Below are positions 1 through 64,000 of a DNA stretch of 64,000 bases, piece after piece. Position 1 is the first letter of the stretch. Every line of letters begins with the position of its first letter. Under the pieces are notes generated by a model. It saw only the letters and a program-made list of their open reading frames with translations, searched no databases and had not been told where the DNA came from. Source of the stretch: Paenibacillus sp. FJAT-29882 (GTDB lineage Bacteria; Bacillota; Bacilli; Bacillales; DSM-1321); assembly GCF_001510645.1 (NCBI RefSeq), contig NZ_LMVB01000002.1, forward strand, positions 124,001-188,000. Direction: 5' to 3'. The translations under genes were made by a program, and so were the position numbers.

Positions 1-10
1 ATGACTTCAC
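1..10 (-). CDS. mrpG: MrpG, first codons only (partial, runs off the window)
   Basis: A GTG codon at 10-8 overlaps the TGA stop of mrpF (9-7) and opens a minus-strand frame running off the left edge. Gene order in Mrp operons (A-B-C-D-E-F-G, with F/G overlap) predicts the small membrane subunit MrpG here. Only three codons are visible, so the call rests on synteny. Confidence 0.35.
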
Positions 11-291
11 TTGATACGTTTGCGTTCAATGACAACACCCCTTTCGATAAATCTTGCAAAAGCTATCGTTCCGACAAACGAAAGAATACCGAGTATCAAG
101 ATGATTTCTAGTAAGGCATGAGTATGAAACAAAACAGAACAAATGGCCACGCCCCCAATTAAGCTAATGCTTATTGTATCTAACGCCTGAACCCGGTCAG
201 GCATGGAAGGCCCTTTTATTACCCGGTAAAGAGCAACTATCATAGAAAGGGTCAAGAAAAATAAAGAAATCATCAAGATTAATTTGAACAT
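7..291 (-). CDS. mrpF: Na+/H+ antiporter subunit MrpF
   Basis: A 94-residue membrane protein with about three hydrophobic segments and the family signature RVIKGPSMPDRVQALD near residues 23-38. It is one of the seven subunits of the Mrp (Mnh/Sha) cation/proton antiporter of the cytoplasmic membrane, used for Na+ extrusion and alkaline pH homeostasis. The start lies 13 nt inside the end of mrpE, as usual for this operon. Length matches the family. Confidence 0.95.
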   Translation of the reverse strand: MFKLILMISLFFLTLSMIVALYRVIKGPSMPDRVQALDTISISLIGGVAICSVLFHTHALLEIILILGILSFVGTIAFARFIERGVVIERKRIK

Positions 292-773
292 TTACGAGTC
301 ACATCCTTAATGGCCTTCTCAAATACTTTACTCGACTTAATAACGGCATCGCTAGATTCTGGAATGTCCATCGCATGAATGTAAAATACCTTCGAATCCG
401 AAGAAATTTCAACCACAACAGAACCTGGGGTTAAAGTCAGGAGTAAAGCGAGTAGAGTAACTTCCAAATCCCCTTCTAATTCCGTTTTCAAAGAGAAAAT
501 TCCCGGGGTAATATTGATCCTCGGCCGTATCACTTGTCGAATCACAAGTACACTTGACGTAATCAATTCTCGAATGAAGACGAGAAATAATTTCAAAATA
601 GAAAGAAAAGTAATCAAATAAAAGGTGTGAGGAAAAAAACGACGCATCAGAAAAAGAATAAGCAACCCAACTAAATAGCCGCTAAAAAAAGTTAACACGC
701 TCCATTCATCTTGAAGAAACATCCATAATAGAGCAATAAATAGATTGATTAATACTTGGAAAGGCATATTCAT
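279..773 (-). CDS. mrpE: Na+/H+ antiporter subunit MrpE
   Basis: 164 residues. The first half is strongly hydrophobic, then the MrpE signature TPGSVVVEIS and a short cytoplasmic tail follow. MrpE is a structural subunit of the Mrp complex, needed for full assembly and activity in Bacillus. It overlaps mrpF by 13 nt. Unlike the tight junctions elsewhere in this operon, it is separated from mrpD by about 257 bp with no visible gene. Confidence 0.95.
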   Translation of the reverse strand: MNMPFQVLINLFIALLWMFLQDEWSVLTFFSGYLVGLLILFLMRRFFPHTFYLITFLSILKLFLVFIRELITSSVLVIRQVIRPRINITPGIFSLKTELEGDLEVTLLALLLTLTPGSVVVEISSDSKVFYIHAMDIPESSDAVIKSSKVFEKAIKDVTRKCSN

Positions 774-1030
774 TCACCCCTTTCAATCATTTCAAAAAAT
801 ACAGGACAAGCTTTTGACAGGCAAACTATATGAATTGTAGCTTTATCTCGATATATACTATCAACGCGCCTTTGGTAGCTTACGAGGAAAATAGCGATCA
901 AACTCTAAAGGTGTCTTTACCAAATTTACGCAATCATCTTTTTCACAGTAAGCTAGACGCTGAATACGGACAGACAAATTAGGTTGCCTACGTCATTTCA
1001 GATCGTTTCCCAAGCAATAACTGACTTATC
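774..1030. other. Unexplained gap inside the mrp operon
   Basis: 257 bp between the stop of mrpD and the start of mrpE, where Mrp operons normally have abutting or overlapping genes. No frame of useful length, strong terminator or copy of the three repeat families defined here is apparent. Short degenerate hairpins cannot be excluded. It may be decayed inserted DNA or an internal promoter region. Confidence 0.5.
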
Positions 1031-2521
1031 CTAAGGCATTACATTTCCCCGAAATACCGCTTCGATATAAAGCTTCGGGTTCATTAAACTTTCAGCTGCA
1101 AGATTCACATATTCAAAAATCCCCTCTGCCCCTACTCCTAGAGCAATGGTTGCAACCGTTAGAAGGCCAATAGGGAACATCAATCCTTTCGTTGTCCCTT
1201 TTTCCATCTCTTGACTTAAATAGGTTTCACCCCAAAAGCCGTTCATAAAGATTTTCATGATAGAAAACAATACCATTAAGCTCGTAATGAGACCCATTGC
1301 ACCGAGCCAATAGTACCCTGTTTCAAACGTCCCTTGTGTAATAAAAACTTTGCCAAGAAAACCACTCAATGGCGGAATCCCTGAAAGTGATAGTGCGGCG
1401 ATAAAGAACATCCAGCCTAAATATGAATGTGTGCCTATGAGTCCACTGATTTCTTTGAGCTTACTCGTTCCAGTAAGATGAATCATCGTTCCACCAATAA
1501 GGAAGATAAGGGCTTTAATAATCATGTCATGAATTAGATAGGAAATGGAGCCAGCCATAGCCACTGGCGTAAAGGATGCCAAACCTGCCATAATAAACCC
1601 TACCCCTACCATGACGTTATACGTAAGGATTTTTTTAATATCCCAATAAGCAATGGCTCCGATGGCTCCGAGCAACATCGTCAATGCACCTAAAACACCA
1701 ATAATTAAATGAGTGATTTGCGGCTCATGATAAAATACAAGCGTGAACATACGAAATAAAGCATATATCCCTACTTTTGTTAGTAATCCTGCAAAAAGAG
1801 CAGCAATGGCAGTTGGCGGGGCACTATAAGAGCCAGGCAGCCAAAAGAATAGGAAGAGAGCAGCTTTCATACTAAATACAATTAAAAACAAAATCGCAAC
1901 GGTTGTCATGAGTCCATCTTGTCCTGCCTCAGCAATACGCACAGACAGATGAGCAAGGTTTAAAGTCCCTGTCATCGCATATAAATACGCAATCGCCACC
2001 AGAAAAAGGAAGGACGAAACGATATTTGTCAGGACATATTTAATGGACTCCCGTAACTGTTTTTTCGTTCCCCCTAAGGAGATAAGAACATAAGACGAAA
2101 TCAACATCACTTCAAAACAAACGTATAAGTTAAATAAATCTCCAGTTAAAAAGGAGCCATTAACCCCTGTAATAAGGAATAAAAACATCGGGTAAAAATA
2201 TGACGCTTCTCGCTCTTTCCCAATGGAACGGAAAGCAAATAGTAAACAACATAACGAAACGAAACTTGTTGTGAGAAGAAGCAAAGCGGAAAACATATCT
2301 GCCACCATGCTAATCCCAAAAGGAGCCTGCCATCCACCTAACTGAAGGGTTTGAATTCCCTTCGTTCTAATTTGCGCCATCAGAAAAACCGATACCCCTC
2401 CAGTTGCTAAAATGGCAAAGACACTAAAAGCCCGTTGAAACCGGATATTTTTCCGAAAGATAACCATAATCATCCCAGTAATTAACGGGATAATAATTGG
2501 CAGTAGTACAATATTATTCAT
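1031..2521 (-). CDS. mrpD: Na+/H+ antiporter subunit MrpD
   Basis: A 496-residue polytopic protein related to the proton-pumping subunits of respiratory complex I (ND4/NuoM type). It forms an ion-translocation module with MrpA. The conserved membrane glutamate sits in the LYVCFEVML motif and numbers as E137 from the chosen start. An ATG two codons upstream exists, but the AGAGG ribosome binding site is 8 nt from the ATG at 2521 and only 2 nt from the earlier one. It overlaps the end of mrpC by 8 nt. Confidence 0.96.
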   Translation of the reverse strand: MNNIVLLPIIIPLITGMIMVIFRKNIRFQRAFSVFAILATGGVSVFLMAQIRTKGIQTLQLGGWQAPFGISMVADMFSALLLLTTSFVSLCCLLFAFRSIGKEREASYFYPMFLFLITGVNGSFLTGDLFNLYVCFEVMLISSYVLISLGGTKKQLRESIKYVLTNIVSSFLFLVAIAYLYAMTGTLNLAHLSVRIAEAGQDGLMTTVAILFLIVFSMKAALFLFFWLPGSYSAPPTAIAALFAGLLTKVGIYALFRMFTLVFYHEPQITHLIIGVLGALTMLLGAIGAIAYWDIKKILTYNVMVGVGFIMAGLASFTPVAMAGSISYLIHDMIIKALIFLIGGTMIHLTGTSKLKEISGLIGTHSYLGWMFFIAALSLSGIPPLSGFLGKVFITQGTFETGYYWLGAMGLITSLMVLFSIMKIFMNGFWGETYLSQEMEKGTTKGLMFPIGLLTVATIALGVGAEGIFEYVNLAAESLMNPKLYIEAVFRGNVMP

Positions 2522-2852
2522 CTTCATTACCTCTCAATTGCTCCGAATCATCCGTGCCTACAACTTGATACGTGCGATAACATAGCACTAAAAAAAGTGC
2601 AGTCACTGCAAAATTAATGACGATCGCTGTTAGAATTAACGCCTGGGGTAAAGCATCTGTATAAGAAAGGTTATTCTCACCTAATAGTGGGAGACCCCCT
2701 TTCTTTAATCCGCCCATCGTAAGAATGAGTAAATTGACCCCATGACTGATAATGGATGCTCCTAATACGATCCTTAACAAATTTTTCGACAAAATTAAAT
2801 ACGTGCCTATTGAAAATAATAGTCCAACAAGGATAGACATTAATGTTTCCAT
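2514..2852 (-). CDS. mrpC: Na+/H+ antiporter subunit MrpC
   Basis: 112 residues with three hydrophobic helices, homologous to complex I subunit NuoK. The hallmark TDALPQALILTAIVI is at about residues 65-79. The frame is open to 2870, but those extra codons are the GGAGGA ribosome binding site (2861-2866) itself. The ATG at 2852 lies 8 nt downstream of it and gives the METLMSI-type start usual for MrpC. The start is one base after the mrpB stop codon, so the two are translationally coupled. Confidence 0.96.
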   Translation of the reverse strand: METLMSILVGLLFSIGTYLILSKNLLRIVLGASIISHGVNLLILTMGGLKKGGLPLLGENNLSYTDALPQALILTAIVINFAVTALFLVLCYRTYQVVGTDDSEQLRGNEDE

Positions 2853-2853
2853 C

Positions 2854-3279
2854 TTATCGATCCTCCGCAATACTCAAAATAATCGTGACAGCTGTTCCGA
2901 TGACAGCCAACGCGACTCCAAAATCAAAAATAACGGCGGTGGCAAGTTCAGTCTTCCCGAAAATAGGCAAGTTGAAATAATTGAATGTTTGACTTAAAAA
3001 TGGGGCATCGAAAACCAAACTGCCTAGACCAGTAAGTACAGCAATTAATACTCCACTTGCTGTAATCACCTTAAAATCGATTGGAATGTTTTCACGAACC
3101 CATTCAATATCAAAAGCCAAAAGTAGTAGAGTCAAGGCTGAGGCAAAACCAAGTCCTCCTATAAATCCTCCACCAGGGTCATGATGACCAGCGAAGAAAA
3201 GATCAATAGAGAATGTCAGAATAATCACGACAGCCACTTTTGTAACTGAATGCAAAATGACATCATTTGGCTTCTTCAT
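2854..3279 (-). CDS. mrpB: Na+/H+ antiporter subunit MrpB
   Basis: 141 residues with about four membrane helices and the family motifs SGHHDPGGGFIGGL-like (here AGHHDPGGGFIGGLG) and LPIFGKTELATAVIFDFGV. MrpB corresponds to the C-terminal extension found in complex I-related antiporters and is an essential Mrp subunit. Its ATG overlaps the mrpA stop by 4 nt. Confidence 0.96.
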   Translation of the reverse strand: MKKPNDVILHSVTKVAVVIILTFSIDLFFAGHHDPGGGFIGGLGFASALTLLLLAFDIEWVRENIPIDFKVITASGVLIAVLTGLGSLVFDAPFLSQTFNYFNLPIFGKTELATAVIFDFGVALAVIGTAVTIILSIAEDR

Positions 3280-5681
3280 TCCTTATCCCTCCCTGTTAAT
3301 CGAAGCTTTATTAATGTGTACACTCCTAGACCTGCGATACACAGAACGGAAATTTCCAGCATTGTGTCAAATCCACGGAAATCAACCAGGATTGCGTTTA
3401 CGATGTTTCTAGCACCAGCAAGCTCATACGAGTCCTCAAAATAGCTTGAAATTGGTTTAAAGAGACGGTTTCCATTGACAGACAACGCTAAGATAGTTAC
3501 AACCATGCCTACTCCAATAGAAATAATGAGGTTCGTCGCTTTGAATCGCATTCGACCGATATTCTTGCTGAAATCTGGTAGATGATAGAAACATAATAAA
3601 AACAAAGCAGTTGTCACGGTTTCAACGACCAATTGAGTAAGTGCTAAATCCGGTGCTCGGAAAATAACGAAAAGCATGGATACTAGAAAACCGAGGGCAC
3701 CAACAGCAATAAGGGAAGTCATCCTTGACTTTGAAAAAAGTACGGTACATGCAGCAATGACCATCCCTGCTACTAATCCACCTTCATACATACTAATCGG
3801 CGCATCATTTGAAGAATCAAAGGATATACCATTCGACAGCCAAATAGCCCCACCCAACATCAGAATCATAAATGTGAAGATATAGACTAAATAGTCACGG
3901 ATCGAGCCCGTCATATAACGGTTCGTCAATCGATATGAAATAGACTCAGTTTTCTCAATTCCTTGATTATAGAGATGATCTAATGTCAACGATTGAGGAA
4001 AAACTCCATAGATTCTGATCCATTTTTTCAAATAAATGAACATGAATAGACCTAAAGCGACAACGCCAATTGTCATGAATAACTCTGTATTCCAACCATG
4101 CCAAGCACTAATTTGTACATGCGCGCCACCATTTTGAGCAAAATCCGGCAAGATGGCGACGACGGCTGGCTGAAGAAGGTACTTTGAAACGACATTTGGG
4201 AAAAAGAAGATGGCAATAACAAGAGAAGCTAATATGATCGGTGGAATCAACATCCCGATTGGAGCTTCATGTGCTTCCTTTTCCAGCCGCTTTGGTTGAT
4301 ACTTCCCTGTAAATGTTTTAAATACGAGAATCATACAATAAATAAATGTGAAAACACTGGCTACCCATGCAATAACAGGAAAAACAATTCCGAAAGTCTC
4401 CATATTAAACACATTCAGTTGCGCGGCCTGTAATACACCTGTGAAAAACAGTTCTTTGCTCAAAAAACCGTTAAATGGAGGCAGACCTGCCATGGAAAAA
4501 CTACCAATAATGGTAAGCGTAAAAGAAATTGGCATAAGATGCATTAAACCGCCTAATTTACGAATGTCACGCGTTCCTGTTTCATGGTCAATGATGCCGA
4601 CGACCATAAACAGACTTCCTTTAAAGGTAGCGTGGTTAATTAGGTGAAAAATGGCGGCTAAAACAGCCACTGCATACATCGTTGACTCATCGCCATGTCC
4701 AAAATACATCGCAGCGGACCCCAAACCAAGTAAGCTCATGATCAACCCTAATTGACTAATCGTCGAATAGGCCAATAATGCTTTTAGATCCGTTTGTTTT
4801 ACGGCATTTACAGAGCCATATAGTAAGGTGATCATCCCTACTCCTGAAACAATCCAAAACCATTCCGAGCTACCTCCGAAAATAGGGGTAAATCGGGCAA
4901 CTAAGTAAATCCCTGCTTTTACCATCGTAGCGGAATGCAAATAGGCACTAATCGGTGTCGGTGCTTCCATTGCATCAGGTAACCAAGTACTGAATGGAAA
5001 TTGGGCAGATTTTGTGAAAGCTCCTAGTAGAATTAAAATCATAGCTGGAAGAAATAAAGAATTTGCAATCATGCCATCTACTTCGGTTATCATTTCACGA
5101 ATGCTATACGTATTTGTCATCATGGAAAGCATGATGAACCCACTAAGCATCGCAAGCCCCCCGAATATCGTGATAAGCATCGATTTTAGAGCACCTTGAC
5201 GGGATTTTTTTCGTTGTGACCAATACGCAATTAATAAAAACGAGGAGATACTTGTCAATTCCCAAAATACATATAGGACTAGAATATTATCGGAGAAGAC
5301 AAGCCCAAGCATCGCACCCATGAATAAAAGCAAATAAACATAAAAGTTATGAAGTGCTTCGCGGTGTTTTGACATGTAATAAATGGAGTATAGAATAACG
5401 AGCGCGCCAACCCCAGTAATCAGAAGGCCAAAAATAAGACCTAATCCATCCAAATAAGTGGTGTAATTAATACCTACAGACGGAATCCATGGTATCGTAT
5501 TATGAATGGTCTCCCCCTTAGAAATAGCGGGGATATAACGTAACAGATAGATGAATAATGTAAGCGGCACAAAAAATACAAACCAACCCGTATGAACGCG
5601 TGGTGTAAAGCGCTTATAAATGAGTGGAACAAATATTGCAAAAATAAATGGAATCAATATCATAATGGGTAACCAATTCAA
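3276..5681 (-). CDS. mrpA: Na+/H+ antiporter subunit MrpA
   Basis: 801 residues, the full length known for Bacillus MrpA. The N-terminal about 500 residues are ND5/NuoL-like, with E141 in the VFWELTS motif and the FTKSAQFPF lysine segment. The C-terminal part carries the MrpA-specific FRAPDLALTQLVVET motif and ends with VDFRGFDTM. It is the large ion-translocating subunit and the first gene of the operon. A strong AGGAGGGGG ribosome binding site precedes the ATG. A family B repeat lies 44 bp upstream, so the promoter is in or beside it. Confidence 0.97.
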   Translation of the reverse strand: MNWLPIMILIPFIFAIFVPLIYKRFTPRVHTGWFVFFVPLTLFIYLLRYIPAISKGETIHNTIPWIPSVGINYTTYLDGLGLIFGLLITGVGALVILYSIYYMSKHREALHNFYVYLLLFMGAMLGLVFSDNILVLYVFWELTSISSFLLIAYWSQRKKSRQGALKSMLITIFGGLAMLSGFIMLSMMTNTYSIREMITEVDGMIANSLFLPAMILILLGAFTKSAQFPFSTWLPDAMEAPTPISAYLHSATMVKAGIYLVARFTPIFGGSSEWFWIVSGVGMITLLYGSVNAVKQTDLKALLAYSTISQLGLIMSLLGLGSAAMYFGHGDESTMYAVAVLAAIFHLINHATFKGSLFMVVGIIDHETGTRDIRKLGGLMHLMPISFTLTIIGSFSMAGLPPFNGFLSKELFFTGVLQAAQLNVFNMETFGIVFPVIAWVASVFTFIYCMILVFKTFTGKYQPKRLEKEAHEAPIGMLIPPIILASLVIAIFFFPNVVSKYLLQPAVVAILPDFAQNGGAHVQISAWHGWNTELFMTIGVVALGLFMFIYLKKWIRIYGVFPQSLTLDHLYNQGIEKTESISYRLTNRYMTGSIRDYLVYIFTFMILMLGGAIWLSNGISFDSSNDAPISMYEGGLVAGMVIAACTVLFSKSRMTSLIAVGALGFLVSMLFVIFRAPDLALTQLVVETVTTALFLLCFYHLPDFSKNIGRMRFKATNLIISIGVGMVVTILALSVNGNRLFKPISSYFEDSYELAGARNIVNAILVDFRGFDTMLEISVLCIAGLGVYTLIKLRLTGRDKE

Positions 5682-5724
5682 TCAATCCCCCTCCTTTTAT
5701 TAAAATTGTGAATATAATGAAGAT

Positions 5725-5835
5725 GGTGTCTCATAAGGGCCTGATCTTGCACTTTTAATCAGTTGGTAGTGTTTCATACATGTAAAATATACTGGATTTA
5801 GTTGTTGCTCAGTCTGACCCTTTGCTTTATTTTAA
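5725..5835. repeat. Family B MITE-like repeat, copy B1 (degenerate)
   Basis: Begins GGTGTCTCATAAGGG and ends GTCTGACCCTTTGC. It shares long blocks with the copy at 43564-43687, including the central TTTAGTTGTTGC and the GTCTGACC directly repeated near both ends. It has the terminal-inverted-repeat design of the family but has diverged. It occupies the space between mrpA and the divergent Usp gene. Confidence 0.7.
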
Positions 5836-5980
5836 TCCGTCCATCCCACTCTCCTAAATAGGCATTCCTGGAACTTTCTTTATTTGATTGACTGTTGATG
5901 AACCATAAGCTATAGTCATACATAGTTTAACGGAATGTAAAATCCTGTTACATTCACATCAACTCGAGGTGAACTTAAAA

Positions 5981-6667
5981 ATGAAGAAATTGAAAGGGCG
6001 TATGGATGAAAGCATCCTCGTCTGCGTTTATTATGGACCAAACGGAGAGCGCCTCATTCAACGCGGCTGTAAAATTGCAAATATGCTTGATTGCCCACTC
6101 TATATCCTAACCATTGACCCAAAACCATTTGATGAATTAGATGCGGAAAAATCATTTTATATTGAGAGATGGAAACAATTGGCGGATCAACATAACGCCG
6201 AAGCATTTATCATTAGAGATAATGAAAAACGACCTGTTACTAAAGTAATTGCTGAAATAGCGAGGGAAAAACATATTACACAGATTATTCTCGGTCAAAC
6301 AGCTCAAAGCCGTTGGGAACAAATCGCAAGGGGATCCGTAATTAACTCGTTATTACGTGAAATTCCATTTATCGATCTTCATATCATCTCAGTTGCTCGT
6401 TCGCTTAAAGACGAAGAGGGCCACTTTGAGAAAGGAGTCCGTGCATACCTTGTGAAAGAAGGAGACTATTACCGAGTTACCTTCATTCATACAAAAAATG
6501 TTGAATTTGAAGGAATCTTCTTCAAAGAACATGGCACTGATTTTAATAATGGTATTTTCAAATTCATGAAAAACAAAGAAACGCTACAAGTTCATGTTAC
6601 GGATGACCTTATCCATGATTTAACGAATGTTGACATGACGCTCGAAACATATGACGATCAACAATAA
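5981..6667 (+). CDS. Universal stress protein (Usp) domain protein, KdpD-Usp-like
   Basis: 228 residues. The N-terminal about 140 residues read as a Usp alpha/beta fold: ILVCVYYGPNGERLI at the first strand and a nucleotide-loop-like GQTAQSRWEQIARGSVINSLL segment at about 105-125, resembling the Usp domain of the KdpD sensor kinase. The C-terminal about 85 residues are unassigned. The frame is open to a GTG at 5969, but that GTG is part of the AGGTGA ribosome binding site (5967-5972), so ATG 5981 is the start. It is transcribed away from mrp. A role in cation or stress signalling is inference from context. Confidence 0.75.
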   Translation: MKKLKGRMDESILVCVYYGPNGERLIQRGCKIANMLDCPLYILTIDPKPFDELDAEKSFYIERWKQLADQHNAEAFIIRDNEKRPVTKVIAEIAREKHITQIILGQTAQSRWEQIARGSVINSLLREIPFIDLHIISVARSLKDEEGHFEKGVRAYLVKEGDYYRVTFIHTKNVEFEGIFFKEHGTDFNNGIFKFMKNKETLQVHVTDDLIHDLTNVDMTLETYDDQQ

Positions 6668-6678
6668 CGATATACAAT

Positions 6679-6711
6679 CCTCCGCTAGGTGATTTTAGTG
6701 GAGGGTTTTTT
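6679..6711 (+). terminator. Rho-independent terminator after the Usp gene
   Basis: Stem CCTCCGCTA (6679-6687) pairs with TAGTGGAGG (6696-6704) with one G-T wobble, followed by a six-T run. Confidence 0.9.
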
Positions 6712-6758
6712 GCCGTTAATTGATTGATCTAAAAACGTCAGTCCTCTCCTCTGACCTT

Positions 6759-7322
6759 TTACAGATTAACATCCACCTTTATCAGTTGTTCCTCAGACTT
6801 TTCAATTCCTAAATAACGTAAGGTTTCTGCTGGGTAATGGTGATGATAAATCGACATTAAAATGGAAATCGCGATCCCTTTGCGATACGCATGATATCCG
6901 AAAGTTTTTCTGAGAGTATGTGTACCTATTTTCCCCGTGATCCCCACTTCTTTCGCTGCATGGTTTATGATGCGATACGCTTGCTGGCGTGTAATCGGCT
7001 GTGCATTCTTTTTTGACTTAAAAAGATAGTCACTGCTCGTAAAGTCTAAACTTTCCAAGTAATTGTTTAAAACACATTTCACGCTATTATTTATATAATA
7101 TGCCTTCTCTTCATCATTCTTATCATCACGGAGACAGAGAAATTCTTTTACCTTTGTCCCGTCCCAAATATCAGCCACTTTAAGCGAAAGTAAATCACTA
7201 ATTCTAATCCCTGTGTTAATCCCAAATACAAAAAGCAATAAATCCCGCTTTGATTGCTTCTCTAAAACTTTTTTCATTGCAATAATATTATCGATGTCTT
7301 TTATCGGATCGACATACTCCAT
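6759..7322 (-). CDS. Tyrosine recombinase, catalytic-domain-only integrase
   Basis: 187 residues covering only the phage-integrase catalytic domain. Arg I is in GINTGIRISDLL (about residue 40), the His-x-x-Arg box is HTLRKTFGYH, and the presumed nucleophile Tyr is in ETLRYLGI. The N-terminal core-binding domain of XerC/phage integrases is absent, so it either acts as a small recombinase or is a stable remnant. Similar short integrases are common in Bacillus genomes. An AGGAGG site stands 6 nt before the ATG. An 11-bp inverted repeat lies directly upstream. Confidence 0.85.
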   Translation of the reverse strand: MEYVDPIKDIDNIIAMKKVLEKQSKRDLLLFVFGINTGIRISDLLSLKVADIWDGTKVKEFLCLRDDKNDEEKAYYINNSVKCVLNNYLESLDFTSSDYLFKSKKNAQPITRQQAYRIINHAAKEVGITGKIGTHTLRKTFGYHAYRKGIAISILMSIYHHHYPAETLRYLGIEKSEEQLIKVDVNL

Positions 7323-7334
7323 CGGCTTCCTCCT

Positions 7335-7375
7335 AATGTTACTTAATTATATGTTAACAAAAACTAAGTAACATT
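7335..7375. promoter_or_regulatory. 11-bp inverted repeat over the recombinase promoter
   Basis: AATGTTACTTA (7335-7345) is perfectly inverted as TAAGTAACATT (7365-7375) with a 19-bp spacer. A TATAAT-like -10 for the recombinase lies inside the spacer on the minus strand. It could be an operator for autoregulation or the recombinase crossover/binding site. Confidence 0.55.
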
Positions 7376-7404
7376 ACAAATTTGAAAACCTCCAAAAAGG
7401 CAAA

Positions 7405-7519
7405 AAAAGGCTGTCCCATAACGAAAGGGGCAGAACCCCACATCTACTTAATATCGTTTAAATGACACAATAAACGGTATATAAAGTGTGAGGTCTGACT
7501 CCTTGGGAACAACCTTTTT
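7405..7519. repeat. Family B MITE-like repeat, copy B2 (opposite orientation)
   Basis: Reads AAAGGCTGTCCCATAACGAAAG at one end and GAGGTCTGACTCCTTGGGAACAACC at the other. Relative to the other copies it is inverted, with the same outer boxes and an AT-rich centre. Confidence 0.65.
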
Positions 7520-7585
7520 CAAATGCTTTCATCGTTTTTCAGGTGAATATTTCCTCTCAAAATCGAATGGACGTATACGCTGGAA

Positions 7586-7756
7586 TTATAATATCCTTTG
7601 TAACCCCCACATAACAATCGCGACAATCGGTACGAGTACCCATACATTATGACCAAACATGCTTCTATGATTCTGGTTCTGCTTTTCCATTTGGTCTAAT
7701 CTTTTAATCACTTCATCTAACTTACGCTCAAGATCAAGATTTTTTTCTTCTTCCAT
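7586..7756 (-). CDS. Small coiled-coil plus membrane-anchor protein, unknown function
   Basis: 56 residues. An acidic/basic amphipathic N-terminus (residues 1-29, heptad-like LERKLDEVIKRLDQMEK) is followed by one hydrophobic segment VWVLVPIVAIVMWGL (about 39-53). An AGGGTGA ribosome binding site precedes the ATG. The layout resembles small Bacillus membrane-anchored proteins and XhlA-like proteins, but no family can be assigned. Confidence 0.55.
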   Translation of the reverse strand: MEEEKNLDLERKLDEVIKRLDQMEKQNQNHRSMFGHNVWVLVPIVAIVMWGLQRIL

Positions 7757-7891
7757 CACGCTCACCCTACTTTCTTCTATATATATCTTTATATCTTATT
7801 TTCAATGCATGAAAAGAAGACCTGAAAGATTGGGCTGTAGTCATTCCAAGAAGATTACTAGATTTTGCCGGTAGCTCTTTTAAAACAACAC

Positions 7892-8010
7892 AAAGAGGAT
7901 GTCCAAGATGGGTCTGACCTCGCACTCAGCACATAGTTTATAGTGTTACTTACACTATAAACTGTATGTAGGCGTTGCGTGATCTGACCCTTCCTTATGG
8001 GACATCCTTT
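7892..8010. repeat. Family B MITE-like repeat, copy B3
   Basis: Ends are AAAGAGGATGTCC and GGGACATCCTTT, an almost perfect terminal inverted repeat. GTCTGACC occurs near both ends as a direct repeat. The centre holds a small palindrome around TTTATAGTG/CACTATAAA. It sits 30 bp left of the TnpB element. Confidence 0.8.
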
Positions 8011-8110
8011 AATTTGTCTGTCATTTTTCACAGAAGCTAGCTCCAAGAAGCCCACTTCTTTAGGTGTCGGGAGGAATAGAGTGCTTTTTCATTTACGAAC
8101 ACGCGTTCCT

Positions 8111-8119
8111 TGTTATAAT
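8111..8119 (+). promoter_or_regulatory. Extended -10 promoter of tnpB
   Basis: TGTTATAAT gives a TGn extension plus a perfect TATAAT at 8114-8119. No good -35 is seen, which an extended -10 can tolerate. A GAAGGGAG ribosome binding site follows at 8135-8142. Confidence 0.6.
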
Positions 8120-8187
8120 ATAAAGACATAACGAGAAGGGAGTGTTGTGTCATCGCAAAGTCAACCAAAGATTCTTTTGTTTTAGAA

Positions 8188-9690
8188 TTGAAATGTTCCG
8201 TATTAGACTGGCAACAATCTATTTTGCAAACACGATTTGAGTTGGCTCGAAGGCTCTACAACACTACTCTGTCTTATGCCTTAAAGCAGCACCAATTGAT
8301 GAAAGAATCAAAAACATATCGCAAACAGCTACGTTTGTATCGAGAAACTAAATTAAAAGTAGAACGTACCACTCATAAAGAAAAGAGTCGTCTTTTAAAA
8401 AAAGAAGTAGATTTTTACACAAAAATATTGAATGATATCCGTCAATCATACGGTTTAACGGAATATGGTCTTCATGCGTTTATCAAAAAATATCAACAGA
8501 ATGTCAAAAAACACATAGACAGCAATACCTCTCAAAAAATTGCCTCTACCGTCTGGAAAGCGATGAAAATGGTACTCTTTCAAGGGAAAAAAGCTCATTT
8601 TAAAAAGTATGGATCCCTGACTTCTCTTGAAGGGAAAACCAATAAATCAGGCATTCGCTTTAAAAATAACGAAATACATTGGAATGGACTCGTTCTACCT
8701 GTACTCATTCGAAAGAAGGATCTGTTTGTAGAAGAATCCCTTGCTTGCCACAAAATTAAGTATTGTCGTCTTGTTAAAAAGGGGATTCGTGGCAAAGATA
8801 CCTATTATGTACAATTAGTCATGGATGGGATTCCTCCTGTAAAAAGGATCAATTCGACAGGAGGCTTTCGCCATAAAGAAACACCACCAAATCGTGTAGG
8901 AATAGATATCGGCACTTCGACTGTTGCGGTGTCTTCTGAAACAGAGGTATGGATTCAACCACTCGCCCCAAAGATTCCGCAATTGGACAAAGAAAAGAGA
9001 CGATTACTACGAAAATTGGATCGCAGTCGCCGAAGCAACAACCCAAACAACTTCCATCCTGATGGAATAGTAAAAAGAGGGATTCAATTAACATGGACTC
9101 GTAGTAATCACTATCTCAAAACTCTTTATCAAGTAAAAGAGTTGTATCGTAAAAGAAGTGTTTATGTGAAAGAACAACATTCTCAACTAGCCAATCGCAT
9201 TTTATCTTGTGGGGATGAAGTGTATGTGGAAACCATGAACTTTAAAGCGTTAGCCAAACGAACAAAAGAAACAAAGAAAAATCAAAAGGGAAAATTTCAA
9301 CGGAAAATGCGATTCGGCAAGAGTATTGGCTCTTATGCACCTGCTAGGCTTGTTGACATCATCCATCAGAAATTGACATACACCCATAATCAAATTCATA
9401 AAGTCAACACCAGAACCTTTAAAGCAAGTCAATACAATCATGTAACAGACAGCTATCAAAAGAAAAAACTTCATCAACGATGGACATGGATCGGAAAACA
9501 TCTCGTTCAGCGAGATTTGTATAGTGCCTTTTTATTGATGAATAGCGAAATGAACGTCCAACAAACCAACCGAGAATTATGCTTTCAAACCTTTCAAAGA
9601 TTTGTAGCGTTACACAATCAAGAAATGGAACGATTAAAACAAAACAAAGAAAAGTTGCCAAGTAGTATCGGAATCAAAAAAAGTAGGTAA
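8188..9690 (+). CDS. tnpB: TnpB-family RNA-guided endonuclease, zinc-finger-less variant
   Basis: About 500 residues. RuvC motif I is VGIDIGTSTVAVS (D240), motif II VYVETMNF (E348) and motif III QRDLYSAFLL (D443), so the three acidic residues are present. The CxxC...CxxC zinc finger normally inserted between motifs II and III is absent; that segment reads SQYNHVTDSYQKKK. In characterised TnpBs this protein uses an omega RNA from the element's right end to cut DNA. Homology-like sequence (AKSTKDSFVLELK) extends upstream of TTG 8188, and the only ribosome binding site points to an ATC codon at 8152, so the true start is uncertain. Confidence 0.8.
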   Translation: MKCSVLDWQQSILQTRFELARRLYNTTLSYALKQHQLMKESKTYRKQLRLYRETKLKVERTTHKEKSRLLKKEVDFYTKILNDIRQSYGLTEYGLHAFIKKYQQNVKKHIDSNTSQKIASTVWKAMKMVLFQGKKAHFKKYGSLTSLEGKTNKSGIRFKNNEIHWNGLVLPVLIRKKDLFVEESLACHKIKYCRLVKKGIRGKDTYYVQLVMDGIPPVKRINSTGGFRHKETPPNRVGIDIGTSTVAVSSETEVWIQPLAPKIPQLDKEKRRLLRKLDRSRRSNNPNNFHPDGIVKRGIQLTWTRSNHYLKTLYQVKELYRKRSVYVKEQHSQLANRILSCGDEVYVETMNFKALAKRTKETKKNQKGKFQRKMRFGKSIGSYAPARLVDIIHQKLTYTHNQIHKVNTRTFKASQYNHVTDSYQKKKLHQRWTWIGKHLVQRDLYSAFLLMNSEMNVQQTNRELCFQTFQRFVALHNQEMERLKQNKEKLPSSIGIKKSR

Positions 9691-9942
9691 GGAGTCCTTC
9701 CTTCGTAGGTGGAGCTACCCGCCTTCGTTAAAAGTGTTCGCTAACACAACAATGGTTGTGTAGAACATAAAGTCTCATGGAACAGAAGAGTAATCAAAGA
9801 TGTTGTACACAGAGATCCATTTTCGTAAAAAAAGAAAGGCAATGTGCCTTTCATCTATGTATGAAGATGACCTGTGGAGAGCTTTGTAAGGCTTCTATTA
9901 AGTATATGAGAACCCCACTTCTTTAGAGGTGGGAGTAGTCAG
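9691..9942 (+). ncRNA. Candidate omega RNA / right end of the tnpB element
   Basis: About 250 nt between the tnpB stop and the right-end hairpin. It contains the stem GAAAGGCA-atg-TGCCTTTC (about 9833-9851) and the terminal CCCCAC...GTGGG hairpin. In IS605-type elements the omega RNA lies at the 3' end of tnpB and the guide is read from bases just past the right end, here from about 9943. Structure was judged by eye only. Confidence 0.45.
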
Positions 9943-10008
9943 ATATATCTACTATGAACGATACATCTAGAGTTGATGAAAATGTACTTATACCTATTCA
10001 GACAAAAT

Positions 10009-10026
10009 CTAGCTAAAAATAGCTAG
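10009..10026 (-). terminator. Terminator of the SDR/lipocalin operon
   Basis: CTAGCTA (10009-10015) pairs with TAGCTAG (10020-10026). On the minus strand the stem is followed by ATTTTG. It lies 12 bp past the stop of the SDR gene. Confidence 0.6.
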
Positions 10027-10037
10027 GTACAAGCAAA

Positions 10038-10799
10038 TTAAATCCCGCCTGTAACCCCGATTCCTTCCCCCGTAATTGCAGCTGCACCGTCTGAAGCTAA
10101 GAAAACAGCTGTAGCACCAATTTCAGAAGGCTCAAGTAAACGTTTCATCCATTGTTTACCCAGGATATGGTGATTTAGTGCTTCTTCTACAGTTGTACCA
10201 TCCTGTGCTGCTAGTTTTGGTAATTGTTTTTCGATTAATTCTGTACGTACTGGTCCAGGCATAATCGTATTACATGTGATGCCATCTTGTGCCGTTTCTA
10301 GTGCCGTTACTTGAGTAAATCCTACTTGGCCATATTTAGCAGCGCAATAAGCGGATTTATAAGCATCAGGCACTCTGCCATGTGCAGACGAGATATTAAT
10401 AATCCGTCCTTTTTGTTGTTTTTTCATAGTAGGAAGAACATGTTTCGTCATTAAAAATGTTCCAGTCAAAATAATGTTGATTAAAAGATTCCATTTCTCT
10501 AAAGGGAAATCTTCTACTGGAGAAATATGTTGCAGGCCTGCATTATTAACTAATACATCTACAGTTCCTCGTTCAGCAATGATTTGATCAATAGCAGTTT
10601 TCACATTCTCTTCGTTTGCAACATCAACTTTATATCCCTTTGCATTTCCTAGCTTTGTTGCTGCACTTTCTGCTGCTTCTAAATTTAAATCCAAGATCGC
10701 TACAAAGTCCCCATTATTTATGAAAGATTCTGCAATGGCATAGCCAATCCCTTGTGCTGCTCCTGTTACGAGTACTGTACGTTCTTTTTGTGTTGTCAT
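10038..10799 (-). CDS. Short-chain dehydrogenase, 3-hydroxybutyrate dehydrogenase type
   Basis: 253 residues, classical SDR fold. The NAD(P) loop is TGAAQGIG (12-19), the structural motif NNAG follows DVLV (about 85-88), and the catalytic triad is S138, Y151 and K155 (YCAAK). The N-terminal and substrate-loop sequence fits D-3-hydroxybutyrate dehydrogenases, which interconvert 3-hydroxybutyrate and acetoacetate, but exact substrate is not provable here. A GGAGG site is 9 nt before the ATG. It lies 32 bp downstream of the lipocalin-like gene, as second gene of an operon facing away from lysR. Confidence 0.85.
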   Translation of the reverse strand: MTTQKERTVLVTGAAQGIGYAIAESFINNGDFVAILDLNLEAAESAATKLGNAKGYKVDVANEENVKTAIDQIIAERGTVDVLVNNAGLQHISPVEDFPLEKWNLLINIILTGTFLMTKHVLPTMKKQQKGRIINISSAHGRVPDAYKSAYCAAKYGQVGFTQVTALETAQDGITCNTIMPGPVRTELIEKQLPKLAAQDGTTVEEALNHHILGKQWMKRLLEPSEIGATAVFLASDGAAAITGEGIGVTGGI

Positions 10800-10831
10800 G
10801 ATTCTTATCCTCCATTGTTTAAATAGACTGC

Positions 10832-11269
10832 TTAAACTCGTTTCCAGATTAATTTCGTATTTTGTTCTTTGCCGTCCACAATAACGGGTGGGCTCGCAAT
10901 TTCAAGTAAATCCCCATTAAGTTTGACATAACGTGGTTGCGTATCGCCCAACCATGTTGGATTCATGCTAACTGACATATGATGGGTTACGATGAGGTTC
11001 TCTTCATCCACTTCATAAGGGCCACAGTAAGCAAGATAACCTTGAGCTGCAGCTGCCATCTCTTCTTTTGTTCCAGTATGTAACGCACCTGATGCATATG
11101 CCGGACGTCCTGGACTCATCATTTGTGCTGACATATACCCTTCTGGATGATACATAATAAAGCCTGTGCAATCTTCCCCCATTGGAAATGTTTTATTCCC
11201 TTCATTGTCCGTCACTTCGTATGAAACTAAACTCCAAATGCCGACTACCATTTCTTTTTTAAACGCCAT
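10832..11269 (-). CDS. Lipocalin-like domain protein
   Basis: 145 residues matching the lipocalin-like family seen beside oxidoreductases: GIWSLVSYEVTD at the N-terminus, GFIMYHPEGYMSAQM at about 36-50, and GPYEVDEENLIVTHHMSVSMNP further on. No signal peptide. Probably a small beta-barrel ligand-binding or isomerase-type protein. First gene of an operon with the SDR and divergent from the LysR gene, the arrangement in which a LysR regulator usually controls the neighbouring operon. Confidence 0.75.
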   Translation of the reverse strand: MAFKKEMVVGIWSLVSYEVTDNEGNKTFPMGEDCTGFIMYHPEGYMSAQMMSPGRPAYASGALHTGTKEEMAAAAQGYLAYCGPYEVDEENLIVTHHMSVSMNPTWLGDTQPRYVKLNGDLLEIASPPVIVDGKEQNTKLIWKRV

Positions 11270-11464
11270 GATTGAATCTCTCCTCTTTTATATTTGCAAA
11301 AAAAGTATTTGAATTGCAAAATGAAGCAATTCTTTGCAAGACTAAAACCTCATTCCTTATTTTTACTATTGGTTTTGTAGTATAGTATAATCAATATTAA
11401 TTTATAATATAAATACATAATTTCTATAGTATATATTTGTAATACTTATAAATGAGGTAAATGA
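11270..11464. promoter_or_regulatory. Divergent promoter region of lipocalin/SDR operon and lysR
   Basis: 195 bp, extremely AT-rich from 11370 to 11450, with several TATAAT-like boxes on both strands (for example GTATAATCAATATTAATTTATAAT). A LysR T-N11-A operator is expected here, but the AT richness prevents choosing one by eye. Confidence 0.5.
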
Positions 11465-12367
11465 ATGGAAATCAGACAAATTCAATACTTTTCCGAAGTA
11501 GTCAAATATGGAAGCTTTTCAAAAGCAGCAGAACACTTGTATATTTCTCAGCCTACTATTAGTAACGTTGTAAAGGACTTAGAAAATGAATTAGGAGTAA
11601 CGTTATTGGTCCGGACAACAAGAAAGTTAGAACTTACTGATACAGGACGATTACTTTTTCAATACGGGCAACAAATTTCCCAATCCTTACAACATTTTCA
11701 CCAAGAATTGGATGATATTAAAAACGGACATAAAGGCACTGTTAAAATGGGGATTTACTCCTCAGTTGGAACGGAAATTCTTACTAGAATTATGTCAGAA
11801 TTCTACAATTTATACCCTGAAATCACCATTCAATTCGTTGAGGATGGTGCTAGTCATTTAAAAAAGGCCTTAATTAATGGCGATCTAGATGTAGTTGTTG
11901 TCGATTTACCTACTGATGAAACATTTAACTACTTTTCTTTTCTGAATGGGGATCTTCGTCTTCTCGTGCACCAAGATCATGAGCTTGCAAACAAGGAGCA
12001 AGTAAATTGGTCAGAATTACAGAATGAAAAGTTTATCATTTTTCGTGAAGGATTTACCGTTCACAACTTAATTATGAAGGAGTGCAGAAGAATAGGGTTT
12101 GAACCAAATATCATTTGTGAAACGTCCCAATGGAAGTTCATACTAGAATTGGTTTCATTTAATATGGGAATCACCATCCTCCCCCAAAGCAGTGTGAACG
12201 AAATAACGGTAAGGAATAAGGAGATAAAAGTACTGCCTCTCATTGATCAACAAGTAAATTGGCAAATTGGCATTGCTTGGCGAAAAGGAAGCTATATTTC
12301 TCTCGCAACAAGAACTTGGATCAATTTTGTAAAAGATAAACTGGAGAAAAATGAAATCGATAATTGA
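11465..12367 (+). CDS. LysR-family transcriptional regulator
   Basis: 300 residues. The N-terminal winged helix-turn-helix is canonical: QIQYFSEVVKYGSFSKAAEHLYISQPTIS in the first 33 residues, written here only as the QPTIS recognition helix and SFSKAAEHL. The effector-binding domain spans about 90-295. It likely senses a small metabolite and controls the divergent lipocalin/SDR genes. Its own start is an ATG preceded by GAGGTAA. Confidence 0.9.
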   Translation: MEIRQIQYFSEVVKYGSFSKAAEHLYISQPTISNVVKDLENELGVTLLVRTTRKLELTDTGRLLFQYGQQISQSLQHFHQELDDIKNGHKGTVKMGIYSSVGTEILTRIMSEFYNLYPEITIQFVEDGASHLKKALINGDLDVVVVDLPTDETFNYFSFLNGDLRLLVHQDHELANKEQVNWSELQNEKFIIFREGFTVHNLIMKECRRIGFEPNIICETSQWKFILELVSFNMGITILPQSSVNEITVRNKEIKVLPLIDQQVNWQIGIAWRKGSYISLATRTWINFVKDKLEKNEIDN

Positions 12368-12389
12368 ATTAAATAATGATCTCAAAGTA

Positions 12390-12434
12390 AGGCTGACTTT
12401 CATCCTATTATGAATGGTTGGCTTTTTATTGATC
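12390..12434 (+). terminator. Terminator after lysR
   Basis: AAGGCTGACTTTCAT and ATGAATGGTTGGCTTTTT form an imperfect hairpin with a T-run about 25 bp past the lysR stop. Confidence 0.5.
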
Positions 12435-12479
12435 CCAGTTTAACTTTCAAAATTGATTCATTCATCTAACAAAAACCAC

Positions 12480-12507
12480 TTGATATATTTTTTATACTTG
12501 ATATACT
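12480..12507 (+). promoter_or_regulatory. Promoter of the HxlR/SpxH-like operon
   Basis: -35 TTGATA (12480-12485), 16-bp spacer, -10 TATACT (12502-12507). Transcription would begin near 12514, which excludes upstream TTG codons as starts of the next gene. Repeated TATACTT units across the promoter could be an HxlR operator. Confidence 0.6.
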
Positions 12508-12530
12508 TAATATACAAAGAAGGTGATTTT

Positions 12531-12845
12531 ATTAATATTTGTCCTTATTTAGAATTTTCGATGCAAATATTAGGTAAGAAGTGGAACGGGTTAATTATCC
12601 ATTACTTGTCCCTTTGTCCAAATGGCACAGCTCATTTTTCTGAGATAAAAAGGGATCTTACAGATATTACGCCTAGAGCTCTTTCGCAAAAACTTTCCGA
12701 GCTTATCGAGTATGAATTAATTGAAAAAAAAGTGAAAACTGGCTCATCCGTCAGTATTTCGTATGAGTTAACAGAAAAAGGCCGCGCCTTGACAAATGCC
12801 CTCGTGCCGATCCAAGAGTGGGCACAACAGTATAAAAATCAATAA
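12531..12845 (+). CDS. HxlR-family redox-type regulator (YodB/CatR-like)
   Basis: About 104 residues, a single winged helix domain. The N-terminus has the conserved Cys used by YodB-type sensors (NICPYLEFSMQILGKKWNG), then ITPRALSQKLSELIEYELI for the recognition region. YodB-type proteins repress thiol-stress genes and respond to quinones or diamide through this Cys. The frame is open to TTG 12453, but the promoter lies inside that stretch. The only ribosome binding site (GAAGGTGAT, 12519-12527) precedes ATT codons at 12531 and 12537, so the start is non-canonical or damaged. It is followed 18 bp later by a SpxH-like gene. Confidence 0.75.
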   Translation: MNICPYLEFSMQILGKKWNGLIIHYLSLCPNGTAHFSEIKRDLTDITPRALSQKLSELIEYELIEKKVKTGSSVSISYELTEKGRALTNALVPIQEWAQQYKNQ

Positions 12846-12863
12846 AGAAATGAGGAAAATAAA

Positions 12864-13778
12864 ATGACAAAAAATAATATGATTTGTGATCTAGAAACAG
12901 GAGTATGCGGTGACCCAGGCGAAGACGCAATGGAAACGATTGATTTGAACCAATCTCAAGAAGTGATTAACCTTTATTATGTAACAGACCCTATCTGCTC
13001 TCATTGCTGGGCGCTTGAGCCAGTTTTACGAAAGTTCGAAGAGCAGTACGGACAGTATATTAAATTCCACACTGTAATGGGTGGATTACTAGAAAGTTGG
13101 GATGGCTTTGCTGACGTAGCGAATGGGATTGGTGGTCCTGCAGATGTAGCTGGTCACTGGAGAGAAGTTGGCGAACATTCCCGTATGCCGATTGACGGCT
13201 CATTATTCCTTACGAATCCGATTCAATCATCCTACCCACCTTCTCGAGTATTTAAAATCATTCAACAAAAAGATGAGAAGCTAGCTAAGACTTTCTTACG
13301 TCGCGCAAGAGAAGCGGTTTTTGCCTTTAATCAAAATATTGGCGAAGAACAAATTTTGATTAATCTTGTCAATCAAATGGGCCTTGACGGAGAATCCATC
13401 GTGAAAGAAGCAGAACTTCCAACTGGACAAAAGCTTTTAGATCAAGACTTTGCCCTTGCTAGAAGTCTTGGCGTACGCGGATTCCCAACAATCATCATGG
13501 TAAACGAAGAGAATAAAGGGGTAAAAATCGTTGGTGCACGTCCACTTGACTTCTATGTAAATGGACTAGAACAAGTTCTTGCGAAAAATCCTCAAGCACA
13601 GCCCGTTCCTGAATTAACCAAAACTCTTGAAAAAGAAGGTCTCTTGTTCTCCAAAGAAATAGAAGTTCTATATGATGTGGAACAAAGCGAAGTAAATTCT
13701 TTTTTACAAACAGAACTTTCAGCTGAAGATTATGAAAGTAAAGAAATTCTTGGAGAAGTGTATATTGAAAAAAGATGA
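12864..13778 (+). CDS. DsbA-family thioredoxin-fold protein, SpxH/YjbH-like
   Basis: 304 residues. The active-site-like motif is DPICSHCWALEP at about residues 44-55, with a helical insertion to about 170 and the cis-Pro region RGFPTIIM at about 205. The DPxCxxCW-LEP arrangement resembles SpxH (YjbH), the adaptor that feeds Spx to ClpXP, and FrnE-like oxidoreductases. The N-terminus has two further cysteines (residues 8 and 15). Same operon as the HxlR gene, so a thiol-stress role is likely; adaptor function is inference. Confidence 0.75.
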   Translation: MTKNNMICDLETGVCGDPGEDAMETIDLNQSQEVINLYYVTDPICSHCWALEPVLRKFEEQYGQYIKFHTVMGGLLESWDGFADVANGIGGPADVAGHWREVGEHSRMPIDGSLFLTNPIQSSYPPSRVFKIIQQKDEKLAKTFLRRAREAVFAFNQNIGEEQILINLVNQMGLDGESIVKEAELPTGQKLLDQDFALARSLGVRGFPTIIMVNEENKGVKIVGARPLDFYVNGLEQVLAKNPQAQPVPELTKTLEKEGLLFSKEIEVLYDVEQSEVNSFLQTELSAEDYESKEILGEVYIEKR

Positions 13779-13830
13779 GGTTGGCATATCTAGTAAAATG
13801 TTCAACTATTAATGATTAGCATACCAAAAG

Positions 13831-13874
13831 AAAGAGCGTGTTTTGATAACAATCATCATCAAAATACGCTCTTT
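13831..13874. terminator. Bidirectional terminator between spxH-like and guanine deaminase genes
   Basis: A 17-bp stem: AAAGAGCGTGTTTTGAT (13831-13847) pairs with ATCAAAATACGCTCTTT (13858-13874), one wobble. It serves the two convergent genes. Confidence 0.9.
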
Positions 13875-13942
13875 TGATTCAGTGAGAACACTCTTTTATA
13901 ATAATGTTTGATCATTCTTGCAAAACCCACATTTCTCCAACA

Positions 13943-14395
13943 TCATGATTGCTCTTTCCAAAGCTTCATTGGATTTTCTTGCCCTGCTTTCAACGGCATT
14001 TGTATCATCGAAAGTGCGCGTTCTGCTTTTGTTTTTTGTAAGTCATCATATATATCTTTTGATTTCCCTAATCCCACTTCAACCGCATTCTCAACTGATG
14101 CACAATAAAAAACCTTTTCGATTCCAGCAAAGTACATGGCTGATAAACACATCGGACAAGGCTCCCCACTTGCATACATTGTATAACCTGATAGATCATT
14201 CGTTTGTACTTGCTCTTGCACGCGCCGGATAGCAAGTAATTCCGCATGCCCGCTAACATCATACGCTTTGTGCAGTTCATTCACGCCTTCAGCTACAACC
14301 TTGTTATTTTTGACAAGTACTGCACCAAAAGGTTGACCACCACAACGAACATTTTCAATCGCTAGTTCTACTGCTCGTTCCATGAATTTGTCCAT
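13943..14395 (-). CDS. guaD: Guanine deaminase (CMP/dCMP-type zinc deaminase)
   Basis: 150 residues, cytidine-deaminase fold. The zinc site is HAE (H50, E52) plus PCPMC (C80, C83), and the GGQPFGAVLV strand and the C-terminal NPMKLW match the Bacillus guanine deaminase family, which converts guanine to xanthine. The frame is open to 14461, but GGAGG at 14404-14408 places the start at ATG 14395. Single gene with a terminator downstream. A different nucleobase deaminase in the same family cannot be excluded. Confidence 0.85.
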   Translation of the reverse strand: MDKFMERAVELAIENVRCGGQPFGAVLVKNNKVVAEGVNELHKAYDVSGHAELLAIRRVQEQVQTNDLSGYTMYASGEPCPMCLSAMYFAGIEKVFYCASVENAVEVGLGKSKDIYDDLQKTKAERALSMIQMPLKAGQENPMKLWKEQS

Positions 14396-14480
14396 TTTAA
14401 AAACCTCCTTTAATATTCTTTTTAAGGGGTAAAGAAATGAATCGAGGAAAAAGGTCCACATATGAATAAATTCCCAATTT

Positions 14481-14742
14481 TCACAACTTATCTTTTTCCA
14501 TTTCCTTTAGCTTCCGATAAAACGCTGCCTGACTGAGCCTTGTAATTATACAAATCTCCTTAACAGTTTTATCTGATTTTTCGTACTTCAAGGGCATGGT
14601 TCATTCCTGGATGTTTATTTGTATATTTTTTTACCCTTCCTCGATTTTCCCTTTTGTTTGGCTATTTTAATTCCTGAAAGCTACTTTTCTTTAATCTAGG
14701 TATTGTTCTTGAATACTTACCCCGAGCATATCCATAGATCAT
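14481..14742 (-). pseudogene. Serine resolvase relic, internally deleted and frameshifted
   Basis: The minus strand opens with ATG at 14742 after an AAGGA site and reads MIYGYAR, the resolvase N-terminus, then jumps to C-terminal pieces. These read GIKIAKQKGKSRKGKK, KKYTNKHPGMNHALE and finally KTVKEICIITRLSQAAFYRKL, the helix-turn-helix end. The pieces are in different frames with stops between, and the catalytic core is missing. It is a dead remnant of a Tn3/invertase-type recombinase. Confidence 0.8.
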
Positions 14743-15260
14743 TTTTCTTCCTTTTTTAATATGTATTTTTGATAGGTGCTATTGAGGATCTATTAAGCTA
14801 ACAATATCAAGGAATCAAAAACTTATCAATTGAGTGTATTCTATTACTAATGAATAGACTGATCAGTTTTTACCGTTTAGCCCATACATAATTAACTTAC
14901 AAAAGAATAAGAACCCTATTATTAAATAACTATAACAGAAGAATGAGCTACACAATTGACCAACGATTACAATTACCTAAACGAATGTAACCGTTACGTA
15001 GGATAATTTTGGAGATAATCATCCTATTTCTCTATTTTCTACGATACAATTATTGATTAGTGTTATTAGTTAAATTACTAAACCCTTTACATCTCTAGAT
15101 CCACACTTTTTGCTCCGTAATCTGGAACACGACTCACATGCTCTCTATGACATTTTGATCCCGAATCCTGCTGATATTTACCTTTTTGTTTCTCATTAAT
15201 TTTAAGCTTGTTGATGCGACAATGACATTATCTCCATACTCTATAACCTCAATAAGTGTA
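14743..15260. other. Gene-poor stretch
   Basis: 518 bp, AT-rich, without a convincing gene. A minus-strand reading at about 15120-15250 (IEVIEYGDNVIVAST..., ending MRNKKVNISRIRDQNVIESM) is open for about 40 codons but has no start signal or recognisable family, so it may be another relic. Confidence 0.4.
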
Positions 15261-15292
15261 GAAGGCCGAGCATCTAACACTGCTCGGCCTTC
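15261..15292. terminator. Strong hairpin terminator
   Basis: GAAGGCCGAGCA (15261-15272) pairs perfectly with TGCTCGGCCTTC (15281-15292), 12 bp with an 8-nt loop. It lies 8 bp past the stop of the small minus-strand gene at 15300. Confidence 0.75.
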
Positions 15293-15299
15293 TTATTCC

Positions 15300-15473
15300 C
15301 TAACGACGATGCTCTACAAGGTCTATTACGCCCAATACTACGTGTGCTAAACCGAAACCAAAAATGGTATTTGCAATCATTTTGTTTGATCCACGATTTT
15401 GTTTCATTACGTAACCTGTAGTCGTTACAACAGATCCTAATGCAGTTGGTATTAGACCTTCACGAATATTCAT
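15300..15473 (-). CDS. Small membrane protein, unknown function
   Basis: 57 residues: MNIREGLIPTALGSVVTTTG at the N-terminus, a charged KQNRGSNK loop (24-31), and a second hydrophobic stretch MIANTIFGFGLAHVVLGVID (32-51). Two short membrane segments are likely. GGGGG 8 nt before the ATG and a strong terminator support it as a real gene. Small proteins with this start occur in Bacillus genomes, but no function is known to me. Confidence 0.65.
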   Translation of the reverse strand: MNIREGLIPTALGSVVTTTGYVMKQNRGSNKMIANTIFGFGLAHVVLGVIDLVEHRR

Positions 15474-15603
15474 AGTAAAATCCCCCTACATCGCAGTTAG
15501 TTGGTGTATATTCACCATCTTTATTGTTACCTTTATAAGTAGAAATATGCTATTCCAAAAAGTTCAATGATATATTAACAAATCTAGTATTTAATGGTAT
15601 TCT

Positions 15604-16632
15604 TCATGTGAAATATTCTAATTTAGCATTTGGGAAAAATTTTTCCATATAGGTGTATAGATGTTTTTTCATGTCCTCTTCTTCCTCTTTTTGATAAATA
15701 TATTTTCCTATTCCATATTTCCCCCACTTGTACCTTCTTTTCTCTTCAATTAACTCTAATTTTGTCATGGGGTAGTTTTTTTCGATTACTCTCTTAGCTG
15801 GCTTAGTAAATCGATGCTGAATAAACTCAAATGTTAGATCTTTTTTAGCTTCTAAAGGCAATTCCTCATTCAAACGCTCAAACATACGATAGTATCCATC
15901 CTCCCACCCTTCATGAAGATAAATGGGTGCTACTATAAACCCGAGTGGATATCCGGCTCTTGCAACTTTTCCTGCAGCCTCAATTCTTTTTACTAGAGGA
16001 GAAGTCCCTGGCTCAAAGTTCTTAATCACATAATCAGCGTTAACACTAAATCGAAACCTTGTATTTCCATTATGTTTAGCATCAAGTAAGTGATCTACAT
16101 GATGAAATTTTGTTACAAACCTTAATTTTCCATGTTCTGATTCACCAAAATGTTCAATCGCCCGTTTTAACGTATGGGTTAAATGATCAATCCCAACAAT
16201 ATCAGATGTACAGGATGCTTCAAACCTAGTCAGTTCGGGCGCGCGTTCCTCCATATATTTGTCGGCAGCTTCCAGGATTTCCTCGACATTAACATACGTA
16301 CGGATATATGGCTTGCTCCCCATCGTAGTTTGTAAATAGCAATAATGACAATGACCCATACAGCCTGTTGCAAAAGGGATAGCATACTCTGCTGATGGCT
16401 TTGATGTGTCAAATTTAAGCGTTTTTCTAATTCCAACTACTAACGTGGATTTTGCTACTCGATATCTTTGAAAATCATTTTCTCCTGGGAGATTCCTTAC
16501 TTGATTATGGGAAGTCGTATATCGTATTTCAACATCCATTTTTTCAAATTTTTCTTTAAGCTCTCTTCCTAATGGATAATCTAACGCATTGGGCTCAAAA
16601 TATACGAGCTTAGGTGTAAATGGCATATTCAT
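15604..16632 (-). CDS. splB: Spore photoproduct lyase
   Basis: 342 residues. A radical-SAM enzyme that reverses the 5-thyminyl-dihydrothymine spore photoproduct in germinating spores. The radical-SAM cluster motif CxxxCxxC appears as CMGHCHYC (about residues 91-98), and the H-atom donor Cys is in SCTSDIVG. The C-terminal YGIGKYIYQKEE region is typical. Its ATG overlaps the splA stop by 4 nt, giving the conserved splAB operon. Presence implies a spore-former. Confidence 0.97.
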   Translation of the reverse strand: MNMPFTPKLVYFEPNALDYPLGRELKEKFEKMDVEIRYTTSHNQVRNLPGENDFQRYRVAKSTLVVGIRKTLKFDTSKPSAEYAIPFATGCMGHCHYCYLQTTMGSKPYIRTYVNVEEILEAADKYMEERAPELTRFEASCTSDIVGIDHLTHTLKRAIEHFGESEHGKLRFVTKFHHVDHLLDAKHNGNTRFRFSVNADYVIKNFEPGTSPLVKRIEAAGKVARAGYPLGFIVAPIYLHEGWEDGYYRMFERLNEELPLEAKKDLTFEFIQHRFTKPAKRVIEKNYPMTKLELIEEKRRYKWGKYGIGKYIYQKEEEEDMKKHLYTYMEKFFPNAKLEYFT

Positions 16633-16892
16633 TCCAATGTCCCCTCTGATACGTCTCCATAATAGTAATTGAAGGCTTGATTCGCCTCTTTTTCTGTAGA
16701 GTAAATAGCCATTTCACTGGATAGCGGATAATAAGTTTCATAAAGAAAAATAGCTAATTCCTTGGGATTCTCAGGGTTATTTACAACTGCTGCTGCCTGT
16801 ATATTTGCTACATCCTGCGTGTGCGGGTTACGGTAAAAAACATAGACAATATCTCCAGCATGATATGTTTGATTTTCGTTATAAAGTTCCAT
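16629..16892 (-). CDS. splA: SplA, regulator of the spl operon
   Basis: 87 residues, with the family signature GDIVYVFYRNPHTQDVANIQAA at residues 13-34 (quoted in part: VYVFYRNPHTQDVANIQ). In Bacillus subtilis SplA modulates expression of splAB. An AAGGGTGA site precedes the ATG. A TGAATA -35-like box lies about 40 bp upstream, but no convincing sigma-G -10 was found by eye. Confidence 0.9.
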   Translation of the reverse strand: MELYNENQTYHAGDIVYVFYRNPHTQDVANIQAAAVVNNPENPKELAIFLYETYYPLSSEMAIYSTEKEANQAFNYYYGDVSEGTLE

Positions 16893-17087
16893 TTACATCA
16901 CCCTTTTCTTTAAGAAGTACTAGTTAAAGTTATTCATTATTAAAGGTTTGCCTTCAATCCCTAAAATTATGTTTTCTTGATTATGTAAAAGGTTTGAAAT
17001 TTATAATAATATTTTGTTTAAACATACACATTCGGCTCATAATAACTTTGATGAACATAACTATTTTTGAAATGGGGTTAATGATAA

Positions 17088-17453
17088 ATGGATTTTGAAA
17101 CTAGAAACTCTACTGAAGAGGCACTTATTAAATATAAAAAAGGACTTGGATTGTTCACCGAAAAAATGCCTGAATTTGCAAAACAATTTAATTCTTTTAC
17201 TGAAGAATGCTTTAAAGAAGGTACTTTATCTCAAAAAGAAAAACAATTAATCGCATTAGGCATCAGTCTCCATGCTCAGGACGAGTATTGTATCATCTAT
17301 CATACAAAAGGATGCCTTGATCAAGGTTGCTCAGAACAAGACATTCTTGAAACTATAGGTGTGGCTGCAGCATTTGGCGGTGGGGCATCCATGAGCCAAG
17401 GAGTTACTCTTGTTCAAGAATGCATCCAGGAATTGAACCAAATGAAACAATAA
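17088..17453 (+). CDS. Carboxymuconolactone decarboxylase / AhpD-like protein
   Basis: 121 residues, all-helical CMD fold: [25 protein letters not shown] at about 46-70 contains the Cys and His of the AhpD-type active region. The usual first Cys of CxxC is a Tyr-Cys context here (EYCIIYH), so a full thiol peroxidase-reductase site is absent. Ends with [10 protein letters not shown] typical of the family. Probably a small redox-linked enzyme of unknown substrate; monocistronic. Confidence 0.8.
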
Positions 17454-17714
17454 AATTTCAATAGTAGTTTAGTTAAAGGATGGAATCGTAAAGAGTTCGT
17501 CCTTTCTCTTTGATTCTCTTGGAGTACAATTTACTCAAACAATAAACAAATTAACCCATTTGTAAAAATTAAACATCCATTCAATCTCGATCTATCTCTT
17601 TTCACTTAGAAAGCAGTTTTTCATCGTATATCTCTAATTACATTCGACCCGTATTTTCCCCTATTTTTTGAAAATAATAGTAATAATAAATATTTTTATT
17701 AGAGGTGAATGGTG

Positions 17715-18143
17715 ATGATCAAATTAAACTCAGAATTATAAGGAAAAAAAGCCAACTTTGGACTTGCTCGAAAAATGTTTAACTCCTATGGGTGTAGTTT
17801 CTGTAGTAATTTTGAATATGATCAAGGGAAATTCGATGCAGTTTTATGGCGGGAAGGTGGGGAAACGATCTATTTAAGAATCCCTTTTAATATTTTGACA
17901 GGGGCATTAGATCATTCTAATGCCTATATTGAGTTTGGAACACCTTATGTTATTAAACATGTAGTGAATATTGGGTTAGACTATGATGAAAACTCTTTAC
18001 TAACAGCTTCCATAGGACTTAATCAATTTCAAGAGCCTTTGGATAAAGACGGGGATATAAGAGATAAAAGTAGATGGGTAAAAGCTGGTGAAGAAACAAT
18101 AGAACAAGTATTGCATTCCATGAATGAATTATTAAGCGCATAA
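17715..18143 (+). pseudogene. YugN-like protein with an in-frame TAA at codon 9
   Basis: Starting at ATG 17715, behind an AGAGGTGA site, the frame reads MIKLNSEL, TAA (17739-17741), then GKKANFGLARKMFNSYG and on through 122 further residues in the same frame. The region around IEFGTPYVIKHVVNIGLDY fits the YugN-like family. Codon 9 looks like a Glu-to-stop change. Translation could resume at ATG 17775, but no ribosome binding site is there. Either a recent pseudogene or a sequencing error. Confidence 0.7.
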
Positions 18144-18277
18144 AATTCTCTTATAGTGCTTGTGATTGAATCAATAAACAAATCAGCGCACTCGTCGTTC
18201 CCACTTCCTAACCATTCCTTTTCTTTATATAGTAATTTAGTAATTAAGGACAGGGAACGTTAAGAAAAGAAATGCTA

Positions 18278-18721
18278 TCATGACGGTCTATTCTCGTTAA
18301 CTAATTGATTTAAGAAATTAACATGCTCTCTGTCCTTATCTAATATCCCCTCAATTAATTGTCGACTTTCAGGGTCTAAATCCCCTTTTACAATTTTTTC
18401 AGACACTTGGATCCCATAATAATCTTCGCCCTTTAATGCACTTTCTATTATTCCAGCCGGTGTATCAGGAATCATAAATTGACCAATAAAGCCTTGGACG
18501 GAACCAATCATCCCTTCATCATCCACTGGTGTTCCTCCAAGATTTTGAATTCTTTCAGCAACTTTTAAGGCATGGTTCTTATGATCTTGTTGAATTCTTT
18601 GAAATTCACTTTTTATGTAAGGATCGTTTAATTTCTGTATGTGGTGTTCATAAGCATGGATACCCATGTATTGCCCTTTTAAAAAATTATTTAATGTGTT
18701 TACTACACCGTTTGCCACCAT
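18278..18721 (-). CDS. DUF2383 ferritin-like four-helix-bundle protein
   Basis: 147 residues, mostly helical, with repeated acidic/His motifs of ferritin-like bundles: YEHHIQKL (about 24), QQDHKNHALKVAERI (44-58), GEDYYGIQVSEKI and DREHVNFLNQLV near the C-terminus. A metal-binding or stress role is assumed for the family, unproven. Divergent from the general-stress-26-like gene. Confidence 0.75.
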   Translation of the reverse strand: MVANGVVNTLNNFLKGQYMGIHAYEHHIQKLNDPYIKSEFQRIQQDHKNHALKVAERIQNLGGTPVDDEGMIGSVQGFIGQFMIPDTPAGIIESALKGEDYYGIQVSEKIVKGDLDPESRQLIEGILDKDREHVNFLNQLVNENRPS

Positions 18722-18861
18722 TCTAAACCACGCCTTTTTTTATTTATTATTGGCATTGTAGTAAAGGTTATCCCTCCAACATAAAAGTAAATTTTTTACA
18801 GTTTAGTTACACTAATTAAGAGGAAAATTAACCATAACCTTTAAGAAAAGGAGTAGAATTA

Positions 18862-19296
18862 ATGAGCAATCAAGTTTTAAAAGAACAGGTGGCTAAAATT
18901 ATCTCTGATCACAGAACAGGTATTCTTTCATCTGTTGAAAATAACAAGCCCCATTCACGGTATATGACGTTCTATAATGACGACTTAACATTATTTACAC
19001 CAACGAAAATGGATACTGAGAAAATAGAAGAAATAGAAAAGAATCCTTCCGTTTCTGTATTGTTAGGTTATGAAGAAAAAGGACAAAGCGATGCATATGT
19101 TGAAATCTTAGGAACATCTTCCATTAATGATTCACAAGCTTTGAAAAAACAATTTTGGGACGAATCATTTAATAAATGGTTTGACGGTCCTGAAGATCCG
19201 AACTACGTGTTTCTTCAAATAGAACCTGAAACTGTCCGTATATTAAACATCTATGGCGAGCATCCTCAAGAGCTTACTATAGAAAATGGAGAGTAA
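18862..19296 (+). CDS. Pyridoxamine 5'-phosphate oxidase-fold protein, general stress protein 26 type
   Basis: 144 residues with a split-barrel flavin-binding fold: GILSSVENNKPHSRYMTFY at about 18-36, LFTPTKMDTEKIEEIEKNPSVSVLLGY, and the C-terminal FLQIEPETVRILN. Resembles Bacillus YdaG (GSP26). Flavin or F420-like cofactor chemistry is unproven. GGAG site 9 nt before the ATG. A GTTTAG box about 55 bp upstream is only weakly sigma-B-like. Confidence 0.8.
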   Translation: MSNQVLKEQVAKIISDHRTGILSSVENNKPHSRYMTFYNDDLTLFTPTKMDTEKIEEIEKNPSVSVLLGYEEKGQSDAYVEILGTSSINDSQALKKQFWDESFNKWFDGPEDPNYVFLQIEPETVRILNIYGEHPQELTIENGE

Positions 19297-19345
19297 CTCA
19301 AATTAATTAGACTCCTACAGTCCTCCCTTTGGCTCTTCTTTCCAT

Positions 19346-19534
19346 TTACTTCAAACGAAAAGAAGAGCCATCAATGAGGTCAACATCCTCTCTTGTTTTG
19401 ACCTCTTCCATTAATTTAAATAATGCTTCGTCTTTTCTCTTGGCCTCAATCATACAGTCAATTTGCGAGATGCTACCATTTATCACTTTCAAAAACTTGA
19501 AAAACATATTGATATACGTTCCAATTTGCGAATG
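19346..19534 (-). pseudogene. C-terminal fragment of a second UV damage endonuclease
   Basis: 63 codons open on the minus strand. They read IDCMIEAKRKDEALFKLMEE then VKTREDVDLIDGSS, colinear with the end of the intact uvsE just upstream (FDIMIEAKQKNLAMHKLIEE then VASIRGVKRISGSA). There is no start codon or ribosome binding site and no upstream part. The divergence shows an old tandem copy or a relic of a paralog rather than a recent duplication. Confidence 0.75.
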
Positions 19535-19668
19535 ACAACATAGCCAAGACGTATAATTGTCATTTTTTCCACCTCATCAAAAGGAGAATAGAAATTATTA
19601 ATAGCTCATCTTTCCAGTTATAATAGGGAAATGGTCTAAGTAAACAAGAAGAATCTTCCTATCTATAC

Positions 19669-20622
19669 TTACCATTCCACCGCAGAACCTGATATACGTT
19701 TGACTCCCCGAATTGAAGCTACTTCTTCTATAAGTTTGTGCATGGCAAGGTTCTTCTGTTTTGCTTCTATCATAATGTCAAAGTCTTGATTAAGTATCTT
19801 TGCCATTTTTAAGAATGGGAGTACGAAGTCTAAAGAGACAAAATCCGCGTGGGAACGATAGGCTTGATCTGATTTCGGCGAAGAAATGTGGACTTTTGGT
19901 ACAGCCTTAGAATCGTTCCAAGTATTAAAGATGCGTTGTAAATAAAGTGGAAGTTCAACCTCCCTTTTATTCGCCATATGGTGATGATAATCAAGAATCA
20001 TCGGTATATTTTCTTTTTCACAAGTAATAAGCGTTTCCTCAACTTCATAGGTTTTATCATCATTTTCAAGCGTCATATGCTTTTTAATTTCTATTGGCAA
20101 TCTTTTAATATTCTGATGAAAACGTCTTAATGACATGTCTTTATCCCCATAGGCTCCACCAATATGAATATTAATAATTCCCCTCTCCAGTGCATTCATA
20201 GCATCAAGCATCATAAAATGATATTGCATATCCCTCACTGCATTCATGGTCACCTCTTCTCGTGGGCTTGTAAAAAGTGTAAATTGATTTGGGTGAAAAC
20301 TCGGGCGAAGCTTAAATTGATTTATTAATTGACCAAGTTCTTCCCATTCGGTTTTGAATGGAGTAATGAAATCCCACCTTACTTCCGGATGGGTTGCCAA
20401 GGGTACAAGTGAGCTTGAAAACCGATATAATTCTATTTCGTGCGCGATATTATAATACAAAATTCTTTTCGTATGATGTAAATTTTGTGCGGTGACAGTT
20501 TTGAGTTTCTCCATTCGCTCGTTTTTAGGAAGAGCTGAATACCGTGTAAAAGTTAAAGCCTTTGAAGGGCTTGCATCCCATAAGCCTATCGCATTCGCTA
20601 CATAGCCAAATCGAATCTTCAT
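19669..20622 (-). CDS. uvsE: UV damage endonuclease
   Basis: 317 residues, a TIM-barrel UVDE nuclease that nicks 5' to cyclobutane dimers and 6-4 photoproducts as an alternative excision-repair route. N-terminal FGYVANAIGL, then FHPNQFTLF (about 110), IHIGGAYGDK (about 150), LENDDKTY and DYHHHMANKRE carry the metal-binding His/Glu/Asp residues. Length is normal for the Bacillus enzyme. It is monocistronic. With splB it makes a locally UV-repair-rich segment. Confidence 0.95.
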   Translation of the reverse strand: MKIRFGYVANAIGLWDASPSKALTFTRYSALPKNERMEKLKTVTAQNLHHTKRILYYNIAHEIELYRFSSSLVPLATHPEVRWDFITPFKTEWEELGQLINQFKLRPSFHPNQFTLFTSPREEVTMNAVRDMQYHFMMLDAMNALERGIINIHIGGAYGDKDMSLRRFHQNIKRLPIEIKKHMTLENDDKTYEVEETLITCEKENIPMILDYHHHMANKREVELPLYLQRIFNTWNDSKAVPKVHISSPKSDQAYRSHADFVSLDFVLPFLKMAKILNQDFDIMIEAKQKNLAMHKLIEEVASIRGVKRISGSAVEW

Positions 20623-20799
20623 CTATTTTCTCCTTACTTTAATACAATGCAATTATTTAAAAGAACACTCTTAGACATTAAAATCAGTAAACTCTAAACC
20701 CTATTAGTTCCCCTTATATTATACGAATTCTCTATTAGATATACGTATTCTTGTGATATTCAAGCAGCAGCCTTTTTAACTCTTGATATTAAACTTCTA

Positions 20800-20951
20800 A
20801 CCCTAAACTGGCTACTATTGTGGCAACAACTTTAGGCTTGCCGACTTCCTTAATCACTTGTGCAACTAATGGCTCTAAAATATGACTCTCACCGTGTTAC
20901 CTGGTGTTACAATGGTGCCAAGCACAAAACCATTGTGATCTGCGGCCGCAA
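20800..20951 (-). pseudogene. IS1182-family transposase relic
   Basis: The minus strand reads LAAADHNGFVLGTIVTPGNT, shifts frame, and continues ESHILEPLVAQVIKEVGKPKVV, matching the central DDE region of IS1182-type transposases (ADxNGFV...VTPGNVHDSH). The fragment is about 50 codons, frameshifted, and stops directly against repeat A1. Confidence 0.65.
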
Positions 20952-20954
20952 GAA

Positions 20955-21222
20955 ATAAAGTGAAACTTCAATCAGTGGGGATTTTCCGTCCCCCCACTGA
21001 TTGTTAGTCCCGTTCTACTGTCGCTAAGATCGAAAGTACGAACTAAGGTAAGTTTCACTGTGTCTCACCAATCGGGCTTTTACTTCAAAAAGTGAGGCGA
21101 CTGCCCAGCCCTGACAGGCATAAGATGGAATACGGCGTGGCGTAGTTTGCCACAAAGTATTCCATCTTATGACCTCAGAGGGGCTAGGAGCCGCAACTAG
21201 ATTGGGCAGTTATGAGTGGTGG
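20955..21222. repeat. Family A structured repeat, long copy A1
   Basis: Starts AAATAAAGTGAAACTTCAATC. Nested inverted repeats: AAAGTGAAACTT against AAGTTTCACT; CAATCAGTGGGG against CCCCACTGATTG. It then has an extra domain at 21091-21210: CTGCCCA (21101-21107)/TGGGCAG (21203-21209), a perfect 15-bp stem 21119-21133/21157-21171, and an apical GTGGC/GCCAC (21137-21141/21149-21153). It abuts an IS1182 relic on the left and the purC terminator on the right. Confidence 0.85.
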
Positions 21223-21230
21223 GATCAAAA

Positions 21231-21281
21231 AAAACACCCCCTATCATAGTCCCATACAGGCGATCAAGATTGGGGTGTTTT
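21231..21281. terminator. Terminator of purC
   Basis: AAAACACCCC (21231-21240) pairs with GGGGTGTTTT (21272-21281), with A and T tracts on either side, 78 bp past the purC stop. Confidence 0.7.
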
Positions 21282-21358
21282 GATAACTCTGGTAGTAACG
21301 ATCAATTATCGATGGCAACCTTTTTCACCTTAGTGATAATCACGACCATAAGAATACT

Positions 21359-22051
21359 CTAGAGATTAACTTCCAACATCAATTTCTCTAATTCCAGCGG
21401 CTCGATATAGGTACCATTTTTATAAGCTCTCATGTTTCCTCCTGAGATTTCATCGATTAACGCGATTTGCTTATCTTCGCCGACTCTGCCAAATTCAAAT
21501 TTAATATCGTATAATTCGATATCTTTCTTCGCTAATTCTTCTTTTACAACGTTACCGATCTGTTTGGTAAGGTCTTTTAATACGGTATACTCCGCTTTTG
21601 TTAGGATACCTAGCATATCAAGTGCATCTTCGCTAATCGGCGGATCTTGGCGTTCATCATCTTTCAAAGTGACTTCTACAAATGCGTCTAATGGTTGCCC
21701 TTCTTCTGCATACATCCCATAGCGACGGAGAAAACTTCCAACTGTCTTGTAACGGCAGATTACTTCAAGCCCTTTGCCGAATACAGTTGCTGGCTTCACT
21801 GTCATCGTCGCTTCTTCAATATTAGCGTCTATATAATGTGTAGGAATCTCTTTTTCTTTTAGTATTTCAAAAAAGTACTTCGTTAAACTAAGACCTGCTC
21901 GACCCGCACCTTCAAGCGTTAAACCGACTGTATTGGCTCCTGGATCGAAGACACCATTTTCCCCTGTTACATCATCTTTAAATTTCAATAAATAATTTCC
22001 GTTTTCAAGGGCATAAACATCCTTCGTTTTCCCCGTATAAATCGACTTCAT
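21359..22051 (-). CDS. purC: Phosphoribosylaminoimidazole-succinocarboxamide synthase-like (SAICAR synthetase)
   Basis: 230 residues. N-terminal YTGKTKDVYALENGNYLLKF is the ATP-binding strand-loop of SAICAR synthetase; GSFLRRYGM, the DDERQDPPIS segment and the C-terminal IDEISGGNMRAYKNG follow the PurC pattern. The enzyme joins CAIR and aspartate in purine synthesis. It stands alone with its own promoter, away from other pur genes, so it may be a second, divergent PurC. A GGAGAGGG site precedes the ATG. Confidence 0.85.
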   Translation of the reverse strand: MKSIYTGKTKDVYALENGNYLLKFKDDVTGENGVFDPGANTVGLTLEGAGRAGLSLTKYFFEILKEKEIPTHYIDANIEEATMTVKPATVFGKGLEVICRYKTVGSFLRRYGMYAEEGQPLDAFVEVTLKDDERQDPPISEDALDMLGILTKAEYTVLKDLTKQIGNVVKEELAKKDIELYDIKFEFGRVGEDKQIALIDEISGGNMRAYKNGTYIEPLELEKLMLEVNL

Positions 22052-22092
22052 TAGAAAAACCCTCTCCTGTATATAATTGTTATATACTTATA

Positions 22093-22121
22093 ATAATATC
22101 TGCATTTTTCTGAAAAATCAA
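22093..22121 (-). promoter_or_regulatory. Promoter of purC
   Basis: Minus strand -35 TTGATT (22121-22116), 17-bp spacer, -10 TATTAT (22098-22093). No PurR box was evident. Confidence 0.65.
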
Positions 22122-22138
22122 TTTCTCTTTTATAAGAT

Positions 22139-22284
22139 TGTTCCAAAAGTCCGGTAAAATGATTGCGAATTGTGTCATCGATCTGTCTCTCGGTTCTCAC
22201 GTATAACTGCATATGTTCCGGTCCTCTCGAAATGCGCTCCTCGAACTTCTCGGCTCTTTTTATCCTCCTTTTTGAACACGTACT
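22139..22284. repeat. Family C MITE-like repeat, copy C1
   Basis: Begins TTGTTCCAAAAGTCCGG (from about 22138) and ends CTTTTTGAACACGTACT. GTTC(C)AAAA and TTTTTGAAC form terminal inverted repeats. The right block CTTCTCGGCTCTTTTATCC recurs in the copy at 53714. It ends against a broken GntR-like gene. Confidence 0.7.
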
Positions 22285-22467
22285 TTAAGAATAATTATTC
22301 CCTTCTTTTGTCTGCCTATTGATGATTCCTACTGTTTCTAAAGAACTTAACGCTTCCCGCAAAATAAGTCTAATAGTATATTTAAAAGACATTGGAAGAT
22401 TTCCAAGAAGGGGATGATTAAGAACCAACACCCCATCTGAACTCCTACGATCTTGTTGAAATTCCAC
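22285..22467 (-). pseudogene. GntR-family regulator fragment cut by a family C repeat
   Basis: A 60-codon minus-strand frame. Its central part, RLILREALSSLETVGIINRQ followed by TKEGNNY, matches the recognition helix and wing of GntR/FadR regulators (REALxxLExxGII...GxGxY). No effector domain follows: the frame stops exactly where repeat C1 begins, and the N-terminal part does not look like GntR. Probable remnant. Confidence 0.5.
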
Positions 22468-22603
22468 TAACGAATAAGAAACGTGATGATAATTGTAGAT
22501 AAATTTATTAAGCTACTAGCAGGATATTGCACACTCTTTCCATAAATAAGTAAAGTGGAGAAACACATGCCCTAACAAATAAGTGGAAAGGTGGTCGTTG
22601 TCT

Positions 22604-22789
22604 ATGAGTTCAGAAATAAACTTACAACAAATCGCCGAAAGTGTGACTAGATCCGTATTGAATGCATCCGACAAAGACTTGGAAGGCTTCCAAAAAATCA
22701 TTGAAGAAACAATTAAAGTAAGAGAAGGACATAAAAATCTACAGAAATTAGTGAAAAGCTATTCTACTTCTATGATTCAGCGTTCATAA
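22604..22789 (+). CDS. Small helical protein of unknown function
   Basis: 61 residues, predicted mostly helical and soluble, starting MSSEINLQQIAESVTRSVLN and with a basic C-terminus. An AAAGGTGGT site is 8 nt upstream of ATG 22604, and a strong terminator follows 10 bp after the stop. I recognise no family. Confidence 0.65.
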   Translation: MSSEINLQQIAESVTRSVLNASDKDLEGFQKIIEETIKVREGHKNLQKLVKSYSTSMIQRS

Positions 22790-22798
22790 ATGTCATAA

Positions 22799-22832
22799 GG
22801 CTGCACCCTTTTACATGGTGCAGCCATCCTTT
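22799..22832 (+). terminator. Terminator after the 61-residue gene
   Basis: GGCTGCACC (22799-22807) pairs perfectly with GGTGCAGCC (22817-22825), followed by ATCCTTTT. Confidence 0.9.
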
Positions 22833-22936
22833 TCCATTTCCATTTCATTGCTATTCGACAATTTCCAGATCTTGTACTGGCTTCATTTATATGAAACTCT
22901 TACACTAGAAGATACTCTAAAACAGACATTTTGTTT

Positions 22937-23494
22937 CTATCTTAGATTTAACTTGTTGATAAGTTGCTCTATCGTTATAACGGTAGCAAATTCTTCATGC
23001 AAAGTAGCAAGTGAAATAGTGTGGATTGTCTCTGCATCATAATATTGATCATTTTGATCCTTCATCCCAAATGTTGCTGTAGCGTCTGAAAGAAGATATG
23101 TATTAAACCCTAAATTGCCACTCATTCTTGTCGTTGTCGAGACACAATGGGTTGTCGTCAGACCTGTTATGACAACTGTACCGATCTCATTTGATCTTAG
23201 AAACTCTTCTAAATTGGTTCCGATAAACGCACTATTTACCTTCTTATTAGTTAGGACAATTTCATCTTCTAGTGGATTCACCAACTCTTTGATAAGAAAA
23301 CCATCATTTTTCGGATGAAAAAGAGAATGGTGAGAATCTGACAAATGTTGAATATGAATCACTTGCCATCCCTTGTTTCTCCAGAGCTTTAGTAGTTTAC
23401 TTATATTTTCCTCTGCATTTGGATTATTTCGTTTTCCCCATTTCTGATCATCAAAAGCATTTTGTACATCTATAATGATTAAAGCTTTCTTCAT
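22937..23494 (-). CDS. Isochorismatase-family cysteine hydrolase
   Basis: 185 residues, Rossmann-like hydrolase. The catalytic triad is readable as D9 (IIIDVQNAF), a Lys at 84-85 (TNKKVNSAF) and C117 (GLTTTHCVSTTTRM), with the cis-peptide GLTTTHC loop. Members hydrolyse nicotinamide, isochorismate or amides; the substrate here is unknown. The frame is open to 23506 but GGGTGG is best spaced to ATG 23494. Monocistronic. Confidence 0.9.
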   Translation of the reverse strand: MKKALIIIDVQNAFDDQKWGKRNNPNAEENISKLLKLWRNKGWQVIHIQHLSDSHHSLFHPKNDGFLIKELVNPLEDEIVLTNKKVNSAFIGTNLEEFLRSNEIGTVVITGLTTTHCVSTTTRMSGNLGFNTYLLSDATATFGMKDQNDQYYDAETIHTISLATLHEEFATVITIEQLINKLNLR

Positions 23495-23506
23495 GAACCA
23501 TCCCAC

Positions 23507-23938
23507 CCTAATTAATCACCTGTTCACAAAATAATTTAACAATTTCGAAGTCTTTTCACAAGAATAGAGTGTCAGTCTCCTTCAAATATTCGAATTATTA
23601 ATATTGACTGAAAGATTTCCGTTTTATTTTCATTACAGATCGTAATGTATTCCTTCTGGCACGTAAATCTCAATTCTGAATCGTAAGTCTTGATATGTGG
23701 TTCGGGTCTCCCGATTTTCGCTTAGACTTTATCTATATCAGTCGTAATCACAAGTAATCACCTAAAATAATTGGTAGAAAAAAGTAAAATCTATTCTTTC
23801 CGTTAAGTTGAATTTCCCATAAAACCCTCCCAATCATCATTAATATCTTTAGAATAATCAGCATTGTTTTTACGATTGAAAGTCCTTTCCGAATTTTCGT
23901 CAAATTACTGAAAAAGCTTGATAACTTCCACCATTCCA
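23507..23938. other. Intergenic stretch without a supported gene
   Basis: 430 bp between the hydrolase and the PTS promoter. AT-rich, with stops in all frames except short openings that lack ribosome binding sites. No copy of the repeat families was seen. Confidence 0.5.
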
Positions 23939-23967
23939 TTGAAAGCGTTTTTTTACATATATATAAT
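23939..23967 (+). promoter_or_regulatory. PTS operon promoter with overlapping cre site
   Basis: -35 TTGAAA (23939-23944), 17-bp spacer, -10 TATAAT (23962-23967). TGAAAGCGTTTTTT (23940-23953) matches the CcpA cre consensus TGWAANCGNTNWCA at 12 of 14 positions and overlaps the -35, so carbon catabolite repression of the operon is likely. Confidence 0.8.
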
Positions 23968-24029
23968 AAGCCCATAAGGGATACCTTACACATAAGACAA
24001 CATGATTCACACACAAGGAGGTAATAGTT

Positions 24030-25568
24030 TTGAAGAATGTTTTTGAGAAAGCCCAACAGTTTGGTAAATCATTTATGCTTCCGATTGCTGTCTTACCAGC
24101 TGCTGGCTTGCTGCTTGGTATTGGTGGAGCGCTATCGAATCCAAATACGGTTTCAGCTTATCCATTTTTAGATATTGCATGGCTTCAAGCCATATTTACC
24201 ATAATGAGCTCTGCGGGGAGTATCGTTTTTGGTAACTTACCGATTATTTTTGCAGTCGGTGTTGCAGTAGGCCTGGCCCGTTCGGATAAAGGGACAGCTG
24301 GTCTGGCTGCAATGATTGGGTATTTTGTTATGAACAGCTCAATCAATGCCCTACTCTCCATTACGGGGGATCTTGCTAAAGATAATTTAGCTGGTGCTGG
24401 CCAAGGAATGGCGGTTGGTATCCAAACATTAGAAACAGGTGTTTTCGGTGGGATTGTCATTGGGATTGTGGCGGCCTTATTACACAATAAATACAATAAG
24501 ATCCAGTTACCTCAAGTTTTAGGATTTTTCGGAGGCTCTCGTTTTATCCCGATCATTGTTTCTTTTACAGCGATTATCGTGGGGGCTGTTTTATTTATCG
24601 TTTGGCCTTATTTCCAACTTTTCATTAATCAATTAGGCTCATTAGTTACAAGCACAGGTACAATCGGAACATTTTTCTATGGCTTTATTCTTCGTATGCT
24701 TGGACCAATGGGATTACATCATATTTTCTACCTACCATTTTGGCAAACTGCTTTAGGTGGTACGATGGAAATTGGCGGGCATATTGTCAATGGGACGCAG
24801 AATATCTTCTTTGCCCAATTAGCTGACCCGAACACCGAACAATATTATGAAGGTGTATCAAGGTTTATGTCAGGTCGTTTTATTACGATGATGTTTGGTC
24901 TTCCAGGAGCAGCCCTTGCGATCTATCATTGCGCTAAACCAAAAAATAAAAAAGTCGTTGCAGGGATCCTTCTTTCAGCAGCTTTAACTTCTTTTTTAAC
25001 AGGAATCACAGAGCCTCTTGAATTTAGTTTCTTGTTTGTTGCTCCACTTCTCTATTTTGTTCATGCTCTGTTTGATGGGTTAGCCTTTATGATGGCTGAT
25101 ATCTTCAATATTACAATTGGACAAACTTTTTCTGGAGGGTTCATTGATTTTACATTATTTGGTATCCTTCAAGGTATGGCTAAAACAAATTGGATTTATG
25201 TATTACTAATCGGTATTCCTTGGTTCTTCTTATATTATTTCACATTTAAATTCCTTATTAAGAGAAAAAATTTCAAAGTTGTTGGACGTGAAGATGAGGA
25301 AGAGACTGTTGCACAACAAGTGACAGCTACTGATCGTGCCAAAACAATTGTCGAAGGATTAGGTGGAGCTACTAATATTGATGTAGTAGATTGCTGTGCA
25401 ACCAGACTTCGAGTAACTGTTAAAGATGACTCCTTGGTTAAGGATGATGTGATTAAACAAACCGGTTCAAAAGGGATTGTGAAAAAAGGCAATGGTATTC
25501 AAGTCGTATATGGTCCACAGGTTACCATTGTAAAAAACGAAGTAGAAGAGTATTTAGGACATGAATAA
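24030..25568 (+). CDS. PTS transporter subunit EIIBC, glucose/N-acetyl-sugar family
   Basis: 512 residues. EIIC (about 1-400) starts with KAQQFGKSFMLPIAVLPAAG, has GLHHIFYLPF and the sugar-site ITEPLEFSFLF motif. EIIB (about 430-512) carries the phosphorylated cysteine in DCCATRLRVTV. No EIIA domain is fused, so it must borrow one in trans. The start is TTG with AAGGAGG 8 nt upstream. With nanE downstream and an rpiR-type regulator, the likely substrate is N-acetylmannosamine or a related amino sugar (inference). Confidence 0.9.
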   Translation: MKNVFEKAQQFGKSFMLPIAVLPAAGLLLGIGGALSNPNTVSAYPFLDIAWLQAIFTIMSSAGSIVFGNLPIIFAVGVAVGLARSDKGTAGLAAMIGYFVMNSSINALLSITGDLAKDNLAGAGQGMAVGIQTLETGVFGGIVIGIVAALLHNKYNKIQLPQVLGFFGGSRFIPIIVSFTAIIVGAVLFIVWPYFQLFINQLGSLVTSTGTIGTFFYGFILRMLGPMGLHHIFYLPFWQTALGGTMEIGGHIVNGTQNIFFAQLADPNTEQYYEGVSRFMSGRFITMMFGLPGAALAIYHCAKPKNKKVVAGILLSAALTSFLTGITEPLEFSFLFVAPLLYFVHALFDGLAFMMADIFNITIGQTFSGGFIDFTLFGILQGMAKTNWIYVLLIGIPWFFLYYFTFKFLIKRKNFKVVGREDEEETVAQQVTATDRAKTIVEGLGGATNIDVVDCCATRLRVTVKDDSLVKDDVIKQTGSKGIVKKGNGIQVVYGPQVTIVKNEVEEYLGHE

Positions 25569-25595
25569 ATCATTTTGAACAAGGGAGTGTATAAA

Positions 25596-26285
25596 ATGCA
25601 ATCAGTATTAGATCAAATCACTAAAGGATTAATTGTATCTTGTCAGGCTTTAGAAGGTGAGCCTTTACACAGCTCCCACATCATGGGGCGCATGGCTGTT
25701 GCAGCAAAAGAAGGCGGTGCTAAGGGAATTCGTGCAAACTCGGTCGCTGACGTTTTAGAGATCAAGAAGCAAGTAGACCTTCCAGTAATCGGAATCATCA
25801 AGCAAGTGTATGGAGATAATCCTGTTTTTATCACTCCTACTATAAAAGAGATTGATGCATTAATGACAACGGGTGCTGAGATTATTGCCACTGATGCAAC
25901 AGCGCGCATAAGACCTGATGGAAGCACATTAGATCAATTTTATCATGAGGTACGGTCTAAATATCCTCAGGCGATTCTAATGGCAGACGTCTCAACAGTA
26001 GAAGAAGCCATTCATGCTGATCAACTAGGATTTGATATCGTTGCTCCAACATTATATGGCTATACAGCTGAGACACAAGGATTGAAGATTGATTTCAATA
26101 ATTACGCGGTCATTAAACAAATCGTAGAAGTAGTAAAGCATGCGAAAGTTCTTGCGGAAGGAAACGTTTCTACACCAGAAATTGCCCGTTCCGTATTAGA
26201 TATCAATGTTCATGCAGTAGTAGTAGGTGGAGCCATTACACGCCCACAGCAAATTACCAAACGATTTGTTGACGCTTTGCTCTAG
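25596..26285 (+). CDS. nanE: N-acetylmannosamine-6-phosphate 2-epimerase
   Basis: 229 residues, TIM barrel. Motifs include GLIVSCQALEGEPLH at the N-terminus, GGAKGIRANS, IIKQVYGD, ATDATARIRPDG and AEGNVSTPEIA plus VVVGGAITRP at the phosphate-binding end. Converts ManNAc-6-P to GlcNAc-6-P. The frame opens at 25575, but that stretch is the AAGGGAG ribosome binding site; ATG 25596 is the start. It lies 27 bp after the PTS gene, in one operon. Confidence 0.95.
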   Translation: MQSVLDQITKGLIVSCQALEGEPLHSSHIMGRMAVAAKEGGAKGIRANSVADVLEIKKQVDLPVIGIIKQVYGDNPVFITPTIKEIDALMTTGAEIIATDATARIRPDGSTLDQFYHEVRSKYPQAILMADVSTVEEAIHADQLGFDIVAPTLYGYTAETQGLKIDFNNYAVIKQIVEVVKHAKVLAEGNVSTPEIARSVLDINVHAVVVGGAITRPQQITKRFVDALL

Positions 26286-26359
26286 TCGTTTTTTTAGATT
26301 AAATTTCGACTTCTGTTAAATAATATCTTTTAATAAAACAATTTTTACAAAATCTAAGC

Positions 26360-26405
26360 TATACTAAAAATGACTCGGGCTGATGCTTGAGTCATTTTTA
26401 GTATA
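26360..26405 (+). terminator. Terminator of the PTS-nanE transcript
   Basis: A perfect 17-bp inverted repeat, TATACTAAAAATGACTC (26360-26376) and GAGTCATTTTTAGTATA (26389-26405), with a 12-nt loop. The T tract is inside the 3' arm, so it may also act as an operator. Confidence 0.75.
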
Positions 26406-26496
26406 GATCGGAACACTCATCTATAATGGACAAGCAAAAAGGTTATCCTATATGATAAAAATAGCAGTAAAAATCCCCCACAAATAGGTGAACAAC

Positions 26497-27339
26497 ATGG
26501 AATATTTAGGTGAAAACCTCTTGCATGGAATTGAGTGCAGTATGGACAAATTTACAAACACAGAAATAGAACTTGCTCGATATATTATTGAACATCCTGA
26601 TGAAATCAGCCATATATCTAGTAGCCAAATTGCAAAGAAAATGCATATTTCACCAGCGACCATTACTCGTTTTTGTCAAAAATTATCTTTTTCAGGATTC
26701 AATGAGTTTAAGCATGAATTAAAAAGATATGTGGATCTCAGAGATAAACCGAGCACGTCGAATACGATTAAGCAAATGGATTATTTTGCCCAACTATATC
26801 AAAATCACTTGGATATTATTGAAAATACCTTTAAAAAAGTCACATATTCTGACATTCAACAAGCCGTCTTCCTTCTTACTCACGCAAATAAAATCCATGT
26901 ATATGGCATTGGTAACTCTGGAATTGCTGCCCTGGAATTTAAATCAAAGTTTTTTCGAATTGGATTAAATGTTGAAACCATTACCGATCCACATCAAGCT
27001 GTGATGGACGCAGCACTATGCACAGAAAAGAGTGTTGTGATTGGAATATCTGTCACTGGCAGGACGAAAGAAATCATTCGTCCTATAAGCATTGCGAAGG
27101 AACAAGGAGCTGCCATTTTGGTTTTTACCGGTGAAAAAGACTCTGAGCTATCACAGCTAGCTGACCTAACTCTACTCGCCATGAATAAAAGCAATATGCA
27201 TATGGGACAGAATATTTCGCCATCCTTGCCACTCTTTTTACTGTTTGATTTAATCTATACCGAGCTTATCGCAAAGGATTATAAAAATAGAATTCACTTT
27301 CGAGAAAAAACATTAAAGGCGTTATACGATAATTATTAA
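26497..27339 (+). CDS. RpiR-family (MurR/RpiR-type) transcriptional regulator
   Basis: 280 residues. The N-terminal helix-turn-helix (about 1-75) reads IAKKMHISPATITRFCQKLSF. The C-terminal SIS sugar-phosphate-binding domain (about 120-260) reads IHVYGIGNSGIAALEFKSKF and VVIGISVTGRTKEI. This class senses amino-sugar phosphates, fitting control of the preceding PTS-nanE genes. AGGTGA 6 nt before ATG 26497 selects this start over the GTG at 26488. Confidence 0.9.
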   Translation: MEYLGENLLHGIECSMDKFTNTEIELARYIIEHPDEISHISSSQIAKKMHISPATITRFCQKLSFSGFNEFKHELKRYVDLRDKPSTSNTIKQMDYFAQLYQNHLDIIENTFKKVTYSDIQQAVFLLTHANKIHVYGIGNSGIAALEFKSKFFRIGLNVETITDPHQAVMDAALCTEKSVVIGISVTGRTKEIIRPISIAKEQGAAILVFTGEKDSELSQLADLTLLAMNKSNMHMGQNISPSLPLFLLFDLIYTELIAKDYKNRIHFREKTLKALYDNY

Positions 27340-27389
27340 TCAAAATTATGTATCAGTTTGTATCTCTTTTACCACTATGTTTCTCGTAC

Positions 27390-27485
27390 ATAAAGTGAAA
27401 CTTCAATCAGTGGGGGATTCTTCATCCCCCACCTACGCTTCTTCGATTCCTCTTAAGCCTTTGAGGTGGGGGTTTCACTTTATCT
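27390..27485. repeat. Family A repeat, short copy A2
   Basis: TAAAGTGAAACTTCAATCAG joins directly to the right-end hairpin CCCCCACCT...AGGTGGGGG (with GCTT/AAGC inside), then TTTCACTTTATCTGATTG. The central part of the long copies is deleted. From 27486 to 27717 no gene is seen; a minus-strand reading LLLGLCLILGSFPLILF at about 27540-27600 might be a transporter relic but is unproven. Confidence 0.75.
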
Positions 27486-27717
27486 GATTGAATGGACCAT
27501 ACAATTAGTCCAGCAATGTTGTCTTACGTATTAGCTACTTCAGCCAATGGTCTTCTAAAAAGTATCAATGGAAATGAACCTAAGATTAAACATAAACCAA
27601 GAAGAAGAGTCATATTTTAATATAGGTTACATGTAGGAGATTAGCAGTTTAAAAAGGTCCCTCATATTATCCCCTTATACCTTTGCCACCTTATTCCTTG
27701 GAAAGGAGATTATTATT

Positions 27718-28824
27718 ATGAAAAATTGTGCCATAATAATTCCTGTCCTTAACCCTACAAGCAGTTTGGTTGATTATGTCCACAGATTATTAGCAGAAGG
27801 TGCTGCCGAAATTATTGTTGTAAATGATGGCAGTAAAGAAGATTTAACGTATATTTTCACTGAATTAAGCGTGATCGAACATTGTACGGTCTTAACGCAT
27901 GATATGAATAAAGGGAAAGGCAGAGCGTTAAAAACTGCTTTTGACTATTTTCTTAAAACCTATCAACATTTAGAAGGTGTGGTAACAGCTGATGCTGATG
28001 GGCAGCACGCCGTAGAAGATGTGTGCAATATTGCTCATATCCTAGAAAAGAATGAAAACGGTATCATTTTAGGTGTTCGAGATTTTAGCAATGACAATGT
28101 ACCATTCCGAAGTTTATTAGGTAACAGGACCACAAGTTTTTTCTTTCAATTATTATACGGGTATAAACTAAAAGATACGCAAACCGGGTTAAGAGGCATT
28201 CCAATAACTGAACTCCCGAGAATCTTGGAGCTTAAAGGAGAACGCTACGAATATGAAATCAATATGTTAATCTATGCTAAAAAGATGAATATCCCATTTA
28301 ATGAGGTTTCGATACAGACTTTATATTTTGACAATAATGCCAGTTCTCATTATCACTCTATATTCGATTCCATCAAGATATTTGCAAAACTTCTATCTGG
28401 ATTTCTCCATTATTTTTATTCTACGATACTGTCAGGATTAATTGATATCGGCAGTTTTATTTTGCTGAACAGTGTGATATTAGTCGGGTTGCCACTTGAA
28501 GCACGGATTTTTTACGCCACATTTGTTTCTCGGGTCCTTTCTTCTTCGAGCAATTTCTACATGAATCGAACGTTTGTTTTTAGCAATCAGAACAAACTAA
28601 CCCAGTCAATTTTCAAATATTATCTATTATGTATTGGGATTATGTTATCTTCCTATATTCTGGTAACTTCAACAACAATCTTTTTGGGTGTAAACGTGAT
28701 TCTCGCAAAAATTTGCATCGACCTCTTACTAGGTATGATCAGTCACCAATTTCAACTTTATTGGGTGTTTAAAACGGACGAAACTATAAAAAAACAAATC
28801 ATTGGTGAACGGGATGAAAGATAA
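27718..28824 (+). CDS. Glycosyltransferase family 2 fused to a GtrA-like membrane domain
   Basis: 368 residues. The GT-A domain (about 1-220) has IIVVNDGSKE, the metal-binding TADADGQH (DxD-like) and DTQTGLRGIP motifs typical of dolichol-phosphate-mannose-synthase-like enzymes. The C-terminal about 140 residues have four hydrophobic helices ending in the GtrA pattern YMNRTFVF...HQFQLYWVF. It probably transfers a sugar to a polyprenyl phosphate and moves it across the membrane for cell-surface glycosylation. Overlaps the next gene by 11 nt. Confidence 0.9.
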   Translation: MKNCAIIIPVLNPTSSLVDYVHRLLAEGAAEIIVVNDGSKEDLTYIFTELSVIEHCTVLTHDMNKGKGRALKTAFDYFLKTYQHLEGVVTADADGQHAVEDVCNIAHILEKNENGIILGVRDFSNDNVPFRSLLGNRTTSFFFQLLYGYKLKDTQTGLRGIPITELPRILELKGERYEYEINMLIYAKKMNIPFNEVSIQTLYFDNNASSHYHSIFDSIKIFAKLLSGFLHYFYSTILSGLIDIGSFILLNSVILVGLPLEARIFYATFVSRVLSSSSNFYMNRTFVFSNQNKLTQSIFKYYLLCIGIMLSSYILVTSTTIFLGVNVILAKICIDLLLGMISHQFQLYWVFKTDETIKKQIIGERDER

Positions 28825-29512
28825 TTTTTATGGAACATTTTTTCGATGTATCCAATTTATTGTAAGAATGATCTATCCTACATACCATGTTCAAATACCC
28901 AAAAATATAAACGGTCCGGTTGTGTATATCTCCCACCATCAAAATACATTTGGTCCATTCGTGACAATGCTATGGTTCCCAAAAAGTTTGCATGCATGGA
29001 TTCTACATGTTTTCCTTGATCAAGCAGCCTGTTATACACAGTATGCGGAATATACATTTACAAAAAGAAACGGAATGAATAAGTATCTTGCAAAGATCTG
29101 TGCGTTGCCGCTATCCTATCTCATTGCAAAGCTTTTACATTCAAGCAGAGGAATTCCTGTGTACAGGGGCTCTAGACAAATTCTACAAACATTTACACAG
29201 AGTGTTGCTGCTTTACAAACAGGAGAAAGTATCGTCATTTTTCCAGATATTGCATACAATGACACGTCTTCGCGTACGAAAGCAATGTATGAAGGCTTTC
29301 TTTACTTGGAAAAATACTATTATAAAGCTACAGGTCAACATGTATGTTTTGTTCCTTTATACGCCAGTAAGAATAAAAAAGTAATCCTTGCTGATCAACC
29401 CATTTATTTCAGGGATGGGCAAGATTTTAACGAGGAAAGAAAAATTGTCTATCAAAAAATTCACACTCAACTGAATCAGCTAGCAAAGAATAGCGGGGAT
29501 TTGAATGAATAA
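28814..29512 (+). CDS. PlsC-like acyltransferase homolog lacking the HX4D aspartate
   Basis: 232 residues. Hydrophobic stretches near the N-terminus and the spacing of VVYISHHQNTFGPF (H41, H42) and GESIVIFPDIAYND resemble 1-acylglycerol-3-phosphate acyltransferases. However, the catalytic HX4D Asp is Gly (G47) or Phe depending on register, and the FPEG motif is FPDI. Either a divergent acyltransferase or an inactive homolog. GGTGA precedes ATG 28814 within the end of the glycosyltransferase gene, so the two are co-translated and probably modify the same surface lipid or glycan. Confidence 0.65.
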   Translation: MKDNFYGTFFRCIQFIVRMIYPTYHVQIPKNINGPVVYISHHQNTFGPFVTMLWFPKSLHAWILHVFLDQAACYTQYAEYTFTKRNGMNKYLAKICALPLSYLIAKLLHSSRGIPVYRGSRQILQTFTQSVAALQTGESIVIFPDIAYNDTSSRTKAMYEGFLYLEKYYYKATGQHVCFVPLYASKNKKVILADQPIYFRDGQDFNEERKIVYQKIHTQLNQLAKNSGDLNE

Positions 29513-29542
29513 GACAGTTTGCACCACATCTCTTTAGTTAAT

Positions 29543-29594
29543 AAAAAAAGCGCCATGCACCATCGGTAATACAGATGGTGCACGACGCTTTTTC
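29543..29594. terminator. Bidirectional terminator between acyltransferase and panF
   Basis: AAAAAAGCGCCATGCACCATC pairs with GATGGTGCACGACGCTTTTT (two mismatches), A tract left and T tract right, between convergent genes. Confidence 0.9.
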
Positions 29595-29618
29595 CTATTC
29601 GGTACGGATATCTGTTGC

Positions 29619-31076
29619 TCATCCATTTGATTCTAGATGAAGATTCGACGAAAGTACGTATTTATCCGTCAGCTTACTGATGATTACATAAGCGATTAGA
29701 GATAATAAAACAGGTAAAACAACGGTGTGCATGCCTAAAGCGTTTGGATGGAGTCGATCAAATAAAATATAAGACCCCATCCCGACAACCATTGAGGAAA
29801 TAGCGCCATATTTATTACCCTTACTCCAATAAAGGCCAAAGACGATTGGCCAAATAAAGACTGATTCTAACCCACCGAATGAGAATAAGTTTAACCAAAT
29901 GAGCAGGTCTGGTGGGCTTAAGGCGAAGAGGATCACGGAAACCCCGATTAAGGTCGTAACCCAAAAGCTAGCTCGTTTCACCTGCTTTTCAGTCGCTTTT
30001 GGTTTTAGATAGTTTAAATAAAGGTCCTTCACAATTGCCGAACTTATCAAAATCAATAAAGAGTTCACTGTCGACATGATGGCTGCCATTGGTGCAGCGA
30101 GTACGAGCCCCGCTAAAAATGGCGGTAAAACTTCTAACGTAAGCGTCGGCATCACTTTATCGCCAATTTCAATGCCAGGAAGAATCGCTCTTGCAAAAAC
30201 ACCAATTACGTGCATGCCAAGCATAATCGTTCCAATAGCAAACGTACCGATGATGATTGCTTGATGCATTCCTTTTGAATTTTTATAGGACATCGCTCGC
30301 ACTGCGATTTGCGGTAAGCCAATAACCCCAACCCCTACTAAAATCCAGAAAGAAGAAACATAAATAGGTGTTAAATCTCGCTCGGCTCCATAAGGGGAGA
30401 CAAGGTTTGGATTTTCCGCCACAAGCTCTTGAATAATATTGGGTATGCCACCACCAGCTATAATCGTAGCGACTAGTAAAATAATCGTCCCCACTAACAT
30501 GACGACCCCTTGAACGGTTTCTGTTAAAGCGACTGCTCTAAAGCCACCAATAATGACATAAACAAGAACAGAGACAGCAAAAATAAACAATGCTGTAGTG
30601 TATGATAATCCTGTCAAAGACTCAATCAGCCTTGCTCCTCCTACCCATTGTGCAGCCATTGAAGAAAACAAAAAAACAATGATACTAACAGCAGCAATGA
30701 TGACAACTGCCGTACTTTTATACCTTTCCTTTAGAAAATCAATTAAGGTAATCGCCTTGTATTTTCGTGCGATAATCGCAAATTTCTTGCCTAAAACCAT
30801 TAAGACAAAGTAGCCTGCTGGGAGCTGCGCCATGGAAAGAAGAACCCACCCTAGTCCTTTTGTATAGGCCACTCCTGGACCACCGATAAAACTACTCGCA
30901 CTTCCATATGTAGCAATCATCGTCATGGCTAATACAAATCCACCTAACTGTCTATCGCCTAGGAAATATTCCTGAAGAAAGGAATCTGTTGATCGAACGT
31001 ACCGACTTGCCCAGAAACCAACAGAAAATATCACGACTAAGAATAATAGTAATGGAATAATAACTTGCCAGTTCAT
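29619..31076 (-). CDS. panF: Sodium/pantothenate symporter
   Basis: 485 residues, sodium:solute symporter family with about 13 membrane helices. TYGSASSFIGGPGVAYTKGLGW at about 57-78 (quoted in part: SSFIGGPGVAYTKGLGW) and the AAPMAAIMSTVNSLLI sodium-site region are PanF-like. Imports the coenzyme A precursor pantothenate. The upstream yhdT overlaps it by 4 nt, the conserved pairing that supports PanF over other symporters. Confidence 0.92.
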   Translation of the reverse strand: MNWQVIIPLLLFLVVIFSVGFWASRYVRSTDSFLQEYFLGDRQLGGFVLAMTMIATYGSASSFIGGPGVAYTKGLGWVLLSMAQLPAGYFVLMVLGKKFAIIARKYKAITLIDFLKERYKSTAVVIIAAVSIIVFLFSSMAAQWVGGARLIESLTGLSYTTALFIFAVSVLVYVIIGGFRAVALTETVQGVVMLVGTIILLVATIIAGGGIPNIIQELVAENPNLVSPYGAERDLTPIYVSSFWILVGVGVIGLPQIAVRAMSYKNSKGMHQAIIIGTFAIGTIMLGMHVIGVFARAILPGIEIGDKVMPTLTLEVLPPFLAGLVLAAPMAAIMSTVNSLLILISSAIVKDLYLNYLKPKATEKQVKRASFWVTTLIGVSVILFALSPPDLLIWLNLFSFGGLESVFIWPIVFGLYWSKGNKYGAISSMVVGMGSYILFDRLHPNALGMHTVVLPVLLSLIAYVIISKLTDKYVLSSNLHLESNG

Positions 31077-31363
31077 GTGTGATCTCCTCTTTCTTCTTCC
31101 TCTTCAAACGGAACTTCCTTAAACAGGAATTTCACACTATAGATAACGAGGATGAACATTACAATAAAACTTAAGACACAACTGTAAAAAAACCATTCTG
31201 GCAAGCCCAACACATAGTTATAAGAGGCTGGGTCACCTGAACCTAATCCGTAAGCAAACCCAAACCATAAACTAAAATTAATGATGACAAGAACGACTCC
31301 GATTATCGCTTCCCTATGGGCTATTTTAAATCGCTTGTCTTTCAATTCTGCATTGTCTTTCAT
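31073..31363 (-). CDS. yhdT: YhdT family small membrane protein
   Basis: 96 residues with two hydrophobic helices (about 20-43 and 58-82), the GFAYGLGSGDP loop and the LGLPEWFFYSC motif of the YhdT (DUF997) family. It is regularly encoded just before panF and may be an accessory subunit; its function is not established. Confidence 0.9.
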   Translation of the reverse strand: MKDNAELKDKRFKIAHREAIIGVVLVIINFSLWFGFAYGLGSGDPASYNYVLGLPEWFFYSCVLSFIVMFILVIYSVKFLFKEVPFEEEEERGDHT

Positions 31364-31814
31364 ATAAATCCTCCATCTTTACTAGTCGTCTTCGAGATCA
31401 TTAAACAGGTTCGAACCTTCCTGCAACTCTAGTTAACGACATGATTCCCTTTAACCTTATCGGTAATTCTACATTCTAAAAGATGACTTTCTAAGGGTTT
31501 CGGCTGCTTTCTTAAACAACCTTGATTCTAAGGTACAATTTTATCACTTTTCTAGTGGATACTAAAGTCTCCAATGTTATTTGACGAACTATAGGTAGTC
31601 GACGATTCATATAAAAATCATGACACCAACAAACATCGACGCCTCATTAAAAGGGTTCGTTGGATGGATAAGTTAACCAATATACGGAGATACTTGAAGA
31701 TGCCTGGAAATAGGCGATAGATCGGATACTAGAACATACAAAGTGGATTAGCACCTATGCCCCCGCAATGGTGCACTTTGATTTTGGGGAATTTGAAAGT
31801 CTTTTTCATTAAAA
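31364..31814. other. Intergenic stretch without a supported gene
   Basis: About 450 bp between yhdT and the DeoR-operon terminator. Short openings at 31640-31800 on the plus strand lack start signals and contain stops. No repeat family copy. Confidence 0.45.
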
Positions 31815-31820
31815 ACAAAA

Positions 31821-31843
31821 AAGAAAGCTGAATCAGCCTTCTT
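31821..31843 (-). terminator. Terminator of the ABC/DeoR operon
   Basis: Minus strand AAGAAGGCTGAT/TCAGCTTTCTT hairpin (31843-31821) followed by TTTTGTTTTT, 35 bp beyond the deoR stop. Confidence 0.8.
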
Positions 31844-31877
31844 CAAAGTGTAGGGGATACCCTACTATCATCCTTCC

Positions 31878-32657
31878 TTATTCGTGCAAATCGTTAATAG
31901 ATACCCACTCATATCCGCTTTCAGGCCAGTCAAATGGTTTTTCTTCATCGCAAATAACTTTTGTAATAGTAGAAAGCGGACCTATTTCAAACGTAGATTT
32001 TTTATTTAATTTCAATGAGTCGGTTAGTAATATCGCTTCTTGACTATGTTGAATCATAACTTCAGAAACAAGTGACTCGTCCATATCAAAATCATACACA
32101 GCATCTTTAGTTACTCCACCACAAGAAATAAAGGCTCGATTAAAATGAAATCTTTTTAAAAAATCAACGGTATATGTCCCTTTAACTGATGATTGGTCAG
32201 GGTGGGTCACCCCAGGCAGCATGATCACTTTCCCTGAAATACGTTTCTCTTCAATAGCTACATTAAATCGAAGAGCAGCACTCAAAGAATTCGTGACGAT
32301 TGTTAATGAACGAATATCTTCAATCATATCGGCAATATGAACCGTCGTCGTACCTACATCGACTGCAATCGTATCTCCATGTTGAATAAACTCGGATGCC
32401 CTTTTGGCTATTTTCAACTTCGCTTCATAATTAAGTGACATTTTCCTCTCATATACCATCTCTTTTTGAGTAGGAATAAAAGGAACCGCTCCACCATGAA
32501 TCCGTGTTAATTGTTCATTCATCTCAAGATCTGCTAAATCTCTTCTGATCGTTTCAGGGGTGACATTTTGCGATTTCGCTAAATCAATCACCAGAATTTT
32601 GTCATGTATATCTAATTGACCTAAGATAAACTGATGTCGTTCATCCTTACTCAACAT
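31878..32657 (-). CDS. DeoR-family transcriptional regulator
   Basis: 259 residues. N-terminal DeoR helix-turn-helix with QNVTPETIRRDLADLE at about 30-45 followed by RIHGGAVP, the family signature. The C-terminal sugar-phosphate sensor domain has DVGTTTVHIA, VTNSLSAA and FISCGGVTKD. Last gene of the operon, so likely a feedback regulator of the transport genes. The ATG at 32657 is preferred to the GTG three codons upstream. Confidence 0.9.
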   Translation of the reverse strand: MLSKDERHQFILGQLDIHDKILVIDLAKSQNVTPETIRRDLADLEMNEQLTRIHGGAVPFIPTQKEMVYERKMSLNYEAKLKIAKRASEFIQHGDTIAVDVGTTTVHIADMIEDIRSLTIVTNSLSAALRFNVAIEEKRISGKVIMLPGVTHPDQSSVKGTYTVDFLKRFHFNRAFISCGGVTKDAVYDFDMDESLVSEVMIQHSQEAILLTDSLKLNKKSTFEIGPLSTITKVICDEEKPFDWPESGYEWVSINDLHE

Positions 32658-32673
32658 CGTATTCACTTCTTTC

Positions 32674-34014
32674 TTAATCTACTAATATATTCAATGACTG
32701 CCAGCGCCTTTTTTTCCAACGTAAAAATAATAGGTATGCACGGATCCATTCATCCAATATAAAGACAATCCATATACCGACCAACCCGTACCCTAACCAT
32801 ACACCGACAACAAAACTCATCGGAATGACAAATCCCCATACGACGATGATACTGATCAATACTGGGTATTTCACATCTCCTGCCACATTCAGAGTGGAAA
32901 CGAGGAGAACATTTGCCGCTCTAGCTGGTTCTAATAAAATACTTAGAAAAACAAGGAGAACAGTGAGATGCTTAATGTCTTCGTTTGCTGTAAAAAATGA
33001 AATAATGGTTGCAGATAATAAGGCGATAAGAGCTGTTATAATAGTTGTTACAACAATACTTTTCATTAATAATGTTATTGAAAAATTATAAGCATTATCG
33101 TGCATTTTATTGCCAATCAGCTTCCCAGTGATGATTTGCGCAGCTTGTGAAATGGCCATTGAACATGCAAAGACAATCGAAGTGATTGCTTGAGTATAAA
33201 TCTTAGTCGTAATCGTAGCAGCACCCAAGCTTGCAATGAAACCAGTGATAATCACTTGCGATAAATTGTAGGAGACGTGTTCTCCGGCTGAGGGAACCCC
33301 AAGGACCAGAATTTTTTTCATTGCCTTCCATTCTAACTTTAACCAATTGATGACACCAAACAGAAGTTTCTTATGCATCATAAAATACATACATAATACA
33401 ACCATACCGATCATCCGGCTTATATTCGTCGCAACAGCAACGCCAAATACTCCTTCGCCTAATATTGTAATCGGTGTAAACAATACAATATAGTTAAAAG
33501 CAATATTTAAAATGTTTATCATTATTGTCACAAACATAACAAGCTTTACCATTGAGTAACTTCTAAATATACTCCCCATCAAACCCATAATCGAATGGAA
33601 AACAAGTCCATATGCAATTACCTTTAAATAGGTAGATGCCTCAACCATTAAACTTTCAGGTGTTTGCAGCATTTTCAGGAGGGGCTCATTAAAGACTACT
33701 AATCCCGTCGTCATGCTGATCGTAAACATGACATTTAAATATAATGCATGTGATACAACTTTTGCACTTTTTTCTTTTTGACCGGTACTGGAAAGTTGGG
33801 TTAACTGAATCGTTGTTCCAATATTAATAAATCCGTATATCATCGTTGTAACAACAATGATTTGATTCGCTAAACCAACTGCTGCAACACTATTATCTGA
33901 ATACTGACTCAACATCAATACATCCATGTTGCCGAGTAGTAATTGAAATAATTGCTCTACTAATAAAGGTATAAACAAATATTTAAATCGTGGGATTTCC
34001 TGGTGATTTTTCAT
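32674..34014 (-). CDS. MATE-family multidrug/solute exporter
   Basis: 446 residues with 12 predicted helices in two halves, starting PRFKYLFIPLLVEQLFQLL and with VGLANQIIV and GVPSAGEHVSYNLSQ motifs of MatE domains. An upstream-extended frame begins with TTG inside the preceding gene; the ATG at 34014, one base after that gene's stop codon, gives the normal length, though its ribosome binding site is weak. An exporter inside a sugar-type import operon is unusual. Confidence 0.88.
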   Translation of the reverse strand: MKNHQEIPRFKYLFIPLLVEQLFQLLLGNMDVLMLSQYSDNSVAAVGLANQIIVVTTMIYGFINIGTTIQLTQLSSTGQKEKSAKVVSHALYLNVMFTISMTTGLVVFNEPLLKMLQTPESLMVEASTYLKVIAYGLVFHSIMGLMGSIFRSYSMVKLVMFVTIMINILNIAFNYIVLFTPITILGEGVFGVAVATNISRMIGMVVLCMYFMMHKKLLFGVINWLKLEWKAMKKILVLGVPSAGEHVSYNLSQVIITGFIASLGAATITTKIYTQAITSIVFACSMAISQAAQIITGKLIGNKMHDNAYNFSITLLMKSIVVTTIITALIALLSATIISFFTANEDIKHLTVLLVFLSILLEPARAANVLLVSTLNVAGDVKYPVLISIIVVWGFVIPMSFVVGVWLGYGLVGIWIVFILDEWIRAYLLFLRWKKRRWQSLNILVD

Positions 34015-34015
34015 G

Positions 34016-34906
34016 TTATTTGTAATCTTGATACTTTGTTGTTTCAATGAGATATGTCTCAAATACCTGTTGATTACTTAATTCGATGACACGCGCACCA
34101 CGAGTAAGTTCACCATAGCACTGAAATCCACTAATTCTACCATAGCATAATCGAATATCATGATAGTCAGCAACAAAGTCGTTGTCATGATCATGACCAC
34201 AAAATATACCTGCGACATGCCCATTTAGTAATAATGAAGTGAATAGTCCCGTATTCACCATTGGTGAAGAAATGCTCTCATTTCTCTGCCCACTCACTTG
34301 CCCTTCCATAAATGCTTCTTTATATTCTGGAAGTGGAATATGCAAGAATAATAAATCCTTTTTAAAATCTTGTTCTCTATTACGATATTGTTTAGATACT
34401 TCGTTAAACCATGTCACTTGATCTGGATGAACAAACTCGTAAGTTCCAATTCCAAGCGGATCAATTGAACCGCTATCGATGAAATAAAGGACATTTGCAA
34501 CTTCATCATGTTGATTTTTAATTTCAACACAATAAGACGCTCGATCTTTTGCAATATGCAAATGTTTTTTCTCAACAAGCAAATCAATTTTTTCTTCCAT
34601 TTTTCTTAATTCAGAACGTGAAATTCCTTCTTCTGAATCATGGTTACCATACGTAATCGCGATTGGTTTCTTTAATTCATTTAATACCTTTATCAATTCA
34701 GCGAAACTTTTTTCCGGCCCCAGAACACCTTCAGACCAAATCAAATCTCCAGTGATCACAATTAAATCCGGATTTGCTTTTTCAGTCATATCCTTTATAT
34801 GATTAAACGTAAGATCATCATGTTCATGAAATGGCATTGAACCCACATGTAAATCAGTCAATTGTAAAATTCTAAACTTTCCTTCTTCTCTCATCATAAG
34901 CTCCAT
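34016..34906 (-). CDS. Calcineurin-like metallophosphoesterase
   Basis: 296 residues with the full dimetal motif set: LTDLHVGS (about 17-24), VITGDLIW (about 51-58), YGNHDSEEG (about 86), LHIPLPEYKE and FCGHDHDNDF near residue 240. No signal peptide, so cytoplasmic. Probably cleaves a phosphodiester or phosphomonoester brought in by the adjacent ABC transporter. AGGAGG 8 nt before ATG 34906; 12 bp after the permease gene. Confidence 0.88.
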   Translation of the reverse strand: MELMMREEGKFRILQLTDLHVGSMPFHEHDDLTFNHIKDMTEKANPDLIVITGDLIWSEGVLGPEKSFAELIKVLNELKKPIAITYGNHDSEEGISRSELRKMEEKIDLLVEKKHLHIAKDRASYCVEIKNQHDEVANVLYFIDSGSIDPLGIGTYEFVHPDQVTWFNEVSKQYRNREQDFKKDLLFLHIPLPEYKEAFMEGQVSGQRNESISSPMVNTGLFTSLLLNGHVAGIFCGHDHDNDFVADYHDIRLCYGRISGFQCYGELTRGARVIELSNQQVFETYLIETTKYQDYK

Positions 34907-34918
34907 CAAGTAAGCCTC

Positions 34919-35815
34919 CTATTCTTTCACTGATCCAATATTCACACCTTTTACAAAATGCTTTTGGATAAATGGATAGATCATAATAATGGGTGCTACA
35001 ACTAGAATAATGGTTGCCATCTTTAATGAATCACCGGTAACCGTAATTTTTTCTAATGCTGCATATGCACCTGAGTTTCTAAGTAATGCATCTGCCATTG
35101 CTTGTTGTCTCGTTAACATTTCCTGTAATAGAGTTGCAAGTGGCTTTAATTCAGGATTTCTTACATAGAACGATCCTGAGAACCAATCATTCCAATGGGC
35201 AACCGCATTAAATAATCCTATTGTTGCGATAACCGGTTTACTCATCGGCAAGATAATCTTCAAGAAAATTTGAAATTCACTACAGCCATCAATTCTAGCC
35301 GCTTCTTCAATACTATCTGGTATCGCCTGAAAAAACGTCTTCATAATTAAAATATTCCATACACTATAAAGGCTTGGGATAATATAAACCCAGATTGTAT
35401 TTGTTAAATGGAGTTCCGTTAATACTAAATAATAAGGAACGATTCCACCGCTAAATAACATTGTAAAAAAGATAAAAAATGTGATGACCTTTCTACCAGG
35501 TAATGTTTTCGTTTTAAGTGCGTAAGCCGCCATTGCCGTTAAAAATACACTAATGATCGTTCCTACTACTGTTCTGAATAAACTAATTCCAAGTGCATTT
35601 AAGATGGATGATTGTTGAAATACCTCGATATAATTCCCAAAGCTAAACTCTCTAGGGAAAAAGTAAATTCCGCCTCTTTGCGCATCGGTTCCTTCATTTA
35701 ACGATAGAGCTAAAATATTTAAAAAAGGAAGAATAATAGATAAGCAAAGCAGAGCCACGATAACGATATTGAAAGTTTTAAAAAACCGCCATGTTTTATC
35801 ATGCTCGTTGAACAT
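34919..35815 (-). CDS. ABC transporter permease, LplC/YtcP type
   Basis: 298 residues, six helices. The EAA loop that contacts the ATPase is EEAARIDGCSEFQIFLKIILP (quoted as EEAARIDGCSEFQ). It belongs to the CUT1 carbohydrate-importer permeases that pair with large LplA-type lipoproteins. Separated from the binding-protein gene by 125 bp containing repeat B4, then tightly linked to the phosphoesterase, MATE and DeoR genes. Confidence 0.9.
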   Translation of the reverse strand: MFNEHDKTWRFFKTFNIVIVALLCLSIILPFLNILALSLNEGTDAQRGGIYFFPREFSFGNYIEVFQQSSILNALGISLFRTVVGTIISVFLTAMAAYALKTKTLPGRKVITFFIFFTMLFSGGIVPYYLVLTELHLTNTIWVYIIPSLYSVWNILIMKTFFQAIPDSIEEAARIDGCSEFQIFLKIILPMSKPVIATIGLFNAVAHWNDWFSGSFYVRNPELKPLATLLQEMLTRQQAMADALLRNSGAYAALEKITVTGDSLKMATIILVVAPIIMIYPFIQKHFVKGVNIGSVKE

Positions 35816-35839
35816 GTGAATTCCTCCTTTATTAAAGCA

Positions 35840-35934
35840 AGAGGGTGTCCCAAAAGGGTCTGACTTCGCACTCTATACACTGTATATAGTCGTTAGAGGG
35901 GTCTGACCCTTTCCTTATGGGAGAGCCCCTTTTA
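35840..35934. repeat. Family B MITE-like repeat, copy B4, inside the ABC operon
   Basis: AGAGGGTGTCCCAAAAGGG at one end and CCCTTTCCTTATGGGAGAGC at the other form the terminal inverted repeat; GTCTGACT/GTCTGACC inside are direct. About 95 bp, the shortest family B copy. It fills the junction between the binding-protein and second permease genes and could act as an attenuating hairpin. Confidence 0.8.
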
Positions 35935-35940
35935 TTAGTT

Positions 35941-37635
35941 TTAGAATCTAATTGTCGTACCTTCTTTTTCTTTCTTTTCAATCAGCTTGATATATTCATT
36001 TAATCCTGACTTTTCAAGCAATTCTTTTGAGTCTTGTAAGATTTGTGCTGCTTCTTTCTCTGACTTACTATAGTAAGCACGTAATAAATTTTCATTGTAC
36101 GTATCGAGAGCAATGTTTAAATTGTCACCATTTTCAAGTTCGAAAATAAATGATTTAGGTGTTGATCCGTCAATTACTTGTGCATTTTTTAATCTTTCAT
36201 CATAATTCCACATCTCAATGATTTTTTCCGCAGCTTGTGTATCTTCACCAGCAACTCTTGCACCGTATTCAAATTCACCAAAGTCTGCCATATTATCAAT
36301 GTCTGTATAGCCAAGATGTTCTGCCCAATATGAACCCGCTCCTCTGAAACCAAGTTTCGCAGCTTGTGCAGGATCGTTTTCTTTTAATTCTAAAACTTCT
36401 TTCTTAACAATTGGATTACCCTTTTCATCTAACGTGTAGTCTCTTCCTTCGATTCCATATTGGCTTAATAATTTACCTTCACGACTTGCTAAAAAGTCAG
36501 CTAATTTTACAATATCTTCTGGATACTCAGTTGTTTTCGGGATTGACCAACCAGCATATCCTGATTTATACGTTAATTGCATTTGATAATCGCCTTCAAC
36601 TGTATCGATCGGTCCAAGCGGAACATATTTCATATCGTTATTTTGAACAACATAGTTATGCATATCAGCTACAATTCCAAATGATTTGTTGACAATACCT
36701 TCTTTTGCTCGATTTTCTTCCATTGTAAAGAATTCTGGATGAAGAAGATTCTCTGCTAATAAATCCCTGACAAAGTTAACACGCTTTAAACCATAACCTG
36801 TTTGAGCCTCATGCTTAATTTTCCCATCTTCATCTTTTAAGAATTTCTCTCCAGTTTCACCTGACCATACAAGATCATTGAAAATAAAGTCTCTGTCAGC
36901 TCCACCCCATGCAGTTGGACCAATCGGTGTTACCGGCTTTCCATTCTCATCTTTAAAATTACCTTCTTTAATCTTCACGGCTAAGTCACGTAATTCTTCC
37001 GTTGTATCGATTTCCATCGGATCAATCCCTAATTGATCGACAATCTCTTTTAAAATATAAGGTCCACCAACATATTTACGTTTAACAGTACCAGGCTCAC
37101 GAGCCATTGACATATGAGCGAAGTAACTTGCACCTTTAAATTCATCTCTAAACATAATATTGTCTTTCGTATCTTTTGGTAGGTAACCTTCTTCAAAATA
37201 TTTACTATAAATCTCTGTTTCTTTCAACATCGGTGTTAAATCATGGAACATCCCTTCACGACCAGCTTTTAATAATATTTGCATCTCAGGTCGTCCACTA
37301 TGATCCAAGTAATAAGCAACGAAATCAGGTAAATCTCCTGATGCTAACCCTGTAGTCAATGCCTCAGTCGAATCTTCAACTGTAATCCCTTGTAATTCTA
37401 ATGTAATCCCTGTTTTTTTCTTTAATTCTGCAGCGATTTCAGGGTTCATTCCCGCTGAAACGTCGCCATCACTCATGAATACTAACCCTTTAATTGTTCG
37501 ATCTGCAATCCATGTATCAGGTGCACCCTCTGGCTTTTCATGATTCATTGTCTCTTTTGAATTATTCGAACAAGCGGTAAGTAACAGAATGCCTACTAAT
37601 AACAGTGTTAGTAACTTATATGACATCTTTTTCAT
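35941..37635 (-). CDS. Extracellular solute-binding lipoprotein, LplA type
   Basis: 564 residues. A lipoprotein signal peptide ends in the lipobox LLTAC, with the modified Cys at about residue 22. The rest is a large type-I binding protein of the family paired with LplB/LplC permeases. The frame begins further upstream at 37668, but the ATG at 37635 starts the signal peptide (MKKMSYKLLTLLL) and GGAGGG lies 13 nt before it. Substrate probably an oligosaccharide or sugar phosphodiester, unproven. Confidence 0.88.
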   Translation of the reverse strand: MKKMSYKLLTLLLVGILLLTACSNNSKETMNHEKPEGAPDTWIADRTIKGLVFMSDGDVSAGMNPEIAAELKKKTGITLELQGITVEDSTEALTTGLASGDLPDFVAYYLDHSGRPEMQILLKAGREGMFHDLTPMLKETEIYSKYFEEGYLPKDTKDNIMFRDEFKGASYFAHMSMAREPGTVKRKYVGGPYILKEIVDQLGIDPMEIDTTEELRDLAVKIKEGNFKDENGKPVTPIGPTAWGGADRDFIFNDLVWSGETGEKFLKDEDGKIKHEAQTGYGLKRVNFVRDLLAENLLHPEFFTMEENRAKEGIVNKSFGIVADMHNYVVQNNDMKYVPLGPIDTVEGDYQMQLTYKSGYAGWSIPKTTEYPEDIVKLADFLASREGKLLSQYGIEGRDYTLDEKGNPIVKKEVLELKENDPAQAAKLGFRGAGSYWAEHLGYTDIDNMADFGEFEYGARVAGEDTQAAEKIIEMWNYDERLKNAQVIDGSTPKSFIFELENGDNLNIALDTYNENLLRAYYSKSEKEAAQILQDSKELLEKSGLNEYIKLIEKKEKEGTTIRF

Positions 37636-37661
37636 AGTGAGTGTATTCCCTCCAATTTCAT

Positions 37662-38639
37662 TTACCATAATGATGTATTAAATTTCTTACTAGAAAAACG
37701 GTTAACTACTAACACAAGGATTAAACCTACAATCCCTTGCATCATTCCTACTGCTGTTGCATATCCAAATTGGCCACTTTGAAGCCCAGTGCGAATGACA
37801 TACGTATCAATAATTTCAGAAACCTCCGCATTTCCTGGTGTTTTTAATAAATAGATTTGATCGAATCCTGCAGATAAGATATTCCCTAACGATAAAATGA
37901 ATAAAATTAAAATCGTCGGTCTAATACCCGTTAATGTGATGTGCCAAATTTGTCTCCATCTATTTGCCCCATCAATGGCTGCGGCCTCATAAAGGCTAGG
38001 GCTAATCCCCATAATTGCGGCAAAATAAATGATAGAATTCCAACCAATATCCTTCCAAACATAGCTCCAAAACATGATAGAATGAAAACTCTCTTCTTCC
38101 ATTAAGAAGAACGTGCTACCATCACCTCCAAAGAACGAAATCACTTGATTTAGTAGTCCTGTGTTCGGCGCTAAAATACTTTGTAAGATCCCTACCACAA
38201 CAACCCATGATAAAAAGTGTGGCAAGTAGGTAATACTTTGAAAAAAGCTTCTTATTTTATTATTTTTAATTTCATTAAACATAAGTGCTAAAATAATCGG
38301 AAATGGCAATGCCAATATTAATTTCATCGAGCTGATGATGAGTGTATTTTTAATAAATGTCCAACTTTGAGGGTCGTTAAAAAATCGTTCAAAGTATTGG
38401 AAGCCAACCCAAGCACCACCAAAAAGTCCTGTATCAAATCGAAATTCCTTGAATGCCAATACCATACCAGCCATAGGTAAATAGGAGAAAATAATGAAGA
38501 ATATAATACAAGGTAAGAGCATGAAATATTGTGCACGATGCTGCCAGATATTTTCATAGCTAAGCTTCATTGGCTTTACCTTGTGCTTTTTTTTCTTCTT
38601 AGGTGCTGTCTCAATATTGTTTCCAGATGTGATATCCAT
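37662..38639 (-). CDS. ABC transporter permease, LplB/YteP type
   Basis: 325 residues. A lysine-rich N-terminal tail (PKKKKKHKVKP) precedes six helices; the EAA loop reads YEAAAIDGANRWRQIWHITLP-like (here ITLTGIRP). Partner of the second permease at 34919. Stop codon is 26 bp before the binding-protein start. A long family A repeat lies immediately upstream, between it and the ATPase gene. Confidence 0.9.
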   Translation of the reverse strand: MDITSGNNIETAPKKKKKHKVKPMKLSYENIWQHRAQYFMLLPCIIFFIIFSYLPMAGMVLAFKEFRFDTGLFGGAWVGFQYFERFFNDPQSWTFIKNTLIISSMKLILALPFPIILALMFNEIKNNKIRSFFQSITYLPHFLSWVVVVGILQSILAPNTGLLNQVISFFGGDGSTFFLMEEESFHSIMFWSYVWKDIGWNSIIYFAAIMGISPSLYEAAAIDGANRWRQIWHITLTGIRPTILILFILSLGNILSAGFDQIYLLKTPGNAEVSEIIDTYVIRTGLQSGQFGYATAVGMMQGIVGLILVLVVNRFSSKKFNTSLW

Positions 38640-38682
38640 TCAACTAACTCCTCCTTTCTAACCCTCTTTTGATTTTTTCGTA

Positions 38683-39090
38683 AAATAAAGTGAAACTTCG
38701 ATCAGTGGAGGGGCTTCATCCCCCACTGATTATTAGTCCCGTTCTAGTGTCGCTAAATCTTCGATAAAGCGATACTACGAACCCGATTCAATCACAGACT
38801 AAACAACGTCTGTGTGACCCACATCCTGTGACTTTTGAAGACCACAAAGGTAAGTTTCACTGTATCTCACCAATCGGGCTTTTTCATAAAAAAGTGAGGC
38901 GACTGCCCAGCCCCGACAAGCATAAGATGGAATACGGCGTGGCGTAGTTTGCCACAGAGTATTACAGCTTATGACCTCAGACAGGCTAGGAGCCGCAACT
39001 AGATTGGGCAGTTGTCCCCCACCTACGCTTCTTCGATTCCTCTAAGCCTGGAGGTGGGGTCTTGACTTTCCGTTAATGCGGAATAAACGA
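38683..39090. repeat. Family A structured repeat, longest copy A3
   Basis: About 400 bp. It contains the outer GTGAAACTT/AAGTTTCAC pair, ATCAGTGG/CCACTGAT, TAGTGTCGCT/AGCGATACTA, CACAGAC/GTCTGTG, then the ACCCGATT/AATCGGG pairing. The inner structured domain (38895-39014) follows, then the right-end hairpin CCCCCACCT...AGGTGGGG, and the tail CCGTTAATGCGGAATAAA. The 15-bp inner stem of A1 is present with two mismatches. It splits the ATPase gene from the rest of the ABC operon. Confidence 0.85.
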
Positions 39091-39235
39091 GATTCGTTAA
39101 TAAAATTCAGTTGGTGAATACGAGTACTGAATGATTCGTTCTTTAGTTGACCTAAGGTACTTCCACTCGAAAGAAAATATGTGACTGATGTGCATCAGGT
39201 GTAACAGTCCATTGATCGTTTCCTAATTAGTCGTT

Positions 39236-40378
39236 TTAAATAGCGACAACTTTTTCATCTTTGTTCATTCCTACCGGATTTAATTCGATTCGTTCTGTTG
39301 TTTCTTTATCAAAAAAGTGAATGTTTTCAAAATCAAAGGTCATTTCAATTGATTGACCTGTTTCAAATGGCTCCATCGCATCCACTTTGGCAATTAGTGC
39401 TTTTTCATTTAATTTCACATGTAATATGATTTCAGAACCTGTTAACTCTGCTAATTCAACATTTGTTTTAAAGTCAAATTTTCTGTTACTTTGTTCATGT
39501 TTATCAGATCGTCTAATATGTTCAGGTCGAACCCCGACAACTAGGCTTTTATTTAGATAGCCTATTGCTTTTAAATGATTAATTTGTTCGCTTGGGAGTG
39601 GAATAATCATCCCTACGACATCTAGTCCAGCTTCTGTTAACGTACCTTCAATAAAATTCATCGCAGGGGCACCAATGAAACTACCAACAAAGATATTGTT
39701 TGGTTTTGCATAGATTTCTCGAGGTGTTCCTACTTGTTGAATGACACCATCCTTTAATACGACAATTCTAGATGCCATCGTCATTGCTTCCGTTTGATCA
39801 TGGGTAACATATATCGTTGTTGTTTTTAATTCTTTATGAAGTTTCGTAATTTCAGCACGCATTTGCGTTCTTAATTTGGCATCAAGATTAGAAAGCGGCT
39901 CGTCCATTAAGAATACTTTCGCATCTCGTACGATCGCTCTACCAAGGGCTACACGTTGTCTTTGACCACCAGATAAAGCCTTTGGTTTTCGTTCTAACAA
40001 AGATTCAATATCTAAAATTTTGGCTGCTTTATGTACACGTTCATTGATTTCTTTTTTTGGTACCTTTCTTAACTTTAAAGAAAAAGCCATATTGCCAAAT
40101 ACAGTCATATGTGGATATAACGCATAGTTCTGGAAAACCATCGCAATATCTCTGTCTTTCGGATGGAGATTATTTACTACCTTGTCATCTATGAGAAGTT
40201 CACCGCCACTAATACTTTCTAGACCGGCTATCATTCTTAATGTTGTCGATTTCCCACAACCTGATGGTCCAACAAATACAATAAACTCTTCATCATTTAT
40301 GGTTAAATTAAAGTCTTTAACTGCTTTTACGCCGCCACTATACTCTTTAGAAAGATTACGTATAAGTAATTTAGCCAT
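39236..40378 (-). CDS. Carbohydrate ABC transporter ATPase, UgpC/MsmX type
   Basis: 380 residues. Walker A GPSGCGKST (about 37-45), Q-loop QNYALYPHM, signature LSGGQRQRVALGRA (about 135), Walker B VFLMDEPLSNLDAKLR and the switch His in YVTHDQTEAM. The C-terminal OB-fold regulatory domain (about 240-370) has VGVRPEHIRRSD. Energises CUT1 sugar importers; the neighbouring permeases are the natural partners. The tail is about 10 residues longer than usual. Confidence 0.93.
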   Translation of the reverse strand: MAKLLIRNLSKEYSGGVKAVKDFNLTINDEEFIVFVGPSGCGKSTTLRMIAGLESISGGELLIDDKVVNNLHPKDRDIAMVFQNYALYPHMTVFGNMAFSLKLRKVPKKEINERVHKAAKILDIESLLERKPKALSGGQRQRVALGRAIVRDAKVFLMDEPLSNLDAKLRTQMRAEITKLHKELKTTTIYVTHDQTEAMTMASRIVVLKDGVIQQVGTPREIYAKPNNIFVGSFIGAPAMNFIEGTLTEAGLDVVGMIIPLPSEQINHLKAIGYLNKSLVVGVRPEHIRRSDKHEQSNRKFDFKTNVELAELTGSEIILHVKLNEKALIAKVDAMEPFETGQSIEMTFDFENIHFFDKETTERIELNPVGMNKDEKVVAI

Positions 40379-40583
40379 GTTGCCTCCTAAACAAGCTTTT
40401 TTATTCTCTTTTTCGTTTTGTTTTGCTTTTGTTTACTTTTACAATTTACCAATCAAACATTAAGTAAATATTTTGATAATGTAAAAGATTCATTAATCTA
40501 TTTGTTAATCCAACATCGGCCAGTTCATAGATTTACCGTAAGAAGCATTTTTTCATTGGATCGATTCGCTACTCAAATTTCCT

Positions 40584-40640
40584 CATAAAGTGGAACTTCA
40601 ATCAGCGTGGGAGATTACTCCCGTTAATGCGGAATAAATA
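40584..40640. repeat. Family A repeat, minimal copy A4
   Basis: ATAAAGTGGAACTTCAATCAG is joined almost directly to the tail CCCGTTAATGCGGAATAAA; everything between is deleted. It shows the two termini of the family. Confidence 0.7.
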
Positions 40641-40682
40641 CGAAAGAAGCAGGGCAATCTAAGATGCCCTGCTTCTTTCATA
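40641..40682. terminator. Strong hairpin, terminator-like
   Basis: GAAAGAAGCAGGGCA (about 40642-40656) pairs with TGCCCTGCTTCTTTC (about 40666-40680), 15 bp perfect. No gene ends immediately next to it, so it may belong to a lost gene or to the adjoining repeat. Confidence 0.6.
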
Positions 40683-41029
40683 TTTATATTCTTGTGATCA
40701 CCAAAGAGGTCGTCCAAAGGGAGAGAATATCTTAAAGAGAAAATGACGTTTCTTCGTACGCACTAAGCGTCCCCTTAGACTGAAACACACCATGATCAGA
40801 AGGTAGTGCTTTATTAAGATAGCATTTACATCATGAATGTCATCTTCAATATCCCCTTCTTCCATTGCTCGACTAGTTTCTTAAACGAATGTAGTTCTTG
40901 TGGTTACATTCTTCGTTCAGCCTTTGATCTGATAAAAATTATTACATTACATAAAACATTCCCTTCCTTTCATAAATTAAATTATGTTAAAATAACGTTC
41001 ACACTAAAATAAAGTGCTATTTTTCAGAT
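40683..41029. other. Intergenic stretch, possible relic
   Basis: About 345 bp. On the minus strand a 56-codon frame starts at about 40861 (MEEGDIEDDIHDVN...), and an overlapping frame reads ALPSDHGVFQSKGTLSAYEE. The two frames look like one ancestral coding sequence with a shift, but I cannot name the family and there is no ribosome binding site. Confidence 0.3.
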
Positions 41030-41204
41030 AAAGTGAAACTACGAACCCGATTGGTTCAACTAAACCTCTGCTTACGCATCGGTAAGTTTCACTTTATCTC
41101 ACCTATCGGGGCTTTACAGGCTGTTTATCCCCCACCTATTTTCCTTGATTTTCTCACTAAAATGGAATTGGGGGTATTACAGCCTGTTAAACCGGGGTAA
41201 ATTG
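41030..41204. repeat. Family A repeat, medium copy A5
   Basis: AAAGTGAAACTACGAACCCG with AAGTTTCACTTT closing the outer stem, ACCCGATTGG against CCTATCGGG, and a stem ACAGGCTGT (about 41118-41126) / ACAGCCTGT. That last stem replaces the CTGCCCA/TGGGCAG of the long copies, so pairing is kept while sequence changed. Its right end reaches into the leader of the DUF969 gene. Confidence 0.75.
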
Positions 41205-41225
41205 CACCTAAGGAGATGGAGTTAT

Positions 41226-41915
41226 ATGGTATTGATTGGCGTTGCCTTAATTATTATAGGCTTTGCAATAAGGTTAAATCCGCTAGTTGTCGTGACAGTA
41301 TCCGGTTTGGTGACTGGCTTAATTGCAGGTCTACCGATCGTGGACATTATTACGCAATTTGGGGAAGCATTTACAACGAATCGTTATATGTCGATTTTAC
41401 TCGTAACCCTTCCGGTAATTGGACTATTAGAGAGAAGTGGCTTACAAAATCAAGCTGGACATCTCGTTTCAAAAATTAAAGCAGCGACGGCCGGTCGAAT
41501 TATCACTATTTATTTACTTTGTCGTGAAGTTGGGGCTGCTCTCGGATTACTTAGTATTGGTGGGCACCCTCAAACTGTACGTCCTCTACTAGCACCGATG
41601 GCTGAAGGAGCTGCCAAGGCAAAATATGGGGAAGTTCCAGAGGAAGATCGGGAAGAAATTCGCGCACATGCGGCAGCTGCTGATAATATCGGCCTATTTT
41701 TCGGCGAGGATATATTTGTAGCAGTTGGAGCGATTTTATTAATGAAGGGTTTCTTTGATCAAAATGGAATTGAAGCAGATCCAATTTCAATGGCGCTTTG
41801 GGGAATCCCTACAGCGATTTTCGCCTTAATTGTTCATTCAATTAGACTTTACTTGTTTGATAAAAAGCTCGATCGAAAATTAGGTTCAAAAGCTAAGAAG
41901 GATGTGATCGGATGA
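41226..41915 (+). CDS. DUF969 family membrane protein
   Basis: 229 residues, about six helices, starting MVLIGVALIIIGFAIRLNPL, with the conserved LCREVGAALGLLSIGGHPQT and ADNIGLFFGEDIFVAVG segments. It always pairs with DUF979 and often with pyrrolidone carboxylate peptidase; together they look like a two-component permease. The frame is open to 41145 through the repeat, but AAGGAG before ATG 41226 marks the start. Confidence 0.88.
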   Translation: MVLIGVALIIIGFAIRLNPLVVVTVSGLVTGLIAGLPIVDIITQFGEAFTTNRYMSILLVTLPVIGLLERSGLQNQAGHLVSKIKAATAGRIITIYLLCREVGAALGLLSIGGHPQTVRPLLAPMAEGAAKAKYGEVPEEDREEIRAHAAAADNIGLFFGEDIFVAVGAILLMKGFFDQNGIEADPISMALWGIPTAIFALIVHSIRLYLFDKKLDRKLGSKAKKDVIG

Positions 41916-42874
41916 TTTTTTCAGTTGAATTTATTTATATTATAATGGGAATCATCGGATTGTGTTGTTCCTTATATACTTTTGCTGATAAAGCGAACCC
42001 TCGTCGCCTTTTATCTGGATTATTTTATTTCATCTACTCCATCACTCTATTATTCGGAAGTGTTATCCCACCATTTTATATTGGATTAATGGTTATTTTG
42101 ATGGTACTTATCGTTGGAATGGGTGGACTTCGCAAAGGTCAATATGGTGAATCATCCGATCAACAACGAGAAACACAACGTAAACGTTTAGGTAGTTGGT
42201 TATTCTTACCTGCACTACTTATTCCCATCTTAACAGTTGCCGGAGCAAAGGGCTTTGAAGGAGTAAAAATTGGTTCCTTATTTATTTTTGATCCCAAAAA
42301 TACAACATTGGTAGCATTGGGTGTTGCCTGTTTGATTGCGATAATAACAGCAATGATGTTAACAAAAAACACCCCACAAACAGCGATAAAGGAATCTCGC
42401 CGCCTTTTAGAAGCGATCGGCTGGGCAGTTGTATTGCCACAGCTTTTAGCAACATTAGGTACAATTTTTACACAAGCTGGAGTCGGAACAGTTGTATCTG
42501 ATGTCGTGACTCAGTTCATTCCGGAAAACTCTTTATTTATGATCGTTTTTGTATTCTGTATTGGAATGGCACTATTTACGATGATTATGGGAAATGCATT
42601 TGCAGCGTTTCCAGTAATGGCTGCAGGCATTGCTGTGCCATTTTTAATTACTCAATTTGACGCAAATCCGAATCACATTGCTGCAATCTCTATGTTTGCT
42701 GGTTATTGTGGAACACTAATGACTCCCATGGCAGCAAATTTCAATATCGTCCCTGCCGCCTTATTAGATTTGAAGGATAAAAATCATGTCATCCGTGTAC
42801 AAATTCCAACAGCATTAATCGTGCTTGCATTCAATATTATACTTATGTATTTACTTGTAAAATTGGAGGTCTAA
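41912..42874 (+). CDS. DUF979 family membrane protein
   Basis: 320 residues with about nine helices. GNAFAAFPVMAAGIAVPFL and FAGYCGTLMTPMAANFNIVPAALLDLKD (quoted in part: GYCGTLMTPMAANFNIVP) are family landmarks and look like a substrate-binding core of ion-transporter-like permeases. Overlaps DUF969 by 4 nt and pcp by 1 nt. Likely transports pyroglutamate or pyroglutamyl peptides, inferred from the partner gene. Confidence 0.88.
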   Translation: MIFSVEFIYIIMGIIGLCCSLYTFADKANPRRLLSGLFYFIYSITLLFGSVIPPFYIGLMVILMVLIVGMGGLRKGQYGESSDQQRETQRKRLGSWLFLPALLIPILTVAGAKGFEGVKIGSLFIFDPKNTTLVALGVACLIAIITAMMLTKNTPQTAIKESRRLLEAIGWAVVLPQLLATLGTIFTQAGVGTVVSDVVTQFIPENSLFMIVFVFCIGMALFTMIMGNAFAAFPVMAAGIAVPFLITQFDANPNHIAAISMFAGYCGTLMTPMAANFNIVPAALLDLKDKNHVIRVQIPTALIVLAFNIILMYLLVKLEV

Positions 42875-43524
42875 TGATGAGAAAAAAGGTATTAGTAACC
42901 GGCTTCGATCCATTTGGTAAGGATACAATAAATCCAGCTCTAGAAGCAGTCAAGCAATTAGAAGGTGTTATCATAGATGACGTGGAGATTGTAACTCAAG
43001 TAGTGCCCACTGTCTTTCATGATTCAATCAAAGCTGCGATAAAAGCGATTGAATCATATAAGCCTGATGTAGTCATTTGTGTTGGCCAAGCAGGGGGACG
43101 TACACAAATAACCCCCGAGCGAATCGCCATTAATGTCGATGATGCACGAATTCCAGATAATCAGAAAAAACAACCGATTGATGAACCTATTTCAGAGGAC
43201 GGCCCAGCTGCATATTGGTCAACTTTGCCGATCAAACGGATGGTTCATCAGATGAGGAAAGACGGAGTCCCAGCTTCCGTTTCCAATACTGCAGGGACTT
43301 TTGTTTGTAACCATCTATTTTATGGATTAATGCACTATTTAACTAATCATGCACCACAAATACGTGGCGGCTTTATCCATATTCCATATATTCCAGAGCA
43401 GACGATTGAAAATGGTTCTCCTAGTTTAAGTCTTGACGTTATTGTGCGTGGGCTCAAAACCGCAGCAGTCATTGCAGCTACTGAAAAAGAGGATATTCGA
43501 GAAATTGGTGGTACAATTCACTAA
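42874..43524 (+). CDS. pcp: Pyrrolidone-carboxylate peptidase
   Basis: 216 residues, peptidase family C15, removing N-terminal pyroglutamate from peptides. The catalytic residues are visible: Glu in TPERIAINVDDARIPDN (about 80), Cys in SNTAGTFVCNHLFYG (about 144) and His in GGFIHIPYIPEQ (about 168). N-terminal VLVTGFDPFGKDTINPA is the S1 pocket loop. Start ATG overlaps the previous stop as TAATG with GGAGG upstream, so translation is coupled. Confidence 0.96.
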   Translation: MMRKKVLVTGFDPFGKDTINPALEAVKQLEGVIIDDVEIVTQVVPTVFHDSIKAAIKAIESYKPDVVICVGQAGGRTQITPERIAINVDDARIPDNQKKQPIDEPISEDGPAAYWSTLPIKRMVHQMRKDGVPASVSNTAGTFVCNHLFYGLMHYLTNHAPQIRGGFIHIPYIPEQTIENGSPSLSLDVIVRGLKTAAVIAATEKEDIREIGGTIH

Positions 43525-43563
43525 TCTCTCATTTTGATACGAGCTAAATCTTACTTATATTTA

Positions 43564-43687
43564 AAGGGAGTCACATAAGGGTCTGACCTCACACTCTAAA
43601 TCAGTATGTAGTGTCTCATACACGTATCTTTTACTGTATTTAGTTGTTGCGGGGTCTGACCCTTTGCTTTTTGGGACATCCTCTTTT
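43564..43687. repeat. Family B MITE-like repeat, copy B5
   Basis: AAAGGGAGTCACATAAGGGTCTG (start) and GTCTGACCCTTTGC with TTTTGGGACATCCTCTTTT (end). Inside, TAGTTGTTGC is shared with copy B1. It lies 40 bp after the pcp stop and may serve as its transcription terminator. Confidence 0.8.
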
Positions 43688-43835
43688 TTCTTCGACAACC
43701 CTTTAGACTTACGAAAAGCTCTTGTGAGAAAGACAATCTATCATCTATGAAATGAAAGCCATTTGAAGTCCCCGCCAAGCAAATTGTGCCAGTTATCATT
43801 ATGTCGAAATTTGAATTACAGAAACCTTTGCAAAT

Positions 43836-43849
43836 GTAAGCGTTTTCTA
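43836..43849 (+). promoter_or_regulatory. Candidate cre site without an obvious client gene
   Basis: TGTAAGCGTTTTCT matches the CcpA cre consensus TGWAANCGNTNWCA at 13 of 14 positions. The only following frame is a doubtful 52-residue one at 43870, so it may be left over from a lost catabolic gene. Confidence 0.5.
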
Positions 43850-43869
43850 TTAAAATCATTAATAGGCGG

Positions 43870-44028
43870 GTGACATGCGGGGTCATCATTGTATTCGGCG
43901 AAGGCGGGGCCAATACAGGAGAGTTCTTTCATAAACATTTTTATAGCAAGAACGAGTATGGTGTTTTAAAGCCAACCTTTAGTATGAAGGATGTTTACAT
44001 TCATAAATATCCAAGCTACCTCCAATAA
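43870..44028 (+). pseudogene. Possible gene remnant downstream of the cre site
   Basis: A 52-residue plus-strand frame from a GTG, reading VIIVFGEGGANTGEFFHKHF then YSKNEYGVLKPTFSMKDVYI and ending HKYPSYLQ. The composition looks protein-like and C-terminal in character, but there is no ribosome binding site and no family I can name. Probably the end of a lost gene. Confidence 0.3.
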
Positions 44029-44262
44029 GGTAGGGTATGCGGCGCAACACGACAAGTTCTTATACAAATCTTGTGTTAACTTTCAAGTTATTTGTTCATG
44101 CTTCTTAGATTCATGTAGCTCTGTCCCCCTTTTCCTTCATACAAAAGCTGGTTTATCCCATTCATTTAAACTTTACTATCTTTTTACTTTTCATGTATAA
44201 AAGAATTATAGTTGGCAATTATAATATAAAGGCAGTTTAATAGTTAGCTGGAGGTGAATGTA

Positions 44263-44397
44263 TTGCAAGAAAACACAAAGAGGTTGACTGATTTTTTTCA
44301 AGACGATCGATTTGAATTAAACTCGTACCTCACTTATATGTTTAATCAATTTGATGATTATGCCCAAAAACCATTGGAAGACCAATTGATAAAGTGA
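44263..44397 (+). CDS. 44-residue protein of unknown function
   Basis: TTG start at 44263 with a near-perfect GGAGGTGA site 5 nt upstream. The product is acidic and aromatic-rich (FFQDDRFELNSYLTYMFNQF from residue 11) with no membrane segment. A terminator follows 30 bp later. No family recognised; the strong ribosome binding site is the main support. Confidence 0.55.
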   Translation: MQENTKRLTDFFQDDRFELNSYLTYMFNQFDDYAQKPLEDQLIK

Positions 44398-44427
44398 AAG
44401 GATAGACATCATGATTAAAGAAAATAG

Positions 44428-44472
44428 ATAAGCGACTTGGTTATTCTAAAGAGATAATCAGGTCGCTTATTA
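44428..44472. terminator. Bidirectional terminator between two convergent small genes
   Basis: GATAAGCGACTTGGTTAT pairs with ATAATCAGGTCGCTTATT (few mismatches), followed by ATTATTATT on the plus strand. Confidence 0.8.
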
Positions 44473-44475
44473 TTA

Positions 44476-44826
44476 TTAGTCTTGACCTAAAAGCGGTTCG
44501 TGAAATTTCATTTTAATATGTAACTGAGCTTGATCACGATAAGAACGATAGGATACAATCTTTTCGTCAGTCGTCTGCACGTCCAACTGTAAAATATGAG
44601 TGCCCCTCATTTCTAAATAATAATGAATCCCCTCTTTTTCCAAATGATAAAACGAATAGGAGATCCCTAAAAGTGTGCGATTTTCTTGTTGTGTTTTTGA
44701 ATGATGAAGTACATAGTCCGCCAATTCTTGGATCGTAGTAGTTGTTCCTGTCATCGCAGATTTCACACGGACAGCTGCTTGTCGAAAAGTCGATTTTACA
44801 TTGTCCACAATTTGATTCAATTTCAT
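44476..44826 (-). CDS. Conserved-looking hypothetical protein, 116 residues
   Basis: The N-terminal half is helical and basic (KLNQIVDNVKSTFRQAAVRV), followed by a Thr-rich TGTTTTIQEL and a beta-rich C-terminal half (LLGISYSFYHLEKEGIHYYL, then MRGTHILQLDV). No signal peptide or membrane helix. GGGAGA 7 nt before ATG 44826 chooses that start over one six codons upstream. No family identified. Confidence 0.6.
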   Translation of the reverse strand: MKLNQIVDNVKSTFRQAAVRVKSAMTGTTTTIQELADYVLHHSKTQQENRTLLGISYSFYHLEKEGIHYYLEMRGTHILQLDVQTTDEKIVSYRSYRDQAQLHIKMKFHEPLLGQD

Positions 44827-44978
44827 GAAGATTCTCCCTTTCAATTCGTAAGTTATTTGATTGTTGCTCTAAATATTATTTGATTCTTTGCTGCCATACA
44901 TTCAGACGTAAAGACGGTCTTGGAGCTTCTCACCTCTACTCAAACTTCTACCAGCCTCGTTTCATTCAAATAGCTGAC

Positions 44979-45509
44979 TCATGTAAAGAATTCTTTCGCA
45001 TATTCTACGGTTCCAGTAATATGATCTAAAGCTTGCGATTTCAGCTCCAATGCCATAAACGATTCATTTGGCACTTCAAAAGGTGCCGATATCTTGTATT
45101 TGCTTGCTGGAACAAACCCAAAGCGCGGATAATAATCTGCATGCCCGAGCACAATTACAGATTCAAAACCAAAAGATTTTGCTCGATTTATTCCCTCTAG
45201 AATGAGCTTGCTACCAATCCCTCCCCCTTGGTAATTAGGTAAAACTGCAACTGGTGCAAGAGCAAGGGATGGGTACTTTTCTTTTCCATTATGTATCATG
45301 ATTTTTGTAAATAAAATATGACCAACAATGTCTTTCTCCAGTACGGCAAGTAAGGAGAGCTCTGGAATAAAAGCATCACTCTTTCGTAGCCTCGCCACTA
45401 GATTGTGTTCATCATGATCGGTATATTCTGCATGTTCAAAAGCTGACTTTATTAGAGATTCAACTACACGATAATCCGAACTGGTTTCTTGTTTGATTGT
45501 AATGTTCAT
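44979..45509 (-). CDS. GNAT-family N-acetyltransferase (YhbS-like)
   Basis: 176 residues. The acetyl-CoA loop is LPNYQGGGIGSKLI (about 94-107), preceded by LALAPVAVLP. VLGHADYYPRFGFVPA matches the COG3153/YhbS group. Acceptor unknown. AAAGGTGA before ATG 45509 selects this over an ATG three codons earlier. Monocistronic. Confidence 0.88.
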   Translation of the reverse strand: MNITIKQETSSDYRVVESLIKSAFEHAEYTDHDEHNLVARLRKSDAFIPELSLLAVLEKDIVGHILFTKIMIHNGKEKYPSLALAPVAVLPNYQGGGIGSKLILEGINRAKSFGFESVIVLGHADYYPRFGFVPASKYKISAPFEVPNESFMALELKSQALDHITGTVEYAKEFFT

Positions 45510-45553
45510 TTTAATCACCTTTCTATATGATTTGAATTCTCAAATCTTGTATT

Positions 45554-46309
45554 TTACCAAGCACTTATATCCAGCTGCTGATTCTTATTAAATAATCCAG
45601 GATAAATGAGAAAGCCTAGGATAATAGCGGTCAGGACTGCTGCAAACAAGATCATAAAGACAATCAATAGTTGAAAACGGACGGCTTGAACAGGATCAGC
45701 TCCAGCTATAATCTGGCCGGTCATCATGCCGGGAAGCTGGACAAGACCAATTGTTCTTTGCCCTTCAACCGTTGGGATTAAACTGGACCGTATGGATTGT
45801 TTTAAGATTGGATATATGGATTGTTTCACACTGCCCCCAAGGGACAAGACGAGCACAACTTCTTCTTTTCTCATTTCCAACTCAGCTTTTAAACGATTTA
45901 AGAAAAGATTGGCAATGACCATTGAATTACCGATAATCATCCCACTAATCGAGATTATGTACTGCGGAGTCGCCGGTACGATCTGTAATCCAAGTAAAAA
46001 ACCTTGAGTTATTATCTCAACGATACTAATCGTCAAGAAAATTTTCCAAAAAATACGTGGCAATCCTTTACCGCGTTTCGCTGCGTTTTTAGCTGCTACG
46101 AACACCATAACTAGAAGCATCAAAATCATCGCAAGTGGATTCTCAAAACCGAATACGGTGTTAAGTATATAGCCAACAATCAATAATTGAATAGTAGCAC
46201 GAATACTCGTAATAATCAGGTCTCGACCAAGTCCCAATTTAAATGCTTGTGAAAGAAAAAAGGAAAAAATAACAAATCCAAAACTAAAGAGAAGGGCAAT
46301 CAAGCTCAT
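45554..46309 (-). CDS. fetB: Iron-export-type ABC permease, FetB (UPF0014)
   Basis: 251 residues, about seven helices. RATIQLLIVGYILNTVFG, ISGMIIGNSMVIANLFLNRL and VQLPGMMTGQIIAGADPVQA are hallmark segments of the UPF0014/FetB family. In E. coli FetAB exports iron and protects from oxidative stress; function here is by homology. ATG overlaps the fetA stop by 4 nt. Confidence 0.9.
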   Translation of the reverse strand: MSLIALLFSFGFVIFSFFLSQAFKLGLGRDLIITSIRATIQLLIVGYILNTVFGFENPLAMILMLLVMVFVAAKNAAKRGKGLPRIFWKIFLTISIVEIITQGFLLGLQIVPATPQYIISISGMIIGNSMVIANLFLNRLKAELEMRKEEVVLVLSLGGSVKQSIYPILKQSIRSSLIPTVEGQRTIGLVQLPGMMTGQIIAGADPVQAVRFQLLIVFMILFAAVLTAIILGFLIYPGLFNKNQQLDISAW

Positions 46310-47040
46310 TTGTACTCCCTCCTCAACTCCAAAAAGTGTTTCGTCTGCGCTTCTTTTGGCTTAACAAAAAATTGCTTAGTAGGAGCCGCTTCGACTACTT
46401 TCCCATCGATCACAAGCCACGTTTGATCGCCCACTCTTTCTGCTTGTGATTGATCATGGGTAACCCAGAGAATCGTCGTTTGCTTTTCACGGTTAATCCG
46501 TAAAATAAGTTCTTCTACCTCATGTGCAGACAAAGAATCCAATGCGGATGTCACTTCATCGAGCAATAAAATAGCTGGATCGTTCACAAGTGTTCGAGCA
46601 AGCGATAACCTTTGCCTCTGTCCACCCGAAAGCTCTTTGGCTTGACGGGATAAATGATCTTCTGTTAGACCAACAAACTCCATATACTTCTTTGGATCTT
46701 CTAACGTTCTACCCTGCAGCCGTAAAGGCAAGGACAAATTATCTAACACAGTTCCTGTAAGCATAGGAGCGCCTTGAAAAGCAATACCGACCCGACGTCT
46801 AAGCTCCTGGATATTCCACTCTCGAACGTCTTTTCCTCGAATTCGTACCTCCCCTTCATCAGGAGTAAGCAACAAATTACAAAGTGATAAAATCGTGCTC
46901 TTCCCTGATCCCGATGGTCCTATAATCGTAACAATCGACCCTTTTTCTATCTCCCCGCTAACCCCATTTAATACATCGACCGCCTCGTGCTGATTCATAT
47001 ATGATTTACTGACGTTTATGAATTCAACTTCCGTAGTCAT
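46306..47040 (-). CDS. fetA: ABC transporter ATPase, FetA
   Basis: 244 residues. Walker A GPSGSGKST (about 41-49), signature LSGGQRQRLSLARTL (about 139-153), Walker B ILLLDEVTSALD and switch LWVTHDQSQ. The partner of the overlapping fetB gene, which fixes its identity as the UPF0014-associated ATPase. Confidence 0.9.
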   Translation of the reverse strand: MTTEVEFINVSKSYMNQHEAVDVLNGVSGEIEKGSIVTIIGPSGSGKSTILSLCNLLLTPDEGEVRIRGKDVREWNIQELRRRVGIAFQGAPMLTGTVLDNLSLPLRLQGRTLEDPKKYMEFVGLTEDHLSRQAKELSGGQRQRLSLARTLVNDPAILLLDEVTSALDSLSAHEVEELILRINREKQTTILWVTHDQSQAERVGDQTWLVIDGKVVEAAPTKQFFVKPKEAQTKHFLELRREYK

Positions 47041-47251
47041 AATTGGTAGCCATCACTCCCCATCATCCTTCTTTATTATCGAGTATATACTATCTAGTTG
47101 CTATTTTTTATATTTTAAGGATTCTTTTGTGAATTTTGGTGCTTTACTAATCCACTTGGGCTTTTTACTCACCATTTCATATTTGCTACATGAAGCCTTT
47201 CATTTGTTGGTATGCATCTTTCTAAGGTTTTTGGTTATATTAAAAACTACT

Positions 47252-47447
47252 TGATAAAATGAAACTTCAATCAGTGGGATTTTCTTATCCCTACTGATTG
47301 TTAGTCCGGTTCTACTAAACCGCTAAAGATCACCGCGGTAAGTTTCACTTTATCTCACCAATCGGGCTTTTATGGGTAGTTATCCCCACTGATCCTTCTA
47401 AGACTAAGGGGGGTACTGCCCGTTAATGCGGGATAAATGAGGAGGAA
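47252..47447. repeat. Family A repeat, medium copy A6
   Basis: AAATGAAACTTCAATCAGTGG, ACTGATTG, ACCGCTAAAGATCACCGCGGT, AAGTTTCACTTT, CCAATCGGGC, TGGGTAGT against ACTGCCCG, a reduced right hairpin and the tail CCCGTTAATGCGGGATAAA. The tail runs straight into the ribosome binding site of the following 40-residue gene. Confidence 0.8.
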
Positions 47448-47452
47448 TAACG

Positions 47453-47575
47453 ATGAAACAAGAAAGTACACATGATTATGTAGAAAAATTACGGGAAACA
47501 AAGAAAAAGAACGAACGAAATAAAAAGAGGCAAGGCAACGGTCATCCTGAAGAGAAATTGCCAAATAATCAGTAG
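47453..47575 (+). CDS. DUF4023-like small protein
   Basis: 40 residues, very basic and acidic, with HDYVEKLRETKKKNERNKKR and the terminal EEKLPNNQ resembling the short DUF4023 family (EKLPNKQ ending). GGAGG lies 7 nt before the ATG. Such proteins are hydrophilic, spore-former-associated and of unknown function. Its leader is formed by the end of repeat A6. Confidence 0.65.
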   Translation: MKQESTHDYVEKLRETKKKNERNKKRQGNGHPEEKLPNNQ

Positions 47576-47717
47576 CGATTACAAGTTTATCTCCCTAAAA
47601 AATCAGGTTAGTGGATTGTTTGGAAGATATTATTCGATTCAACTTGAAGCAATTCTTTCATCCGACAGTGTTTGAAGAGTAGCAAATCGCTTCATTAATA
47701 TGGGCTTTTCTATACAC

Positions 47718-47790
47718 TTTATAGAGAAAAAAGGGCTACCCGATAAGTCGATAGTTCGACTTTCGGGACAGCCCTTGTTTTCTCTATAAA
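47718..47790. repeat. Long inverted repeat with about 34-bp arms
   Basis: Arm 47718-47751 (begins TTTATAGAGAAAAAAGGGCT) and arm 47756-47790 (ends AGCCCTTGTTTTCTCTATAAA) pair almost throughout with a 4-nt loop. It is far longer than needed for termination of the aldehyde dehydrogenase gene, 48 bp away, and resembles GGGACAGCCC-type hairpin repeats of Bacillus. Probably both terminator and small mobile hairpin. Confidence 0.75.
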
Positions 47791-47838
47791 TCAAGTATCT
47801 AGCAGTATTGAAACTCGCTATCCATCCATATAAAATCT

Positions 47839-49335
47839 TTAATCTAAATTAATCCAAACATTCTTGATTTCTGTATACATATCAATCGATGCTGAACCAT
47901 TTTCCCGACCGATTCCACTTTGTTTGTATCCGCCAAAAGGAGAAGCTGGATCCAAGAGACTATATGTGTTCACCCATACATTACCTGTTTTCATTGCATG
48001 GGCTACTTTATGTGCTTTACGGACATCCGTTGTGCAGATCCCTCCACCCAAGCCATAATCTGTTTTGTTGGCTAGCTTAATGACTTCATCAATATCATCA
48101 AATGGCATAGCTGAAACGACTGGACCAAAGATCTCTTCTTGAGCAATTCTCATATCATTCGTTACATTAGCCAACACAGTAGGTTTGACATAATGGCCCT
48201 TTGCCAAGTCACTCGCTGTCGTATTACCGCCAACTAACAATTCAGCACCTTCTCGCTGTCCAATATCCAAATAATTCAACACACGATTTTTTTGCTTTTC
48301 AGAAATGAGAGGTCCTAAAACGGTTGATCGGTCAAATCCGTCACCCACTCGATAATTCTTCGTATACTCACTTAAATCACTCATAAATCGGTCGTAAATT
48401 TTCTTCTCAACAAATAACCGGGAACCAGCCACGCAGACTTGGCCTGAATTCATAAAAATGGCATTAGCTGCATTCCGAAGAGCTACATCATAATCCGCAT
48501 CAGCAAAAATAATGTGCGCTGATTTACCACCTAATTCTAGTGAGACTTTCTTAACATTTACTGCACCAGCTTGCATAATTTGTTTCCCAACTGCCGTTGA
48601 ACCGGTAAACGCAATTTTATCAACATCGGGATGTGCAGTTAATGCCGCACCGGCTGTTTGTCCAAATCCAGTCACAATATTGACGACCCCATCCGGAAAA
48701 CCAGCTTCTTGAATCAGTTCACCTAATCGTAATGCAGTTAATGGTGTGTTTTCTGCTGGTTTCAACACGACCGTATTCCCTACTGATAATGGTGCTGCCA
48801 ACTTCCAAACTGCCATCAACAATGGAGCGTTCCAAGGGATAATTTGACCACAGACCCCAATTGGTTCCCGTCTTGTATAGTTAAAAATATTTCCTGGAAC
48901 AGAAACTGGTATGGTCTCCCCTGTAATCTTGGTTGCCCATCCTGCATGATACCGAATATTCTCAGCAGCCGAGCTTGCCATTCCTGCGGTGAAATTAACT
49001 GGTGCCCCGTTATCAAGCGTTTCCAAGTGAGAAAGTTCTTCAGCATTTTCCTCAATTAGATCAGCAAATTTAAACAGTAGTTTAGCACGTTCAGCTGGTT
49101 TCATTTTGGGCCATGGTCCTTCATCAAATGCAATACGTGCTGCAGCTACTGCACGGTTAATATCTTCCTTATCCCCTTCTGGAACCGAAGTAATAACCTC
49201 ACCATTTGCTGGATTCATTGTTTCAAATCTCTTTCCTGAAGCAGCTTCCACCCATTGTCCATTTATTAACATGTTTTTCGGGGTAGACGTAAATTTAACA
49301 GCTTTAGAGTTTAACGAAATTAATGTTGTAGACAT
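47839..49335 (-). CDS. NAD(P)-dependent aldehyde dehydrogenase
   Basis: 498 residues of the classical ALDH superfamily. The nucleophile is C301 (MNSGQVCVAGSR) and the general base E268 (LELGGKSAH). PWNAPLLMAVWKLAPAL-like (here KLAAPL), GSTAVG and the EEIFGPV region fit. It oxidises aldehydes to acids; the sequence resembles DhaS-type enzymes but substrate is open. A weak GGGGAA site precedes the ATG. A divergent TetR gene is the likely regulator. Confidence 0.93.
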   Translation of the reverse strand: MSTTLISLNSKAVKFTSTPKNMLINGQWVEAASGKRFETMNPANGEVITSVPEGDKEDINRAVAAARIAFDEGPWPKMKPAERAKLLFKFADLIEENAEELSHLETLDNGAPVNFTAGMASSAAENIRYHAGWATKITGETIPVSVPGNIFNYTRREPIGVCGQIIPWNAPLLMAVWKLAAPLSVGNTVVLKPAENTPLTALRLGELIQEAGFPDGVVNIVTGFGQTAGAALTAHPDVDKIAFTGSTAVGKQIMQAGAVNVKKVSLELGGKSAHIIFADADYDVALRNAANAIFMNSGQVCVAGSRLFVEKKIYDRFMSDLSEYTKNYRVGDGFDRSTVLGPLISEKQKNRVLNYLDIGQREGAELLVGGNTTASDLAKGHYVKPTVLANVTNDMRIAQEEIFGPVVSAMPFDDIDEVIKLANKTDYGLGGGICTTDVRKAHKVAHAMKTGNVWVNTYSLLDPASPFGGYKQSGIGRENGSASIDMYTEIKNVWINLD

Positions 49336-49881
49336 AATAATTCCCCATTCCGTTGTTAAAGTTTTTGAACTACTTTGTAAAAAGACAAAATAAAACGATC
49401 CACATAAAGGTCCATGTTAATATGCTCGTTAGAAACGTTTAAACGCTGACCAATTCGAATGATGCCCGTTGCTACTTTATGAAAAACACGTACGAAATTT
49501 CCAGTTTATATTCGTCTTCCATTTTGCCACAGCTTCCTTCTAATGGTATGCTTGTCCAACCGAAATATTACTACTTATACCACACCCAACCTATTTAGCC
49601 ATTACACCTTCAGTTAAACCTTCAGTTAATAATCTTCTTAGGCGGCTTGCTCGCACTCCTCCTATACCAAGAGCTACTATTTTTACATCTAACCTTCACA
49701 TAACAAAATCCCCCTTATTATTTCTTTAGAACGAAAATGAGGTAGTTCTTACACTACATTTAGCTCTAAATTTGTTATCATTATTTAAAGCGCTCGCATT
49801 TCATCTTCTTGAAAGTACTACTTGCTGTTAGCATTAGTTTATCAACTATACAAAAAGAAACAATCATTAAAATATGAGAGT
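49336..49881. other. Intergenic stretch upstream of aldehyde dehydrogenase
   Basis: About 545 bp. A minus-strand reading at about 49605-49700 (DVKIVALGIGGVRASRLRRL) looks like a Rossmann nucleotide-binding start, but it is short, lacks a start codon and ends after about 30 residues, so it is at most a relic. No repeat family copy. Confidence 0.35.
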
Positions 49882-49910
49882 TTGTCTACCTAGACAACAC
49901 TTTTTCATAT
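49882..49910. promoter_or_regulatory. TetR operator candidate and tetR promoter
   Basis: TTGTCTACCTAGACAA (49882-49897) is a perfect palindrome with 7-bp arms, and AACAC/GTGTT flank the next 20 bp. TTGTCT can serve as -35 with CATATT 18 bp downstream as -10 for tetR, so the regulator would repress itself. Confidence 0.65.
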
Positions 49911-49951
49911 TGTGTTCAATGCGATGAAAAAACTTTTCGGGGGTGCTTGTG

Positions 49952-50545
49952 ATGACTGATAAGCATGGGGTAAATAGAAGAGTACGGAGAACGAAACGGG
50001 TCATTAAAGAAGCCTATTCTTCGTTAATTCAAGAAAAAGGGTACTCTAATGTCACCGTCAAAGACATCGTTGAGCGAGCAGATTATAACCGATCATCCTT
50101 CTATAATTATTACACGTGTAAGGAGGCTTTAACGGAAGAACTAGTAGAGGAGATGATTGAAGGGTTTAAAAAAGCAAACCGTCAACCTTATAAACAATCA
50201 AACTATTTGAAATTTGATACGCTTCCTCCATCTTCAGTTGCTATATTTCAATATATTTATGAACATGCCTCCTACTTTAGACTCTTAATTGCAGCTGACC
50301 CCATCCCTGGTTTACTTGATCAGATTGTTCATACGATTAATCTATTACAGAAGGAAATCACATTTACAGCCGACCAACATGTAGATCGTAATGGTGATCA
50401 TTTTATTACTTTTCGCACCTATGGTTTTTTGGGACTTATTCTAGAGTGGATTCAGAGTAATTATGCACGACCCCCAGTTGAATTAGCCAAACAGCTAATA
50501 GAAATCTGTAGCATGAGTGCTCCTTCCATTCATATCAATGACTGA
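49952..50545 (+). CDS. TetR-family transcriptional regulator
   Basis: 197 residues. N-terminal TetR helix-turn-helix: IKEAYSSLIQEKGYSNVTVKDIV at about 20-42 (quoted in part: EKGYSNVTVKDIVERADYN), then RSSFYNYYTCKEAL. The C-terminal ligand domain resembles the YsiA/DhaS-regulator type. GGGGGTG precedes ATG 49952. It is divergent from the aldehyde dehydrogenase gene, the probable target. Confidence 0.9.
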   Translation: MTDKHGVNRRVRRTKRVIKEAYSSLIQEKGYSNVTVKDIVERADYNRSSFYNYYTCKEALTEELVEEMIEGFKKANRQPYKQSNYLKFDTLPPSSVAIFQYIYEHASYFRLLIAADPIPGLLDQIVHTINLLQKEITFTADQHVDRNGDHFITFRTYGFLGLILEWIQSNYARPPVELAKQLIEICSMSAPSIHIND

Positions 50546-50578
50546 ATATGTTAAGAATTCGGATGATGCCTTGCATAT

Positions 50579-50707
50579 TTACAATATTTTTTCAATATCC
50601 ACTTCATCTTCTTCCGGTTTAGTTGTTGACGCAAAACGATGTACAACACGTCCATCTTGATCCATGAATAATTTCGTAAGGTTCCATTTTATGTGCGAGT
50701 ATCCCTC
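50579..50707 (-). pseudogene. Glutathione peroxidase C-terminal relic
   Basis: About 42 codons on the minus strand reading EGYSHIKWNLTKLFMDQDGR, then VVHRFASTTKPEEDEVDIEK and a stop. This matches the end of thiol/glutathione peroxidases (IKWNFTKFLVD..G.VV.RF.PTT.PE). A stop codon precedes it and the N-terminal two thirds are gone. Confidence 0.75.
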
Positions 50708-50870
50708 TTAAAATTCTTGTTTAGTGGAGTGTTTTCTTCTAGATTTTCAAAAATATCACAAGTATTAATTATCAAAAATTAGACAAATACTATAACAAAC
50801 TCGCGATAGTTGAATAAGTATGGTCAGATTTCATTCTAAAAAGAACTGAATAGAGAAAATAAAAGCACTC

Positions 50871-50912
50871 ATTTTAATCAAACTTTGTTTAATACGAGCG
50901 CTTTTTGTACGT
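50871..50912. terminator. Imperfect hairpin, terminator-like
   Basis: AAAAGCACTC pairs with GAGCGCTTTTT with an AT-rich interior; located in the gap after the peroxidase relic. Confidence 0.45.
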
Positions 50913-51000
50913 CTTAAGATAAAGAATAACGCTATGGCTTTTATCAAACTTTTTTTCAAAAGCTACACCTGATTCCTGTAATTCCTAAAGTACAAAAAAA

Positions 51001-51042
51001 GCCAGCCCAGTAGGTTAGTTGTCTGACCTATGGGCTGGCTTC
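51001..51042 (-). terminator. Terminator of the lipase gene
   Basis: AAGCCAGCCCAGTAGGT pairs with ACCTATGGGCTGGCTT (one mismatch, 10-nt loop); on the minus strand the stem is followed by TTTTTTT. It is about 85 bp past the lipase stop. Confidence 0.85.
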
Positions 51043-51125
51043 AATTATTATCATTCTAGTAAAGAATTAGACAGGCTGTGATTAGTATTGTTGAAAAAAA
51101 CTACGTTCAAGATAAGAATCTTTGC

Positions 51126-51764
51126 TTAATTTGTATTTTTCCCTCCGCCATTCAATCCTTCTTGAATCAGCTCGTAGACTTCACTGTTGATAAGCATTCC
51201 AACGTGGTCTACACCGCTGATTTGAACGTTATTCGCTCCCTGAAGTGTTGAAAGCCAAGTGGGTACAACAAAGTCGTTGGTGCTATAAATCGAAGTATAA
51301 CGGATTTTATGGTTAGGATCTGTACCTACGGGAGCTTTCGATGTTACATATTTGTTTGGAGAACCCAACGTTACCACATCGTTTACCTTGCTTCCACCAT
51401 CATTGAGAATATAAGTCAGGGTATTCAAGCCTCCCGCACTGTGTCCAATAATATCAACCTTGCTCTTTCCTGTTTTCTTTAACACTTCATCTACATAAGA
51501 AGCAAGCTGTTTTTGATTATTCAAACTAACACCAGACTTATTCACTAATTCAATAGCATACAGTTCATCATCGGACCAGCCTTGTTTTTTCAAGTAATTT
51601 TTTATGCCATAAAAGGCTGTGCTGTTTCCACCTGCACCGTGAATAAATATAACTGGATCATGACCGTTTGTCTGTGCTTTAGAAACAGAAGGCTGACAAG
51701 TAACCACAGAAAGAATAATAGCCATGCATGCCATTAGTGAAAGTAGCAATCTCTTATTTCTCAT
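51126..51764 (-). CDS. Secreted triacylglycerol lipase, LipA/EstA type
   Basis: 212 residues with a Sec signal peptide (basic MRNKR, hydrophobic core to about residue 21, cleavage near SKA-QT). The minimal alpha/beta hydrolase of the Bacillus subtilis LipA family: oxyanion loop HGAGGNS, S109 in GHSAGG, D164 in STNDFVV, H187 in GVDHVGM, and the family ending EGLNGGGKNTN. It cleaves short to medium chain esters outside the cell. The nucleophile elbow GHSAG differs from the AHSMG of LipA. Confidence 0.93.
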   Translation of the reverse strand: MRNKRLLLSLMACMAIILSVVTCQPSVSKAQTNGHDPVIFIHGAGGNSTAFYGIKNYLKKQGWSDDELYAIELVNKSGVSLNNQKQLASYVDEVLKKTGKSKVDIIGHSAGGLNTLTYILNDGGSKVNDVVTLGSPNKYVTSKAPVGTDPNHKIRYTSIYSTNDFVVPTWLSTLQGANNVQISGVDHVGMLINSEVYELIQEGLNGGGKNTN

Positions 51765-51938
51765 AATTCCCCTCCTATTTGTTTAACTGCTTTCTTGCTA
51801 CGTTAAGTGTTATACATTTTGGAGGGAGAAACAACCGGAAACTTTTTCTATCCCTGGTTACAGTGCTTAAGCAGTTGGCCAATTCAGCAAAAGAAAAATG
51901 GCTATTTTTCTTTTGAATCGTACCTTCCTTACATCCTT

Positions 51939-52544
51939 CTAATATCCTAATCGATAAATTAAAAATTTCTCATAAGGATTATGCGCATAGTCTGGCAGGA
52001 TGACTTCTTCTTTTAATTCAAATGACATTTGGTTCTCTAAAAAATAAAGATAATCATCTGACGGATAATACAAAATCAGCTCGATTTCCCGTTTGAACTC
52101 TTCTACAGATAACAAAATATTATTAATAACCTGCATAAAAATTTGGATCGAAAATGGATTAAAAAAATAAAAATGATTATCTAACGGATTAATCTGGTAT
52201 TTCTCTGCTAAAGAGCAGTGAAAATGGATTTTATCTGTTCTGTTTTTTGCCTTCTTCAAATATCTAGTTCGATTTTCAATCGCTTCTTTACAAAATCCTT
52301 CGTTCATTTCAATCCCAATAACAGTCGCCTGAAATAAATGATGGATATAGAAATTTAACCGTCCTTTTCCACAGCCAAAATCGACAACACGATCACTACT
52401 TTTCAATTCATATGTATTAAATAATGTTTCGAGTGCATAATATGGAGTTGGCTCATAACGATGATAATGCATAGAATTATTGAATCCCTTTTGGTCACCT
52501 ACTGTTTTTATGTTTAGTAACGCATCGTAATACTGTTCATTCAT
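51939..52544 (-). CDS. Class I SAM-dependent methyltransferase
   Basis: 201 residues. Motif I VVDFGCGKGRLNFYI (about 53-67) and the acidic VIGIEMNEGFC strand follow the Rossmann methyltransferase pattern, with NPFSIQIF as motif IV-like. The target (small molecule, RNA or protein) is unknown. The N-terminus MHYHRYEPTPYYALETLF is shared by similar Bacillus proteins. Monocistronic. Confidence 0.85.
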   Translation of the reverse strand: MNEQYYDALLNIKTVGDQKGFNNSMHYHRYEPTPYYALETLFNTYELKSSDRVVDFGCGKGRLNFYIHHLFQATVIGIEMNEGFCKEAIENRTRYLKKAKNRTDKIHFHCSLAEKYQINPLDNHFYFFNPFSIQIFMQVINNILLSVEEFKREIELILYYPSDDYLYFLENQMSFELKEEVILPDYAHNPYEKFLIYRLGY

Positions 52545-52800
52545 GGGTTTTCTCCTCGATTTAAAACTTTATTCTTTAATCATATAGCTTTTTCTATATG
52601 AATACCATTCGACTTTTTTACCTGAACACGCATAGATATCGCTAATCTATGTTTTATTCAATTCGAATCAATTTTAGACATCTACGATTTGATTAGTACG
52701 TTCTCTTACTTTTCTAAGGGAATTTTAAGGTTATTCTTCTTTTACTTTAAACTCGAGCCGTTATGATACTAATATAAACAAAACGAGGAGGTTATCAAGA

Positions 52801-53115
52801 ATGAACTTGATGCCAATGCTATTAACAGGTGCTTTAATCGTAGGTGGTCTAGGAGCTCATGCAATGATTGATAACCACCCAACAACGAAATTATCAAATG
52901 CACCTTCACAAACGATAAATGAATTACAAGCAAAGACGATTGCCTTAGACACATCTCAAGGTGGTCTAGTAACGAACACTCATACCATTGAAGATCATGG
53001 CATTAAAAAATACGAAATTTCTATTATGAATCGAAATACAGAATATGATGTGGATATTGATGCATCATCTGGAGACATTTTGAATGTTGACATGACCAAG
53101 ATGTTAAATAGGTAA
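52801..53115 (+). CDS. PepSY-domain small exported protein
   Basis: 104 residues. An N-terminal hydrophobic segment (about 1-22, LTGALIVGGLGAHA) acts as signal or anchor. The C-terminal about 50 residues (IEDHGIKKYEISIMNRNTEY, then DVDIDASSGDILNVD) fit the PepSY fold, common in secreted inhibitors of peptidases. GAGGAGG precedes the ATG. It is separated from the DUF5342 gene by 83 bp. Confidence 0.75.
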   Translation: MNLMPMLLTGALIVGGLGAHAMIDNHPTTKLSNAPSQTINELQAKTIALDTSQGGLVTNTHTIEDHGIKKYEISIMNRNTEYDVDIDASSGDILNVDMTKMLNR

Positions 53116-53198
53116 CTTACACCTTATCATTCCTAGCGCATTGTTTTTAGCAAGGTCCATTCTAATCCAAAAAAGTAAAAATTTCAGGAGGTTTTATC

Positions 53199-53663
53199 AT
53201 GGTTCAAGAGTTTAAAGTAAAACGTTTGTTTGAAAATCAAGTTCATGAACGTCAGCAGTTTTCACTAAACTTTAAAAGTTATACTTATCAAGGGATTTTC
53301 CATGAGGGAGACATTCAGTGGTTTCATCCTCAACCTAATACTAGGCTTGTTGAAGAGGATCTCCAAGTTCTAGAATCCACTGTGTTTGAATTGATGAGAA
53401 AACACGCATATCAAGGGTTTACAGTAAAACCATTGTTCGAGGATCAAGTTCATGAGCGTCAGCAGTTTACATTAAACTTTGAAGGCGATCATTATCATGG
53501 GATTTTCCACGATGAAGAAATTCAGTGGTTCCACCCTCAACCTAACAATAATCTTTCCGAAGACGACCTTCAAGATTTGGAATCTAAAGTATATGACTTG
53601 ATGAAAAACCACGCATATCAAGATTTTGCAATAAAACCATTGTTTGAAGATCAAGTTCTTTAA
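53199..53663 (+). CDS. DUF5342 protein with two tandem domains and a truncated third
   Basis: 154 residues. Unit 1 (about 5-72) and unit 2 (about 73-141) each read F-x-V-K-x-L-F-E-x-QVHERQQF-x-LNF, then GIFH and IQWFHPQPN, then a helix ending HAYQ. A third copy begins FAIKPLFEDQV and stops after 12 residues. Single-unit DUF5342 proteins are about 70 residues, so this is an internal duplication. GGAGG before the ATG. Function unknown. Confidence 0.8.
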   Translation: MVQEFKVKRLFENQVHERQQFSLNFKSYTYQGIFHEGDIQWFHPQPNTRLVEEDLQVLESTVFELMRKHAYQGFTVKPLFEDQVHERQQFTLNFEGDHYHGIFHDEEIQWFHPQPNNNLSEDDLQDLESKVYDLMKNHAYQDFAIKPLFEDQVL

Positions 53664-53713
53664 TGGTTGCTTACAGTCAAACATAATAACCCCGTATTGG
53701 TTTCGATAGGAAG

Positions 53714-53815
53714 TTGTTCAAAAATTCCGATCCTTACTTACGTATTACTGCATACGTGAAAGGTTTGAGGTATGAGCTTCTCGGCTCTTTTAGCCTTCTT
53801 TTTGAACACGTACTA
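53714..53815. repeat. Family C MITE-like repeat, copy C2
   Basis: TTGTTCAAAAATTCCG at the left and CTTTTTGAACACGTACT at the right, with GTTCAAAAA/TTTTTGAAC as terminal inverted repeats and the shared block CTTCTCGGCTCTTTTAGCC. About 40 bp shorter than C1 through an internal deletion. Confidence 0.7.
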
Positions 53816-53943
53816 TAGAGCATTCTGGTGCGGGGAATCTCAATCCCAGTAAACGAAAGCGATTTCAAAAAATAGTTTAAAAGTATCGACAATTCGATGT
53901 GAAGCCGTATAATATGAAGTATCACTTCTTTAGGAGGATTACA

Positions 53944-54936
53944 ATGGTTTATAAAGCGGAAGATACTCGATACGATGAAATGCAATACAATAGAAGCGGG
54001 CGATCTGGCCTACAGCTTCCAGCGATTTCACTTGGTTTATGGCATAATTTTGGTGGAGTAGATACATACGAAAATGGCCGCGCCATGCTAAGAAGTGCTT
54101 TTGATTTAGGGATCACCCATTTTGACCTTGCAAACAACTATGGTCCACCTGCTGGATCCGCGGAAGAAATGTTCGGGAAAATGTTAAAAACGGATTTTGC
54201 TCCTTATAGAGATGAAATGATCATTTCATCGAAGGCTGGTTATTATATGTGGCCAGGCCCATACGGTGAATGGGGATCAAAGAAGTATCTGGTCGCAAGT
54301 TTAGATCAAAGTTTAAAGCGGATGGGACTGGATTATGTCGATATTTTCTACTCACATCGTCCTGATCCAAACACGCCTTTAGAAGAAACGATGGGTGCGT
54401 TAGACTCAATCGTTCGCCAAGGGAAAGCTTTATATGTAGGCATTTCCAGTTATACTGCGAAACAAACAGAAGAAGCGATTAAAATTCTAAATCGGTTAGG
54501 CACTCCACTTGTCATTCATCAACCTAGCTATTCCATGTTGAATCGCTGGATTGAGGATGGCCTGCAAGATGTATTACAAGAAAATGGTGTTGGATCGATC
54601 GCTTTCTGTCCTTTAGCACAAGGCCTTTTAACAAATAAATATCTAAATGGCATTCCGACTGATTCCAGAGCTGCTAAATCTACTGGTGCATTAGGAACAG
54701 ATCAAGTGAGTGAAGAAGTTGTAAATCGTGTAATAAAATTAAATCAAGTGGCAGCTGAACGCGGTCAAAACCTGGCGCAAATGGCACTTGCTTGGGTACT
54801 AAGAGATGGAAAGGTTACTTCAGCTTTAATCGGCGCAAGTCGAGTAAGTCAAATCGAAGAAAATGTTGCTGCATTAAATAATCTTTCATTCACTCAAGAA
54901 GAGCTTGATAGAATTGAAGATATCTTAAAAAGTTAA
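53944..54936 (+). CDS. Aldo/keto reductase, YghZ (glyceraldehyde-3-phosphate reductase) type
   Basis: 330 residues, TIM barrel with the AKR tetrad D61, Y66, K97 and H138 (FDLANNYG, SSKAGY, YSHRPDP). NADPH-binding residues cluster in GASRVSQIEEN near 300. The start MVYKAEDTRYDEMQYNRSG and the length follow the YghZ/Mgr group, which reduces methylglyoxal and L-glyceraldehyde-3-phosphate. GGAGG selects ATG 53944 over an opening 45 bp upstream. Confidence 0.9.
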   Translation: MVYKAEDTRYDEMQYNRSGRSGLQLPAISLGLWHNFGGVDTYENGRAMLRSAFDLGITHFDLANNYGPPAGSAEEMFGKMLKTDFAPYRDEMIISSKAGYYMWPGPYGEWGSKKYLVASLDQSLKRMGLDYVDIFYSHRPDPNTPLEETMGALDSIVRQGKALYVGISSYTAKQTEEAIKILNRLGTPLVIHQPSYSMLNRWIEDGLQDVLQENGVGSIAFCPLAQGLLTNKYLNGIPTDSRAAKSTGALGTDQVSEEVVNRVIKLNQVAAERGQNLAQMALAWVLRDGKVTSALIGASRVSQIEENVAALNNLSFTQEELDRIEDILKS

Positions 54937-55016
54937 TGATTGGAAGAACCTGCCTAACGAGTAGTATGTAGCTAAATGGTGCAATTTCTTTTGCCACAAC
55001 AGGTTTATACCCAACT

Positions 55017-55056
55017 AAAAAGCCGGATTTCCCCTATTTGCGGAAACCCGGCTTTT
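55017..55056. terminator. Bidirectional terminator between aldo/keto reductase and bdhA
   Basis: AAAAAGCCGGATTTCC pairs with GGAAACCCGGCTTTTT, between convergent genes. Confidence 0.9.
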
Positions 55057-55059
55057 TAG

Positions 55060-56109
55060 TTATTCAGCTTTTACTAAGATTTTTACTTGATTTCTTTCTT
55101 TTAGCAAGCCTTCAAAACCTTCGTCAATCACTTCATCAAGTTTGATACGCTTTGTTACTAGTTTATCCGCTGGGAAGTATCCTTTGGCCATTAAACTAAT
55201 AACAGCTGGAAATACATCGCGGTATCCGATAATACCTGTTACAGTGCGTTCTTTCAAAACGATATTTTGTGGGTGGATAGAAGCTTCTTTTTCAAAAATA
55301 CTTACAATCATCGTTTCCCCATTAATTTTTGTTGAGTTGATGGCTTGTACTAAGACTGGCGGTACCCCTGTCACTTCATAAGCAACATCTACCCCGCCAT
55401 TTGTAAGTATATGAAGTTGTTCGACAACATCGCCTTGACTCGGATCAATTGCGATAGCTCCAAGCTCTTCTGCTTTTTCTCGGCGTTGTTCAGATAGTTC
55501 AATCGCATAAATTTCTGATGCACCCGCTGCTTTTAGTGCTTCAATAACGAGTAAACCGATTGGACCAGTACCGAACACAGCGGCCTTTTCGCCGACTTGT
55601 AGTTTACTTTGTTTTACAGCATGAAGAGCAACAGCTGACGGTTCGACAAGTGCTCCTTGCTCATATGAAACAGTTTCTGGAAGTTTATGTAACATATGTT
55701 CTGGAACCGAAGTGAATTCAGAAAATCCACCACCGCCTCCTGAAAGGCCGTAGAAGCCCATTTTGTCACATAGATTGTATTTCCCTTGTTTACAAGCAGC
55801 ACATTCGCCACAAGAATAGATCGGCTCAACAGTCACACGATCGCCAACTTGTACTTTAGTTACTCCTTCACCAATTTCAACAACTTGTCCAGAAAATTCA
55901 TGCCCAAGAACAATAGGAGCTTTATCCCCACTTAATGGATGTGGTGCTTCGGCTGGAATAAAAATTGGGCCTGCTGTATATTCGTGTAAATCACTTCCAC
56001 AAATTCCACACCACTCAACTTTAATTTTTGCCTCACCTTTTCTTGCCTTTGGCTCTTCAATATTGTCAATTCTCAAATCTTTAGCCTCATACCATCTCAA
56101 TGCTTTCAT
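55060..56109 (-). CDS. bdhA: (R,R)-2,3-butanediol dehydrogenase
   Basis: 349 residues, zinc-containing MDR family. Catalytic zinc ligands are in WCGICGSDLHEY and GHEFSG; structural zinc cysteines in CGECAACKQGKYNLC; the NAD loop is GTGPIGLLVIEALKAAGA. Sequence follows Bacillus BdhA closely (GPIFIPAEAPHPL, GIIGYRDVFPAV), which interconverts acetoin and 2,3-butanediol. AAGGGG is 9 nt before ATG 56109, so that is preferred to the ATG directly abutting the site. Confidence 0.94.
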   Translation of the reverse strand: MKALRWYEAKDLRIDNIEEPKARKGEAKIKVEWCGICGSDLHEYTAGPIFIPAEAPHPLSGDKAPIVLGHEFSGQVVEIGEGVTKVQVGDRVTVEPIYSCGECAACKQGKYNLCDKMGFYGLSGGGGGFSEFTSVPEHMLHKLPETVSYEQGALVEPSAVALHAVKQSKLQVGEKAAVFGTGPIGLLVIEALKAAGASEIYAIELSEQRREKAEELGAIAIDPSQGDVVEQLHILTNGGVDVAYEVTGVPPVLVQAINSTKINGETMIVSIFEKEASIHPQNIVLKERTVTGIIGYRDVFPAVISLMAKGYFPADKLVTKRIKLDEVIDEGFEGLLKERNQVKILVKAE

Positions 56110-56151
56110 ACTACTCATCCCCTTATATATTTCGGAATATTTTAATTTATA

Positions 56152-57282
56152 TTACAATATCATTATACTGCCCTTATAAATATTTACAATTGGGTTCTCT
56201 TCCCTCTTTTTGAAAACTATGTGAACTTTTTCACTAGGCATCCAAGAGTTATTTCCACTTAGCCAACACCCTTTAGATAAAGCGTCTTTGGGAGCAAGTG
56301 CCCCTTTGACAAGGTCTACTCCACCGATTGTCAAATAGTTCACGAAGTCTGAAAAGGAGTCTGTTGCGTGATTAGCCCGATCATTTAGTCCGTCATAAAA
56401 AGATTTTCCTGAATCTAAACCACCCATGGACAACCAATTACCAAAATCGTAGACAGAATCAAATTTATCCTTGTTCCGTTTGGTTATCCCATCCCAAATA
56501 TCTTCGCCGATCTCTTTCACACTATTAAACGATTTCACAAATGGATTTTCAATTTTATTTTCTTTCTTCTCTTTTTTTACAGGGCGCTCACAAGCTTTGA
56601 TTTCCATAGATAGGACACTCGGATCCAGCAGACTTCTCGCTGGAAAAGCTTCATTTATAACTTCTGATAACTGACCCTTCTGATACTCGCCTATACTAAG
56701 TGTTCCCGTTTGGAACATCGACTGTATGCGTTGAATATAGCTCTTCATGTTCTGTTCATCTTGTTCGAGTTGCACTAGGGCAGCAGTTTGTTGCTGGTCG
56801 AAGGTATTAAGCTTTTCAACAGTTTGATTCCTATGGCTTTGTGCCTGTATAAACTCTCCATCGTCGAGTCTTGGGAGTGAAACGATATCCTTCACTGAAT
56901 TCATGACAGCATTTGCTTCATTTGTTAACTCAATCGTGTTTTCTTTAGTACGTTGCAGCCCTTGTTCTAGCTCATTTTCTAGAACGCTTTGCCGAATCAA
57001 ACCATTTGATGCAGGTTCCAGGGAGTACAGGTTACTTTTCATGGTTTTCAGAGTGTTTTGGTAATGAGTGAAAAACTCCTGCGAGAATGCTAGGAAAGGC
57101 TCGTGGCTTTCCTGATAATAGGAACGGATTGCTTGCCCGCCCTCTCCTTTAAGCGAATCGTCTAGAGCTATCAATCCTTTTACATCATTCTCTACTTGTT
57201 TCATTTGTTCCTGTAAGCCTATCAATTTTTCAATTGTAGCATCGATTCCCTTATGTAATGCCTCTACATCTAATACTTTCAT
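56152..57282 (-). CDS. LXG-domain (T7SS-type) protein with lost toxin domain
   Basis: 376 residues. The N-terminal about 200 residues form the helical LXG domain (MKVLDVEALHKGIDATIEKL) that targets polymorphic toxins to the type VII/Esx secretion system. A linker then runs to GALAPKDALSKG at about 335. At this point complete LXG proteins continue into a toxin domain, but this one ends after about 38 unrelated basic residues and abuts bdhA. No immunity gene is next to it, so it is probably a toxin whose 3' end was replaced. Confidence 0.75.
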   Translation of the reverse strand: MKVLDVEALHKGIDATIEKLIGLQEQMKQVENDVKGLIALDDSLKGEGGQAIRSYYQESHEPFLAFSQEFFTHYQNTLKTMKSNLYSLEPASNGLIRQSVLENELEQGLQRTKENTIELTNEANAVMNSVKDIVSLPRLDDGEFIQAQSHRNQTVEKLNTFDQQQTAALVQLEQDEQNMKSYIQRIQSMFQTGTLSIGEYQKGQLSEVINEAFPARSLLDPSVLSMEIKACERPVKKEKKENKIENPFVKSFNSVKEIGEDIWDGITKRNKDKFDSVYDFGNWLSMGGLDSGKSFYDGLNDRANHATDSFSDFVNYLTIGGVDLVKGALAPKDALSKGCWLSGNNSWMPSEKVHIVFKKREENPIVNIYKGSIMIL

Positions 57283-57413
57283 TATAGTCTGCCTCCTCTT
57301 ATCCTTTCAAACACGGACGCTGGTAAGGAGGTTTTCTTTGTTCCCAAAATGATGATCAAGCTCCCTTCTCTTTCCCCTAATATTACCTTTAATTATATCT
57401 AATCCGTAATTTT

Positions 57414-57602
57414 ATGGTAAATAGGCGAAAAAGAGATGAACAGGAAAAACCAGTAAGATATTTCACCTATTCTTGGCATTATGCATATGGGGCGGATTTC
57501 AAACATACTAAAGCACAAATAATCAACTATCATTTTTATGTAATTGATCGGATCGGTTTTTGGCATGCGAAATTGGGTACACCGCCAACTAACGGTGATT
57601 GA
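57414..57602 (+). CDS. Doubtful 62-residue protein
   Basis: Basic N-terminus (MVNRRKRDEQEKP), then an aromatic-rich body (RYFTYSWHYAYGADFKHTK and YHFYVIDRIGFWHAK). There is no ribosome binding site at the ATG and no known family. The composition is unlike random sequence, so it may be a remnant; a link to the adjacent LXG gene, such as former immunity protein, cannot be shown. Confidence 0.3.
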   Translation: MVNRRKRDEQEKPVRYFTYSWHYAYGADFKHTKAQIINYHFYVIDRIGFWHAKLGTPPTNGD

Positions 57603-57635
57603 TAAAATTCTATAATTATTTGTATCTCCTTGACC

Positions 57636-57796
57636 ACAAAGTGAAACTTCAATCAGTGGGAGTTTTCTCCATCCCTCACTGATTGTTAGTTGAACCAATC
57701 GGGCTTTTACGGGCAAGTTATTCCCCACCTACACTTCATCGATTCCTCTAAGCCTTGAGGTGGGGGTTTTACTGCCGGTTAATGCGGGATAAAAAT
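57636..57796. repeat. Family A repeat, medium copy A7
   Basis: AAAGTGAAACTTCAATCAGTGG with CCCTCACTGATTG, TTGAACCAATCGGGC, the right hairpin CCCCACCT...AGGTGGGGG with AAGC, and the tail CCGGTTAATGCGGGATAAA. Lacks the inner structured domain. Confidence 0.8.
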
Positions 57797-57850
57797 AAAT
57801 AGCCCAAATCTTGGTCACTTTACATATGACCAAAATTCGAGCTATTTTTT
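57797..57850 (-). terminator. Hairpin terminator downstream of the queuosine operon
   Basis: AAATAGC...TTGGTC pairs with GACCAA...GCTATTTTTT with small bulges; about 130 bp beyond the transporter stop. Confidence 0.65.
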
Positions 57851-57978
57851 GAAGTTTAATTAGGATAAATCATTTCATCATGAAATCACATACCAGTTAG
57901 AAAATACCGCTTCTTCTAACTCCTGATTTTTTATCTTTTCATGCCATATTAGCAGTATCATAGTTTCTTAGCAATTAC

Positions 57979-58518
57979 TTAAGCTACCTCTACTCGGTTC
58001 CGCGAAATGATTACGCGATGGAGCACCATTGCGCCAAGGCTCTGGATAATCGTCTTCACAATTACCTGACCAAGAATCGCAAAAGGTACAGCTTCCCATG
58101 GTAGGAAATTGGCACCCAATGGGCTTAGGCCAATAATGACAAAGATAGCAGAGTCAAGGAAACCACCGACTAAACCGCTATAAAAAACTCGCCAAGCCAT
58201 CGGCAGCTTCAATCTTGAATAAATTTCTGTATCCGTTGTTTCCGAGATAACAAACGAAATGGCAGACGCAAGGACGATTAATAATGTGTCTCCCAATAGA
58301 TAAGATACAATCGCTGACAAAGCTAAAGCAATTCCGATTGCCAGATAAGTGTTCTTTCTGCCAAATGCATTTTGAACCAAATCTCTTAGGATAAAGGTTG
58401 CACCGATAAACAGTGTTCCCATCGGCACAATAAACACACCAATCGATAAAGGTGCAAAAGAAGCCGTTACAACGTTGGCTGTTACAATGGCAATTAAATA
58501 TAGTAAAATTCTAATCAT
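57979..58518 (-). CDS. VUT-family queuosine precursor transporter (YhhQ-like)
   Basis: 179 residues with about six helices. The family hallmarks are LYLIAIVTANVVTA at the N-terminus, GATFILRDLVQ, ETTDTEIYSRL and the GGFLDSAIFVIIG segment. VUT proteins import preQ0/preQ1. It starts 16 bp after queE and so belongs to the riboswitch-controlled que operon, supporting the assignment. Somewhat shorter than E. coli YhhQ. Confidence 0.85.
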   Translation of the reverse strand: MIRILLYLIAIVTANVVTASFAPLSIGVFIVPMGTLFIGATFILRDLVQNAFGRKNTYLAIGIALALSAIVSYLLGDTLLIVLASAISFVISETTDTEIYSRLKLPMAWRVFYSGLVGGFLDSAIFVIIGLSPLGANFLPWEAVPFAILGQVIVKTIIQSLGAMVLHRVIISRNRVEVA

Positions 58519-58534
58519 TGATTCTCCTCTTCTC

Positions 58535-59263
58535 TTACACGCCTCGTTTATTTCCCCATACTAATGCATGGAGTTGAGGGAGTACTTTAACTTCTTTTAA
58601 CTCTTCATCTTGTATCACTTGTTCGATTAACTCTTCGTATTTTTGCAGCAAATGGGTAATTAACGCAGCGTCATTTGCAGTCTTCGTATCATCATTTCCC
58701 ACCTGCATATAAAAAGGAATGCCAGGGTATCTTCTATGAATTTCCTTTGCATAGTCAAAATCAGCATCATTGAATACAACGACCTTTAAACTCACATTTC
58801 CTAAAAAATCGTCTGACATGAGCTTATTGAAGATCATATCAAGTGAGCCAAAGTTCGTTTTCATCCCTGAACTAGGTGGCTTCGGCGAGATCGTCAACTC
58901 ATCGATTGAAAGCATCCAATCTTGCCATTTTGATCCTTGCGTTTCCAGACAGGTCTTCATGTTTTCTTGCTTTAATAATTGGACAAATCCAGCAAGATTC
59001 TTTAACAGAGCCGGGTTTCCACCTGAAATGGTCACATGAGAAAACCCGTCTCCTCCAAGTTCTCTTAACTTTTGCAAGATTTCGTCTGGCTCCATTTGCT
59101 TAATGAGATGTTTACCCGATCCATCCCATGTAAATGACGAGTCACACCATGAGCAAGAATAATCACAGCCCGCCGTTCTGACAAACATCGTCTTTTGACC
59201 GATTACCATGCCTTCCCCTTGAATGGTTGGACCGAATATTTCCATCACAGGAATTTTACTCAA
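58535..59263 (-). CDS. queE: 7-carboxy-7-deazaguanine synthase
   Basis: 242 residues, radical SAM. The cluster motif is CDYSCSWCD, after FGPTIQGEGMVIGQKTMFVR. It converts 6-carboxytetrahydropterin to 7-carboxy-7-deazaguanine. The frame is open 81 bp further into queD, but the TTG at 59263 gives the normal length and the [12 protein letters not shown] start, with GGGAG upstream. It overlaps the end of queD by 8 nt. Confidence 0.95.
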   Translation of the reverse strand: MSKIPVMEIFGPTIQGEGMVIGQKTMFVRTAGCDYSCSWCDSSFTWDGSGKHLIKQMEPDEILQKLRELGGDGFSHVTISGGNPALLKNLAGFVQLLKQENMKTCLETQGSKWQDWMLSIDELTISPKPPSSGMKTNFGSLDMIFNKLMSDDFLGNVSLKVVVFNDADFDYAKEIHRRYPGIPFYMQVGNDDTKTANDAALITHLLQKYEELIEQVIQDEELKEVKVLPQLHALVWGNKRGV

Positions 59264-59735
59264 CTTCCATCCACTCCCTTTTTGCCTCGGCATAGCTCGT
59301 CGGTGTTTCATATAGACGGACAAATTCAACCCTTGCCCCATCATATTGTTCTTGTCTATTTTTTAACGCGTCCGCCATTTTTTCATAAATCCAAACAACC
59401 ATATTCTCAGCCGTTGTATTCATTAAAGGCAATGTCTCGTTTAAATATTTATGATCAAGAAAAATTTCAATCTCATTTTTCCAAATTTCTTTAATATCTC
59501 CAAAATCAATGAGCAGGCCACGATCATCGATAAAACCGCTAAGTCCAAAAATGACGCGATACGTATGGCCATGAAGGTTTTTACATTTTCCTTCATAGCA
59601 ATGTAAATGATGGGCCGCATCAAAGGTAAATTCCTTACTAACAAGCACACGTTTAGCATGGTATTTTAATTGAGTGGATTTGATATCTTCATTGATCTTT
59701 TGTAATTTATCTACAATACGAAATCCATACATCAT
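59256..59735 (-). CDS. queD: 6-carboxytetrahydropterin synthase
   Basis: 159 residues, T-fold. Zinc His residues in [21 protein letters not shown] (quoted in part: CKNLHGHTY), and the catalytic Cys in the same segment; LLIDFGDIK and DHKYLNE follow. Converts GTP-derived dihydroneopterin triphosphate in queuosine synthesis. ATG overlaps the queC stop by 4 nt. Confidence 0.95.
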
Positions 59736-60391
59736 TTCTGCCCCTTCTGACTCAAGTAGTCATCAAGACCTTTTTGACGCAATTTACATGCCGGACATTC
59801 CCCGCAACCATCTGCCATGATTCCGTTATAACAGGTTAGTGTCTTATTGCGAACAAATTCCAAAGCACCTAACTCATCCGCCATGCCCCAGGCCTCCGCC
59901 TTATTCATCCACATAAGCGGTGTATGAATCACAAATGGTTGATCCATCGATAGATTCAGCGTGACATTTAACGACTTTATGAAAATATCTCGGCAGTCTG
60001 GATAGCCGCTAAAGTCTGTTTCACAAACACCGGTAATAATATGTTTCGCTCCAACTTGGCTGGCAAGTACCCCAGCAAAGGATAAGAACAACAAATTTCT
60101 CCCCGGAACAAAGGTAGATGGAAGTTCTCCTTCTTCTCCCTCGCTTACAGCAATGTCGTCACGCGTTAATGCATTCGGTGCTAATTGATTAAGCAGTGAC
60201 ATATCCAAAATATGATGTTTAATCCCAAGTTCGTCTGCAATCTGCTTGGCACAGTCAATCTCTAACCGATGGCGCTGATTATAATCAAACGTAACTGCCT
60301 CGACTTCTTTAAACTGCTTCATCGCCCAGAATAAGCACGTCGTACTATCCTGACCACCACTAAAAACTACTACTGCCTTCTCTTGCTTCAT
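59732..60391 (-). CDS. queC: 7-cyano-7-deazaguanine (preQ0) synthase
   Basis: 219 residues. ATP-pyrophosphatase loop [12 protein letters not shown] at the N-terminus; zinc-binding cysteines at the C-terminus in [19 protein letters not shown]. Forms preQ0 from 7-carboxy-7-deazaguanine and ammonia. First gene of the que operon. ATG 60391 with a GGGG site is preferred over an opening 33 bp upstream that lies in the riboswitch terminator. Confidence 0.96.
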
Positions 60392-60413
60392 CAAAAAATC
60401 CCCTTTTCCACAG

Positions 60414-60447
60414 AAAAACAGCACTACTAAGAAAGCAGTGCTGTTTT
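60414..60447 (-). terminator. Riboswitch-controlled terminator before queC
   Basis: AAAAACAGCACT (60414-60425) pairs with AGTGCTGTTTT (60437-60447); on the minus strand it ends in TTTTT. It directly follows the preQ1 aptamer and is the expected expression platform. Confidence 0.85.
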
Positions 60448-60484
60448 CCTTAGTTTTTTAGAGAGGGTAGCTAGAAACCTCTAC
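60448..60484 (-). promoter_or_regulatory. PreQ1-I riboswitch aptamer
   Basis: Minus strand reads AGAGGTTTCTAGCTACCCTC then TCTAAAAAACTAAGG, the type I preQ1 class: P1 stem AGAGG/CCTCT, the CUAGCUAC loop and the A-rich tail ending ACUAAGG that forms the pseudoknot. Binding of preQ1 would favour the following terminator and shut off queCDE and the transporter. Confidence 0.93.
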
Positions 60485-60912
60485 CGTAATTCAACGGATT
60501 TATATTTACATCAGTTCATTTTAGACTAAAACTGTTATATTTACAAACTAAAAATCAGAACGATTCTGCCCCCATATTTTCACTTTACTCCAACTGGGAT
60601 TCCAAAAGAACTCGCAAAATCAGATCCTTTCAAATAAGGAGTAGGCAAACAGAAGTTTTAAACGCTGAAAAAGAATTTGATGGGGAAAACGAGAGAGACA
60701 GAGTTCGGTATAATTCCTTTGTATTAATAATAAATGAAACCCGCAGCCCTAAACAAAAATTATAGCGAATAAGGTCGTATACTATTAGCCCATATAGAAA
60801 TACAAATCCACATTAATAGGTAGATATACGTCTTCATATTTCTTGAAAAAGGAAAGGAGAAACATTACCATTATAAGGATGAAACAATTTCTATTGTGGA
60901 GGATATTATTTT
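60485..60912. other. Intergenic region of que operon and UDG-like gene
   Basis: About 430 bp holding the que promoter side and the leader of the next plus-strand gene. A plus-strand 20-codon frame from ATG 60879 (MKQFLLWRILFYGD) overlaps the next gene's start and may be a leader peptide; nothing else is supported. Confidence 0.4.
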
Positions 60913-61656
60913 ATGGGGATAGCAACATATTCAAAATTTGATACATATAAGCATTTATTATTTTCATTGCCCTTTCCCCTTGAGGACGAGGCGCTTATTA
61001 ACAAGCAGTTTTTACTTGATAAAGATGATAAAAAGAAAATTGAAATTTATTATGCACCGTTTGAATACGTGAATGAACAAGCAAAAGTAATGATTGTCGG
61101 GATTACACCTGGTCTGCATCAAATGAAAATGTCCTTTTCGACGGCGTTGGATATGAAGAATCAAATGGTAGACGATGAGGAGATTTTACAAGAAGTAAAG
61201 AAACGTTCTAGCTTTGAAGGGTCGATGAGAAAAAACCTCATCGCCATGTTAGATGAATTACAATTACATAGCTACTTGGGTTTATCATCTACGAGTGAGT
61301 TTTTTAATACGGCCAGTCATATCGTACAGACTTCTTCAGTCATCCCCTATCCCGTTTTCTATAAAGGGAAAAATTTCAGTGGCTCAACACCCAATCTTTT
61401 AAAAACCGACTTACTGATGAAGTATGTAATCGAATGCTTTGCAACTGAATTAAAAAAGTTACATAACCCACTAATCATCCCTCTAGGAGTAAACGTAACA
61501 AAAGTACTGAACTTTCTTGCGGATAACCACTACATAGATTCTAACTCTATCCTTTACGGATTTCCTCATCCGTCAGGGGGCAATGGTCATCGTCATAAGC
61601 AATTTTCCGAAAATAAAGAGGATATGAAACAAAAGATTCAATCATATTTTAGGTAA
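60913..61656 (+). CDS. Uracil-DNA-glycosylase-superfamily-like protein
   Basis: 247 residues. Two motifs recall the UDG fold: VMIVGITPGLHQMKMSFS at about 59-76 (motif A-like GxxPG) and FPHPSGGNGHRHKQF at about 218-232 (motif B-like HPSxxxG). PLIIPLGVNVTKVL lies on the core strand. The catalytic Asp/Asn of classical UDGs is not obvious, so base specificity and activity are unknown. GTGGAGG precedes the ATG. It faces an HNH nuclease/MazG pair on the other strand. Confidence 0.6.
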   Translation: MGIATYSKFDTYKHLLFSLPFPLEDEALINKQFLLDKDDKKKIEIYYAPFEYVNEQAKVMIVGITPGLHQMKMSFSTALDMKNQMVDDEEILQEVKKRSSFEGSMRKNLIAMLDELQLHSYLGLSSTSEFFNTASHIVQTSSVIPYPVFYKGKNFSGSTPNLLKTDLLMKYVIECFATELKKLHNPLIIPLGVNVTKVLNFLADNHYIDSNSILYGFPHPSGGNGHRHKQFSENKEDMKQKIQSYFR

Positions 61657-61866
61657 TAAAGTAGTATCTGTCACTTCACAAAATATTTACGAATTAAGTA
61701 AATTAGGGAAATTGGAAAGTAAAACGTGTGAATTGGGGCTTATTAGGCTAACAGATGTACTGGGCTGAACCGGATACTTTTGTAACAGTTTGGAAACTCC
61801 TCATTGTAAATGATTCACGAATAATTTGGAAAAATTCAATGTGATCGTCGCTCAATACATTCAAAT

Positions 61867-61894
61867 AAGACACTCGGAAATTCGGGTGCCTTTT
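61867..61894. terminator. Hairpin between the UDG-like and HNH genes
   Basis: GACACTCGG pairs with CGGGTGCC (one mismatch) with TTTTG on the plus strand; located between convergent genes. Confidence 0.55.
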
Positions 61895-61936
61895 GTATGT
61901 ATTATCAGTTGTACAGCTATATTGGCATCGTAATTT

Positions 61937-62935
61937 TTATAAACTAACTTTCTTGGGCGTCCAAAAATCAGTAAAGCCATTATCCATCGAATACTTGTAT
62001 AGATCAGTCAGTTTCCGCTCGGAATAAACCTTCATATCTGACCTTTGGACGAAATCAGTCTCCAACATTAACTCCTCATTTCGATCAATTAAAGAAGACA
62101 AATACAAATCCGTAGCCAACTTATCATTTTTAGAAAGATTACATGCTTTACAAGCAATAACTAGATTCCAAATCTGATCCGCTTGAACAAAGCTCCAGGG
62201 AATGAAATGATCCACATGGGCGGACTCTTTCTTTTTGATCGACTTGCCGCAATAAAAACACTGCCCATTATATAACGACGCTAAAAGCGAGTAAAACTGA
62301 TCCAAGGATGCCCGTTTGGAGACATTCTCTACTTTTACAAGCAGATTCGTCGTATCTCCTTGCTCATTAAATTTCTCCAAAAATAAAGCAAGCTGATAAT
62401 TGGTCAAGTAGTTCAGCACCCTTTGAAACCGCTGCATAAATGAATAAAAAGCAGGATTGAAGCGAATCATTTCCTTCGCATTATCGAAATCATACATCGT
62501 ACACCCAGTATCTCCATACAAGGCACCCATTACATTAATTTTACATTTCCTCTTCACTTTAGTGATCACTTCTATTTGGACCTCATGCGAAAGCTTATCA
62601 AAAACAAGTGTCTGTGGAATTTGATAGTTTGCTTGGATATCAAGCAGAATCTTTTGAACCTCCGCCTTTTTGCCCGTCATATTAATCTGGTTCAAATTAT
62701 GATGAATGACTAAATTCCAATAGATTTTAGAAAAACTATTAAATAGACTAGCATAGGAAAGCTCAAGCTTCGCATCGACATTATATAAATTCTCTAATAA
62801 AGACTTCACCAGCACAAATTTATATGTCGTAGAATTTTTTGACTTACTCGAAAAAATATAATTAAAATGACCCCAAATATCTTTATCTGATAAATAATCT
62901 GCTTTCATTTCTCCAACTTGAAGTTTATAACTCAT
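61937..62935 (-). CDS. HNH endonuclease-domain protein
   Basis: 332 residues. The C-terminal third has the zinc-HNH core: CFYCGKSI, then AHVDHFIPWSF (catalytic HVDH-type), then NLVIACKACNLSKNDK. The N-terminal about 200 residues are helical, unlike McrA or phage terminase-associated HNH proteins, and may be a sensor or DNA-recognition domain. AGGTGA 5 nt before ATG 62935. Downstream of a MazG-like gene by 46 bp, probably co-transcribed. Confidence 0.8.
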   Translation of the reverse strand: MSYKLQVGEMKADYLSDKDIWGHFNYIFSSKSKNSTTYKFVLVKSLLENLYNVDAKLELSYASLFNSFSKIYWNLVIHHNLNQINMTGKKAEVQKILLDIQANYQIPQTLVFDKLSHEVQIEVITKVKRKCKINVMGALYGDTGCTMYDFDNAKEMIRFNPAFYSFMQRFQRVLNYLTNYQLALFLEKFNEQGDTTNLLVKVENVSKRASLDQFYSLLASLYNGQCFYCGKSIKKKESAHVDHFIPWSFVQADQIWNLVIACKACNLSKNDKLATDLYLSSLIDRNEELMLETDFVQRSDMKVYSERKLTDLYKYSMDNGFTDFWTPKKVSL

Positions 62936-62981
62936 ATCATTCACCTGTATTTTCTCTTTATTTAAATGGCGAATACTTTAT

Positions 62982-63305
62982 TCAATCCTCTACCTCTATT
63001 AAAAATACCTTTTCCTTAAACCTTCCACGCTCCTCTGCTTTCTTCTGACGCACCTGCTCCACTACTTCTATGCTTGACCCATGATATTCCGAAAACGCAT
63101 GAATAATCTCCAAAAGATCTGCCAGCTCTTCAATCGCGTCTTCCTTGGTCGTTGTCTCCATATACTCCCGCAGCTCTTCAAAGCTTTTCTTTCTTAATTC
63201 GGTTATGTATTCCTCTTCATGTAATACTCTAGTCGAAATCTTTTTTCCTGTACGTTCAATGATTTCAGGTATTTGGTCACCGACTAGTTTGTTGTAGATT
63301 GGCAT
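62982..63305 (-). CDS. MazG-like / PRA-PH-like nucleotide pyrophosphohydrolase
   Basis: 107 residues, all-alpha NTP pyrophosphohydrolase. N-terminal YNKLVGDQIPEIIERTGKK, then the metal motifs EELREYMETT and EDAIEELADLLEII (ExxE...ExxD). Likely hydrolyses a nucleotide, as house-cleaning enzyme or effector of signalling. First gene of a two-gene unit with the HNH protein. Confidence 0.85.
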   Translation of the reverse strand: MPIYNKLVGDQIPEIIERTGKKISTRVLHEEEYITELRKKSFEELREYMETTTKEDAIEELADLLEIIHAFSEYHGSSIEVVEQVRQKKAEERGRFKEKVFLIEVED

Positions 63306-63661
63306 ATAGACTCCCCAATTTCGCAGTTACTTGCTTGCACACTCTAAGTATTTAAGACAAATAGGTTATTTAATAGATTTAATTCCAACTATATGTTTTA
63401 CGTAATCCAATCATTTAGCCTTCACACTTACATTCTACTATGTATCACCGCTGGTTCAGTAAAATCTATTGATCTAAATAGTAATATTAGACCATTCTAA
63501 CCTAAAGGAACTCGTAATAATGAATACTAATTTTGTCAGAACTTTTTTCTAAGTATAATCTGCTTTACATACACTCAAACATCTCAGAAATTTAAGACAA
63601 AACCTTGATCATTTGGTAGAATTTGATTTGTTATTGAATTACATAATGGAACGGAGAACAT
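63306..63661. other. Intergenic stretch without a supported gene
   Basis: About 355 bp, AT-rich, shared upstream region of the MazG-like and lipoprotein genes. TAAGTATAATC at about 63551 could be a -10 for the latter. No repeat copy seen. Confidence 0.4.
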
Positions 63662-64000
63662 ATGAAATCAAAATTCAAGATACTAGCACTTATCATTGTT
63701 AGCTTATTATTACTCGCGTCTTGTTCTAATGACAAATATCAAACTGCTATGGATAAGGGGATCGAAAGCCTGATAGAAAAGGATTATCACCAGGCAGCTA
63801 TCCATTTTGAACTAGCATTAAAAGAAAAAGCTGGAGACGAAGATGCCTCCGCCTATTTTGACCAAGCCACTCAGATGAATAATGCGGTGAGCGCCTATGA
63901 ACAAAAACAATATGATTCTGCCATTGATTCGCTTACTACAGTCATGAATCATAGAAATGGATTAAAGACCTTACAATCAGAAGCAAAAAGTCTTAGAACC
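63662..64000 (+). CDS. Lipoprotein with TPR-like helices (partial, runs off the window)
   Basis: 113 codons visible. Signal peptide KSKFKILALIIVSLLLLAS with lipobox LLASC (Cys about residue 22), then helical repeats (GIESLIEKDYHQAAIHFELA and AVSAYEQKQYDSAIDSLTTV) that look like degenerate tetratricopeptide units. Extracytoplasmic, membrane-anchored. ACGGAG precedes the ATG. The C-terminal part is outside the window, so function is open. Confidence 0.8.
   Translation, partial: MKSKFKILALIIVSLLLLASCSNDKYQTAMDKGIESLIEKDYHQAAIHFELALKEKAGDEDASAYFDQATQMNNAVSAYEQKQYDSAIDSLTTVMNHRNGLKTLQSEAKSLRT

Follow-up and report, generated by a model that had tools for sequence, protein, structure and literature searches.

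A mobile family of hairpin-bearing repeats in Bacilli that inserts at TTTAT in an orientation linked to replication

The window analysed here, that is, the whole stretch of 64,000 nucleotides from Paenibacillus sp. FJAT-29882, harbours seven copies of a hairpin-bearing repeat (family A), all of them listed in Table 1. A search with the 22-base left end, allowing up to 3 mismatches, gave six matches (starting at 20957, 27392, 38687, 40587, 47256 and 57638) versus none in 100 dinucleotide shuffles, and the seventh copy (copy 5), which has a divergent hairpin 1 and a DUF969 gene directly downstream, was recovered by a profile HMM. These results bear out the seven-copy family described in the first-pass annotation, the coordinates of which were correct to within 2 bases. 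A repeat finder independently returned the left ends, the AAGTTTCACTTTAT/ACCAATCGGGC closing block, the CCCCCACCT hairpin and the CCCGTTAATGCGGGATAAA tail; individual copies may lack one or more of these modules. As judged by eye, the closing block is absent from copies 4 and 7, the ACCCGATT partner is present only in copies 3 and 5, the CCCCCACCT-type hairpin is absent from copies 1 and 4, and the CCCGTTAATGCGGG tail from copies 1 and 2, the latter being closed by an inverted left end. The copies range from 54 bp (copy 4) to 403 bp (copy 3), and, judged by eye, the modular sizes appear to stem from losses between direct repeats (GTGGGGG, CCCCCAC) and from the insertion of hairpin modules, inverted or foreign. 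Other genera also have solo copies of 50-52 nt, and tandem units have a single ATAAA in common.

Table 1. Copies of the repeat in the window and their parts
Feature	Position	Strand	Description
Copy 1	20955..21229	+	Hairpin 1 intact, inverted-left-end block, 170-nt internal module
Copy 1 right end		+	Decayed (GGGATCAAA); by eye
Copy 2	27390..27483	+	Hairpin 1 arm fused to CCCCCACCT hairpin
Copy 2 right end		+	Inverted left end GTTTCACTTTAT; by eye
Copy 3	38685..39087	+	403-bp full-length composite, extra nested modules
Copy 4	40585..40638	+	54-bp solo, direct junction of the left and right ends
Copy 5	41028..41201	+	ACCCGATTGGTTCAAC...GTAAGTTTCACTTTAT in place of hairpin 1
Copy 5 hairpin 2		+	Stem ACAGGCTGT/ACAGCCTGT; from sequence
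Copy 6	47254..47437	+	Complete; single-ATAAA orthologous empty site in genome G406
Copy 7	57636..57793	+	Canonical 158-nt element
Copy 7 left pentamer	57636..57640	+	ACAAA here; usual ATAAA (minus-strand TTTAT)
Copy 7 hairpin 1	57650..57685	+	GTTA at 3' foot; limits by eye
Copy 7 hairpin 2	57710..57778	+	Outer GGGCA-type stem, inner CCCCACCT/AGGTGGGG stem, GTTA at 3' foot; limits by eye
Copy 7 right pentamer	57789..57793	+	ATAAA (minus-strand TTTAT)

The canonical unit is about 158 nt long and contains two covarying hairpins. In an alignment of 35 sequences from several genera, one of them from the window, 96.2% of the 1041 cells are pairing, and 16 of the 30 pairs change on both sides, a number reached in 0 of 500 shuffles; sliding the partner out of register lowers the pairing to 34-47% (two further alignments, A2 and A3, were left out of all counts). 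The stems that had been noticed to change on both sides together in the window therefore covary across genera as well. In 31 of the 35 sequences the 3' foot of hairpin 1 bears the tetranucleotide GTTA, and in 31 that of hairpin 2 does so too, the remaining four having GTTG or GTTC there; read on the minus strand, GTTA becomes TAAC at both 5' feet. The guides of IS200/IS605 elements, as described in the cited part of PMC6006769, are located about where this TAAC stands. The position of the tag is, however, loose, because the G may also form part of the stem (the C15-G54 pair, possible in 34/35).

One canonical copy has a low folding energy on both strands (z about -8), copy 3 folded as single-stranded DNA reaches z -6.9, and copy 7 folds no more than moderately better than its shuffles (z -2.3, 8/200 as good). 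The wobble counts for hairpin 1 (G.T to A.C) amount to 22:17 in 69 unselected copies, 8:3 in the class set of 14 and 12:6 in 83 non-exact copies of the seed loci, and they lean, if at all, to the plus strand; for hairpin 2 the class set gives 5:3, the counts for the own and seed sets having been discarded as equal to background. An earlier count (37:11 for hairpin 1 and 18:40 for hairpin 2) was biased, since the seed loci had been picked by an exact match to the 5' arm and the right arm of hairpin 2 had been anchored, respectively. No Rfam match fell on the element either in the whole window at gathering scores or at 17 element loci with E up to 1.

The exact 22-base left end, found at no fewer than 111 seed loci, occurs under at least 53 species labels and at least 22 genus names, and the covariance model matches 53 of 398 sampled Bacilli genomes; in the class search up to 7 candidates per genome were scored. 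The phages searched contained no match to the element and the plasmids searched no record with the 406-nt copy. The canonical copy is present in five plasmid records, four from bacilli and a fifth under the label Klebsiella grimontii, and another copy matches seven plasmid records at E up to 10; none of these records is from the B. cereus group, whose plasmids the collection searched may or may not include. A search of the literature for the element's own sequence gave no match.

Comparison with Peribacillus loiseleuriae revealed 20 clean empty sites, as read by eye, including that of copy 6. They derive from 69 syntenic comparisons, which yielded 23 rows at up to 4 mismatches over 20 flank bases, of which 2 were dropped by eye as not being empty sites and 1 as mis-registered; row 393343, whose right register was wrong in the automatic scan, is clean in two other comparisons and was kept. 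The same scan at up to 6 mismatches returned 44 rows including false ones, and only the 20 were used. Each clean empty site has one ATAAA-like pentamer (ATAAA in 13, one or two bases off in 7) and each occupied site has two. The repeat is a mobile element with a short, constant insertion target (TTTAT when read on the minus strand), and its first-pass description as a non-autonomous element with clean empty sites holds.

At the seven variant-target sites the left pentamer is ATAAA in six and the right one in three; the right pentamer equals the target in two, the left in one (site 515338) and both in none, a pattern that speaks against simple duplication and in favour of the element bringing one pentamer with it. 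If the target and the end brought along both read ATAAA, the outcome looks identical to a 5-bp duplication, and the tally of flanking pentamers (ATAAA in 112 of 132 on the left and in 71 of 92 on the right) does not separate the two ends. Among the 13 ATAAA targets, sites 545613 and 3772469 have a left pentamer other than ATAAA.

In two Peribacillus genomes, 93 of 139 places (those common to both counted in each) carry the element opposite to the leading strand (p 8e-5); for copies of at least 100 nt the count is 50/66 (p 3e-5) and for those under 100 nt 43/73 (p 0.16). Across genera, 65 of the 93 listed seed loci with |GC skew| > 0.04 are opposite, and the species majorities among the matches listed stand at 33 opposite versus 10, with 4 ties (p 6e-4). 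With gene context taken from simple longest-ORF gene calls, the ratio of opposite to same orientation is 31:9 between convergent or divergent genes, 9:1 where genes run against the fork and 53:36 where they run with it (p 0.09). Intergenic ATAAA has no matching bias (leading to lagging 716:718 and 2973:2765), and the replication bias is explained neither by gene direction nor by target supply. Both flanking genes run opposite to the element in a fraction of 0.40 versus a background of 0.30, and with it in 0.32 versus 0.35. The 36 copies with an apparently empty counterpart site, decayed pieces included, split 20:16. An orientation opposite to the leading strand suggests that the complementary strand moves as single-stranded DNA on the lagging-strand template. 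Lagging-strand targeting and replication-linked orientation are known for IS200/IS605, and in other transposase classes a replication bias may arise through the beta-clamp, as the cited portion of PMC5371812 has it.

The only Y1 match in the own genome is a RAYT-like gene (locus L142) flanked by unrelated GGGGTCAGACCCC palindromes with no family A end, and no Y1 transposase for these ends, which the first-pass annotation had proposed to look for, emerged. With a cut-off of E 0.001, 11 of the 54 element-bearing genomes have no Y1 match, four of these 11 having at least 7 copies each; of 20 element-free genomes taken from a total of 345, 13 do have one. The Y1/TnpB loci of the own genome were rejected as autonomous partners, the element end being absent from six of the seven; at L147, one short solo copy lies ~1.2 kb from the TnpB match, about as expected from copy density. 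A search for TnpB/Y1 homologues beside 111 listed seed loci, with four of the seven queries in frame (L142, L143, L145 and L148), returned a single locus (L108). In eight end-to-end intervals of 1.4-3.9 kb the longest ORFs did not read as transposase-like, and two IS200-like Y1 loci have ends not in common with the element; no autonomous relative with the same ends was found among the Y1 loci and long intervals examined.

Our preferred reading, which we consider somewhat better than an even chance, is a non-autonomous element that would both leave and enter the lagging-strand template in single-stranded form. The strand transferred would be the minus strand, TTTAT/CCCGCAT-TAAC-(hairpin 2)-linker-TAAC-(hairpin 1)-GAAGTTTCAC-TTTAT/ (slashes mark the putative cuts), with TAAC as a possible guide. 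A trans-acting hairpin nuclease of the IS200/IS605 (HUH) type would bind both subterminal hairpins and cut after TTTAT at either end, and the circle so released would be pasted beside TTTAT on the lagging-strand template. Several observations count against this reading: the failure to find a Y1 gene with these ends or an autonomous copy, the Y1-negative carriers, the loose position of the GTTA tag, the 20:16 split, the p value of the short copies, the lean of the wobble counts to the plus strand, the beta-clamp bias of other classes, the 54-bp solo copies without either hairpin and the left pentamers of sites 545613 and 3772469. Site 515338 contradicts the proposed polarity. A broader and rather doubtful extension, drawn from the four Y1-negative genomes rich in copies, would be a widespread Bacillales superfamily of single-stranded DNA passengers, possibly including bcr1, moved by an unrecognised, perhaps host-encoded or non-Y1, lagging-strand hairpin nuclease rather than by a resident Y1 transposase.

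A circular double-stranded element crossing over at TTTAT by means of a tyrosine or serine recombinase, as suggested for the bcr elements, would equally leave one pentamer before and two after insertion; mixed inheritance of left and right non-consensus pentamers fits heteroduplex resolution, and TTTAT-linked recombination of BCR repeats has been proposed in print (in the part of PMC6542083 cited here). It predicts, however, neither the replication-linked orientation nor two covarying end hairpins, and we regard it as unlikely. We give still less credit to a classical MITE mobilised by a DDE transposase, in which the ATAAA pentamers would be a 5-bp target duplication and the orientation bias would arise from beta-clamp targeting. 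The mostly identical pentamers on both sides suit it, as does the orientation bias that the same portion of PMC5371812 reports for other IS families, but the ends GTGAAACTTC and CCCGCATTAACGG, compared by eye, are not the terminal inverted repeats of such an element, and at none of the seven variant sites do both sides match the target.

Mobilisation in trans by a RAYT, that of L142 included, which would make family A a large REPIN-like repeat, seems to us just as improbable as the DDE scheme: the own genome does encode one RAYT-like Y1 protein and the big copies hold REPIN-like inverted left ends, yet L142 has palindromes of its own and Y1 tracks the element weakly at best (43/54 positive genomes versus 13/20 negative ones). 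As for a structured regulatory or non-coding RNA repeated by chance, the strong covariation, the low folding energy of one canonical copy on both strands and the slight excess of G.T on the plus strand would agree with it, and in B. cereus transcription, mostly within mRNAs, is reported for about half of the bcr1-bcr18 copies (PMC3446304, in the section cited). Orientation relative to flanking genes is nevertheless near background, Rfam has no match, the insertions are polymorphic, and the bias relative to replication peaks at places whose gene direction opposes the fork or is neutral. The RNA-only element raised as an option in the first-pass annotation is thus poorly supported, and we consider this explanation very improbable.

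In the parts of the literature drawn on here, a mode of movement is no more than suggested for bcr1-type repeats. With its covarying end hairpins, its 20 empty sites and its replication-linked orientation across genera, the present family provides a concrete mechanism to test, lagging-strand peel-and-paste at TTTAT, and a well-defined substrate with which the missing enzyme may be sought.

Going by published descriptions, the element resembles bcr1-bcr3, which, in the cited parts of PMC6542083, PMC3446304 and PMC8725734, are intergenic and MITE-like with complex secondary structure and a mobility-linked TTTAT; bcr1 is of similar size, 147 and 167 bp being printed in PMC2267715 (part cited). 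TTTAT lies at the insertion point, as in bcr1 and BCR group A. PMC8725734 (same part), however, confines the bcr elements to the B. cereus group, whereas the present element occurs in many genera and families of Bacilli. No replication-orientation result for bcr1 was found in the literature searched. With REPs, BIMEs and REPINs it has in common many intergenic palindromic copies, tandem arrays and inverted pairs, but it lacks a GTAG or GTGG tag and its unit measures ~158 nt. The palindromes around the RAYT-like gene of the own genome are different ones, and the sequence of the element is kept across genera, in contrast to REPs, which PMC6006769 (part cited) calls species-specific. The element's long, nested hairpin 2 (~69 nt) differs from the usual ~20-25 nt of IS200/IS605 given in the same part of that source. 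As neither a cognate Y1 TnpA nor an autonomous copy was found, the element is not filed as a member of IS200/IS605, and of the first-pass suggestion of an IS200/IS605-like element it is the anatomy that stands, orientation relative to replication included. With subterminal hairpins near both of its unlike ends, insertions next to a constant short sequence and an orientation that tracks replication, as well as the same tetranucleotide, a possible guide, at the foot of either hairpin, it resembles that family and its gene-less derivatives (PATEs) and appears to work like an IS200/IS605 passenger.

Family A, the seven-copy hairpin repeat of the window, is a non-autonomous mobile repeat that probably transposes as single-stranded DNA. 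The positions given for its copies in the first-pass annotation were correct to within two bases, the left-end 22-mer matched the window six times versus none in 100 shuffles, and a profile made from canonical copies recovered a divergent one. Family A occupies 139 places across the 2.85 Mb examined in two genomes, 77 of them in 1.25 Mb of the window's own genome and 62 in 1.6 Mb of Peribacillus loiseleuriae; 135 are located outside predicted ORFs or no more than 20 nt from an ORF edge.

The commonest unit, of ∼158 nt, reads ATAAA-GTGAAACTTC-(hairpin 1, CAATCAGTGGGGG...CCCCCACTGATTG)-TTAGTTGAAC-cAATCGGGC-TTTTA-(hairpin 2, CGGGCAG...inner CCCACTT/AAGTGGG...CTGCCCG)-TTAAtgCGGG-ATAAA. The earlier observation that stems change on both sides together was confirmed in 35 selected sequences, where 16 of 30 pairs were altered on both sides and 96.2% of cells were paired, values reached in 0/500 shuffles; the stem of hairpin 2 is swapped wholesale among lineages (GGGCAG/CTGCCC, TGGCTG/CAGCCA, CGTCCGT/ACGGACG). 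Folded as single-stranded DNA, a Sporosarcina copy (locus L121) gave a z of about -8 on both strands and the 403-nt window copy (38685) -6.9, whereas the canonical copy at 57636 folded more weakly (z -2.3, 8/200 shuffles equally good). Judged by eye from sequence, the 108-nt and 50-54-nt forms look like deletions between direct repeats GTGGGGG or CCCCCAC, and other size variants like insertions of inverted left halves or of a foreign hairpin module. Adjoining tandem units have one pentamer in common (e.g. locus L042).

Mobility is supported by empty sites in the close relative G406, which three named loci of exact identity place as P. loiseleuriae. Among 69 syntenic comparisons with P. loiseleuriae, 23 showed no more than 4 mismatches over 20 flank bases, and 20 of these were clean by eye. 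The target pentamer was ATAAA in 13 and a variant in seven (GTAAA twice, ATTAA, ATAGA, ATCAA, ATAGG, CTAAA). At the variant sites ATAAA was the left pentamer in six cases and the right one in three, and in none did both equal the target; most likely, the element itself carries the left ATAAA, and the right one is target. Site 515338 has the opposite polarity, and the left pentamer is altered at two of the 13 ATAAA-target sites. In the window, the site of copy 47254 (...CTTGATAAA/ATGAAAC...GCGGG/ATAAATGAGG...) is empty in P. loiseleuriae (...CTTGATAAACGAGG...). No clean comparison with this genome was obtained for the other six copies: flanks have diverged at 27390 and 57636, and the stretches surrounding 20955, 38685, 40585 and 41028 are largely absent from it.

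The exact 22-mer was found in at least 111 stretches, with 53 species labels and 22 genus names among the matches listed. The covariance model of family A, with up to seven candidates scored per genome, was positive in 53 of 398 genomes sampled from the class (30 of 146 genera), and a search of Rfam gave no family matching the element. In distant relatives (13 copies and 8 loci), the ATAAAG left end, GTT(A) after each hairpin, ATCGG and the CGGGATAAA end are kept in most.

The repeat is also oriented with respect to replication. In the two Peribacillus genomes compared (G000 and G406), 139 places fall in stretches whose GC skew and gene direction make the course of replication clear, and at 93 of them the plus strand runs counter to the leading strand. 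The counts were 50/66 for copies of at least 100 nt (p 3e-5), 43/73 for shorter pieces (p 0.16), 65/93 for seed loci with absolute skew >0.04, 46/71 for seed loci judged by gene direction, and 33 versus 10 with 4 ties for species majorities. Since the same majority is seen between convergent or divergent genes (31 versus 9), where genes run against the fork (9 versus 1) and where they run with it (53 versus 36, p 0.09), gene direction does not account for the bias. Target supply does not cause it either, because intergenic ATAAA is even between strands or slightly contrary to the bias. However, the division is only 20 versus 16 among the 36 copies, some of them decayed pieces, for which the other genome has an apparently empty site.

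Orientation, pentamer polarity (site 515338 and two ATAAA sites excepted) and TAAC tags all point to the minus strand, although wobble counts are either roughly balanced or favour the plus strand. The minus strand would move as a single-stranded DNA intermediate, and we infer a mobilising enzyme. The own genome yielded one Y1 match only, a RAYT-like gene beside unrelated palindromes, and the longest ORFs of eight long left-end-to-right-end intervals, as read, were not transposase-like. Y1 matches occurred in 43/54 element-bearing versus 13/20 element-free genomes tested, so Y1 presence hardly predicts family A; either genomes gain and lose the mobiliser, or the mobiliser is a non-Y1 enzyme or a Y1 type beyond this search.

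Coordinates of family A copies and other features
Feature	Location	Strand	Remark
Divergent family A copy	window 41029-41201		recovered by profile
Extra hairpins CCCACAGGATGTGGG...GCCACAGGACGTGGC	large copies in loci L104, L114 and window 38685-39087		apparently a separate module common to several genera
Repeats GGGTCTGAC...	window, near 5723, 7896, 35842, 43565		may be the REP family of the L142 gene
RAYT-like Y1 gene	locus L142 1330-2090, own-genome contig C15		GGGGTCAGACCCC palindromes on its flanks
Short solo family A copy	locus L147 235-288, own-genome contig C1		∼1.2 kb from a TnpB gene; probably chance, given copy density
Partial family A match	CP079755.1 221561-221624		plasmid labelled Klebsiella grimontii; contamination, mislabelling or transfer
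Two direct tandem copies	window 53204-53617		207-nt, 79% alike, within ORF 53199-53663
LXG-domain protein (PF04740)	window 56155-57282	minus	adjoins canonical copy 57636
PreQ1 riboswitch (RF00522)	window 60444-60487	minus	above gathering score

According to the excerpted text of PMC6006769, IS200/IS605 transposases bind subterminal hairpins, and where they cut depends on tetranucleotides: one immediately 5' of each hairpin foot, one in the target beside the left end, and the last one of the right end; use of the lagging-strand template makes the orientation of this family follow that of replication (PMC5371812, in excerpt). The minus strand of family A reads TTTAT/CCCGCAT-TAAC(hairpin 2)...TAAC(hairpin 1)GAAGTTTCAC-TTTAT/, with TAAC at 31/35 feet of hairpin 1 and 31/35 of hairpin 2, and this layout, in which the two hairpins carry an identical tag, would fit the IS200/IS605 scheme. 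In titles and abstracts, mostly outside the subscription literature, we found no account of family A beyond the Bacillus cereus group and no replication bias for bcr1. As described in the parts available of PMC6542083, PMC3446304, PMC8725734 and PMC2267715, bcr1-type repeats of that group resemble family A in size, intergenic setting, secondary structure and the TTTAT motif, which is thought to mediate recombination there. That the two share descent is our guess.
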